NCBI GenBank assembly: GCA_950295325.1
Contig: OX485808.1
Location: 188,501 to 252,500 of the forward strand
Length of the DNA stretch: 64,000 nt
Direction: 5' to 3'
From: Polytrichum commune
Lineage: Eukaryota > Streptophyta > Polytrichopsida > Polytrichales > Polytrichaceae
Each line of letters begins with the position of its first letter. Position 1 is the first letter of the stretch. The notes beneath the pieces are model-generated. The model was not told where the DNA came from, made no database searches, and saw nothing but the letters and a program-made list of their open reading frames with translations. Made by a program: the position numbers and the translations under genes. Shown piece by piece: positions 1-64,000 of the stretch.

Positions 1-104
1 ATAGGGGATACAAAATGCATATAACTACAAGGTATTGATTTTTTGAAATTATAAATATACTAGGCTATTTATAATGCAATAAGAGTTTTCAATCTAGATT
101 TAGG

Positions 105-565
105 AAAATAAGTTTAAACCTATAACCTTGTTCATTTTCCCCTTGTTGTGGCCTAGAAAATTGCATATAGGGTATTCATCTAGGGGCACGGCAAATACAT
201 TATTTTTAACTTCAACTATATATCCACCTCTTGGGTTCAAGAGGGACTCCTTTATGCACAAAACATGTATTTGAGATATATGTTTCCAATTCAAGCTCAT
301 TGTATCAAAAGTGTTAATTCTCATCAATGGATTGAAAATAGGTTTAAACCTATAACCTTGTTCATTTTCCCCTTGTTGTGACCTAGAAAATTGCATATAG
401 GGTATTCATCTAGGGGCATGGCACATACATTATTTTTAACTTCAACTATACATCCACCTCTTGGGTTCAGGAGGGACTCCTTTATGCACAAAACATGTAT
501 TTGAGATATATGTTTCCATTTCAAGCTCATTGTATCAAAAGTGTTAGTTCTCATCAATGGATTGA
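105..565. repeat. Tandem duplication, two 230-bp units
   Basis: Positions 105-334 and 335-565 are two direct copies of one 230-bp unit that differ at only a few bases. Each begins near GAAAATA and ends near ATCAATGGATTGA. Small reading frames occur in both copies on the minus strand, but they only reflect the duplicated DNA and resemble no known protein. I see no terminal motif that would make this a transposon. Confidence 0.9.
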
Positions 566-2244
566 ACTTTCAAAATCCTTTCAATACCATAATGCAATTA
601 AGGAGTTTGGGTTAAAAGATATGACATGAATGCCATGGGATACAACACGTGTTTAGTACATTCATCATCCATGTGAATAAAGTATTGATTTTCTCCTTGA
701 CATAAGATAATAACTAAATAAAGTTCCAATTGTTGAAATACAAAAACTAAGTGCATAGTAAGATTTAAATTTATGTTATATACCAACACCAATAGAGAAG
801 AGATTCATATAAATCTTGCAAATGAACATAATACATAAAGATGGGTATTAAATGAGAAGTTGTAATGAACTCCAATTGCAACTAGGCTTAGAGAAACAAT
901 GGAGATATCTTCTTCAAACATTGCTCCAAAGTGGTTGAAAACTTCTCTTGCATTCCATTCTCAAGGCTATTGGTCCACGATGATCCTAAACTACCAAGTC
1001 ATAGTGGAGAGGTATTCATTTCTAAATTAAGTGGTTGGTAGTGCAATTCCTGCTGTGAAATCTTCTTTCTACTTGATGGAGAATACTAGCTAAGTAGGTA
1101 GGAAGCCAAGAGCCCACCCACCACAAGGTAAGCAGTAAACCCTACTCTCCACCAAGAGGATTCTTGAGTAGGGTAAGGCCAACATGCTCAAATTCACGTC
1201 GGATTGCCCAACATTGGTTATTTATTCATTTTTCTCAAGGCTATTACAATCCTTTTTTTGTACGTTCCATGTAGACTACCACTCATCATTGAAACATCAC
1301 TTTCTATTAGTTTCAAAGAATTCTCCTTGATCGTATTCTCTCTCTCTCTTAGCTCCTTGGTTGTGTTCCATGGAACCATGTATCGAGCAAGCATACTCCT
1401 TCTTTAATTCCAAGATTTTATGTTTATGAGCACTCTAGTTGTGAAGTGTAAACAAACTTTGTGAGAACTCATAAAGTACTTAAATTGCAACATTCATTTA
1501 GCCAAAAGGTCACTTTGCAAAAATCACCTTAGGGACATATGGGCAAGAGTTTCATGGTTGCTTCTTGAGAGAAAGGGTCGTGGACATATGATGATAATGT
1601 GACAGAAAAGAGTAGATGAACACTGCGACACTTCACTATGACACGGATGAAATCGTGATACTTTGCAATCAATACAATACACTCAGATAGGTCATAGTAT
1701 AAAGTTGAGAACCTTTAAAGGGTTAAGTACGTCGATCCTTGTTTTGAGCAAAGTGAACTGAAGTGCTGTCCTTTACATGTTAACTGATGGTTTTTAACAA
1801 GAGAATACTCTACTCCCACTCATAGCCAAAGGACGGCGATTTAAATTCCAGGGGACGGTTGTCTTTGAAAAATATTGGTATGGTCTTATTTGATTCACTC
1901 TTGGGTAGAGTGGTACAGAGGGGACTCCAACTGTCTCTACCTTTCTGGATTCGGGGCAACCTACCTTGAAATCTCTATGCACTAGAGCACGTAGAGTTTG
2001 CAATGTTTGAATGGTTGTGCAAGCCGTCTTGTTAAGCTTTGATCCTTGCAAAACTATGTGACTTGATCAATTGAAACTTGTTGATAATGTATCTCTTAAA
2101 ATATAGTTTATTTGTTTATGGTGCACATTTGTAGAGTTGTGTTGTTTGGTCTATGTAGGAGACTGAAGTCTAGTCATTTACCAATTGACATGGTTGGTTT
2201 TGCAGGTTTTTACACCACTTTTTGAATAAACATTTAGTTTGAAG
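566..2244. other. Non-coding stretch upstream of the receptor gene
   Basis: AT-rich sequence without a recognisable gene, RNA or element. It contains the upstream region of the receptor gene that starts at 2245, but I cannot point to a specific TATA box or regulatory site with confidence. Confidence 0.5.
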
Positions 2245-5200
2245 ATGGCTACATCTAACAAAAGAAGGAAGATAGATGGGTAAATCCATCAAGTTGGTTG
2301 TAGGATTGAGAAGGAGTTTTCGTATTTCCGTATTCTTTCATTATATTGTCATGTATTTGTCCTTATGTGGCTTTGATGTATTTTGCACCTTGTAAATTTT
2401 GAAATGCCTTTCGCTTGCCAACACAGGTCAATTCATCTTGAGTACGAGGACCCAATATTGCTCCGACATCATAAAATATTCTTGAGCCATAGTGGAGCGC
2501 AAAAAGAATTTGTAGAGCAATTGTGTGTGGACCTCGAAGGCCGCCATCGCTATCCATTTTTTGACAAACGACCTTCAAGCTTGCCCAAGGGAGAGAGGTT
2601 TCCAAACCTTATCAAAGCTGCTGTAGCACAATGCAAAATGATGGTGGTGGTGGTTTCTAAGGAGTACTTTACATCAAAGTGGCCAATGATTGAACTCAAT
2701 GGCTTTATGCAAGCAACTAAGAAAGATCCAAGTTTGAAGATTCTTCCTTTATTTTTTGGGCTCAATGTGGGACAATTTTCCGATAGTTGTAGACAAAAGA
2801 AATGGTTTAAGAAGTGGGAGACGATGGCCAAAGACGATAAACGAATTGAAGTGGCTAAATGGAAAGAATCTATCAGGTGGTTTGGTGCTTTCAATGGTTT
2901 GGTGTATGATCGACATTCAAAAGAAGTTGTTGCTTATCGAAAAGAGATTGTTTCAAGTATCTGCAAGTCAATTCCATCAGACATTAAATATGATGAATCA
3001 CATGTTCAAGGGCGTTCAAAATTATGCCAGGTAATATTATTGATGATATTTTCAAAGGTTGATTCTTGGTGGATCCATGTAAGCCATAATTTGTTAGTTA
3101 GAACTCAACTATCAATGTACATGTACGTTCCAAATCTAAGCTACGATGACTATAAGCTCAAAATGAGTTTGATTCACTTGGATAGAATGCAATAAAAACG
3201 ATTATCAACACAAAACATATAATTCTCAATCATTCCAGGCCTATAATTTTTTTTCACTTGGAACACCTATTTTTGGGGATTGGTTCAAAAATGTTATTTC
3301 AAAGATTCTAGTTTGTAAGTTGACCTTCCGATGAGGGGATGTTGTTTGATGTCTCAATGCTACAATTTGGATCAATCATTTTTGACTTTGCAACAATATT
3401 GGTACGTAGTTCACGATCTTGAATCATGATGTTGGTCTTCAACAAGAATTTGTTTGTTCAATATAACATGATAAATACCAAGTTTTGGAACCACTAACTA
3501 AATTTTGTATGAATTGCATTTGTTGTTTCTTTCCGCTTTGAGCACAATAACTCAATGTCACCAAAATACTCCTAGTTTAAGCCCTTCAAACTAACATGGA
3601 GGTCTAATTTGGTGGACATTAATTATGATGTGACTTCCATAGGTTATACGAGACCATTTTAGAAACACTCCAAATTCGACCAAGATTGAAGGCGTTCGTG
3701 TGATTGGCTTGTATGGTGTGGGCGGAATGGGAAAGACTCAAATTTGCAAGATGATGTGTAACGAAATGGATGGAGAATTTGATGGGAAGGTGTGCCACGT
3801 GGAATTGGGAAAGCAAAGTAAACATGAGTTAGTAAAGAAGGTATTGACCACATTGACAAATACAAGTGCGGATGTTGTTCAAGAAGTGGGGGAGGACAAG
3901 GTATTTGTTCTTTAAAGTCATAAACATTTTTATGAATCCAATGTTAAGCTTGCGAGCTTCATGAGTTAGTAAGACAACTATTGCTTACCTCAAGATTATA
4001 CGCAAATGAAGGCAACTTAGGATGCAACTCCCAATGTTTCAATTGATGTTGTTTTGTAAATTTTATGTTCTTAGCATTCTATTGACATCTATTTTTAATC
4101 TAGGAGAAGATGTACAATGCTTTGAAACCAATGCCTTTAATTGTGCCTTCCACTCATGATTTGGGTGTATTTGCAGTGTGAAGACGTCCTTTTGAAATCC
4201 GAGATTTGGAAGCAAAAAGCCTTCCTAACCATAGACAACGTTTGGGATGATCCTGATTCATTGCAACAAGGGAAATTGTTTCTTCGAGCACCTTTTGTTG
4301 AGGGAAGTTGGGTGATCATAACATCCCGCTTTAGAAAGACTTTCATAAGTCTTAACGTGGATGAAAGTGCATGTTTTGAAATGCCAGAACTTGACAAGGA
4401 TGATGCAAGGAATATGTTTTTGTACCATGCAGCAAATGGAAAAAATTTAAAAAATACGGAAGATGTGGATGCTATTGAGGAGTGTATCAAAAGTTGTTGC
4501 TTTGACAAGGGCAAAGGTCGAGGTTCGCATTATCATCCATTATCATTGAAAGCCTTGGGTGTTTTCCTACAATATGGAGGTAAAGAACCTTCGGTTTGGA
4601 AGAAGGACTTACAAAAACTCAAAGACTCCAGCTATTTGCAAGAACCAAAAAATCCTTTGTTCAACATTCTTAGAAGCAATTTCGACCGATTGCCTAAAGG
4701 GGAGCAAGAGGTATTTATGGATTTAGCTGTGTTTTACCCATCAAGAACTTACGAATTCAAGTCGGATTTGATGGAGTGGTTGTGTCTTGTTCACAAAAAG
4801 GAGAAGGAAGTGATTGAAAATTGGGTATGTAGTCAATCCCCCTCTTTGATGCCTCAAGTCCAAGCTTGAATATCAATATAATAATATCTTAATTCATCTT
4901 AAGATCTTAATATAAGTTTTAATTGTTTTGTATTAATTGACAAAATATTTCTTGGATTGCAGCTCCTTCGAGATCGACGAGCAATCCTTGGAGAACATGC
5001 AAAATGGACAATTCACAAGCTTACGTTTGTAAAACACCATAATTATTGGGGAGATAGGTTGAACTATGATGAAAGTGTGAATATGGTTAAGCATGAGAAC
5101 AAGAAGTTTCTATAGATTTTGGATTCAATGATTTGAAGGGTTTGCATGGAAATTTCATGCCCATGTATGATGGATTAAATTGTGATTGTTTTGTGATGGA

Positions 5201-6596
5201 ATTGTAGTTGCGACATTTGGTGGATAGTGCCTTGTTGGAGCATGCCGAGATGAGGTCTGGGCAAGTGAGCATACATGATCTGTATCTTGAGTTTGCAAGA
5301 TTGGAAGCGCAAGGGAAATTAATGGTCTTGGACATGGAGGAGCGGAGGTGGGTGTATGCTAGGGATGCACGTCCTACAGAGTTGGAGGAGGAGCCAAGGA
5401 GTAGTTGGAAGAAGTTGACACGAGTTTGTATTTCAGAGACTTTTGGATATATGAAGAAATCTGGGATTACGAGTCTTACAACGATCGAATGGAAATATTG
5501 CACGAACCTTGTGGTCTTGAAGCTAGATTTTGAGTACGAATTCTCTGGAGTTTTGAATTTTAAAGACCTCATTCGGTTGAGAAGCTTAACTGTGGAAGCA
5601 GGAAGTGGTTCTTCTCCATCCAAGCTTTCAATTGAGGGCTTGGAAGGGTTGAAATCCTTGACTTATTTCAAGATGGTTGATGGTTGTTGCCATCATGGAG
5701 CTTATGTAGGACAACTACCAGCAGCACTTAAAGTTCTGAGAGTGGATGCTGCCGTTGTGTGTGAGCAACACGTCCTTGCTTTGTGCACGAACTTGGTATC
5801 ACTCAAGCTCGAGGATGTTCACACTTCAGACTTGGATTTGAGGAGCTGCACATCTCTGCAAGAAGTGGAGCTTTTCGAGATTGAAGCGTTGGAAATTGTG
5901 AGATTAGGGCCCAGCAACCTACAATCGCTCTTTATATATGCGTGCGGGGAATTGGTTGAAGTTTGTGGACTAGAACGCGTGGTTGGTTTACTATCATTGG
6001 TCTTGGATTTGAACCAAAAACTTTCCAAGCTGCCGAGTCTTACTGCTCTGAAGCGCCTTCATACACTGGAATATAGCGATTTGGATATAGATGAAGTTCT
6101 TGGATTGGACGGCTTGGTTGGTTTGAAATCATTATGTTTAAGTATGTGCAAACGATTGTCCAAACTTCCTACTCTTACTGGGCTTCAGTGTCTTCGTAAG
6201 TTGGATATTTATGACTTGGGAATAACAGAGATACCGAACCTCACTGGGTTGGAGCAATTAGAAGTTATCAACGCCTCTTACAACAGTGAACTGACTTGTT
6301 TGCAAGGCCTTGGAGATTTACATGCACTGACAACTATCGATTTGCGGGAGTGTAAATCGCTATGTCGGTTGCCAAATATGAGTAAACTAACAAACCTAAA
6401 GGTGTTGGACCTAAGTTTCACTGGAGTAAAGTTACACGAGGAGGACATTCATATGCTTGAAAGATTGCAGGCATTGGAACCAGTATTGGTGGCGACTCCC
6501 GTATACCGCGACTTCCATAGCTCATACGGGTTGGACTTTAAGAGACATAAGATAATGTATCATCTTTCCGGAATATTTTGGGGTTACAAAGGTTAG
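2245..6596 (+). CDS. TIR-NB-ARC-LRR (TNL) disease-resistance-type receptor, five exons
   Basis: Proposed exons are 2245-2279, 2427-3030, 3643-3900, 4177-4824 and 5208-6596. All junctions are GT-AG, the frame is kept, and the total is 2,934 nt (977 residues). Exon 1 encodes only MATSNKRRKIDG, a basic patch that could be a nuclear localisation signal. Exon 2 holds a TIR domain (KIFLSHSG through SKEYFTSKWPMIEL, about residues 28-120 and on). Exon 3 carries the P-loop GVGGMGKT (238-245). Exon 4 has kinase-2 (AFLTIDNVWD, about 314-323), RNBS-B (GSWVIITSR) and a GLPL-like HPLSLKALG. Exon 5 opens with VSIHDLYLEF, the MHD position reading IHD, then irregular LRRs to the end. Family knowledge says TNLs are intracellular immune receptors whose TIR domain cleaves NAD+; the ligand cannot be inferred. 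The short segment 4963-5113 is open but ends in a stop and is best left in intron 4. The gene looks intact; transcript data would settle exon 1. Confidence 0.88.
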
Positions 6597-9500
6597 CAAA
6601 CATGGAAGGAGTGGGGATGGGAGGAGAAAGACCTTCATTTCCCCTCTGTAGCTGGCTACCTTCTTGGCAAAGGTTTTGGAATCCGAGACGTGGAAAATAT
6701 TTGGAGCCTTACTCTAGGACCAACGACCAAATTAGTAGGTATTGAGGCCATGGGATTCAGTAGCCTAGTGGGTGTGCATAGTGGGGTTGGGTGAGTTACT
6801 CTAGGGCTGAGGGTTATCACCATGTCTTTTCTGAAGCCCTAATCCTGCAAACCTCATCACCAAATCTCAATCGGCGACTACGGTTAAATCAAGGGTTGGA
6901 TACAAGATATAGCACCCCCTGCAATCATTTCCTTTTCTCATGTGTAGGCTAGGGACAAGAGATTCTATTTGGTCATATAATTTCAATGTTTGAGTTGAGA
7001 TTGTTCACATGCATATTGGTGTTGACTTGCCCATATTTTTATCAAAATGCAAGGTGTATTTGTTTATAGTGTAGAGGGTTTGCATGATGTTGACGATAGT
7101 GTCTAGAACATGAAAAAATTGCACTACACGAATTTTATTATAGTCATTTCAAGTTAAAGAATGTCACCTGCAAATATGTTCTACATGTATATTCTATTGT
7201 GTCATGTAATGTCACTCCATGTAGTAGGACCCATTCTAGAGGTGGAAGTGCAATTTTTAGAAAATGAGTTCAATAACGGGCATAGGGATGGTGAGTCACA
7301 AGATATTACCACTAGTATTATTAAAGGATGGTAATTGCATTAGCACCATTCAAATGGTGCTTTTGAATCATTCCTGCCAACATGCCTAGTATGATTCATG
7401 CTATAAGGGATTTTTCAATGGATGAATGACAAGATGATGTACAACTATTATTTTGTAAATACAAAGAGACATAAAATATTTGTTTATGTTTGTAGCATCA
7501 CTAAGTGCCACCCAAATCAACTTTCTCCTCTACACTAACGGACAAGTCACAATACAAGTTTTTTTTTTCTTTCCATAGATGGAAAGTTAACTATATTAAG
7601 ATGTGGATAATTATGGTGGTGCAATTGCCAAGTAGGTGTGGAAATCTAGCATGAAACCGCTCCAAGAGCAATTTTAACAAATAAAAATCAAAGGAGAGCA
7701 CCAACCACCCTTGAACCTTGAAGCAACCTTGAAGAAATTATTGCACCTAATCCTCAAAGCACCCAACCATGAAACCATTGGTTGATTGATCCATTACTAC
7801 ATCTGAAGCAATGGATACCTTTTGTGAAAGATACTTCACAACAGTTGTGCATTGTAGACTACAGACAGCTGCTCATCATGCGAAGGACACAAATTTTGAA
7901 GCTATTGTCACAAAATTGTGAGTGGCTCTTCCTACGTATAAGACCAGAAGACATTTGAGATACTATTGTAATATCCCATTTGTAATGATAATTAGATAGT
8001 TAGACGGTATCATGTCGGCATGATCATTGGTAGACCATCGTGTCATTGTGTTGAAAAAATGATTGTTGAACTATATGTGCAAAATTGACATACAAATTAT
8101 TAAAGACATTAGATCTTAAGTAATATGTTCATTGATACACAAGATCTACAAGAAATCCCTCTATTACGGTATGCAGCATCGGCGGCCGCACCTTATCCGT
8201 TGGGCTTCATCCATTTAGGTTTGGATGGATGAATCTAGATGTGGAGAGGAAGGCTCCTAAGTGAGGAGCCTCCTCTTTGGCTTGGCATTCTTGCCCAAGT
8301 CAAGTCTTGTGAGTGAGTGTGTGAAGAGAGCTTGTGTGAGGTGAAGATTGCATGTTTTTGCAATAAATCTTTAGTTATTCTCCCATTTCTTACACTTTTG
8401 GATTCTCCCGTGGTGGAGTGAGAGATAGCTTGACTCATTGTGTGCATTTGGAGAGAGATTAAAGCTCTTATGAGTGTTTGACTCTCTTCCTTCTTTGTCG
8501 AGATGTGTTGTTTATGTGTGACTTTGCTATGTTTTAGTGTTGTTTGTTAGTGGTGGTTGGTACTTGAGCTGCAGTGACACACGATCGCCATTTACACGAC
8601 ACCTCTCATGACAAGCTTAACAATGCGATGCGTGAAAGTGAATGGAAGATTGATATTTTTCATCTAAATATCAATCCTCCATGATAACATTTCATCACGT
8701 CATTCTTTAGATGCAAAATATACCAAAACTTTGTTTTGATAATTGGCATGGATTTCATTCAAGTCTCAATTATCTGTTATTGGTTCCTTAGTTTCTCCAC
8801 CTTGTTCAATTAGAATATGCTTAGAGAGTTGAAAACATTCAAAGCAGTTTGCTCACCTGCATTGACCAAACTTCCATATGTGACGATTGCAGTTGGCATC
8901 TAGCACGTTGGCTGCTACTACTACCATCTCTTAGTTGATGGTTGCCAAAGATGCATGGGCCAAGCCTTCATTAAAACAATAAATTAATCTCTAGATAATT
9001 TTGGACTTTTTGGCCAATGTTGGAATAAATTGTTGGCACACATCCACTTTAATGTCTCCACTATGATGCCAAATGCTTACACACATCATGTCCATGGTCT
9101 TTTGGTATACAATCACCTACATTTCAAAATGGCAAATAACATCTTCTCAAGCACGAGTGTTCACATTTTCAAAAATTGCTTGCTTATTTCCAACCTCATC
9201 AAAAGTTTGGAATTACCTAACACCACCCACTAGGTGATTTGAGCTCTTTGCAAATAATTGAGATTATTTTGTTTGTATTTTGTATTTTGTATGATCTTTG
9301 ATCTTTGTATTCTATCTTAATATTTGTGAGTTAAGAAATCTTAGTCTTAATAATTACGTAAGTACACATTCTCATTTTATTTGCAAGCCTTCTTCTCCCT
9401 TACTTGTCGACTAAGATGGGTGCCCAATTCACTCGAATTTGCTCTACTAAGCAGCACATGTGTCAATACCACCTTCTAGATTTTGACATGAAAACACTTC

Positions 9501-12275
9501 GTGTCAAAGTGGAGTGCGAAATGGACCCCCCTATTGTCCTTCACTAAATAACCTACTTAGTGTCACCAATTCTATTTGTCTTGCTTAATACTAATTATAT
9601 ACTAAGAGTAATACAAATAACATCATTTGAAGCACGAGTCTTTTGCATTGAATTGCAGAAAAGTCTTTTGCCGGTCTTTACACGCACACTCACCATACAC
9701 ATGGATTTGCAATGCCCAGCGTCTAGGGAGATTTTTGGGCATAATTGGTCAAGATCCCATTGATTCCAAGTCCAACTAGTTACATGTTGTGATCTTTCAG
9801 TTGTTCTTGTGTTAAAATTCGAGGTACATTCCATTATAGATTCCCTTAAAACGCATCCGTAATTTTCCTCGAGCCTTGAACTTCAACCGGTTATTTCTCA
9901 AACGCAATTGGTTCATCTGTAACTAGCGGTCGGCTCTCCCCGTTCATTGTGAATGCCTTCACCTTGGTGCTCATTTGAAGCCCCAGATTTATGAGCATGG
10001 TATAGAATGTTGGTTTTGAGGTTCATTGTTGGTGCTGGTAAGTATGCGCAAGTCAATGCGGTTGCTCCCCATCAACCACAAAGTAGTGTGAAATTTTCAC
10101 CTTGCTCCTCTTATTCGGCTACCTAGGCTCCGCATTTCTCATTCCATATCACCTTCTTTTTTTAAGAAATATTTATTTATATTGTATAATTTTAATTTTT
10201 AAAACTACATTTTGCTCTTGATAGATGTCAGCAGTCAAATTTCACAGCTTGTGACTTGCAGTTTATTTTTGTGCGAGCCATGTAAGTTTGACTTTATTGA
10301 TTGTATCTTGTGATTTGGGGCTCCATGAAGGAGTTGCAATAGTGCAATATGACGTGGAATCAAGTTCAACACATGTTACCAATTGAATCGTTTATATCCA
10401 GAGGTTGGCAGATGAATGAAGTTTGGGGTCTTACCTTCATTTGATGAAAGCTACACAAAACATCTAATTTGGTGTTGCATCAAAATAGTGTGCCATGTTA
10501 ATCAGATTGGTCTTTGCAAGGACTTGTCATGCAAGCACCATTCTAGTTGCTACTTATTGATTACTTTTGTTGTTGACAACTTCTTTGAGTTCCTCCGATT
10601 GAAGAAATAAGTTAACTTTAGGGTGGAAACTATAATTTCCATAATATAGTAATTAGAAAAGAGAACAATATCCCTCTCAAAGATGCCATGATGCCGATCA
10701 GGAGGCATGCACAACCTTCTATAAATTGGTCTAGCTCTTCATAGCACATGTACATTTGTATCATTAAATGCACCTTTGAAGACCCATTGTTTGCTTTAAA
10801 GTTGGATATTCTAGTGCCATGGATTTGGGTTCACTATCATATACGGGAACTTATGATGCTCACATGACATGTATCTACATATGCAAATTTGTCAAATAGA
10901 GCAATGTTGGTCTCGTATTGTCTTTCTTAATAATATTTGAGTATCTATAATAGGGGATTTCATAGTTTCTAATACCAATAGGGTATGGATATTTGACGCT
11001 ATTTTTGTTTCTAATATCAATAGGGTCTGTATACCATGGAGGAATCTTTACACCTAAGCAAAAGCACCATAGTATCAACATGGTTTAGAATGGTATTGAC
11101 CCAAATAGCATCTCGGGTATACAAAGATTCTCTCACCTTGACATATATACCCACCAAGTACGTGACCAAGTATCAATCTTTGATCGGTATTACAAATTTG
11201 ATACTCTTATTGATGTTGATTGTTGATACCTTGCATTCACCTATATACCATACCAACACTATAATAGACCTTGAATTTCCTTATCGATTTAGAAGTAGAG
11301 TTGAGTCACATAACATCACTCCACCAATGAGGTGCGTTTATTTGATGACAATGGGCTTGGGTGAGGCTGACCACCCGTCCTAGAGTTTATGGTAAGTTTC
11401 CCCACAAGTCACTCGGTGTGTTGCTTGGTTTCCCACCTACCCAGTTTATTTAGTAGGTAAGGAGGAGAAAAAAATTATGCGACCCCGCCAAATTTGATAA
11501 TGCGCAAGTAGCTCGGCGGGTACTCTTTGGAAGCAACCTAATTATAGGTGTTTTCTTTTAATGTTGCCATGTTTCTCTCAATTGGATTTGGTCATGGTGG
11601 GTCTCTCTCTTGGAGGATGTTAAGTTCCCCCCCCCCCCACGAACTTTTCGGGGGAGGTGGATTCGGGCACAAGCAGTTGCCCGTCCAAAAAATCCAGATC
11701 TTTGGACCCGACCGAAAATTGTTGCCCGCCCACCCGACTTCAAAAAAACCATTGCCCTTGCATTCTTGAAGGCCACTAATCCAACAAATCCCATATTAAG
11801 CGCACTTCACCTTCAAGGTCCAAAATCCAATATTCATGTTCACCTTCATTGAGTAAATAAGCAATTGACCGGGATTTCATTTTCAAAGTCAAACTGCCAA
11901 TAAAGCATGTAAGTAACTTGGAATTCAAAAATATTACTGGAGTTAATTCCCATAGCTCACGGTTAATCCCAATAGGTACATTTTATAATCATTTAGGCTT
12001 AATGAATTTGGTAAGCACGCATGCTGATTTAATTGGGCTTGATTAAACTTAATTACATTCAATCAAACTTGATTAGTTTTATCATGGTTCTCCTGTTATT
12101 GTTACAAGATTTAGTGATAGGAGGACCTCTTTCAGCAAGTAATTTTGCACAGGAGTCTTGAGAAGAGCAGAGGAGATACATGCGTAGGCAAGGAGTCAGT
12201 TCTTTTGTGAAACACCTGAAAATGCTTTTGGATCTCCTGGAGTGAGCCTGCAGCCACAGACTGTCTGCATTCTGA
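6597..12275. other. Gene-poor AT-rich region
   Basis: I see no gene with recognisable domains in these 5.7 kb. Short reading frames on both strands have no family features. Local curiosities are an 8-bp-arm stem-loop in a GC-richer patch near 8248-8268 (AGGCTCCT / AGGAGCCT) and a homopolymer run of C near 11,630. Degraded transposon sequence is possible but cannot be shown from inspection. Confidence 0.5.
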
Positions 12276-12637
12276 GGGCCGGTTCACACTATGCCCAAGT
12301 CGAGAGGAGAAGCGTCACTTTTCTAGACCAAACTATGTCGAGAGGAGAAGCCTTTGGGTTGAAAAAATACATTAAAAGAATCCACGGCTAAAAATGTTCG
12401 GCCTCTCGACGGAAGTTTGGGTCGAGCATTTTGCTCGACCCAAACTTGGCTCAAGAGGCCGAACTCTTGGTGCCATATTTTCCTAAAAGTGTTGCCACCT
12501 AGGCTCTTTTGGAGGCGACGTCCTTTGGACTTCGGCCTCTAGTGTGAAGGCCGAGAGGACGAACTTTGGACATTTATGCATTTTCATTGGTCCAAACACT
12601 TCTCCTCTCGAAGTTTGGCCATAGTGTGAACCGGCCC
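12276..12637. mobile_element. Foldback MITE of about 362 bp
   Basis: The segment starts GGGCCGGTTCACACTATG and ends with its reverse complement, CATAGTGTGAACCGGCCC, and is largely self-complementary. At its centre 12413-12428 and 12432-12447 are perfect 16-bp inverted arms around a 3-nt loop. It encodes nothing. The immediate flanks are TGA on the left and TTA on the right, so no clean target duplication is visible and the superfamily is uncertain (Harbinger-like or hAT-like are both possible). A further fragment resembling its inner sequence lies near 12,899-12,940. Confidence 0.8.
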
Positions 12638-13474
12638 TTATATCCGATTTCCTTGAAGCTGGGATCTAGGGGTAGTACTGATATAGGTCACTGGTAGTAT
12701 TCAATTTCAACTTTCTTCTCTTGTGTATGTATGGCATTTCAAATTTGCCGACCTTCAAAACCTCGATTACAGTATGTTTCCAATCCTGTACTTTGGGTTG
12801 TGGAGATATTCCCACAGATGATTCGAAGGTGCACAACTGACACGAAATGTTTTCTTTGTCAATCACCAGCACAGAGTATATAAGTTATGCTGGAGATAGT
12901 AACTTTGGACTTTGGCCTCTCATGTGAAGGACCTCTCTTCCTACTCCCAACTTGGCCGCACATGCTGACCTACTCTTGAAATCGCATTGCCTCCTCTTAG
13001 CAATCCACATCCGAAGTCGCATTGCCTTTTGGGTGGGGGCTGCCAAGCTTACATGCTCCAAAGTCCCTAACATTACCAAGCCCAATGGTCTTTACTCTGT
13101 TTAGCAAATCGAGGTGTCAGTAACCTCCCTGCTCTGCCGATCTCCGAGCCGGAGAGACCACCGGTTTCCGACCCTTTTCGCAGCCCGGCCCCATCCCGGT
13201 CCCGGCCGGGACCCGTCCCCGCTCTCCAGCTGTGCCACGCTGGCGGCCTTGGCAGCAGCCACGCTAGCGGCCAGGCTGCCCACCCGTTCACGGGGACTGC
13301 TGTGCCCCACCCCCCGAGGCCACCATGCATCCCCCCATGGGCTTCATGCCATTGTCCTCGATGGCGCCTCATGTCAAGCATCACCCCCATCCATCGATGG
13401 GTTTGGATCCAATCAACCTTGGGGATTGTGCTCTCCACATCTGGTGTTTTCAAACTTCCATCCGCCCGCCCCCG
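12638..13474. other. Probable outer part of the left MULE end and flank
   Basis: The sequence changes from AT-rich to strongly GC-rich near 13,085-13,480, just outside the part of the MULE inverted repeat that can be matched to the right end. The outer boundary of the MULE must lie here. It cannot be fixed, because the matching right outer end is beyond the window and no target duplication can be compared. Open frames on both strands of the GC-rich part are composition artefacts. Confidence 0.45.
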
Positions 13475-13568
13475 CTTCATGTTCTGTAACCTACTCCGAA
13501 TGCCTGCCACAATGGAGCGTGCTGCATGGGCAGCAACGATTGCAGCGATGATCCACTGAAGTGATGCG
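13475..13568 (+). repeat. MULE left terminal inverted repeat (inner part)
   Basis: These 94 bp are the exact reverse complement of 63907-64000. Similarity stops abruptly inward of 13568. The outward limit is unknown because the partner sequence runs off the window. Confidence 0.93.
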
Positions 13569-14384
13569 GCGAAGAGCACATGAGCTCCACTTCTTTTCAG
13601 ATCTCCATTGTTGCTATGCGCCTCATTGATCGAAATATAGTCGCTCACCAAGAACTCCTGCAATTTTTCTTGATGAAGTTTGTTGCATGCACTGATGCGA
13701 TCTGGCTTCGAAGTAGTGAAGGTATAGGGTCAAAGAGACCTTGGCGCGTGCTCAGGAGCCACATGGTCGTTACAATCACCATTGTTCGTAAGTTTTAGGG
13801 ACAATTTTCAGATGTACATGCTTTTACTGAGTAGTCCACTTTGAGGTTGTATTTGAGTGTCTCCCATGGACCAATGCGTCTGCAACATCGATGTCCAGAT
13901 GCTATACATGAGCGATCTTTGAGTAATGACTACCCTCGTATGAATGTACTCCCTTCCTCATTCTTCTGGTCATTGCAGGGATGTTACGAACACCTTGCGA
14001 GCAATCCCTAACTCTCACTGCCGCATTAGGGTGATTGAACTGCTCATCTAAGCCATACCGATGCGATGGCATTCCACATCTGAACAAGAACACTGCCAGG
14101 TACTATTGGCGCCACACGACCAACGAGGTAAAAAGTTCAACATATACAGCTCGATCTGCTGGTTCCTTCACTGTAGTGCCAGAAACGGGCTTCGAGAGCA
14201 TTTCCACCATTGGAGGTGTAGTTCCTAAATGGGATCCCCTATTGTAATGCGCAACGGTAACCACGTGAGCGTACATGCAGAGCATGTCTCGGAACCTACG
14301 CTTCGGCCACCGCAACACTTGGAGCCTTCTTACGAATCCACGTACCAGGAGGTGTAAAAGGCAGACATTCTCCGGATCCGCAGT
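13569..14384. other. 5' leader of the MULE transposase gene
   Basis: No domain-bearing exon was recognised here. In MuDR-type elements the terminal inverted repeat and adjoining sequence supply the transposase promoter, so by position this is the likely promoter and 5' leader. Short open frames exist on both strands without family resemblance. Confidence 0.4.
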
Positions 14385-17300
14385 TTGGTTCAAACTCCAA
14401 ACATGGGCCCTTTCATGCATACTGATGTTACATGGGCAAGCCACATGCATACGAAAGGGAGGAGGACTGATCCCAGGACGCTTGCTCTTGTGTCGGTTGC
14501 GTATATACCTTGGGTAAGAGTCGAGGATTTTGTGAAGGGCGAGGAGGCGCGCAGTGATGCTCCCTGCAAATTCATTTGCCAGGGTACTGCAACAAACGAC
14601 AAGGGGAAATTACTATTCCCTCGCTGGAACAGCTACTCTGCCGTCATCATGTTTGTTTGTAACATGCAAGTTGTTTTCCATTGTGCATGTTTGTGTGTTA
14701 CAATATATGGGCAGGTTCCAACCCTCTTGTATATGGCTCTGACGCCCACCACCTGCTGTTATCCCCATCCCACAGATATCACTGTCAATATGGACCAAAT
14801 GACAATGCAAGCCACATACCACTGGTTACAACCGACATGTACCAAAAGAAACGAAAACTCGATTTGAAGGGCAAATACATTCCAAATGGCAAGGGGCACA
14901 CCGGGCCTAGAACATCCGCGAGGATGCGAGGCTCAGGGCAACGGAGGGGATGCCAGTGTGCATTTGTCGTCAAGCGATTGTACCTGATGCCTGAAGTGGC
15001 AGAAATCACATACCAGCAGATGAAGCATGTCAACCTCAGTGGAACCTTCTGCCATGGTGCTACAAAGACTGGCCATAAGAGCAGATTCTCAAGCCATATG
15101 TCTCCACAAATTCGGGAATTCATCATGACTCATTTGCGATTGGGATTATCTATCCCACAAATAATGTGCGCACATAGGAAACGGTTCATGGAAGTGTGCG
15201 AGAGAGGCGAGGAGCTCACGAGGGACATTTTCATCTCCGAGCAAGACATCCGTAACGTGGCGGGTCGCCTTGCAATTGAGACCTACAAGCGCGACACCAA
15301 TGACGCAAAATCTGTGCGCATGTGGGTGCAAGAACATCCTGAGCTTGTTTTCTACTACAAAGAATCGGGGTTACACGTTCGCGGTGCTATCACCCGAGAC
15401 AATATTCCGTTCACAATAGGCATCCAAACATCCTGGCAACTGGACATGATGCTCAAGCACGGGCATAAAAAAACCGTCTCCATTGACGCAACGTTTGCAA
15501 CTAATGAGAACAAGGTTAGTGCCCATAAGATTCCCCACACTTCCATGTTACGTACCTGCACTGGCATGTTTTACCCCAGACTGAACGTGTCACTCTCTTT
15601 GTTGTTACAGTTTCCTTTATACACCTTGATGGTATTTGATGACTGGCTGAATGGAGTGCCTGTGGCGTACATTATCACTTCTAGCTCCAAGCAACCCGAT
15701 CTGGAACCCTGGATGAAGGCGCTTGCCAACAAATTGGTCGCAGTGCAACGAGATTGGGTGCCGAATGCATTCGTTACGGATTGTGCCCAGGCGGAAATTG
15801 GAGGCTTACAGTGTGTATGGCCTGGGGTCAAAGTATTCCTTTGTCTTTGGCATGTTCGATGCGCATGGCTGAAACAGGCGGTATCAAAAATAAAAGATCA
15901 TGCCATTAGAGCTGCTGTGCTAAAGGGGTTGGGCTGCATCATATACGACACAAAGTGTCCGCCGGGGGATGAAATGGGGCCTTGGGCTGTTCGGCAGTTG
16001 AATGCTCTTATGGATAGGTTCCCTGTTGTTGACACTTTTTGGGCTTACTTCAACAAATAGTGGGCAGACAAAACGCCCATGTGGGTTGTGGGCCATCGTA
16101 ACCTACCATATGCGGGCCAGGATACAAATGCAGCAATTGAAAGCTATCATTCCAACCTTAAAGCGACCTTACGTGCATCAAAAGGTAGAGCGCATGGACG
16201 TCGCCTGGACTGGGTGATATACGAGTTGACCGGGGAAATTCTTTCCCATTATTGGTATCAGTCAATGAGGAAACAACACGGGTTTGTCCCAAACCTGAAA
16301 CAAGAGCAGTTTGTTATAAATGCAGTCCTCAAAGCCAGGGAGATTCCGGATAGTTGTGTCACTCTCCCCATTGCAGATGACGGACCAGCATTGGTAACAT
16401 CGAAGACCAACCCAACTAAATTGTACAAAGTCTACAACCCTGACTGTGAGTGGGGTTGTTGTGATTGCGTGTGGGCGTTGAAGGGTAACATATGTAAACA
16501 TCAGGTGAAAGTCCTCATGATACTCCATCCAGGCCTTGCTGAAGGCACAATTACACGTTACTATGGATCTCTTGCAGGCACAACTGAAGGAGGGCGTGGT
16601 AACATGCTCGATCCTGTTTTACATTTTCCAGAAGATTGTACTGATAGTGGGCCACTCTTCCCAACCCAATCGCATGTGCATCCTAGCGGTAGCCAATATC
16701 TCACGCAATCTGTGCACGACATGGAAAAATAAGTTCGTCACCTTACAAGGAGTTCATGGACGCTGCCAGTGGTGACAGTTTTTTGCTGAAACACCTCTTG
16801 GCTGATTTGCACATCGTACGTGGGAAGCAACAAACATTGCTGGCTCAGATTGAACATGGATTGGTGGAGCCATCTCAGCCGGACATGCACTTCCAGCGTA
16901 ACGAGGACGGCAACGGCATGTCCCTGAAGCGTAGGAGGGACTTCCTGGAATGTGAGTAGGTGACGCCAGTCAAACATGTTGTAACGTCCTGTAACATCGA
17001 CGTGTTACAAGTGCGCCCCCATGCTTGAACACCTTCCACGTGCAGGTGGACCCTCGTGCCAATATAAGGGCCGAACCACCTTTAATTTCCACTTCCACAC
17101 TTGTGGTCAACCTCCTTTGTCTCTCCCACTTTTCAGTAGTCTGATCGTCCACAGCTCTAGTGCCTGCCGTTTTGTATGAACCCTCTGCTGCTGGTTTTTT
17201 CCCTTGCCATGCCATCTCCCCACGTTACACGGGTAAGCGCGGCTGTGTGGAAGTGGTTTTGTAGATGTCCAGACACCATAGGGCCAGTTCACGACACTTC

Positions 17301-17580
17301 CGAGGATGAAGAGTTCTTCACCCCTCCGACAAGTCCTCCGCCTGCTTCCCAACATCAGCGTGTGGCTGTAACCGCGGGATCCCCCACAACATTGGTATCT
17401 CCAGCAGATGGCGTGCCAAGACTGCTATCACCATCGCAAACGGCCCGACTCCGCCGGCGACATGCTGAAGCCGTTCGGCAACTCACAACCCCAACTCCCG
17501 TTGTCGCACCTTCCCCACATGGCCCACTGAAGGCTTTCCAGCGTCCAATTAGGGTTTATAGGCCAAGTTGGGCTCCATAG
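14385..17580 (+). pseudogene. MULE transposase (DDE plus SWIM zinc finger), interrupted
   Basis: Coding segments are about 14385-14650, 14776-15514, 15611-16732, roughly 16741-16951 and 17273-17580; the start is uncertain. The intron 14651-14775 joins SYSAVI to YHCQYGPND in frame. Intron 15515-15610 is 96 bp and stop-free, joining ATNENK to FPLYTL. Catalytic acids are likely D in SIDATF (15485), D in VTDCAQAEI (15779) and E in AAIESYH (16139). A SWIM finger, CDC then CKH, follows near 16460-16500. An in-frame TAG (16058-16060) lies between the second D and the E, with the frame continuing as WADKTPMW. A frame change separates the stop at 16732 from a downstream helical segment (LLADLHIVRGKQQTLLAQIE), which then splices at a GTGAGT donor to a proline-rich tail ending at 17580. 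MULE transposases act in the nucleus on the element ends. Without readthrough this copy would lack the catalytic E. Confidence 0.82.
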
Positions 17581-18124
17581 TGCAACAGGCAATGAACATG
17601 GCAACACATTGTAAGCCTGCTTTTCAAATGGAAGAAACTGTTTGTGTTTCCAAGTGTTTCTAATGCATTTCTAAAGTGTGGCTAGATGTAACCTGATGGC
17701 AGTGTTACAATGTAGCAAAATTGTACGTCTATCTATTATGTTGTGGTATTTTTAACACGGCAGAAACACAGTACACAATTGCTAAGTTCCACCTTGTTAC
17801 TCGTTGCATGTGTAGAAGGGTTTGCGGCATACATCATTTATATACATCATCTCTTAATATTAGTTACATGGGGCACAGAGCACTTGTGGTCATTCCCTAA
17901 ACGCACTATATGCATGGATCATAAGAAACGAACGGATGTTCATAAAATGCAGCCAATGTTACACATTGTACAGACAATTGTTCAGAAAATGCAGCCGATG
18001 TTACACATTGTTACGTATGTGAAGGGTTACTTAGTCATCAAGTATACCCCTGGTTTACTATCCTATGCCCATCCAAACACTGCAAATGACTAAGTTCACG
18101 GCGCGTATGTGAGATAGCTGAATT
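17581..18124. other. Convergent 3' intergenic region of the MULE
   Basis: This lies between the 3' ends of the two convergent MULE genes. It is AT-rich and holds a short direct repeat: a 27-bp unit starting AAAATGCAGCC at about 17945 recurs at about 17985. No gene is visible. Polyadenylation sites for both strands would be expected here. Confidence 0.5.
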
Positions 18125-19476
18125 TCAGGCGTCCCTGTCTGTGCTCAGCGGGTGTGTTTCTTCTTGAGGTAGCTGCTGTGTGGCGCTCTTCACGGCCTCT
18201 TCTGCAATTTGAGAAACTATAACAAATGCATCGACTTCCACGACTTTTGGATCTCCTACACTAGCGGCAGCCACTGCAGCACCAACATCTGCAGGTGTGG
18301 GATTAGGTGAAACTGAATCCTGCCAGTCGAAGTCCATCTGACTGGGCAGGTCTTCCAAAGTCTTCTCTTGCGTCATCGGTATGACGAATGCGGGCATGGC
18401 TTCAGGAGTACAAGGGGAGTCGATTGACACGCGCGTGCTTTGGGGAGGGGGCTGCTCGACCTCCGAGGCCTCTGCATTGCCCAAAAGTCCAGAGCTCTCA
18501 CGACATGACTGCTGCAAGTCGGCTCTCTCACCGATTTCAGGGTCACCTCGCGCCGGCGGATGCACTTCAGAATGCTCCAAACGCTCCCGGACTATATTCT
18601 CGGCAATGTTACGGAGCTCCCATATGTACTCGCTACGCTCCATAGGGGGCACCATTACCTCTGCCAAGCCATTCACACACATGAATCAATGTCGGAAACT
18701 AACACATGCTTCCATTTGTGAACAAGAACACTTTGAAAATCATTGGAAGCACCCAAAATACCTGGCTTTGCGAGTATGGAGCCAATGTCAAGATCCTCTC
18801 GGTGTTTCAGCCACCGCTCGTAACATGCGAGGGGGGCCGAATAGGATGCAGGGCGATCACGAATCGTCCATGCTTTGCAAAACAATTGCTTGTCGTGGAA
18901 TGCCATGTCGGTGATGGCCCTGAACCGCGTTGAGTTGCACCACATGCTCAACTCCTCCCACCATTCAGGTGTGGGGTGTTTTAATTCCTGTGTCGCATCG
19001 TCCACTTCTGCCATCCATTGCTCCTGGGATTGGACGGGTCTAGCGCCAGCAAAGACGAGGAATCCCTCATCTTTCAAGTAGGTGGTTGCTAGCTGCCACG
19101 TTACGGAACGCTCATCATCCGCCGCTTGTACCCACTTTGACCATTCGGTGACATTGGCAACAGTTGCGCCACTTGAAGGGTGTGATACCACAGGTGCAGT
19201 TAGGGTGTGGTACTTGAGGAAACAACGGCACATGAGGACTGACCATGGCACTGGATACACCCTAGTAACATGTGATTGTTGCAAGACCAGTCCATGCACA
19301 TGTGACCCTTCAACAATTGAGTGATGCAGGGGGTAGGGAGGTGTGAATTCATGGCAGAGAGGATTTGCTACATAAGACAAATAGAAGGGATGCCAACCCC
19401 AAGTGGCCAGCAACAAGCGAGGATAGTGTTCATCATCCCACACTTTCATTGCTCTGCCAATGGCCGCGTTGACCTT
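18125..19476 (-). pseudogene. MULE second gene, C-terminal part (left of CACTA insertion)
   Basis: The reading frame enters from the CACTA junction as KVNAAIGRAMKVWDDEHYP and continues to 18673. It then continues in a shifted frame as NGLAEVMVPPMERSEYIWEL to a stop at 18125. The change of frame falls in a TGTGTGTG run, so slippage is possible; a very short intron ending GGCAG is the alternative. The protein is rich in W, H and acidic residues, with a Pro/Gln/Glu-rich tail. I recognise no family. Its place, opposite and convergent to the transposase, is that of mudrB in MuDR or of anti-silencing genes in VANDAL elements, which is a positional analogy only. The N-terminal part lies at 59007-61258, across the CACTA insertion. 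Confidence 0.65.
19474..19476. repeat. CTT target-site duplication, left side of CACTA
   Basis: The three bases before the CACTA terminus are CTT. The same CTT follows the TAGTG terminus at 59003, not the one at 40943, which is followed by TTT. CACTA elements are known to make 3-bp target duplications, so this pairs the left end at 19477 with the right end at 59003. Confidence 0.85.
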
Positions 19477-19541
19477 CACTAGTAGAAAACATGGTTAAAA
19501 AAAACCACAGTCGTTTTTCTATTGCGGTTCTTTTGACCACT
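19477..19541 (+). repeat. CACTA left terminal inverted repeat, 65 bp
   Basis: It matches the reverse complement of 40879-40943 and of 58939-59003 at 64 of 65 positions. The mismatch is ACCACAG here against ACCGCAG at the right end. At the right end that G completes an internal hairpin (AACCGCA / TGCGGTT) that the left end lacks. Confidence 0.95.
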
Positions 19542-22067
19542 GTTTTGTGGGGTGTTGCGCCAAACGTGAAATCATGCTACACTTGCAATTTCCATTGAGT
19601 GCCGAATGAAAATACGAGTGTACATGTATATGTTCCACGCGTGTTTGGAGTACATGCCATTCCTTCATTGAATGCATCGGTGTTCGCAGTGCTGCGCGCT
19701 CCAATACTAATTTCCTCTCTTGTAATTATGAACAAGATGTGAATATCGAAGGAGAACAAGCAACCGGAATGCAATTACTGACTTGACTTTTTCGCTTGTG
19801 TTGTGGTTGGTGTACTGATGGTTTTAGCTGTAAATCGTGCAGTCATGTACCATAAAATGGCCCAGTCCTATGCAATCTTCTCTACCATGCGTGCAAATCA
19901 ACGCAGTGTGTACCAATCTTACTGTACTGTCCGCCATTCACAAGACCTTAAGGCGGATGAGTTTGAGAAACTTCCAGTGAACGTTCAAGAACCTAGTGAA
20001 AAATGGCTGACTTTTTGGCTGAATATATGCAAACTGGCTCAAAGTAGTAAAGACGGACCGAAAGTTCCCAACAATTAGCTGGTTGGACTTGGAGACACTT
20101 ATTGTCATCTTTGATGGAGCCAGTATTCTCCACGGGAGAGTGGGAGGCGGGAACTGCACTGGAGCTCAACTCACGATGCTAAATGGTGGGCAACATTAAG
20201 GAGACACCTCCAAAAATGGAGGCCCCGACGAATAAGCCATCAACGCACAGGTTCAGGGTGCCATAGGTCTGAGGTCACGACTAAGCAGAGATTCAAACAT
20301 GAATTTATTCCACATCGGATGCACATGGTTAAAGAACAATAGTGAGAAGAACACCTTTGAGTGGCTAGTCTTTCAGTAGAATGAAGGGCAACGGAACCTC
20401 AGCAAATTGAGTTTGGATGTGTACAAAGTTGGTTTTACTGCCTATGTGTCGTGTGAAATGTGATTCTGACACCGACACATCACATGGAACCTGCTCAAAA
20501 TGAAGTTGCAGACTAAAAACGAGAAACCCATGCATACGGCAATGGATCAATGCACTTAATGCTGTACATAATATTGTATCAATCCAATGTTCACAGACAT
20601 TTCATGCATGCCCATGGATTGCTTCATACTCGGAGCGTACAAGATGTATGCAACACTCCGATAACAACAATTCTTAGCTCATTAGAATGCAGGGCATTAT
20701 GCCAGTAACTACACCATTGTAAAGTGAAAAAAATGCAGCATATACGTTGCTTTCCACGAAAACCAACACATATAATGGAGGACGAGCAAGGAACTCTCGC
20801 CACATAAATTGGGTATCATTCAAAATTGCCAATTCAACGCCAGAATGTTTTGAAATCATATATGTCCTCCTTGCCATCAAGTCTACAATTTTGTGGTCAT
20901 TTGTGAGTATCAGAGCCACATATCACTCCACATAAGACCAAGGCAAACTTCTTGCTTCATCCTACAAAAACATGTCCATATGTAAACTGTGGCATTGACA
21001 TCATCTAATTATGCAGTTCATGGAACTCGGAAATTCCTACATATGTCCATACTAAAATACATATCTCCTAGTTACAGCGTCGTCCGATGGTCTCCTTCCA
21101 CGGTGACCAAATGTAGGCTCATTCCAATCGCTCCCACCAACTTTGTCAATCAAGATTCCACAATTTCCATTATGTGTTCCACCGGGTTGCTGTGCTCCAT
21201 ATGCTGGGGCTCTTCTCCAGAGGGCAGTCCAATTTCGCTGTGGGCAGTCATCAATGTCTGCATCCCGCACGAATTCCAGGTAACCGACTCATAAACAGAT
21301 TGCGACACCGTCCCCGTACTGCAAGAAACCACCTGGACGTTAAAATTCCCGGACAAATTCGGAGTCATGCCTCTAAATATGTCGCTGCGAGTAGGTGTGA
21401 AATACAACCTGTCCTTTCAACACATTCATATCAGCTTGCATGTGTGTCCAAGGAATGCCGAGCAGCTTACTGTGCGGCACACCTCAATTACAATGCGTTG
21501 ATAAACAATAGTCTGCACCTGCACTACATACTATTCTTCAAAGTTCTGGGTGTTCTCACAAATACCGTGCATGGCTGGCGTGAGGCTAAACCTTGCAAGT
21601 AACAACATTTCATATCCAAACAAGTGTCCTCATGAACTCATTCAAGGGATCATCCAACATAAAATATGTGATGTAATAAAAGTGACATTATCAATAAACA
21701 AAATCCATGAATGGTGGGGAGGGGGTGGGGGGAACTCGTCGCCTGTAAACATATCACGTGTTGTTGACATTTATATGCTGAATTTGGCCGCACAGCTTTC
21801 CTGCACCTTAATTAATAAATCTCCACCTCCTACTACACATAGGGGGCACAGCTGCACAACCGAAATTATTATGCATATTGGGGTTGAGGGTCAACAAATA
21901 CAGGGCTGAATTGGATCAGTTCCACTACAATTTGTCGGCGACAAATCCGTCAACTCCTTGTGCTTCGCGTGAGGGTCTGTTACTGCAAATAACACTACTT
22001 ACAAGACTCAAACATTGCAATTGACATTGGGTGGGACCTTCCTCTTACCATTCACTTTGTTTGGCAT
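19542..22067. other. CACTA left subterminal region
   Basis: There is no recognisable gene in these 2.5 kb between the left terminus and the end of the minus-strand gene. A plus-strand open frame at 19803-20078 contains a plausible stretch, DEFEKLPVNVQEPSEKWL, but has no known family. A G-rich run sits near 21715-21733. CACTA subterminal regions usually hold binding sites for the element's regulatory protein; I could not identify a repeated motif here by eye. Confidence 0.45.
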
Positions 22068-25000
22068 TTAGGTACCCTTCTTGTTGGGGGGTCTGTTCTG
22101 CTCGGTCTTCTTCCTCAATTGCGAAGAATCCCGCGGCTTGGCAGCTTCCAAAGATTCTGTCGTGGTGGATGGTGAGTTCGTTCTCTTCCCTTTCGGCCCC
22201 TCTCCAACCGCATTGGAGGATGCCCTGCCACAAACAGCTGAGGTGAGCTTACCCATCAACCGAGTTATTTCTTCCATAGTCGGAATCTGCATTATGTAGC
22301 ATACGCCCCACAATATGGGACTGTTGGGCAGTCCCTCTGCTTGGTCCAGGAAGGCGATGTGCTTTGGGTAGCGCCCTTCCTTCTTGAACATCACCGGAGT
22401 GTCTTTGTAGAACACTCTTATTACACTAATCATTTGTTCTCCTTTCTTGCATAAATCCTGCTCGTCGTTTAGGCACCTAGACTTGTGGTTGATTCCGGCG
22501 TAGGCCTCCGCCACAACCTTCCCGTCGAACTTTGGATGCAAAACCCAAACCTTTACTCTGACTCTGATTGGACTCTGCGACACAAATATCGATACCCACA
22601 ATTATATCAAGTCACTGCCATTCGTTTAATTACAGGGTCAACTTCAGCCAACTTTGAAGACGACAATTCTATTATGCATTACAGTCACAACCAGAAGGTG
22701 GAACACTCACACTATTGGGAGGCCGCCTGGCAAATGAAAGTTGAGTGATGACAGATGCATCCATCTGCGGAGTTCTCTGTCTCTTTGTCGAGGGACTTGT
22801 ACTTTTTGCATTGCCTCTTTGGGTCCTTCTCTCGGAGACTTTGGGTGGATTCGCCACCTTCCGCTTCACTGGAACCTTGGGTAGCACAGGCAGCTCTTCG
22901 CCATCTGATTCTGTTTGGATTGCATCGCGTCCAGTATCTTCTCCATTAGATTCATCACCCTCTTCCAGGCTGATGTCCACATCGGATTTTAACCTTTCAT
23001 GTTTGGGCCCGTTCATTGTTTTGCTATGTACATCATTGTCGTCACTTTTCTGACCAGAACCTCCATCAAGGTAGCCATCGCCTAAGTCCGCAGGCCACCT
23101 CAACTTTGGGAACGTCGTTTCACCATGAGGACTTGTCCCACCAAGTCCTGCCGTATCCTCCTCATATGAATAGTTCATCAAATGTGAACTCTCTGGAGAC
23201 CAGGAGGGGCTCCTAGTCTCCTTCCTTCTTGAGCTCCTTTGAGAGGTTGAGTCTCTTCCCTTTGTGGCAAATTGGGTGACTGGCTTTCTCACAGATTGTT
23301 TGGCGCGTGCACGAGGGCTTTCATCCGAAGTTGAGTCGGATGACAATAGCTCAACAGGTTGGTTGGGTCTCCCTCTCGCCGCCGTGTGATTTGTGCGGCC
23401 GCCACGATGTGGGACATCCTTCGCCGTCTGGACCTCAATATCCACTTCCAGAACTCTAAAGGGAACTGTGTCGTCCAACTCCTGCGGAGCTGCACTTTTC
23501 GCCTTCGTGTTCTTCATGTATCGCAAGTCACTGTCCTCCTCTCTATTTCCTTTGTTGCCTGCCTGGAAGTTTGGTTTGCCCGGTTGCACATGTGACTTGC
23601 CTTCTCTATTCTGCAATGTGGTTAAGGGAGTGGTGGAGGGCCTGGTCAACCCCTTCAACACCTCTGACGTCGTGCGATTGCTCGGCCTCTGAGTCTGTGT
23701 CTGAGTTAATGCACTGTCGTGTGCGACATACTTATGGGCTTCAACACAGACAATGTTAGCTAGAGAGTCACATTCTGACGACAAATTAGATACAAACTCA
23801 TCTACCAATGCATGGAGTTTGTTGCTAATGTCGAGCATGGGCGGTCGCTCCACAAGACCGTCCGAAGAAGAAATTTTCGATGACGACGATGTGTGCGATA
23901 GACGCGGCAGTCCCGTACCCCGTAAGGGATTTTCTTTCTGCAGGTTCATAACATGGGCAGCACACCCATGGGTTAGAGATTCTACGTGTGCAGTCTGGTT
24001 TAGGGGGAAAATACAAGTGTTATACTTCCTGAACTCCTGCCGTCAATCAGTGGGACTCCTGTGTTGGAAAATTCATGCAAACACAATAAAGTGGCCATTT
24101 AGGGGTTCATGATATTACCGGATGTGCTTTCTCCTGCGCATAGGAGCTGCAACGAGCGCCACCTTCACTTTCGGTTGTGGATCTCCTATCTCTGGAGGTA
24201 CTATGGCGTTTTGCCTACATACACCCAAACAAAGTGATGAGTTAGGACAGGTGTCAAGAATTGCACACCCCAAGGAGGTGTGAGGGGAGACAAATCCTTG
24301 CAGCCACCAAAGAACGGTGGACCTCACAATTCCTGAACTAGGAACAGCTGAATCCTCATTACAAATTTTCATAGTACAAGGAGAGGATATGATAACGTAC
24401 TCCCGTGCCTTTCTTTGTTGATGCATTTGCCTTGTTTCTCTCGCATTCTCTGCTCCCTTCCGATGACTTCCAGTAATCTACCAATTGCAACCATGCCGCT
24501 GATGAACAATCATCAGGCCTGCTACTATCACCGTGTAGGAGCCATTGACGATGATACAATGATCTATTTCTCTTGTATAGACGTTGGAGATACCCCTCTA
24601 CCATGCCGTCCGGGAGTGGCTTCTCTATTATGAACTGTCGCTTCACTTCTCTCATGATTTCTTGCATGGTGCATGGATTCTTTATGTCTATATCGGCGCA
24701 TGGAACAATTGCAAGTGCAGCTAGTTTGAGTGCGTTCAAGAATTGCGCTTTGTATTTGACTATGGCACCATTGTGGTTTTGTTCGAGCCGGACTTGTGGC
24801 ACTCTACCTTCTGCAATGGATCTTTTCACTTCTTTTAGATATGACTTCTCTTCTACTCTAAGTTGCTTTCTCTGTGACAACGTGGAGGGTGGGGATGACT
24901 TACTGGATGTTGGACTTAACAATGTGGGGCTATTGTTTGTATTTATCACCAAAGATGGCTCCTTCAGGGAGTGACGCCGGTCGCGCAAGGTACCTCCTTC

Positions 25001-26171
25001 CGATGATGTATGGGCACTGGCAACTGTGTGAACAGATTGCCGCCCCAATGTTGATGGCGCTGGCCGTGCACTCTCTGCTCCCAAAACCTTGCTAGACTCC
25101 ACACGACCCCCACTCGTATCTCTGGTTGTATGGGTTTCTCTTTGTTGCCCACAACTGCCTTGTCCCATTCCAGTTAGGAGTCCAGCAACTGTCTGGCCCT
25201 CCGCAGCTTCCACAGGCATACACTGTGTCCGTGTGCGAGGTTGCGTACTTTCATGTGGTGGATTTTGCACCTGTCCTGATGTGTAGTATTCTGCGGCTGC
25301 CGCATGACTGGGTGGGGAGCCAAATGGTGCACCTTGTGGCCGATTCTGCTGCGGCAACAATGCGCGGCCAGAGGTAGTCCCATCGAACTGCGTGTCTCGT
25401 GGCTGTGCAGGATATGACACGTGATTGTTGTATGCATTGGATGGAGTAACTGGTGTACCAATATACGGATTGTACATGGATTGGGGTAGACCACCCATAC
25501 TTCCATAAACCGGCTGGACAGATTGCCACGGAATTGTGTTCTGTTGTTGGTGATAGGGCGCTGAATAAGGCATGCTGAATATCTGCATACAATGATTTGT
25601 GAGTAGGCAAGTTTATCTTCGTCTGGGGCATACCAACCATGAGCACGGAACCTAGACAACTATATGCAGGGCATCCAATATGTTACATTGGCAATGCCAG
25701 GAGAGAACTGCATTACATCCAATTCATAATGCACGGGAGAAGGACAATAAAGAGACATCGGTATGATCTCAGGGCGACTGCACTGGTGAGGAGGGGAGGG
25801 GTCGGACCTGTGATTGGTCGATCCTCTGTGGTTGCGCTGATGCACCTCTAAATACCTGTATATACAAAGGGGGAACACATGAGTGTCAATGCAAGACCTA
25901 TTTGTGGTGGAAATGACAGCTAACTACTTCAACGACGTTGCAAAAGAGTGCAATTCAATGTGAATGTGCATAAATCAGAATTACTTACAGGCACGTTTTC
26001 CATGTTGCCACAAGGCCATGCATTAGTGTTGGCCAACTGAGGATGCAGAGTGCGAGAAACACATACCGGTCGGGACAAGTCGTCCACAAACTGGGTGCTC
26101 CTCACGACGTCATATTCCGTGAGGGTCCCCTGACTGTATTGGTCGGCCATAGTATTCATATAATTGTCCAA
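22068..26171 (-). CDS. CACTA second protein, Transposase_24 (Ptta/En/Spm) type, TNPA-like role
   Basis: Exons supported by splice signals and frame, all phase 0, are 25582-24401, 24214-24119, 23937-22711 and 22574-22068, with stop at 22068. Upstream exons at about 26171-25989 (canonical GTAAGT donor) and from 25855 are likely, but the N-terminus is unresolved. Exon 25582-24401 begins with a Q/P/S-rich region and ends in the conserved part: VEGYLQRLYKRNRSLYHRQW, then WLQLVDYWKSSEG and ERNKANASTKKGTG. The next exon continues TTESEGGARCSSYAQEK, matching the plant Ptta/En/Spm transposase family (Pfam Transposase_24). The third is low-complexity, charged and serine-rich, probably disordered. The last contains RVKVWVLHPKFDGKVVAEAY and a basic tail. 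In En/Spm the second protein binds subterminal repeats and regulates the element; assigning that role here rests on family and position. It is divergent from TNP2. Confidence 0.8.
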
Positions 26172-26958
26172 TATAGAACTGGGAAAAATATCGGGGCCCT
26201 ACTATGCGAAGGACTTCTGAGTGTTGGGCGATCACGTAATTGTGGTCGTAGATTGTGTCTGCCCAAAGTTACAGAGTGGAATCTGTGCACTATCACGGAG
26301 GCATTGCAACCAACTTCATCAATACCTGGCCATATCTTGCATTGCAACTGGCATGGCCTCGATCACTGAATTCTGCCATAGAGAAACCTAATAAAAAATG
26401 GAGGTTGATTTGAGACCACTACACACTACAGACCATCAATATACGGATCAAGGTTGAATGGAGGCTGGAAATGGGTTTATGATGGAAAAGTGAAAAGAAC
26501 CTGCTGATCTTGGATAAGCTGATGTGAAATGTGTATGTAAGAGGCCTGCTACTCCATAATCATGAACCAATGGGAGAGTGATCTCTGATCTGCAAAAGTA
26601 CACCGCCTGCAAGCTAGAAAAAGTTGAGAAATTTTGTGAAGAGTCCTAAAAAGGGTGTCACATAGAGAATCAAAAGAGAAGAATCTAACATCCAGCAACA
26701 CGGAATACTCAAGCATGGAGAAATATACGACACAGCGTGTACCCTTAAACCGGCATCAAACACAATACACTATTGCCGTTGTCCAACTTGAACACGGCAT
26801 AAGCAATGACCACGAATTGGAAGGAAGACAAATCCCAGGGAGTGTGTAGTTCCAAGGAGCATACAACTACATGTCACAGGACATGGCCATACGGGATCCA
26901 CATCGACATTGCTAACTATTGGTGAGCAAAGTATCGCTACATAAATCGGATTACTTAC

Positions 26959-27027
26959 AGCCTCTTCTGGTTTGTTTTCAACATTCCTGTGTGCACGTTC
27001 AAGACGCTGCAGTGGTGCCAAAGGCAA
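26959..27027 (-). other. Candidate 5' coding exon of the Transposase_24 gene
   Basis: A minus-strand ATG at 27027 opens a 23-codon frame (MPLAPLQRLERAHRNVENKP and on) ending at a canonical GTAAGT donor at 26958. It has the same donor sequence and phase 0 as the exon ending at 25989. It is probably the first coding exon or an upstream exon of the minus-strand gene. The exons linking it to 26171 are not resolved. An identical copy lies at 45019-45087. Confidence 0.4.
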
Positions 27028-27268
27028 AATACTGTTCTAAGCATAGTGTCTTTAATAGAGAATACCAGCACATAAGTTTATCTCTCAACCACGCATCTAA
27101 ACAATGTCACCCCGGATTAAGAAATAATTGTGGTCACAAGCATGCCAAAAAATAGTTAGCACCGGACTACTTTTCCATTGCCATCTCACCCGAATACGAC
27201 CACTTCGACACTACAGCGAGTCGACGGCACAATTGCGCAGTGGTTCCCTCATCCAGGAGGGGACCATT

Positions 27269-27882
27269 GATATGGTCATTTCAAAATGCACGATGACAGG
27301 AAAACTGTTACAGAGGGAACTCTGCGTGATGTAATAGCCAATCCCCATATGACATACATTTGAGGATAGAGGAAATAGTCGTAACACACTTTGCCATACA
27401 CCACTCAAAACATATCTGTCTGGGAGTGATCAAACAATGCCCACATACCGGAAACAACAAGAGAATACTCACAGGAGGCAACTTGAGCAAGGAAGATTAA
27501 TATGGACATATGTATCAAATGCTGCCTAAACACTCACCAACAAACTTGCCGCAGACCAAGACTGAAAAATATGACGATATGGTCATTTTGAAGTGAACGA
27601 TGACAGGAAAACTGTAACAGATGATCTCTCCGTGGTGTAATAGCCCATCACCATAGTCCACACATTTGATTCTAGGGGAAATAGGCAAACATGCTGGGCC
27701 AATACACCACTCAAAACAGATCTGACTAAGAGTCTTCACAAAATAGCCACATACCGGATACAACAAGACCGTACTCACAGGAGGCAACTTGAGCAGGGTT
27801 TAGTTTTAACATGGACATATGTATCAAATGTTGCCTAAACAATCACCAACAAACTGAAAGCAGACCAAAATTGAAAAAACTG
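27269..27882. repeat. Tandem duplication of about 307 bp inside the CACTA
   Basis: Two units, 27269-27575 and 27576-27882, both start GATATGGTCATT. They share long blocks including ACAGGAAAACTG, CACCACTCAAAACA and CACAGGAGGCAACTTGAGCA, and are diverged by many substitutions. On the minus strand each contains CTCAAGTTGCCTCCT followed by a GTGAGT donor-like site. It is an old duplication internal to the element and is repeated at 45329-45942. Confidence 0.88.
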
Positions 27883-30800
27883 ATGACGGAAAATGGCACA
27901 GCCACATCCTGCGTGTTAAAGGTAGCTCAAAACAACAACATTGGCGGGGGATCTTGGCAGCATCAACATGTTGGGTTTGCACACCGACCCAACACAGGTC
28001 AAACACATCAGGGTGCACAGTGTGGGGTTGTGTGGCACAGGCAGACAAACTGGTGCACTCTGACGCACAAGTGATAGTCGAGCCCCCAGACAAAGGCGAC
28101 GGGGCGTGCGAAGGGTTCAACACCAAAAGAAGGTTGCTTGACTAAGACCCCTGGCGCAAAAAACATGGCGATGCTTTAGGGTCCGCATCCGGCATGCTAT
28201 AGGCAGGTCAGAGCGACAAAGAACGAAGGGAAACTTGCGTGTATGAAAACTGCACATGTTGCACACCTATGCCAGCATGAGATGGAAACCACAGGCTGCG
28301 CACAGATAGGTGATTGGATTGGCCAACGGGAGGCAAGTGCGAAAGTGACCATGGATCACTGCAACACTCCACTCCTTGTACAGTGTAGGGTAGCAAGGCG
28401 GAGGCACACAAAGACCGAGAGGCAATGCACGCTGATGTTGAGGATAGAGTCTGCTCATGTGAGAAAGGCGAGGAGGAGACGATGTAGTGAGTCTGAGAGA
28501 AAAGAAAGATTCGCGGAGACGAGGAGACGATGCACCTAACAGAGACTCCTAACGAATGCAGGTGATTGACAGGATGTATGCAAGTCGAGGCAGAACCAAA
28601 CCGACTCAGAGGGACCTCGAGGGAAATTCAATTGCCAAGCAGCGGGAAATTGAAGCGAAAGAGATCCGTTCCGGGGGAAAGTCGAAATGGGAAGAGTCTG
28701 CAACAAAGTGTGCCTGATGAGGGTGGGCCAACTGCCAGCCTCGAGCGAAGGGGAATCGTGTCGAAGATCTTCAACCATCATCACCCGGGGGCTGGATCAA
28801 ATCCCCACGTACGCACAGCGGCCTGGCAGCATGGCCATGGCAATCATGGGGTTAACTCCAGCCCCCACCGATGACGTGGTGGGAGACACGTCATCCTCAA
28901 CACGTGTGAATAACTTTTCCCATCCACATCGTCGCCCCCTGATGGACGGTCAAGATTGCCTCGGGCAGCACATTGCCTCGGGCAGGGAGCCATCAACGGC
29001 CAAAATTAATCGGGCAGTCTGGTTGTGTATTTTCGGCGGCGGGCTCTACACAGGTAGGCTCCACCCTGCTTGAACTCCGCCATTCTTGTCATCCCCGTTC
29101 GTTCTACCCATCTGCTCTTGCATGTACGCAGCTTTGTCATGGTTTTTGGAGGTTTCGGCAAGCTCGTATTGCAGTAGACGGCAACTCAGCGATCTTGGTG
29201 CTGGATGTGTGTTGCATTCTGCTGGTTTAGGGGAGGACACATACCCCGCGTAACGCATCGGCGTTCACGACGCGTTGCGCCATTGTAGATCGCATTGTGT
29301 GAGGTTCCTTTGTGTCATGCCGCAAAGCGTGAATGATACAACCGAGGCTATCTTGGCGAGGACTGCCTTTTGCGGGGTCTGCGACGTTGCAACTTGCCGA
29401 GGTTATCTCTTTCTTTTGTGAAGAGTTCATGTGTCCTTCACCTTGTGTGTGCATATCTGCGACGGTTTGGGCTCCCGGGTCCAGAGCTGTGTTACAAAGC
29501 TCTATTGTCCGTCTACATGACGGCATCGTCGCACTTTCACCCGAGGAAATTTGCGCCATTGCTGACTAGCTTGGCGTTCTACATGTCAGGTTCTGTGTAG
29601 CCGTGATGTGTTGTTTAGATCCATTCACTCTGCGATTTGTGGTGGATCCGCCCCAATGTTTCTGTGTGTGGGTGATTGTATGACGGCGTGGATCAGCCTT
29701 GTTCATGCCATGTCGTAGTTATTGTGTCGAGTAGATCAAGTCATCGCCGTGTGCCGATCATAAAACTTGCAGTACTATGACTGATCTTGTGCCTCATTGC
29801 AGAATGAACGTCTCCGTGATTGGGACTTGAATTGCACACGCTCTCAGAGGCGGACGAGGGACGCGTGGCTGCTGTCCTCCCTTGTCTCAGAGTAGCTTGA
29901 ATGTTTGGCGTTGTTATCTATTTTGTGACATTTTCTTAACTTCTATAACTGGATTTCCGGGCAAACTGTGTAGCAATTATGTCATTATGTCATTATTGGC
30001 ATCTTGCATCCTTAGCTTGGTCAGCATTCTTCAGTATGTTTTTATCGTGACGACTGACCCAGTTGTGTGTGGGTATGCACTTGGAGTGTCACACCTATTG
30101 GAGGAGATCGCCGTCGCAGCAGAACGTAATTACAAGGGCATTCTGTTGTCAGATGCAATCTGACAGCGGAGTCTGCGATCCGAAAGGTAAGTTTCCAAGC
30201 CCCATTTTTGGCTAGTGTGCTTTGCCGATACGATTCTTAATGTTTTCACCCAAAATATATGAAACCTGCCTCCACCAATGTTGACCACGCAACAATGGCT
30301 TGGTTCAGCACTATGGATTGACCCACTGGGTCCTCTTCAACATTGTCGTGCCTGCGTGTTCCGTTATGCCACACACTGCCTATGCAGTTCGATCTGTAGC
30401 CAGACTTGTTTCGGCAATGCAGAGTCGGAGTGTAACATCAGTTACAGATGGGCAGATTCAGTAATATATAGTTATCATGGTTGTCATGCTGCAAGGATGT
30501 AGATGTTTGCGGTTGAGTTGCCTGCCAGAATGGCTACACCATCTTCAACCTGGAGGATTGTTAGAAGTCTAATGGTTTAAACATACAACGTATTCTTAGT
30601 TCACTGTGTAAGAGCGTATGATGTGTGTCAGAATGTGTGTCATTCTCAACTCAGCTGAGAAATGTACGAAAAGTTAGAGGGTTCACCCAGTCTGGTGATG
30701 ATGTTGGGTATGGGAGAACAGGTTGTGTCGAGAATGGCAGCCACTGATTGAGCACCATGATCATATAAAGTGCCTTCGTAATGCGCGCAACAACATGAAT

Positions 30801-31544
30801 AGGACTTTGATGGGCTTTCCATCTTACCTCCTGAATTATGTCAAGCAATGTCCCCATATTCTGTGAAGATCACCTCACTTTCATGGGAGGTACTGATTCG
30901 TATTTGTGTCAAGTAGCAGTATGTAGAAGGCATGGGGTCTTTATCTGCGGAGGATGCAGGGAACCGGGCTTCACCGGCTGACGATCGAGTCCTCAGGGGA
31001 ACCGTTGAGGTAAGATTGCGTGTACCAGAAGATCTGCGAGGACCATGTAAGTATGGATGCTTACATGAAACCCCTGTTGCAGGCAGACATTGACAACACT
31101 ACTTGCCCTAATGATTCTTCGGAGTGTCTGTTGCTGGCAGTATATCTAAGGTCCATTGCCTGAGTGAATAACTTGTGTATATGGTCAACGACACAGCTAA
31201 CAAGACAGTAGTGTGGATGCTGGAGTGGTTTAGCGCCATTTTTACTTGGTGCCCCGGCGTGAGTTGATGTGGATGAAAACCGTGTGTATGACTAGCAATA
31301 TCGGTGTCCCCTTCAGTGAATGATTTGCACCCTTTTAAGGTGGTTGATAGCAAATTAGCCAAGGTGCGAGGTGAGTTGCTTCACATTGATCTCATATTGT
31401 AATGGTGCAATAAGTCTACAAGACTATGAATGTTGGACTGCCCAAAGTTATGTGTCGCCTGCCGTAGCTGGGACGTTCTTCTGTTATGCAAGACTGGGTT
31501 CATTAAAGAATAACATGGTGCTAAAACATGATGCAGATTGAGGC
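27883..31544. other. CACTA divergent intergenic and leader region
   Basis: The region lies between the 5' ends of the two CACTA genes. It is GC-richer around 28.5-29.3 kb, with the palindrome listed separately and a direct repeat of ATTGCCTCGGGCAG (28955 and 28972). Splice-like signals toward TNP2 include GTAAGT near 30185. A possible short coding exon at 30932-31009 begins MGSLSAEDAGNRASPADD and ends in a GTAAGA donor. Its joining to the 31545 start is not certain, because the following acceptor near 31536 leads to a stop in that phase. Confidence 0.45.
28870..28906. promoter_or_regulatory. bZIP/G-box type palindrome between the divergent CACTA genes
   Basis: GATGACGTG (28870-28878) and CACGTCATC (28887-28895) form perfect 9-bp inverted arms around an 8-bp spacer. 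They are followed by a CACGTG G-box at 28901-28906. TGACGTG and CACGTG cores are established plant bZIP/bHLH binding sites. The position, between two divergent transposase genes, suggests a shared promoter element; that function is inferred. The second copy is at 46930-46966. Confidence 0.5.
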
Positions 31545-34500
31545 ATGAGCATGGAGGGTGAACCAGTAGCTCGGCTTCCACTAGACCATCCACTCCGCAT
31601 CAAGGCAAGGGATTTGAAGTTGCAGCAGCGAGACGAGGATCGTGCTGACAGGAATGCATTGTCTAGGTACAGGTGCCCTTGCAATCTTTGTGGGGGGCGG
31701 AGACGACCCTACAAGACCAGCACAGTTGCAAGGCACCTCAGGCATCGGGGCCGACATGGTGCCTTGAGAGGTAGTACACAGGTAATTACGCACATCGACC
31801 ATAGTTGAGGGAGTGGTCATGAAATACTTAAACTTTATTATTGACGTGACCATTTTGTTGTCGATGTGTGTTTTAATATTGGTGTATGTTGACATTTAGG
31901 GTGACGACTATGACTCATCTGACGAGGAGTGGGATCAGCACATTGGCTCACACGCTCGAGCATTTCTCGGCCTGAATGAGCCAATAGCTGAGATAGCTCT
32001 CGACGACGGCGTTGGAATTGGGATGATGGTGAGGAATGCTTTCACGTTTGCGGACAACATACACATGCGTGCGGCTGTGGCCGCCTGCCCCGAAGCTGCC
32101 GTTGCAGAGGGGTCCCCAATGCAGCACCGGCAGGATGGACTCGGAGATGCGGATATTGTGAGCAACATTAATGTGCGGTCAGAAGGTGAATACATTGCTG
32201 AGTTTCAAACAAGGTCCCTGCAGTCCAATTGCAGTAACGATCACAGCCAATGCCCACGTCAACATGGAACAAGCAATGTCGATGGAGGCTCCAGCGGAGA
32301 GGAGGGTTCGGCCAATTTAGGGGCCGAAGATGGGGACGCGGAGGAGAACTCTAGTGATTCCTCCAGGAGGGAGCCAGGGGATGCATCGGACGACGAACAG
32401 AGTGATGAGGAGGACCTGGAAGAGCTGCTGGGTCAAATTCCCGAGGACCGAATGGGTTCGAATCCCGAATTTGATATTGCCGCAACACTGCCCTTGTATG
32501 AGGGCAGCACCTTGTCCATGCTATGCGCAACCTTGCTCATAGTGAATTGTTGTAAGACACACGGTGTGTCCAACACATTTACGAATGAGCTACTTATGCT
32601 CCTGAGTATGAGTATTCTGCCCGCGGGAAATTGTCTTCCGAAAACGGAGTATGAGGCGAGCAAAATTCTGCGGAGACTTGGGTTGGCATATAACATGATA
32701 CATGCTTGTCCTAATGGGTGTTGTTTATTTAATGGTGATTTAGAGGATGTTGAGAAATGTCCAGTGTGTGAGCATGATAGGTACAGAATGTGCGGGAGGT
32801 CAAGGGTACCGACTTTGATATTGCGTCATTTTCCCCTTATCCCTCAGCTGCAAAGGATGTTTAGCTCTAAGAAGTTGTCAAAGTTAAATGTATGGCACTA
32901 TTTTAACAAGTCGGTTGATGGAAAGATGAGACACACTGCTGATTCTCCACAGTGGAATTTTGTGAACACAGAACTGGAACCTGAAGCGGGCAATGATATG
33001 TTCGGTCGAGATCCGCGGGATATCCATCTAGGACTTGCCCTGGACGGCATGAACCCATATTCTGAGAAACGCTCAACCCAAAGCTTAACTCCAGTCATTG
33101 TGTTCAACTACAACTTGCCTCCGTGGTTGGTAACCAAAAAATACTTTGTAATGTTATGTCTTCTGATTCCAACTAAATTAAGTCTAACAGGTTCAAATAT
33201 TGATGTCTTCGTACAACCTCTGGTAGATGAGTTGCAACAACTGTGGAGTCGTAGGGGGGTTCTTACATGGGATGCTAGAGCTAATTTGGGAGTGTCCCAC
33301 TTCAACCTGAGGGCCGTTTTGATGTGGACATTGCACGATTTTCCGGCCTATGGATTGATTTCTGGACTAACTACAAAAGGGTTCAAAGGTTGTCCTGTAT
33401 GCGGACCCCACACAGTATCTCGCAGGTCCAAAATACTGAGGAAAAATGTGTACTGCAACTGCCATAGAAGATATCTGCAAGGAGACCATTATTTTCGGGG
33501 CGCAGCTGCAGCATTTGACGGTGAAGCAAACCATGAAACGGCGGCCGAACCACTAACAGGAAACCAAACAATTCGGTATGGCCGTCAATCAGAGGCCTAC
33601 ATTGACGGAGGGGGCACAGAGAAGGACGACGAATTTCCTGCCAAGGAGCACGGTGTAAAGAGAGTATCAGCGCTATACCAGTTACCATACTGGAGGGTTA
33701 GTATTGCGAAACCTGTTGCTATTTATTCTCCTAATTTTCATTGAAAGGAATGACATGGTTGAATATCTCTGGTTGTCAATTCATGTCTACCTTACATGGC
33801 CAGGAAGATGATATGATCACCGGGATGTTGTGAATATTCCTGGTCCTTGCTGGACACACTGCAATGTTTAACTTCAGAGTCTGTAATGAATTAAGAATAA
33901 ATGCAATGCAGACAATACCCTGACTCTATCAAAATGGACAGTTTGTTGTTGCCAGCCTGCTCATTCATCTACAACTGCAAATGAAATATATGTAATTTGA
34001 CATATGTATATATGAATATCAGACAATGAAGCATTGCCTACTTGCTTGCAGGTTGTTGTGGTCCCAAATGTGCATATATGATGTTGGACACTAGCATGTT
34101 GTGGCTTGTTGTTGAAAACACCTAGTGACTTACGAGACCATTATGCACATTGCAACATATGCTTACTATTGCAGCTTGTAGCCGCAGAAGCTTCCAATCA
34201 GGCACCTCTTGGATGTAATGCACATTGAGCGCAACATATGCGACAGCTTAGTGAAGTTACTATTTGGAGCGAAAGACACCGCAGCCTCGCGTCGAGATAT
34301 GGAGGAGGAGAGAATACGGCAACATTTGTGGGTTCGTCGAGGGCCGGTGCCTGGTGGAAATTACATCAAGCCTCCTGCACCATACGTGCTGACCAAAGAG
34401 GAACAAAAAAATTTTCTAGAGCAATTGGCTGGAATATCACTACCGACGGGCTATTGTGGGCCAATGCAGAAGCACATACTCCAGAATAGAATTGGTAACA

Positions 34501-36286
34501 TGAAGTCCCATGACTTCCACATCTTTTTCCAATTTATACTCCCTGTTTGTTTGAGGCATCTTATGGACAGGGGGCCCCGATCGGCCATTATTCGGCTTGC
34601 AAGGTTGTTCACAATGATCTGCAAAAAGGTCATAGCTGTGACAGAGTTAGAGCGTTTACAACATTATGCAGCCGAAACAATGTGCTTAATGGAGGTATGG
34701 TTTCCTCCTTCTTTTTTTGACATTATGGTCCATTTGCCAATCCATCTTGTTAGGCAGGTGAAGTTGTGCGGCCCAATTGCCAATGCTTGGTGCTATCCGG
34801 TAGAGAGACACTTGAATGTTTTAAAAAAATATATCCGGAACCGGGCACACCCCGAGGGTGCCATTGCGAATGCTTACTTGTATGATGAGGCACTCGGATT
34901 TTGCACCGAGTACTTGAAGCTCTATCCCTTCACACGACGAAGAATTTGGGATGACGAGGAGGAGTTGGGTGATTGTGGAGAACTGCTAGAAGGAAAAGCC
35001 CTAAACCGAGAACTAACCAACGAGGAGCGGAGAGCAATCCATTCTTGGATTATTAGGAATTCAGAGGCAACTAGGGAGCCTTGGAGGTAAACCATATGCA
35101 TTATGTCTTGATGAATAATCAAATTCACGCCTAGTCTGTATGTAGCCATGGCCTTTGCGTTCAGGTGCTGTCACACCCACTAATGTATAGTTATTTTGTA
35201 TCTGCCAGACAATACCAGGCCCTTAAAGAGCAACTGGAGGCAGGAAGGGCAACATTCAGGAGGGATGCTGCATTAAGAGGGCTTAGCCGAAGACAACAAC
35301 GTGCTTATCCTAATGACCTCTTGAACGACTTGCCTGACTTTGTGGACTGGTTGCCATCATACACCACGCAGTTGGTCAACACACATGGTTCACGCAATGT
35401 TGACATCGATTTGCTCCGACTATCGAGTCTCCCTTCTCGAGATGCTGAGAGTTATCAGCAAATGTGGGCCTATGGGAACCACTACAGGGTGTACAACGAG
35501 GGAGATGAACGAGGGTTCGTGACACAAGATTATGGAATCGCCAGCATATTTGGAGCAGAGGAGGGACAAAGCGCAGGTGTGAGTATGGTAGGAGTCTTGA
35601 AAGAGATTATTGTTGTTCGATACTCAGCGCAAAGGAGGGTAGTGTTTCGTGGTTCATGGATTCGCAATGCTCCTGGGGCACAGTCATCCACGAAGGTAGA
35701 CCAGTATGGCTTCACGATTGTCAGGTTCAATGATCGGATTGCCCGTGACATAGAACCGTATGTGTTACCGGCCACAATCCGCCAGGTATCACAATGTAGT
35801 GAGTCTGATTGGGGTTCATGTGGGAATGTGGCTCCTCCCTGTTGAAGTGTGCCCCAATGTATGGTGCATCGGAGGATGTGCATATATTGTGTGAATCCAT
35901 ACAATACCTTTGTTGACTATTTGTGCACATGGCGCAAGGTGTTCTTCATTGAGGATTGGAGGCATCCTGCGTGGCGCGTGGTGCTCCAGAAGGAGCCGCG
36001 ATCGCGGAGAGTGGTGGACAACGACGATGAACAGACATTGGGGATATCGGGGGATCTGATTGGCCTCCAACTACCGTTGGACATGAACGCAGCGCATTTC
36101 AGGCCAAACCCTGTGAATGCAGGGGAGGCAGTTCCAGCCGCGGAGATTGCCAGGCTGAATGCACTAGTGGCTGGTGATCCACATCAAATTCACCAACATG
36201 CAGGGGCCAATGGACGAAGGGGAAGGGGAAGGGGAAGGGGAAGGGGAAGGGGAGGCAACCGGAGGAGGTTGCCAAGAAGGAATTAG
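31545..36286 (+). CDS. CACTA transposase TNP2/TNPD, five exons, apparently intact
   Basis: Exons are 31545-31781, 31900-33696, 34188-35086, 35191-35785 and 35939-36286, giving 3,876 nt and 1,291 residues with every GT-AG junction in frame. Exon 1 has a zinc-type pattern, CPCNLC followed by HLRHRGRH, like the Transpos_assoc domain. Exon 2 starts with a long acidic stretch, then Transposase_21 from about residue 345: HACPNGCCLF, CPVCEHDRY, HFPLIPQLQRMF, GLALDGMNPY, LHDFPAYGLISG. Exon 3 is DUF4218: DVMHIERNICDSL, LPIHLVRQVKLCGPI, YPVERHLNVLKKYIRN. Exons 4 and 5 carry DUF4216 (IASIFGAEEG, VLKEIIVVRYS, DQYGFTIVRFND, VFFIEDWRHPAW). The tail is a GRGRGR repeat. TNP2 cuts and joins CACTA ends in the nucleus. 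The short exon at 30932-31009 could extend the N-terminus. No stop or frameshift was seen. Confidence 0.92.
36219..36254 (+). repeat. (GGAAGG)n tract, G-quadruplex potential, encodes the RG-rich tail
   Basis: The sequence GGGGAA is repeated about six times on the coding strand at the 3' end of TNP2, giving six runs of four G separated by AA. It encodes the GRGRGR tail of the transposase. Both a G-quadruplex in the mRNA and an RGG-like RNA-binding tail are possible by composition. Confidence 0.75.
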
Positions 36287-36871
36287 ATAGGACCTTGGAA
36301 TTCGGACATGGCAGTCATGTGCTTTGCAACACCTCGAATGGCGCTGACGGCATTTTTCCGGTAGACACCAGTATTTCTGATTGCATAAATGCAACTCAAA
36401 CATGATATTTTGATGTTTCCTGTTAATGCAATGCATCGAACTTACCCCTTGTGCACATCGTCTCTACAGACACAGCAATGGTTTGTCATCTTTGATGTGG
36501 CAATTGTGATAACATTGTGGGTTACTAATGTCAATCATGTGGTCATGTAATATTTCAGGTGGTTGATGAGATTCCTATTTCCGAACTATTAAAGCTCAAA
36601 GATTCGAAGTGTTCTGGGGACATCTGGGAATGGGACTGTGGACGGCAGATTGTGGACGTACATGTCTACCTTACACTGAAGGAAGATTACACTTGTCATA
36701 TTTGAGGATGTTTTTATGTAGAGCTTTCTATTACTTGGCAAAGAGGTCTTGCTTCTAAGATGTTTATATTTTGTGATGCGAGACATAATATTGGGCCTTG
36801 CCTCAACTTTGTTCAGGTAGGTGAATGATGAATCTATCTGTTTTAAATCATTGTTTAATCTTGTTGCACAG
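36287..36871. other. CACTA region between TNP2 and the captured gene
   Basis: This is the 3' untranslated region of TNP2 and sequence of unknown origin. A splice-acceptor-like CAG at about 36559 is followed by an open stretch (VVDEIPISELLKLKDSKC) that could be another captured exon, but I do not recognise it. Confidence 0.4.
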
Positions 36872-38592
36872 TTGATCTTCCCCTGCACACTCCTGGGTAC
36901 TGGAGAACCTTGGACCCTGATGAAAACAATAAGTGTCACATAATACTTGAACTATGAGTCAGGTATGTTCTCTTCCTTGTACCTTGAAATTTGAAAGTCG
37001 GATGACTAGGAGTTCCAGCTGCTCAGTTTATCGGAGCTCAGCGTGTAGGAGATTGTTCAGATCTGCTGCCCTTGGCTTCTGTTGGACTACGGTGTGGGTT
37101 CACTGATTTGCATGACTTCATGTATTTTATTGCATGGACTCATTTTACTCCTCTGTGGAGAGCACGGACTTTCAGAATGTAAAGCAAGTATAAACTAATA
37201 CCTTCAGCTGATGAAGACTACTGCTTTCAAGTGATGTTTGGATCTTTCATGTGCGACTTTGTTGACAACATATATTTGTGATGTTACATAAATGTAGCTA
37301 TCCTTGAATTGTGCAAGAAAATTCTCAAAAAATAGGGGTGTGGGGGATTTTCGTAATGACGTGAAAACCACAAATATTCCTGTAGAAGTATGGAGATACT
37401 ATCTTCTTGTCAATCGGCCAAAGGTACACTAATCTTATCCTTATTGAGAGACTTGCAAGGCTAAAATGCAACCTCGTGTATCCTTAATCAACTAGTGTGT
37501 CTAGCTACTGCTTGAATCTATCTGTGAAGTTCTTATATAGTTTTTAGCTGTTGGGTACATCTATGTTGTTCTTCCAATATGTTCTGCATGCTGTGTGTGA
37601 ATGTTGTGGTCGTTCTTGCAGTTATGAAGGATAAACATAATTGAGAACTGTGGAAGCAATTATTGTCTAAAACGGATTTCCTTGCTATTCCTTTTTAATC
37701 CAAACTTGAAGTTCACAAAGGCTTGTGTGAACAAAATGTTCCTTTATGGGTTGTGCATTTGTATGGCAACGATCATTTAAAAAATATTCCAATAAATTCA
37801 TTATTATTTTGATTTTTTTTTTTTTGGACCCTTTAATGATGTCTTTACTACAGGTTTCAGATACTCTGTTTACCTGGGCAGACCTTCAGGCCAAGCAAAA
37901 CAATGAGTTGCTAAAGAATATGGGCAACTTTGTTCATCAGACCTTGTTTTTTCTGGCCAAACCTTCAGGTCTGCACCACCTCATATTCAAAAGTTATGAA
38001 AGTATTCTCTAGCTAGTTTATGAAAGTGTTATGAGACTAGTGTTTCTGCTTGTAAATTATATATGAAATGATCATATACAAATGATTATGAGATGAAGGT
38101 TTTGTGGGATTTTTTGACAGGGGAAGGTGGGTATATATCAGTGGCTACCGAAGCTATCAACCCTGTAGAGCATGAACTCACAGCCAATTTCGGATCCGAA
38201 GTTGAGAAGGTTGTGACTGAGTATGTTGACGCTATGGAGAAATTGAAGTTGAAGACATGCTTAGAGTAGCAATGAACGCTTCCAGTCTTGGCAACCTTTA
38301 TTTACAGGCACTGCACCTAAAGAAGTTTTGGAGAATTGTCAGGACCCATTTGTGCCGTGAAAGTCCTACCTTTGTATGATTGATTCTATGTTGAGGAGCT
38401 CCATCATGGCGATGTTTGTAAATCCTAACTTTCTGTCATATCAATCATGGTTCATGGGAACAGGACAGCAAATTCTGGAAGTTGTACAAGGAAGATCCAC
38501 CTGCTTGTGCAATTGTGTTGAAGGCATCTGTTGGACCGGTTCATTTGTTGACGACACTTTTTGAACCATTCATGCCAAATTTCTCCCACAAG
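36872..38592 (+). pseudogene. Captured fragment of a methionyl-tRNA synthetase gene, introns retained
   Basis: Five exon-like blocks in order match cytosolic-type MetRS. 36872-36962 encodes TLLGTGEPWTLMKTISVT, then a TAA where the family has E, then YLNYES. 37317-37423 encodes the KMSKS-loop region as KFSKNRGVG, then NIPVEVWRYYLLVNRPK. 37854-37968 is VSDTLFTWADLQAKQNNELL, NMGNFVHQ and on. 38121-38306 is EKVVTEYVDAMEKLKLK, a frameshift, then AMNASSLGNLYLQ. 38464-38592 is DSKFWKLYKEDPPACAIVLK through EPFMPNFSHK. Blocks are separated by GT-AG introns (one with a GC donor), so genomic DNA was captured rather than cDNA. The family motif KFSKS has become KFSKN. A further block after 39321 (IGKSGTLWT) may continue it but is uncertain. 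It lies downstream of and in the same orientation as TNP2, entirely inside the CACTA. CACTA and MULE elements are known to capture host gene pieces. Confidence 0.88.
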
Positions 38593-40878
38593 GTAGGCTT
38601 TCAGAAGACCTTGCAATCATCTTTTCATGTGGCTCAGTTTCAGGCTTGAATGTCTTTGAAAGTCAAGAGGGTGCATCTCAATCACCATTCCAAACTTGAC
38701 TTACTGTGGATCGAAATAGGCTACTTTGCAGAAGGCCTCGGATCCGAGGTCTGTTGTCCTTGGGGGTTGCTAAACTTGATTTGAGGTCAAGTTTATGGTT
38801 TCAGGTTGAATGTAGGCATGCCATGTTTGGGTTTCATGTCTAGCTACATTCAACCTGACTCCATAAATTTGAAATCGAATCATTGTATTCTTCATATACA
38901 GAGACACGCATGTGTTCATCTAACCGGCCTTTCCAGATTGGGGTGCTATGAACTCCTCCTCTCCAGGTAAAATTTCGACTCGTTATTCGTGCCAGTTGTT
39001 TTTACATGATCCGTGCTTGCATTGTGGGCGTTTTTTGTTCGTTTGAATTGTCTTCAAATAGATATTAATATGTGATGTAATTTTTAACTTGTTAAGGAGA
39101 TGACATGGCAATTATCCTATTCATGCAGTATTTGCATCAATTTATAGTGAGTCTAGTGTAAGGTTCCTTCTGATACTTGGACTTGGAGCTGTATACTTTG
39201 CAGAGTAAATGACAAGCTCCACTAAACTCTTGCCTTGTATCTACTTGTTATGACAGTCACTAAATGTGGAGTTGTTTAGTGTACAAAGCATAAATCCTGA
39301 AAGTGTAATTATTTGTGCAGATTGGCAAGTCTGGAACTCTATGGACTGTGGCAGCGGCTTTGAAGCGCTACAGCATCCTGGACCCGGAACGCCAATCCTG
39401 TTCTCTGCTCAATGTTCGAAATGTGGCCATAGATTCAATAGCAAATTTGTACGTGTTGGAACATGTCATCCACAGTAGTTCATTTTTCAGAGAAGAAAGG
39501 TTCAAACATATTGGGACCATTGAATGTAGTTGCATTGAGACTTTGAGAGATGTGGGACGCAGTATTAACTGAGCATGGCGGATAATGTTACTGAGCTTCA
39601 TTGGAGTTGCCAAACAATGAAACTCTAGTATGTTGCCCAAAATATTCATATCGCTGAAATGTATGATGTGAAGTTTGTGTGCAGACTATGACGCTTGATA
39701 GACATGTATGTGTGTAATTTTGTGCACGACTTTCTTTCATGGGAATGTAGTTATCATTGCAACCATTGTACAGACCATTTTTTTCAATTCCAGTGTCCCT
39801 TGCTCATTGACCTGTCCCATTTGTAATCTATGATTTGAATACAAGAGCAAGTAGCATTCGAGTGTAGGTTGAATGCATGTCGCAATCGTTTTTGGGTTCA
39901 GTCCGCTTGAGGCACAACGCATTGCGGGTGTCAACGGAAATCGAGTGTCACTCGATTTCCAGTGCCAGTGGAAATCGAGTGACTCGACACTCGTTTTCAG
40001 AAGACAGTGGAAATCGAGTGACACTCGTTTTCAGAAGACAGTGCAAGTTGGCTGCAACTGTATTTTGACTACAAGTTGCATCCAAATGCCACATGTTTCC
40101 AACAGGCACTGGACAGCCATCGTCATTGCAGCTAGGGCTGAACCCAATACGTAGGAGCATTTCGGTGTGAGTGGCAGTCAATATAGGACAAACCCGTCCC
40201 ACAATTAAAGGGAGTGTGTGCACTGTTGGTCGATTGAAACACGCGTAGGAATTGAAGAACATCGATCTAAGAGCGCATTGGGCACGATTGGATGAGATCC
40301 GCGGGTTTGCAAGTCGGACCGGTTATGTGTTAACAAACTTGCCATTTCCTTCATAAAAATAGGGTATATTTCATAAATTCCTACTCCATGGTAGGCCCCT
40401 TTTCTGCAGTCTTCAACTTCGAATGGTCGTATTTCCACTTCATCCGGACCATTTGTAACCAACTGCCGGTTCTCCCCAGGTGTGCATTAATTGTTGCAGA
40501 GGCAATCGAAGACATACCTGTGTATTGACATAATACGGACTTGGCAAGCAATTGCATATCTCCTGAAAGTCATATATATAGCTCATGGAATGACATGGGA
40601 CTGTGATTTCAAATTAACTCCGAATCAATGTTTACTCTTTGCAAAAGGCACCAAACACTTGCTGATACGTACGTACCTAAACTAACCCAGACATATATAT
40701 ATATTTTACGTACGTAAAGGATGTGTGAAGACATTAAGTTTCCAAAAATTAATTGCACGCAAATGCATATACACAGAATATAAAGAGAAATGATCTATGA
40801 ATGTGTAAACAGTTAAAACCTTGAATGACAGTGACCCAATATTGGTAATTATCGCCCCCCCAAAAAAACTATTAAAAT
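38593..40878. other. CACTA right subterminal region
   Basis: About 2.3 kb between the captured gene and the right terminus. It holds the GGAAATCGAGTG repeat cluster (39936-40043) and TACG-rich palindromes near 40667-40715, and possibly one more captured exon near 39321. No other gene is seen. Confidence 0.5.
39936..40043. repeat. Cluster of GGAAATCGAGTG motifs with a perfect hairpin
   Basis: GGAAATCGAGTG occurs at 39936-39947, 39970-39981 and 40009-40020. The first faces its exact complement CACTCGATTTCC at 39949-39960, one base apart. A 23-bp unit beginning ACACTCGTTTTC is directly repeated at 39987-40009 and 40021-40043. The cluster lies about 0.9-1.0 kb from the right terminus. Clustered short repeats near CACTA ends are typically binding sites for the second element protein, which is the proposed role. 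Confidence 0.8.
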
Positions 40879-40943
40879 AGTGGTCAAAAGAACCGCAATA
40901 GAAAAACGACTGCGGTTTTTTTTAACCATGTTTTCTACTAGTG
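40879..40943 (-). repeat. CACTA right terminal inverted repeat of copy 1, 65 bp
   Basis: Reverse complement of 19477-19541 with one mismatch; ends ACTAGTG. It is followed by TTT and an LRR-coding sequence rather than by the MULE gene. Confidence 0.95.
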
Positions 40944-41070
40944 TTTACAACATTACCGGAGGGATTGGAGAATTTGAGTTCTTTGACAACGCTTGATTTG
41001 ACAGAGTGTACGAGCTTGACAACGATACCTGAGGGATTGGGGAACTTGAGTTCTTTGACAACCCTTGATT
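40944..41070 (+). pseudogene. Fragment of an LRR gene at the outer side of CACTA copy 1
   Basis: The 127 bp read as TTLPEGLENLSSLTTLDL then TSLTTIPEGLGNLSSLTTLD, two near-identical 24-residue leucine-rich repeats of the regular NLSSLTTLDL type. This differs from the irregular LRRs of the receptor at 2245-6596, so it is not the local gene. It begins directly at the CACTA end and runs into the N gap. It shows a CACTA copy inserted in an LRR gene, at this place or at another locus wrongly joined here. Highly regular LRR repeats are a common cause of assembly breaks. Confidence 0.8.
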
Positions 41071-41270
41071 NNNNNNNNNNNNNNNNNNNNNNNNNNNNNN
41101 NNNNNNNNNNNNNNNNNNNNNNNNNNNNNNNNNNNNNNNNNNNNNNNNNNNNNNNNNNNNNNNNNNNNNNNNNNNNNNNNNNNNNNNNNNNNNNNNNNNN
41201 NNNNNNNNNNNNNNNNNNNNNNNNNNNNNNNNNNNNNNNNNNNNNNNNNNNNNNNNNNNNNNNNNNNNNN
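41071..41270. other. Assembly gap, 200 N
   Basis: Exactly 200 undetermined bases, a round number that suggests a placeholder rather than a measured length. Contig ends on both sides lie in repeated sequence (LRR repeats on the left, CACTA interior on the right). Confidence 0.99.
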
Positions 41271-44231
41271 TCCTAGTCTCCTTCCTTCTTGAGCTCCTTT
41301 GAGAGGTTGAGTCTCTTCCCTTTGTGGCAAATTGGGTGACTGGCTTTCTCACAGATTGTTTGGCGCGTGCACGAGGGCTTTCATCCGAAGTTGAGTCGGA
41401 TGACAATAGCTCAACAGGTTGGTTGGGTCTCCCTCTCGCCGCCGTGTGATTTGTGCGGCCGCCACGATGTGGGACATCCTTCGCCGTCTGGACCTCAATA
41501 TCCACTTCCAGAACTCTAAAGGGAACTGTGTCGTCCAACTCCTGCGGAGCTGCACTTTTCGCCTTCGTGTTCTTCATGTATCGCAAGTCACTGTCCTCCT
41601 CTCTATTTCCTTTGTTGCCTGCCTGGAAGTTTGGTTTGCCCGGTTGCACATGTGACTTGCCTTCTCTATTCTGCAATGTGGTTAAGGGAGTGGTGGAGGG
41701 CCTGGTCAACCCCTTCAACACCTCTGACGTCGTGCGATTGCTCGGCCTCTGAGTCTGTGTCTGAGTTAATGCACTGTCGTGTGCGACATACTTATGGGCT
41801 TCAACACAGACAATGTTAGCTAGAGAGTCACATTCTGACGACAAATTAGATACAAACTCATCTACCAATGCATGGAGTTTGTTGCTAATGTCGAGCATGG
41901 GCGGTCGCTCCACAAGACCGTCCGAAGAAGAAATTTTCGATGACGACGATGTGTGCGATAGACGCGGCAGTCCCGTACCCCGTAAGGGATTTTCTTTCTG
42001 CAGGTTCATAACATGGGCAGCACACCCATGGGTTAGAGATTCTACGTGTGCAGTCTGGTTTAGGGGGAAAATACAAGTGTTATACTTCCTGAACTCCTGC
42101 CGTCAATCAGTGGGACTCCTGTGTTGGAAAATTCATGCAAACACAATAAAGTGGCCATTTAGGGGTTCATGATATTACCGGATGTGCTTTCTCCTGCGCA
42201 TAGGAGCTGCAACGAGCGCCACCTTCACTTTCGGTTGTGGATCTCCTATCTCTGGAGGTACTATGGCGTTTTGCCTACATACACCCAAACAAAGTGATGA
42301 GTTAGGACAGGTGTCAAGAATTGCACACCCCAAGGAGGTGTGAGGGGAGACAAATCCTTGCAGCCACCAAAGAACGGTGGACCTCACAATTCCTGAACTA
42401 GGAACAGCTGAATCCTCATTACAAATTTTCATAGTACAAGGAGAGGATATGATAACGTACTCCCGTGCCTTTCTTTGTTGATGCATTTGCCTTGTTTCTC
42501 TCGCATTCTCTGCTCCCTTCCGATGACTTCCAGTAATCTACCAATTGCAACCATGCCGCTGATGAACAATCATCAGGCCTGCTACTATCACCGTGTAGGA
42601 GCCATTGACGATGATACAATGATCTATTTCTCTTGTATAGACGTTGGAGATACCCCTCTACCATGCCGTCCGGGAGTGGCTTCTCTATTATGAACTGTCG
42701 CTTCACTTCTCTCATGATTTCTTGCATGGTGCATGGATTCTTTATGTCTATATCGGCGCATGGAACAATTGCAAGTGCAGCTAGTTTGAGTGCGTTCAAG
42801 AATTGCGCTTTGTATTTGACTATGGCACCATTGTGGTTTTGTTCGAGCCGGACTTGTGGCACTCTACCTTCTGCAATGGATCTTTTCACTTCTTTTAGAT
42901 ATGACTTCTCTTCTACTCTAAGTTGCTTTCTCTGTGACAACGTGGAGGGTGGGGATGACTTACTGGATGTTGGACTTAACAATGTGGGGCTATTGTTTGT
43001 ATTTATCACCAAAGATGGCTCCTTCAGGGAGTGACGCCGGTCGCGCAAGGTACCTCCTTCCGATGATGTATGGGCACTGGCAACTGTGTGAACAGATTGC
43101 CGCCCCAATGTTGATGGCGCTGGCCGTGCACTCTCTGCTCCCAAAACCTTGCTAGACTCCACACGACCCCCACTCGTATCTCTGGTTGTATGGGTTTCTC
43201 TTTGTTGCCCACAACTGCCTTGTCCCATTCCAGTTAGGAGTCCAGCAACTGTCTGGCCCTCCGCAGCTTCCACAGGCATACACTGTGTCCGTGTGCGAGG
43301 TTGCGTACTTTCATGTGGTGGATTTTGCACCTGTCCTGATGTGTAGTATTCTGCGGCTGCCGCATGACTGGGTGGGGAGCCAAATGGTGCACCTTGTGGC
43401 CGATTCTGCTGCGGCAACAATGCGCGGCCAGAGGTAGTCCCATCGAACTGCGTGTCTCGTGGCTGTGCAGGATATGACACGTGATTGTTGTATGCATTGG
43501 ATGGAGTAACTGGTGTACCAATATACGGATTGTACATGGATTGGGGTAGACCACCCATACTTCCATAAACCGGCTGGACAGATTGCCACGGAATTGTGTT
43601 CTGTTGTTGGTGATAGGGCGCTGAATAAGGCATGCTGAATATCTGCATACAATGATTTGTGAGTAGGCAAGTTTATCTTCGTCTGGGGCATACCAACCAT
43701 GAGCACGGAACCTAGACAACTATATGCAGGGCATCCAATATGTTACATTGGCAATGCCAGGAGAGAACTGCATTACATCCAATTCATAATGCACGGGAGA
43801 AGGACAATAAAGAGACATCGGTATGATCTCAGGGCGACTGCACTGGTGAGGAGGGGAGGGGTCGGACCTGTGATTGGTCGATCCTCTGTGGTTGCGCTGA
43901 TGCACCTCTAAATACCTGTATATACAAAGGGGGAACACATGAGTGTCAATGCAAGACCTATTTGTGGTGGAAATGACAGCTAACTACTTCAACGACGTTG
44001 CAAAAGAGTGCAATTCAATGTGAATGTGCATAAATCAGAATTACTTACAGGCACGTTTTCCATGTTGCCACAAGGCCATGCATTAGTGTTGGCCAACTGA
44101 GGATGCAGAGTGCGAGAAACACATACCGGTCGGGACAAGTCGTCCACAAACTGGGTGCTCCTCACGACGTCATATTCCGTGAGGGTCCCCTGACTGTATT
44201 GGTCGGCCATAGTATTCATATAATTGTCCAA
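41271..44231 (-). CDS. CACTA Transposase_24-type protein, copy 2, truncated by the gap
   Basis: Same gene as at 22068-26171. Exons present are about 44231-44049, from 43915, 43642-42461, 42274-42179, and 41997 down to the gap at 41271. The end of that exon and the last exon (equivalent to 23210-22068) are not in the sequence. The conserved WLQLVDYW and ERNKANAS region is complete. The truncation is due to the gap, so it should not be read as a biological deletion. Confidence 0.8.
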
Positions 44232-45328
44232 TATAGAACTGGGAAAAATATCGGGGCCCTACTATGCGAAGGACTTCTGAGTGTTGGGCGATCACGTAAT
44301 TGTGGTCGTAGATTGTGTCTGCCCAAAGTTACAGAGTGGAATCTGTGCACTATCACGGAGGCATTGCAACCAACTTCATCAATACCTGGCCATATCTTGC
44401 ATTGCAACTGGCATGGCCTCGATCACTGAATTCTGCCATAGAGAAACCTAATAAAAAATGGAGGTTGATTTGAGACCACTACACACTACAGACCATCAAT
44501 ATACGGATCAAGGTTGAATGGAGGCTGGAAATGGGTTTATGATGGAAAAGTGAAAAGAACCTGCTGATCTTGGATAAGCTGATGTGAAATGTGTATGTAA
44601 GAGGCCTGCTACTCCATAATCATGAACCAATGGGAGAGTGATCTCTGATCTGCAAAAGTACACCGCCTGCAAGCTAGAAAAAGTTGAGAAATTTTGTGAA
44701 GAGTCCTAAAAAGGGTGTCACATAGAGAATCAAAAGAGAAGAATCTAACATCCAGCAACACGGAATACTCAAGCATGGAGAAATATACGACACAGCGTGT
44801 ACCCTTAAACCGGCATCAAACACAATACACTATTGCCGTTGTCCAACTTGAACACGGCATAAGCAATGACCACGAATTGGAAGGAAGACAAATCCCAGGG
44901 AGTGTGTAGTTCCAAGGAGCATACAACTACATGTCACAGGACATGGCCATACGGGATCCACATCGACATTGCTAACTATTGGTGAGCAAAGTATCGCTAC
45001 ATAAATCGGATTACTTACAGCCTCTTCTGGTTTGTTTTCAACATTCCTGTGTGCACGTTCAAGACGCTGCAGTGGTGCCAAAGGCAAAATACTGTTCTAA
45101 GCATAGTGTCTTTAATAGAGAATACCAGCACATAAGTTTATCTCTCAACCACGCATCTAAACAATGTCACCCCGGATTAAGAAATAATTGTGGTCACAAG
45201 CATGCCAAAAAATAGTTAGCACCGGACTACTTTTCCATTGCCATCTCACCCGAATACGACCACTTCGACACTACAGCGAGTCGACGGCACAATTGCGCAG
45301 TGGTTCCCTCATCCAGGAGGGGACCATT

Positions 45329-45942
45329 GATATGGTCATTTCAAAATGCACGATGACAGGAAAACTGTTACAGAGGGAACTCTGCGTGATGTAATAGCCA
45401 ATCCCCATATGACATACATTTGAGGATAGAGGAAATAGTCGTAACACACTTTGCCATACACCACTCAAAACATATCTGTCTGGGAGTGATCAAACAATGC
45501 CCACATACCGGAAACAACAAGAGAATACTCACAGGAGGCAACTTGAGCAAGGAAGATTAATATGGACATATGTATCAAATGCTGCCTAAACACTCACCAA
45601 CAAACTTGCCGCAGACCAAGACTGAAAAATATGACGATATGGTCATTTTGAAGTGAACGATGACAGGAAAACTGTAACAGATGATCTCTCCGTGGTGTAA
45701 TAGCCCATCACCATAGTCCACACATTTGATTCTAGGGGAAATAGGCAAACATGCTGGGCCAATACACCACTCAAAACAGATCTGACTAAGAGTCTTCACA
45801 AAATAGCCACATACCGGATACAACAAGACCGTACTCACAGGAGGCAACTTGAGCAGGGTTTAGTTTTAACATGGACATATGTATCAAATGTTGCCTAAAC
45901 AATCACCAACAAACTGAAAGCAGACCAAAATTGAAAAAACTG
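45329..45942. repeat. Tandem 307-bp duplication, copy 2
   Basis: Same pair of diverged units as at 27269-27882, shifted by 18,060. Confidence 0.88.
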
Positions 45943-46929
45943 ATGACGGAAAATGGCACAGCCACATCCTGCGTGTTAAAGGTAGCTCAAAACAACAACA
46001 TTGGCGGGGGATCTTGGCAGCATCAACATGTTGGGTTTGCACACCGACCCAACACAGGTCAAACACATCAGGGTGCACAGTGTGGGGTTGTGTGGCACAG
46101 GCAGACAAACTGGTGCACTCTGACGCACAAGTGATAGTCGAGCCCCCAGACAAAGGCGACGGGGCGTGCGAAGGGTTCAACACCAAAAGAAGGTTGCTTG
46201 ACTAAGACCCCTGGCGCAAAAAACATGGCGATGCTTTAGGGTCCGCATCCGGCATGCTATAGGCAGGTCAGAGCGACAAAGAACGAAGGGAAACTTGCGT
46301 GTATGAAAACTGCACATGTTGCACACCTATGCCAGCATGAGATGGAAACCACAGGCTGCGCACAGATAGGTGATTGGATTGGCCAACGGGAGGCAAGTGC
46401 GAAAGTGACCATGGATCACTGCAACACTCCACTCCTTGTACAGTGTAGGGTAGCAAGGCGGAGGCACACAAAGACCGAGAGGCAATGCACGCTGATGTTG
46501 AGGATAGAGTCTGCTCATGTGAGAAAGGCGAGGAGGAGACGATGTAGTGAGTCTGAGAGAAAAGAAAGATTCGCGGAGACGAGGAGACGATGCACCTAAC
46601 AGAGACTCCTAACGAATGCAGGTGATTGACAGGATGTATGCAAGTCGAGGCAGAACCAAACCGACTCAGAGGGACCTCGAGGGAAATTCAATTGCCAAGC
46701 AGCGGGAAATTGAAGCGAAAGAGATCCGTTCCGGGGGAAAGTCGAAATGGGAAGAGTCTGCAACAAAGTGTGCCTGATGAGGGTGGGCCAACTGCCAGCC
46801 TCGAGCGAAGGGGAATCGTGTCGAAGATCTTCAACCATCATCACCCGGGGGCTGGATCAAATCCCCACGTACGCACAGCGGCCTGGCAGCATGGCCATGG
46901 CAATCATGGGGTTAACTCCAGCCCCCACC

Positions 46930-46966
46930 GATGACGTGGTGGGAGACACGTCATCCTCAACACGTG
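46930..46966. promoter_or_regulatory. bZIP/G-box palindrome, copy 2
   Basis: GATGACGTG and CACGTCATC arms plus the CACGTG box, identical to 28870-28906, between the divergent genes of the second copy. Confidence 0.5.
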
Positions 46967-49604
46967 TGAATAACTTTTCCCATCCACATCGTCGCCCCCT
47001 GATGGACGGTCAAGATTGCCTCGGGCAGCACATTGCCTCGGGCAGGGAGCCATCAACGGCCAAAATTAATCGGGCAGTCTGGTTGTGTATTTTCGGCGGC
47101 GGGCTCTACACAGGTAGGCTCCACCCTGCTTGAACTCCGCCATTCTTGTCATCCCCGTTCGTTCTACCCATCTGCTCTTGCATGTACGCAGCTTTGTCAT
47201 GGTTTTTGGAGGTTTCGGCAAGCTCGTATTGCAGTAGACGGCAACTCAGCGATCTTGGTGCTGGATGTGTGTTGCATTCTGCTGGTTTAGGGGAGGACAC
47301 ATACCCCGCGTAACGCATCGGCGTTCACGACGCGTTGCGCCATTGTAGATCGCATTGTGTGAGGTTCCTTTGTGTCATGCCGCAAAGCGTGAATGATACA
47401 ACCGAGGCTATCTTGGCGAGGACTGCCTTTTGCGGGGTCTGCGACGTTGCAACTTGCCGAGGTTATCTCTTTCTTTTGTGAAGAGTTCATGTGTCCTTCA
47501 CCTTGTGTGTGCATATCTGCGACGGTTTGGGCTCCCGGGTCCAGAGCTGTGTTACAAAGCTCTATTGTCCGTCTACATGACGGCATCGTCGCACTTTCAC
47601 CCGAGGAAATTTGCGCCATTGCTGACTAGCTTGGCGTTCTACATGTCAGGTTCTGTGTAGCCGTGATGTGTTGTTTAGATCCATTCACTCTGCGATTTGT
47701 GGTGGATCCGCCCCAATGTTTCTGTGTGTGGGTGATTGTATGACGGCGTGGATCAGCCTTGTTCATGCCATGTCGTAGTTATTGTGTCGAGTAGATCAAG
47801 TCATCGCCGTGTGCCGATCATAAAACTTGCAGTACTATGACTGATCTTGTGCCTCATTGCAGAATGAACGTCTCCGTGATTGGGACTTGAATTGCACACG
47901 CTCTCAGAGGCGGACGAGGGACGCGTGGCTGCTGTCCTCCCTTGTCTCAGAGTAGCTTGAATGTTTGGCGTTGTTATCTATTTTGTGACATTTTCTTAAC
48001 TTCTATAACTGGATTTCCGGGCAAACTGTGTAGCAATTATGTCATTATGTCATTATTGGCATCTTGCATCCTTAGCTTGGTCAGCATTCTTCAGTATGTT
48101 TTTATCGTGACGACTGACCCAGTTGTGTGTGGGTATGCACTTGGAGTGTCACACCTATTGGAGGAGATCGCCGTCGCAGCAGAACGTAATTACAAGGGCA
48201 TTCTGTTGTCAGATGCAATCTGACAGCGGAGTCTGCGATCCGAAAGGTAAGTTTCCAAGCCCCATTTTTGGCTAGTGTGCTTTGCCGATACGATTCTTAA
48301 TGTTTTCACCCAAAATATATGAAACCTGCCTCCACCAATGTTGACCACGCAACAATGGCTTGGTTCAGCACTATGGATTGACCCACTGGGTCCTCTTCAA
48401 CATTGTCGTGCCTGCGTGTTCCGTTATGCCACACACTGCCTATGCAGTTCGATCTGTAGCCAGACTTGTTTCGGCAATGCAGAGTCGGAGTGTAACATCA
48501 GTTACAGATGGGCAGATTCAGTAATATATAGTTATCATGGTTGTCATGCTGCAAGGATGTAGATGTTTGCGGTTGAGTTGCCTGCCAGAATGGCTACACC
48601 ATCTTCAACCTGGAGGATTGTTAGAAGTCTAATGGTTTAAACATACAACGTATTCTTAGTTCACTGTGTAAGAGCGTATGATGTGTGTCAGAATGTGTGT
48701 CATTCTCAACTCAGCTGAGAAATGTACGAAAAGTTAGAGGGTTCACCCAGTCTGGTGATGATGTTGGGTATGGGAGAACAGGTTGTGTCGAGAATGGCAG
48801 CCACTGATTGAGCACCATGATCATATAAAGTGCCTTCGTAATGCGCGCAACAACATGAATAGGACTTTGATGGGCTTTCCATCTTACCTCCTGAATTATG
48901 TCAAGCAATGTCCCCATATTCTGTGAAGATCACCTCACTTTCATGGGAGGTACTGATTCGTATTTGTGTCAAGTAGCAGTATGTAGAAGGCATGGGGTCT
49001 TTATCTGCGGAGGATGCAGGGAACCGGGCTTCACCGGCTGACGATCGAGTCCTCAGGGGAACCGTTGAGGTAAGATTGCGTGTACCAGAAGATCTGCGAG
49101 GACCATGTAAGTATGGATGCTTACATGAAACCCCTGTTGCAGGCAGACATTGACAACACTACTTGCCCTAATGATTCTTCGGAGTGTCTGTTGCTGGCAG
49201 TATATCTAAGGTCCATTGCCTGAGTGAATAACTTGTGTATATGGTCAACGACACAGCTAACAAGACAGTAGTGTGGATGCTGGAGTGGTTTAGCGCCATT
49301 TTTACTTGGTGCCCCGGCGTGAGTTGATGTGGATGAAAACCGTGTGTATGACTAGCAATATCGGTGTCCCCTTCAGTGAATGATTTGCACCCTTTTAAGG
49401 TGGTTGATAGCAAATTAGCCAAGGTGCGAGGTGAGTTGCTTCACATTGATCTCATATTGTAATGGTGCAATAAGTCTACAAGACTATGAATGTTGGACTG
49501 CCCAAAGTTATGTGTCGCCTGCCGTAGCTGGGACGTTCTTCTGTTATGCAAGACTGGGTTCATTAAAGAATAACATGGTGCTAAAACATGATGCAGATTG
49601 AGGC

Positions 49605-52600
49605 ATGAGCATGGAGGGTGAACCAGTAGCTCGGCTTCCACTAGACCATCCACTCCGCATCAAGGCAAGGGATTTGAAGTTGCAGCAGCGAGACGAGGAT
49701 CGTGCTGACAGGAATGCATTGTCTAGGTACAGGTGCCCTTGCAATCTTTGTGGGGGGCGGAGACGACCCTACAAGACCAGCACAGTTGCAAGGCACCTCA
49801 GGCATCGGGGCCGACATGGTGCCTTGAGAGGTAGTACACAGGTAATTACGCACATCGACCATAGTTGAGGGAGTGGTCATGAAATACTTAAACTTTATTA
49901 TTGACGTGACCATTTTGTTGTCGATGTGTGTTTTAATATTGGTGTATGTTGACATTTAGGGTGACGACTATGACTCATCTGACGAGGAGTGGGATCAGCA
50001 CATTGGCTCACACGCTCGAGCATTTCTCGGCCTGAATGAGCCAATAGCTGAGATAGCTCTCGACGACGGCGTTGGAATTGGGATGATGGTGAGGAATGCT
50101 TTCACGTTTGCGGACAACATACACATGCGTGCGGCTGTGGCCGCCTGCCCCGAAGCTGCCGTTGCAGAGGGGTCCCCAATGCAGCACCGGCAGGATGGAC
50201 TCGGAGATGCGGATATTGTGAGCAACATTAATGTGCGGTCAGAAGGTGAATACATTGCTGAGTTTCAAACAAGGTCCCTGCAGTCCAATTGCAGTAACGA
50301 TCACAGCCAATGCCCACGTCAACATGGAACAAGCAATGTCGATGGAGGCTCCAGCGGAGAGGAGGGTTCGGCCAATTTAGGGGCCGAAGATGGGGACGCG
50401 GAGGAGAACTCTAGTGATTCCTCCAGGAGGGAGCCAGGGGATGCATCGGACGACGAACAGAGTGATGAGGAGGACCTGGAAGAGCTGCTGGGTCAAATTC
50501 CCGAGGACCGAATGGGTTCGAATCCCGAATTTGATATTGCCGCAACACTGCCCTTGTATGAGGGCAGCACCTTGTCCATGCTATGCGCAACCTTGCTCAT
50601 AGTGAATTGTTGTAAGACACACGGTGTGTCCAACACATTTACGAATGAGCTACTTATGCTCCTGAGTATGAGTATTCTGCCCGCGGGAAATTGTCTTCCG
50701 AAAACGGAGTATGAGGCGAGCAAAATTCTGCGGAGACTTGGGTTGGCATATAACATGATACATGCTTGTCCTAATGGGTGTTGTTTATTTAATGGTGATT
50801 TAGAGGATGTTGAGAAATGTCCAGTGTGTGAGCATGATAGGTACAGAATGTGCGGGAGGTCAAGGGTACCGACTTTGATATTGCGTCATTTTCCCCTTAT
50901 CCCTCAGCTGCAAAGGATGTTTAGCTCTAAGAAGTTGTCAAAGTTAAATGTATGGCACTATTTTAACAAGTCGGTTGATGGAAAGATGAGACACACTGCT
51001 GATTCTCCACAGTGGAATTTTGTGAACACAGAACTGGAACCTGAAGCGGGCAATGATATGTTCGGTCGAGATCCGCGGGATATCCATCTAGGACTTGCCC
51101 TGGACGGCATGAACCCATATTCTGAGAAACGCTCAACCCAAAGCTTAACTCCAGTCATTGTGTTCAACTACAACTTGCCTCCGTGGTTGGTAACCAAAAA
51201 ATACTTTGTAATGTTATGTCTTCTGATTCCAACTAAATTAAGTCTAACAGGTTCAAATATTGATGTCTTCGTACAACCTCTGGTAGATGAGTTGCAACAA
51301 CTGTGGAGTCGTAGGGGGGTTCTTACATGGGATGCTAGAGCTAATTTGGGAGTGTCCCACTTCAACCTGAGGGCCGTTTTGATGTGGACATTGCACGATT
51401 TTCCGGCCTATGGATTGATTTCTGGACTAACTACAAAAGGGTTCAAAGGTTGTCCTGTATGCGGACCCCACACAGTATCTCGCAGGTCCAAAATACTGAG
51501 GAAAAATGTGTACTGCAACTGCCATAGAAGATATCTGCAAGGAGACCATTATTTTCGGGGCGCAGCTGCAGCATTTGACGGTGAAGCAAACCATGAAACG
51601 GCGGCCGAACCACTAACAGGAAACCAAACAATTCGGTATGGCCGTCAATCAGAGGCCTACATTGACGGAGGGGGCACAGAGAAGGACGACGAATTTCCTG
51701 CCAAGGAGCACGGTGTAAAGAGAGTATCAGCGCTATACCAGTTACCATACTGGAGGGTTAGTATTGCGAAACCTGTTGCTATTTATTCTCCTAATTTTCA
51801 TTGAAAGGAATGACATGGTTGAATATCTCTGGTTGTCAATTCATGTCTACCTTACATGGCCAGGAAGATGATATGATCACCGGGATGTTGTGAATATTCC
51901 TGGTCCTTGCTGGACACACTGCAATGTTTAACTTCAGAGTCTGTAATGAATTAAGAATAAATGCAATGCAGACAATACCCTGACTCTATCAAAATGGACA
52001 GTTTGTTGTTGCCAGCCTGCTCATTCATCTACAACTGCAAATGAAATATATGTAATTTGACATATGTATATATGAATATCAGACAATGAAGCATTGCCTA
52101 CTTGCTTGCAGGTTGTTGTGGTCCCAAATGTGCATATATGATGTTGGACACTAGCATGTTGTGGCTTGTTGTTGAAAACACCTAGTGACTTACGAGACCA
52201 TTATGCACATTGCAACATATGCTTACTATTGCAGCTTGTAGCCGCAGAAGCTTCCAATCAGGCACCTCTTGGATGTAATGCACATTGAGCGCAACATATG
52301 CGACAGCTTAGTGAAGTTACTATTTGGAGCGAAAGACACCGCAGCCTCGCGTCGAGATATGGAGGAGGAGAGAATACGGCAACATTTGTGGGTTCGTCGA
52401 GGGCCGGTGCCTGGTGGAAATTACATCAAGCCTCCTGCACCATACGTGCTGACCAAAGAGGAACAAAAAAATTTTCTAGAGCAATTGGCTGGAATATCAC
52501 TACCGACGGGCTATTGTGGGCCAATGCAGAAGCACATACTCCAGAATAGAATTGGTAACATGAAGTCCCATGACTTCCACATCTTTTTCCAATTTATACT

Positions 52601-54346
52601 CCCTGTTTGTTTGAGGCATCTTATGGACAGGGGGCCCCGATCGGCCATTATTCGGCTTGCAAGGTTGTTCACAATGATCTGCAAAAAGGTCATAGCTGTG
52701 ACAGAGTTAGAGCGTTTACAACATTATGCAGCCGAAACAATGTGCTTAATGGAGGTATGGTTTCCTCCTTCTTTTTTTGACATTATGGTCCATTTGCCAA
52801 TCCATCTTGTTAGGCAGGTGAAGTTGTGCGGCCCAATTGCCAATGCTTGGTGCTATCCGGTAGAGAGACACTTGAATGTTTTAAAAAAATATATCCGGAA
52901 CCGGGCACACCCCGAGGGTGCCATTGCGAATGCTTACTTGTATGATGAGGCACTCGGATTTTGCACCGAGTACTTGAAGCTCTATCCCTTCACACGACGA
53001 AGAATTTGGGATGACGAGGAGGAGTTGGGTGATTGTGGAGAACTGCTAGAAGGAAAAGCCCTAAACCGAGAACTAACCAACGAGGAGCGGAGAGCAATCC
53101 ATTCTTGGATTATTAGGAATTCAGAGGCAACTAGGGAGCCTTGGAGGTAAACCATATGCATTATGTCTTGATGAATAATCAAATTCACGCCTAGTCTGTA
53201 TGTAGCCATGGCCTTTGCGTTCAGGTGCTGTCACACCCACTAATGTATAGTTATTTTGTATCTGCCAGACAATACCAGGCCCTTAAAGAGCAACTGGAGG
53301 CAGGAAGGGCAACATTCAGGAGGGATGCTGCATTAAGAGGGCTTAGCCGAAGACAACAACGTGCTTATCCTAATGACCTCTTGAACGACTTGCCTGACTT
53401 TGTGGACTGGTTGCCATCATACACCACGCAGTTGGTCAACACACATGGTTCACGCAATGTTGACATCGATTTGCTCCGACTATCGAGTCTCCCTTCTCGA
53501 GATGCTGAGAGTTATCAGCAAATGTGGGCCTATGGGAACCACTACAGGGTGTACAACGAGGGAGATGAACGAGGGTTCGTGACACAAGATTATGGAATCG
53601 CCAGCATATTTGGAGCAGAGGAGGGACAAAGCGCAGGTGTGAGTATGGTAGGAGTCTTGAAAGAGATTATTGTTGTTCGATACTCAGCGCAAAGGAGGGT
53701 AGTGTTTCGTGGTTCATGGATTCGCAATGCTCCTGGGGCACAGTCATCCACGAAGGTAGACCAGTATGGCTTCACGATTGTCAGGTTCAATGATCGGATT
53801 GCCCGTGACATAGAACCGTATGTGTTACCGGCCACAATCCGCCAGGTATCACAATGTAGTGAGTCTGATTGGGGTTCATGTGGGAATGTGGCTCCTCCCT
53901 GTTGAAGTGTGCCCCAATGTATGGTGCATCGGAGGATGTGCATATATTGTGTGAATCCATACAATACCTTTGTTGACTATTTGTGCACATGGCGCAAGGT
54001 GTTCTTCATTGAGGATTGGAGGCATCCTGCGTGGCGCGTGGTGCTCCAGAAGGAGCCGCGATCGCGGAGAGTGGTGGACAACGACGATGAACAGACATTG
54101 GGGATATCGGGGGATCTGATTGGCCTCCAACTACCGTTGGACATGAACGCAGCGCATTTCAGGCCAAACCCTGTGAATGCAGGGGAGGCAGTTCCAGCCG
54201 CGGAGATTGCCAGGCTGAATGCACTAGTGGCTGGTGATCCACATCAAATTCACCAACATGCAGGGGCCAATGGACGAAGGGGAAGGGGAAGGGGAAGGGG
54301 AAGGGGAAGGGGAGGCAACCGGAGGAGGTTGCCAAGAAGGAATTAG
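49605..54346 (+). CDS. CACTA transposase TNP2/TNPD, copy 2
   Basis: Exons are 49605-49841, 49960-51756, 52248-53146, 53251-53845 and 53999-54346, matching copy 1 exactly with an offset of 18,060 and giving the same 1,291 residues. Transposase_21, DUF4218 and DUF4216 regions are all present and open. If the duplication is real, the two genes are so similar that they separated very recently or were homogenised. If the scaffold is chimeric, this and 31545-36286 may be one gene seen twice or two alleles or paralogues at different loci. Confidence 0.9.
54279..54314 (+). repeat. (GGAAGG)n tract, copy 2
   Basis: Same G-rich tract as at 36219-36254, at the 3' end of the TNP2 copy 2 coding sequence. 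Confidence 0.75.
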
Positions 54347-54931
54347 ATAGGACCTTGGAATTCGGACATGGCAGTCATGTGCTTTGCAACACCTCGAATG
54401 GCGCTGACGGCATTTTTCCGGTAGACACCAGTATTTCTGATTGCATAAATGCAACTCAAACATGATATTTTGATGTTTCCTGTTAATGCAATGCATCGAA
54501 CTTACCCCTTGTGCACATCGTCTCTACAGACACAGCAATGGTTTGTCATCTTTGATGTGGCAATTGTGATAACATTGTGGGTTACTAATGTCAATCATGT
54601 GGTCATGTAATATTTCAGGTGGTTGATGAGATTCCTATTTCCGAACTATTAAAGCTCAAAGATTCGAAGTGTTCTGGGGACATCTGGGAATGGGACTGTG
54701 GACGGCAGATTGTGGACGTACATGTCTACCTTACACTGAAGGAAGATTACACTTGTCATATTTGAGGATGTTTTTATGTAGAGCTTTCTATTACTTGGCA
54801 AAGAGGTCTTGCTTCTAAGATGTTTATATTTTGTGATGCGAGACATAATATTGGGCCTTGCCTCAACTTTGTTCAGGTAGGTGAATGATGAATCTATCTG
54901 TTTTAAATCATTGTTTAATCTTGTTGCACAG

Positions 54932-56652
54932 TTGATCTTCCCCTGCACACTCCTGGGTACTGGAGAACCTTGGACCCTGATGAAAACAATAAGTGTCACA
55001 TAATACTTGAACTATGAGTCAGGTATGTTCTCTTCCTTGTACCTTGAAATTTGAAAGTCGGATGACTAGGAGTTCCAGCTGCTCAGTTTATCGGAGCTCA
55101 GCGTGTAGGAGATTGTTCAGATCTGCTGCCCTTGGCTTCTGTTGGACTACGGTGTGGGTTCACTGATTTGCATGACTTCATGTATTTTATTGCATGGACT
55201 CATTTTACTCCTCTGTGGAGAGCACGGACTTTCAGAATGTAAAGCAAGTATAAACTAATACCTTCAGCTGATGAAGACTACTGCTTTCAAGTGATGTTTG
55301 GATCTTTCATGTGCGACTTTGTTGACAACATATATTTGTGATGTTACATAAATGTAGCTATCCTTGAATTGTGCAAGAAAATTCTCAAAAAATAGGGGTG
55401 TGGGGGATTTTCGTAATGACGTGAAAACCACAAATATTCCTGTAGAAGTATGGAGATACTATCTTCTTGTCAATCGGCCAAAGGTACACTAATCTTATCC
55501 TTATTGAGAGACTTGCAAGGCTAAAATGCAACCTCGTGTATCCTTAATCAACTAGTGTGTCTAGCTACTGCTTGAATCTATCTGTGAAGTTCTTATATAG
55601 TTTTTAGCTGTTGGGTACATCTATGTTGTTCTTCCAATATGTTCTGCATGCTGTGTGTGAATGTTGTGGTCGTTCTTGCAGTTATGAAGGATAAACATAA
55701 TTGAGAACTGTGGAAGCAATTATTGTCTAAAACGGATTTCCTTGCTATTCCTTTTTAATCCAAACTTGAAGTTCACAAAGGCTTGTGTGAACAAAATGTT
55801 CCTTTATGGGTTGTGCATTTGTATGGCAACGATCATTTAAAAAATATTCCAATAAATTCATTATTATTTTGATTTTTTTTTTTTTGGACCCTTTAATGAT
55901 GTCTTTACTACAGGTTTCAGATACTCTGTTTACCTGGGCAGACCTTCAGGCCAAGCAAAACAATGAGTTGCTAAAGAATATGGGCAACTTTGTTCATCAG
56001 ACCTTGTTTTTTCTGGCCAAACCTTCAGGTCTGCACCACCTCATATTCAAAAGTTATGAAAGTATTCTCTAGCTAGTTTATGAAAGTGTTATGAGACTAG
56101 TGTTTCTGCTTGTAAATTATATATGAAATGATCATATACAAATGATTATGAGATGAAGGTTTTGTGGGATTTTTTGACAGGGGAAGGTGGGTATATATCA
56201 GTGGCTACCGAAGCTATCAACCCTGTAGAGCATGAACTCACAGCCAATTTCGGATCCGAAGTTGAGAAGGTTGTGACTGAGTATGTTGACGCTATGGAGA
56301 AATTGAAGTTGAAGACATGCTTAGAGTAGCAATGAACGCTTCCAGTCTTGGCAACCTTTATTTACAGGCACTGCACCTAAAGAAGTTTTGGAGAATTGTC
56401 AGGACCCATTTGTGCCGTGAAAGTCCTACCTTTGTATGATTGATTCTATGTTGAGGAGCTCCATCATGGCGATGTTTGTAAATCCTAACTTTCTGTCATA
56501 TCAATCATGGTTCATGGGAACAGGACAGCAAATTCTGGAAGTTGTACAAGGAAGATCCACCTGCTTGTGCAATTGTGTTGAAGGCATCTGTTGGACCGGT
56601 TCATTTGTTGACGACACTTTTTGAACCATTCATGCCAAATTTCTCCCACAAG
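54932..56652 (+). pseudogene. Captured methionyl-tRNA synthetase fragment, copy 2
   Basis: Blocks at 54932-55022, 55377-55483, 55914-56028, 56181-56366 and 56524-56652 repeat those of copy 1, including the TAA, the frameshift and the KFSKN loop. The damage therefore predates the separation of the two copies, or both are readings of one sequence. Confidence 0.87.
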
Positions 56653-57995
56653 GTAGGCTTTCAGAAGACCTTGCAATCATCTTTTCATGTGGCTCAGTTT
56701 CAGGCTTGAATGTCTTTGAAAGTCAAGAGGGTGCATCTCAATCACCATTCCAAACTTGACTTACTGTGGATCGAAATAGGCTACTTTGCAGAAGGCCTCG
56801 GATCCGAGGTCTGTTGTCCTTGGGGGTTGCTAAACTTGATTTGAGGTCAAGTTTATGGTTTCAGGTTGAATGTAGGCATGCCATGTTTGGGTTTCATGTC
56901 TAGCTACATTCAACCTGACTCCATAAATTTGAAATCGAATCATTGTATTCTTCATATACAGAGACACGCATGTGTTCATCTAACCGGCCTTTCCAGATTG
57001 GGGTGCTATGAACTCCTCCTCTCCAGGTAAAATTTCGACTCGTTATTCGTGCCAGTTGTTTTTACATGATCCGTGCTTGCATTGTGGGCGTTTTTTGTTC
57101 GTTTGAATTGTCTTCAAATAGATATTAATATGTGATGTAATTTTTAACTTGTTAAGGAGATGACATGGCAATTATCCTATTCATGCAGTATTTGCATCAA
57201 TTTATAGTGAGTCTAGTGTAAGGTTCCTTCTGATACTTGGACTTGGAGCTGTATACTTTGCAGAGTAAATGACAAGCTCCACTAAACTCTTGCCTTGTAT
57301 CTACTTGTTATGACAGTCACTAAATGTGGAGTTGTTTAGTGTACAAAGCATAAATCCTGAAAGTGTAATTATTTGTGCAGATTGGCAAGTCTGGAACTCT
57401 ATGGACTGTGGCAGCGGCTTTGAAGCGCTACAGCATCCTGGACCCGGAACGCCAATCCTGTTCTCTGCTCAATGTTCGAAATGTGGCCATAGATTCAATA
57501 GCAAATTTGTACGTGTTGGAACATGTCATCCACAGTAGTTCATTTTTCAGAGAAGAAAGGTTCAAACATATTGGGACCATTGAATGTAGTTGCATTGAGA
57601 CTTTGAGAGATGTGGGACGCAGTATTAACTGAGCATGGCGGATAATGTTACTGAGCTTCATTGGAGTTGCCAAACAATGAAACTCTAGTATGTTGCCCAA
57701 AATATTCATATCGCTGAAATGTATGATGTGAAGTTTGTGTGCAGACTATGACGCTTGATAGACATGTATGTGTGTAATTTTGTGCACGACTTTCTTTCAT
57801 GGGAATGTAGTTATCATTGCAACCATTGTACAGACCATTTTTTTCAATTCCAGTGTCCCTTGCTCATTGACCTGTCCCATTTGTAATCTATGATTTGAAT
57901 ACAAGAGCAAGTAGCATTCGAGTGTAGGTTGAATGCATGTCGCAATCGTTTTTGGGTTCAGTCCGCTTGAGGCACAACGCATTGCGGGTGTCAAC

Positions 57996-58103
57996 GGAAA
58001 TCGAGTGTCACTCGATTTCCAGTGCCAGTGGAAATCGAGTGACTCGACACTCGTTTTCAGAAGACAGTGGAAATCGAGTGACACTCGTTTTCAGAAGACA
58101 GTG
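57996..58103. repeat. GGAAATCGAGTG cluster, copy 2
   Basis: Identical to 39936-40043 with an offset of 18,060; subterminal in the second CACTA copy. Confidence 0.8.
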
Positions 58104-58938
58104 CAAGTTGGCTGCAACTGTATTTTGACTACAAGTTGCATCCAAATGCCACATGTTTCCAACAGGCACTGGACAGCCATCGTCATTGCAGCTAGGGCTG
58201 AACCCAATACGTAGGAGCATTTCGGTGTGAGTGGCAGTCAATATAGGACAAACCCGTCCCACAATTAAAGGGAGTGTGTGCACTGTTGGTCGATTGAAAC
58301 ACGCGTAGGAATTGAAGAACATCGATCTAAGAGCGCATTGGGCACGATTGGATGAGATCCGCGGGTTTGCAAGTCGGACCGGTTATGTGTTAACAAACTT
58401 GCCATTTCCTTCATAAAAATAGGGTATATTTCATAAATTCCTACTCCATGGTAGGCCCCTTTTCTGCAGTCTTCAACTTCGAATGGTCGTATTTCCACTT
58501 CATCCGGACCATTTGTAACCAACTGCCGGTTCTCCCCAGGTGTGCATTAATTGTTGCAGAGGCAATCGAAGACATACCTGTGTATTGACATAATACGGAC
58601 TTGGCAAGCAATTGCATATCTCCTGAAAGTCATATATATAGCTCATGGAATGACATGGGACTGTGATTTCAAATTAACTCCGAATCAATGTTTACTCTTT
58701 GCAAAAGGCACCAAACACTTGCTGATACGTACGTACCTAAACTAACCCAGACATATATATATATTTTACGTACGTAAAGGATGTGTGAAGACATTAAGTT
58801 TCCAAAAATTAATTGCACGCAAATGCATATACACAGAATATAAAGAGAAATGATCTATGAATGTGTAAACAGTTAAAACCTTGAATGACAGTGACCCAAT
58901 ATTGGTAATTATCGCCCCCCCAAAAAAACTATTAAAAT

Positions 58939-59003
58939 AGTGGTCAAAAGAACCGCAATAGAAAAACGACTGCGGTTTTTTTTAACCATGTTTTCTACTA
59001 GTG
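58939..59003 (-). repeat. CACTA right terminal inverted repeat of copy 2, 65 bp
   Basis: Same sequence as 40879-40943, but followed by CTT and the MULE gene. It is the terminus that pairs with 19477 by target-site duplication. Confidence 0.95.
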
Positions 59004-59006
59004 CTT
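59004..59006. repeat. CTT target-site duplication, right side
   Basis: CTT matches 19474-19476. Taking one CTT away together with everything from 19477 to 59003 joins the MULE second gene in frame (RQA then KVNAAIGRAM). Confidence 0.85.
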
Positions 59007-61258
59007 AGCCTGGCGGTCCTCCTCCCATTGTTTTCTTTGTCTCTTAACCTCTCACATGTTGAAAGTGTGCTCCACATACTTCACGAGAGCTCCAACCTCT
59101 GCGGCCACAGCGGCAACATCGTGGATCTTGCTCACAGTTGCGACAACCACCTCGGTGATTTGTGGTCCAACGTCGGGTCTGGCCTGCATCAGAATAAACC
59201 CATCTCAACCATAATCCCATGTTCCAACTACAAAGAGAGACGGGCACTTCCAGTACTCCACAGTTGAACTGACTATCTGGACACAAACTGGAATACAAGT
59301 GAATTATCTCATATTGATACATATTCATACAGTGCTAAAATTGACAACGCAGTAAAGTTTGAACACCAATTCCAGAAAACATTGGACAGTAGTTAACTAC
59401 AGTTAGGTATGATGACACATTGACACATGTTTATGAGATCGAGGAATTAATACTTTCCTATTGGTACATTCAGGAGACATGCAAGCAGTTCTGTCCATCA
59501 ACAACATTGCCAGTATTCTATTCAAATGCGTGCTCTCTGATGTCGGTCCAGTAGCCACTACTGTAGTTCAAGAACCTCAATCATCCGTGACAAGAATTGT
59601 CAACTAATTCATAAGATTTGCCATTACATAAGATGCCACAATGATATAAAATACTGTATGACACTAAATATATAATTTTTTGTATTCTCATTGTTTGGAT
59701 ATGCACAGAATCTACCTACACCGTGAAATAGATAAAGGCGACTCTCCTGCCCACTTAGACATTGACACAGACTCAGAGTATGTATACTTCATGCAACAAA
59801 CAAAACAAATAGAAGGTGGCGGTTGTACCTGGTGCGAGGGAGTGTAGAATCTTCCATAGGCTGCAAATAGCATGTCCATGAACGTCGGGTCGTTCTGCCA
59901 CTTCTGCACTTCGTCCTGGAATGTTTGTAACTCACCACACTCCAAATCAAACTTCAACAAACCACATGGCATCAAATAAAACAAACCTGGGGGTTGAATT
60001 GGGGGCCTCAAAGCCGGCTTGGGGGTGTCCATCTTCACGGAAACACGCGCGGTACTTGCAGCTTTCACATAGAATGCTTGCCTATCCTTCCGTAGCCCCA
60101 GCGCCAGATCGTGTGAACGTGTTGAATTCTGCGTAGGAGAGGTCGGCGTAACATCAGGCATAGAAGGGGGCATAGGAGGGGGACTGGGAGGAGGATTAAT
60201 CACTGGCAATATGGCAGCCCTCTCTGGAGAGGGGCTGCGGGACTGGATTGGAGTAACCCGGAGGGGATAGGGAGGCGGACGTCGGGGGACACCGTCCGGC
60301 GCTGCGTGACGGGCGCTCCGTGGCGGTTGCGAGGATGGACGCTCTGCACCCGCATGCTGTGATTGCTGCACAGGCGATGGCCTCCTTGGTGGTGTGTCGA
60401 ATTGTCGCTTGGAAGTAAACACCCCCTGACCCTCGGCCATGTGCGCATGCGGACGTTTTTTGCCCTTGCGCCGAGCCATCTCCGAGTCGTCTTCCTCATC
60501 ATCTGCAAGGTCCACGAAGTCAACAGCTTCGGATGCAGTGGGCTGCTTGGTGGGGCGCTGTGCTTTGGGCTTCTGTGGTGGCCGCACATCTCCGGCATGG
60601 GCAAGTGAGGCAGTCAAATTCTCCACGGTGGGGTGGCTGAATCGTCGTACCTGCACTTTGGCTCCAAAGGGGGGTAGACGATGTCCCGCAGCTCTGGATT
60701 GAGGTCAAGCCAGATGGACTCATCCTGCAAGCTGCCCCATACAGACCCATCGCCACGCTGCAAGGACACTTTGAGATCCTTGCCTTGCTTCGCCGTCTTG
60801 AGATTCGGATACACAGGGAGCTCCAATTTATTGCCCCTCAAGTCCACAGGTCCATTTGGGCAGCCAACAACTCGATGGTCCGTTAGCCGCAATTTGCTCG
60901 GAAAAGATGCCTTGCAAAACACACACAACCAATCATCTCGCGCTTTCTGGTTATCCCTGGATCGGTGGCGAGTGCACTCCAGTTTTAGTTCGATATAGAC
61001 ACGCCTCTTCACACGCTGCTCCACCCAACCTGCCGAATCCCTGTTCACATAGTAGGTAACCTCGTCGCCATCGGGTGCTCCTGTGTGAGAATCCATTTCC
61101 TGCAAAGAACGATGCAAGTCAATAGCGAGTAACAGCGCCATTTCAGGCGCGAGCATGAATTGCGGGAAATGCGAATGTGATACACAGGTAGCGTCTTGCA
61201 TCGTGCAGGTGGGCATGTGGTTGGTGCCACCCATTGGAGTAAATTCGCCAACGGCCAT
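59007..61258 (-). pseudogene. MULE second gene, N-terminal part (right of CACTA insertion)
   Basis: The frame opens at ATG 61258 (MAVGEFTPMGG) or, if an intron ends at the CTTTGCAG near 61097, with MDSHTGAPDGDEV. A CCHC-like pattern follows (CVFCKASF, then H and C in HRVVGC), then a conserved-looking block (GSVWGSLQDESIWLDLNPEL). At a run of six C near 60674 the frame shifts by one and continues as AKVQVRRFSHPTVENL, a long Pro/Ser/Arg-rich region, and GLFYLMPCGLLKFDLECGEL. A donor at 59828 joins the exon at 59183 (ARPDVGPQITEVVVATVSKI). A TGA (59054-59052) then interrupts a helical stretch, after which the same frame continues EVKRQRKQWEEDRQA to the CACTA junction. Family unknown. A zinc-finger-like motif and low-complexity middle suggest a nuclear protein, by inference only. 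Confidence 0.62.
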
Positions 61259-63206
61259 GGCCAGCAAGGGTGGCGACCCCTAAACCCTTAGACTAAACTT
61301 GGAATACTATAGACATAATTGTACAATGCATTCAAGAAAGAGAGGTGCCTAAACACCCAGGAAAAAAAAACCCTAAACATACAAAGAAAAAAAGTATCGG
61401 GACAAACTGAGAGAGCTCTAAACCTGCAACCTAAATGCCCTGTGCGCGCGAGAAGAAGCTGAGGAAGAGGGAAATAAATGGACCCTAAAGAGAAGAACGA
61501 CCAAAACCCAAAATCCAATGCGGTACGCGATGGCAGAGGAGACGTGGGGGGCCAGAAAGAGATGCCGGCCTGCAGACCACGCCAGGCTTGAGACAACGCG
61601 ACGCTTCTGGTGGAGGCTACGGACTGGTGGATGCTACGGACAAACAGTATTCGCGAAGAAGACAAGGATGCGACAGCAGGAAAAGATCCGGCACAGAGTC
61701 GCAGTGGGGCACAGAACGCTCGGACCTTGGGAAGAAGCGCACACAGGTACAGAGAGAGAATCTACGACAATAAGTGCCTAATGCCTACAAAAATGAGGGG
61801 CCCACACAGAAGGGCCGGATGCCAATAAGAAGTGCTGGCAAGTGCAAACAATCCCAGTAGGAAACTACGGAACGCTTAATGCGCAGCGCAAGAAAAAAAA
61901 GGAGGAGGAGAAATGTGGAGCATTCGGGTATGAAGGTGGGAGGAGATGAATGTGCGGGAAACAGGGAGGAGGGCTCACATGTTACGAAAAGTTGCCCTTC
62001 GTCGCAGTTGTAACCACGTCCTTCGCCGCGTCGCCACCATGTAAGCCTAGGCGTACTACGGCCCACTGAGCTGTTGTGCGAACTTGAACGCGCACGCTTT
62101 TTCAATAAATCAATGGCATACCAATGGAGTTTCATTTGCCATAGGTAAAGCAACATGGAGCAGTGTACGGCTGCAGCGTCACATTTGCAGATTAGGAATT
62201 CTTTTAGGTGGTTTCGTCACTTATTCAAAAACATGTTTTCACATATGAACTAGTGTGTGTTGTCCTTTGGAAACCCAAACCCAAAAGACTCATGTGCCTT
62301 GAAAGACCCTGGACTTTCACGTACATTACATTCTTTGAGAAATTTATAATTCAACAACGTCAAGGATAGTTGAATCCTATACAAGTTTAAATAGACACGC
62401 ATTGGGTTGTATACCAGATTGGGTAAACTTATTTTCAGAGTGTCCAGGTGTATGTGAGAAATTACTTGCAGGAGCTCAACTCAACCTCAACTTTTAGGCA
62501 TATATACCACCTGTACACAAGTTCTAAAACATGAGTGCATGTTACAAAAACCTCAGTAACGAAGTCACAGATCTACAAAGTGTGATGGAGTCCAAAGATT
62601 CAAGCGATGAGTTCATGCTACCTGATTGTTGTAAAGGTAAACCACCAATACTATGATGGTGCAAATTGGAAGCCTCAATGTGGAAGCAGGCTGCTGCATG
62701 GGGATTCTTCAGAGTTCTGCACAATAAGCACATCACGAAGTAGATGAGAATGTCAATGAGATGCCTGCTTCATGTGTAACTTTGGTGTGTGCTAAACCCA
62801 AGCACTGCCACAAAAGGAAAGGATTCCGGAGAGAAGTGCCGGGAAGACATATTGGGAACTACAATAATTCACTAAGAAACCCTGAACATGCAACAAAACG
62901 GCAGATGCACCTAAATGCCAGAACAGAAGAGGATGTAGGGGAAAAACTTCTAGAGAACATGCTACAACAACAGACGTTGCTTGCCCCTGTAAGGACATTT
63001 ATATGCAGGTAGCGATCGCGCCAAGTTAGTAGCAAGTTAGAGTCCAAAGATTCAATCGATTCGTGCTAAGTTAGTTAGCTAGCGCCCCTGCTTCTTGTGG
63101 TACTTCAGCCCAATACCCAGACAATGACGACGAACTCAACGACCCTTACGCAACCCAAACGAAGTTCCTTAACCCAAAAGTATGATTTGTAACATGACTG
63201 CATTAT
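61259..63206. other. 5' region of the MULE second gene
   Basis: Upstream of the minus-strand gene, leading into the right inverted-repeat region. It contains telo-box-like CCCTAAA motifs near 61,280, 61,370 and 61,482 (again at 63,492 and 63,538). These are common in plant promoters and leaders. No further coding exon is recognised. Confidence 0.45.
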
Positions 63207-63208
63207 GA

Positions 63209-64000
63209 CAGAAGGAAAGAGCAAGTACGTTTGGTACACATCAATTGTAATGACACGATCTTCCATTGTCACGACTTGCCACATGATAGCTGCATTCTAT
63301 CACTTCAAGGAAGACACTCAATGAACACTCAAGAAAGACACTCAAGTTTGTCGCTGAGTGTGGACTGTACATGCAATGAGTAGGTTACGAACAAAGAAGT
63401 GATGGCTGATTGGAGTTTTAAGCGAAAAAAAGGTGAAGTGAACTCACCCTTCCTGTAACCGCCGGGGTCGAAGTGCTCCAGACTGCGCTCTCCCTAAACC
63501 CTTGAGTCCGTCATTGCTGCAATCGCAGCACGCTCCCAAACCCTAAACCCGGAGTCCATAATGACGGAGCAGTTCACGAAGAATCAAGCGGGGTGGCTAA
63601 AGGGAGGTTTATTCCAGACACAAGGACAAAGTACATGTGGTACATGACAATCGTCATGAGGAGATCTACCTTGTCACAATATAATTGCAATATAATTGCA
63701 ATCTATCACTTCAAGGATTACACTCTAGTGCCGAACCGATCCAGAGTGTACAGCAAATTGCTAGGTTACAATCAAGGCGAAATGATGATGAAGCAAAATG
63801 AACGATCAAGCATAAATGATGATGAAGCAAAATGGTGAAGTGATGTGACTCACCTTCGCTGCATGCACTCCACAGTGCGATCTCCATGACTCATTCAGTG
63901 CAATCTCGCATCACTTCAGTGGATCATCGCTGCAATCGTTGCTGCCCATGCAGCACGCTCCATTGTGGCAGGCATTCGGAGTAGGTTACAGAACATGAAG
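63209..64000. repeat. Diverged tandem repeat of about 406 bp at the right MULE end
   Basis: Sequence from about 63209 (AAGTACGTTTGGTACA) recurs from about 63615 (AAGTACATGTGGTACA). Shared blocks include CTATCACTTCAAGGA, GGTGAAGTGA..ACTCACC and GCTGCAATCG..GCAGCACGCTCC. The second unit contains the perfect inverted repeat. Internal tandem duplication of terminal regions is known in MULEs. Confidence 0.75.
63907..64000 (-). repeat. MULE right terminal inverted repeat (inner part, cut by window edge)
   Basis: Exact reverse complement of 13475-13568 over 94 bp. It reaches the last base of the window, so the repeat and the outer terminus continue outside. Confidence 0.93.

Follow-up and report, generated by a model that had tools for sequence, protein, structure and literature searches.

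The two CACTA copies that appear to enclose immune-receptor DNA in the 64,000-nucleotide stretch of Polytrichum commune DNA analyzed here (the window) represent, with a probability that we put at about 95%, a chimeric assembly in which sequence was falsely duplicated; the apparent composite is most likely one jumping element written twice at an assembly break. This reading is drawn from the anatomy of the window, in which the letters themselves, an assembly gap, three CACTA termini, the two arms of a host MULE, and the target-site triplets were observed directly. The chimera is an ordinary explanation; the initial annotation had offered it as one of two readings, and the features seen fit it, with the refinement that two contigs would overlap by 17,733 bp across a placeholder gap.

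Positions 41271–59003 repeat positions 23211–40943 at an offset of 18,060; a direct letter comparison of the 17,733 bases gave 0 mismatches. On the right side, this block of identity stops precisely at the end of the CACTA element (40943 in copy 1 and 59003 in copy 2); on the left side, it stops where position 41270 and the bases preceding it are N. The only N run within the window is an unstranded assembly gap of 200 N (41071–41270), the length of which we take to be a placeholder, and the first base of copy 2 (41271) directly follows it. The scaffolder YaHS has a default gap length of 200 N. Copy 2, which opens contig 2 (41271–59003, plus strand, 17,733 bp), lies in the same (direct) orientation as copy 1 and is without the first 3,734 of the element's 21,467 bp. 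Of the two apparently identical CACTA copies initially annotated, the identity is thus exact (0/17,733 mismatches), but the second copy starts at the gap edge without these 3,734 bp, and only copy 1 is a complete CACTA element as written. A near-identical repeat with a gap between its copies is the form expected of a false duplication, and here none of 17,733 bases differ and the 200 N stand immediately before copy 2. Identity that begins right after a gap and ends at the element end, over 17,733 of 17,733 bases, supports the chimera.

A search with the 18-base CACTA end, allowing up to three substitutions, found a single left terminus, at 19477, and two right termini, one ending at 40943 and the other at 59003, in the window. 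One left and two right termini are what overlapping contigs are expected to give; a composite of two elements would have two of each. The position in copy 1 that corresponds to the first base of contig 2 lies 17,860 bp from the end of contig 1, a distance that a single accurate long read would roughly cover. At a substitution rate of 7e-9 per site per year, the probability of zero differences over 17.7 kb between two copies 1,000 years apart is 0.78.

The sequence at 19477–40943 (plus strand, 21,467 bp, in contig 1) is a CACTA (En/Spm) transposon. Its terminal inverted repeats are 70 nt long, 97% identical, and start with CACTAGTAGAAAA, as in members of this family, and it encodes a Tnp2-type transposase (PF02992, Transposase_21; E 2.4e-61, 207.1 bits). 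The Transposase_21 match is followed by a DUF4218 piece (E 5.4e-38, 129.8 bits) and accompanied by a weak DUF4216 match (21.8 bits, below the Pfam cut-off of 30.6); these gene pieces lie at 32023–35845 on the plus strand, and stops are present in all three frames between the Transposase_21 and DUF4218 pieces. The three pieces are possibly exons of a single gene. Two minus-strand ORFs in the element added little to this annotation, with no Pfam family at E 1 for ORF 22672–23949 and a sub-threshold Transposase_24 match (13.8 bits versus a cut-off of 28.7) for ORF 24359–25588. The Pfam scan covered 12 of the 18 ORFs of at least 200 aa; of the other six, five fall within copy 2 or overlap it, and one is at 4141–4869. 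Against viral_contigs, a collection not expected to contain plant DNA, the CACTA transposase ORF gave six pattern matches and no related locus, and the 30-base CACTA terminus gave 0 matches. The element shares with the CACTA (En/Spm) family its CACTA termini, a 3-bp target duplication, and Transposase_21 with DUF4218; among the features tested nothing was unusual, and at 21.5 kb the element is long. Two internal repeats were also observed. The right subterminal region (39913–40127) carries repeated, partly palindromic units (CACTCG...GGAAATCGAGTG), which are possibly binding sites for an element-encoded protein; subterminal sites of this kind are a feature of CACTA ends. A direct duplication with a period of approximately 306–309 bp, 85–89% identical in the blocks listed, is located at 27269–27886.

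The two outer flanks of the CACTA sequence appear to be halves of one MULE, because their arms match as 94/94 inverted repeats and the triplet CTT is common to both. The left arm of the terminal inverted repeat (13475–13568, plus strand, at least 94 nt, and possibly extending outward) pairs base for base with the right arm (63907–64000, plus strand); the latter is cut by the window edge, and the true arm may exceed 94 nt. The MULE at 13475–64000 amounts to at least about 11 kb by coordinates once the inserted stretch is left out, and its transposase lies on the plus strand, in ORFs 14681–16060 and 16079–16732 (together 14681–16732); the first matches PF10551 (MULE, E 3e-08, 34.4 bits) and the second has no Pfam match at E 0.001. 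On the minus strand, the left piece of an ORF interrupted by the CACTA element (18673–19476) has no Pfam family. The right part of the MULE (59007–61267, minus strand), upstream of the insertion, contains ORFs 59712–60656 and 60614–61267, neither of which has a Pfam match at E 0.001. To the left of the MULE, a gene similar to TIR-domain and LRR immune receptors is present in pieces at 2383–6596 (TIR at 2383–3195, LRR at 5208–6596), and a 230-bp unit is found as two tandem repeats, 97% identical, at 104–563.

The triplet to the left of copy 1 is CTT (19474–19476, plus strand), as is the triplet to the right of copy 2 (59004–59006, plus strand), while the inner flank, to the right of copy 1, has TTT, unlike either outer flank; all three triplets had been reported in the initial annotation and are present. 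At the base composition of the window, two triplets would be alike by chance with a probability of 0.017. If both outer triplets flank one insertion, CTT/CTT constitutes a 3-bp target-site duplication; copy 1 as written, bordered by CTT and TTT, would have none. Together, 94/94 outer arms, CTT on both outer sides, and TTT on the inner side form the pattern of one ordinary insertion.

The MULE reading frame was a less informative guide to the joint between the two outer flanks. It had been described as continuous only between 19476 and 59004, and the minus-strand ORF is indeed open across the joint, but a stop follows after 15 codons, and 58% of 20,000 random 15-codon minus-strand windows of the right flank were open as well; we accordingly rejected the frame as proof of the joint. 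We also rejected the idea that the in-phase frame is the most open one to the right of the joint, as over 70 codons (59007–59216) it contains two stops and the other frames contain three and one. Codon-position GC, compared without a shuffled control, was 0.56/0.44/0.52 over the left 268 codons and 0.66/0.36/0.54 over the right 70 codons, with the same phase order on both sides, which mildly supports one MULE frame across the joint. With two stops and the GC order kept, the minus-strand frame at 59007–59216 is consistent with a decayed gene or an intron border.

Contig 1 ends with 127 bp of LRR-coding DNA (40944–41070, plus strand), which we read as an overhang from another locus. This segment is periodic at 72 bp (55 of its bases align at that offset with 87% identity) and encodes 42 aa with an LRR_4 match of 27.4 bits (Pfam cut-off, 27). 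An LRR gene to the right of copy 1 had been annotated before; the LRR_4 match, just above the cut-off, agrees with this, but the segment is only 127 bp long and is cut by the gap. TTT at the right border of copy 1 occupies the position that is TTG in the following repeat unit, 72 bp further along, and because this triplet is in the LRR repeat register, the border looks like a clean insertion of a CACTA element into an LRR gene. An inner flank in LRR register would be expected if a CACTA element had inserted cleanly into an LRR gene in an event of its own. A copy of the TIR/LRR gene at 2383–6596 was considered as the origin of this tail and rejected, the longest DNA match there being only 16 nt; the tail resembles 6294–6374 at the protein level (52% over 27 aa, E 8.6e-9), and to judge from these matches it is a related repeat rather than a copy of that gene.

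These features can be assembled into a simple history. On the true chromosome, the left part of the MULE would be followed by CTT, just one young CACTA element about 21.5 kb long, CTT, and the right part of the MULE, while a second, near-identical CACTA element would reside in an LRR gene at another locus, adjoining TTT. With an element of this length and copies so nearly alike, the assembly graph would branch at the right end of the element. Contig 1 would then run from the left part of the MULE through the CACTA element into a 127-bp end taken from the LRR branch, and contig 2 would start 3,734 bp into the CACTA copy of the MULE and exit via the MULE-right branch. Scaffolding would presumably have made the two contigs neighbours in the correct order, separated by a placeholder of 200 N, without collapsing the 17,733-bp overlap of their ends.

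Where a repeat exceeds the read length, paths branch and contigs break, and junction reads that are placed on a different copy of the repeat leave overhangs of unique sequence, as described in PMC6877557; 200-N gaps are present in two assemblies for which the Hi-C scaffolder YaHS was employed (PMC12134992, PMC12675260). The window resembles false duplications at assembly gaps as treated in PMC9516828 in that a gap lies between the copies and the flanks fit a single copy. However, the account in PMC9516828 puts its emphasis on haplotype divergence and gives sequencing error a minor part, whereas the cause proposed for the window is a repeat longer than the reads; the window also involves a proposed switch to another locus at a contig tip, which places it nearer to the repeat branching of PMC6877557.

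The initial annotation had also considered that two CACTA copies and the LRR segment between them moved as one composite element and left CTT on the outside. Such a unit, with its two copies in direct orientation, would have entered the MULE by means of its outermost ends, the left one of copy 1 and the right one of copy 2. We regard this as very improbable. The outer CTT match with TTT inside, which prompted the idea, and the direct orientation of both copies agree with it; maize macrotransposons bounded by the ends of two Ac/Ds elements have been described (PMC3260210, PMC9910405, PMC4270019), and CACTA elements are cited in PMC3260210 as able to capture gene fragments. A single insertion would nevertheless be just as likely to leave a target duplication at the outermost ends alone. 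On the scaffold in its written form, the likeness to Ac/Ds macrotransposons (PMC3260210, PMC9910405, PMC4270019) consists of this outermost target duplication and of element ends flanking a cargo, but CACTA belongs to another superfamily, and the sequence of the window as written shows neither the second inner terminus nor the cargo; in those sections of PMC3260210 that treat macrotransposons and cite gene-fragment uptake by CACTA elements, no macrotransposon of the CACTA type is described. The written letters contain neither a second left terminus nor the right side of the LRR cargo, the cargo seen amounts to 127 bp followed by 200 N, and copy 2 starts inside the element, at the gap edge. On this reading, no less than 3,734 bp of CACTA sequence and the rest of the cargo would have to lie in the gap. 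Zero differences do not in themselves argue against this history, because very recent copies would also be identical, but it does require copies young enough for zero differences, and the features that it explains are explained by the chimera with fewer events. We set the composite aside on the missing second left terminus and the start of the duplicate at the gap, and the claim found no support in the letters as written. There is only a very slim chance that a left CACTA terminus and a longer immune-receptor segment are concealed in the gap, and that a unit of more than 39 kb moved into the MULE, shuttling LRR sequence.

Least probable of all is that ectopic recombination between the CACTA element of the MULE and that of the LRR gene truly joined the left part of the MULE to LRR DNA, in the plant or in one haplotype, with contig 2 as the other product or haplotype: the left part of the MULE, the CACTA element, and the LRR segment do run unbroken in contig 1, but two contigs with 17.7 kb in common at a gap would still be needed, contig 1 stops just 127 bp beyond the repeat, at a point where a break would be expected from a branch in the assembly, and the placement of the contigs as neighbours would favour one locus.

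The choice between these readings bears on what the window says about the plant. If the scaffold were accepted as written, it would suggest a mobile element with immune-receptor DNA, and a composite, if true, would widen macrotransposition from Ac/Ds, for which the sources cited above describe it, to CACTA elements and receptor genes. Read instead as an uncollapsed overlap between two contigs, the window points to approximately 17.7 kb of false duplication and 127 bp of misplaced LRR sequence in the assembly at this position, and suggests only that the plant has a recently active family of 21.5-kb CACTA elements with near-identical copies.
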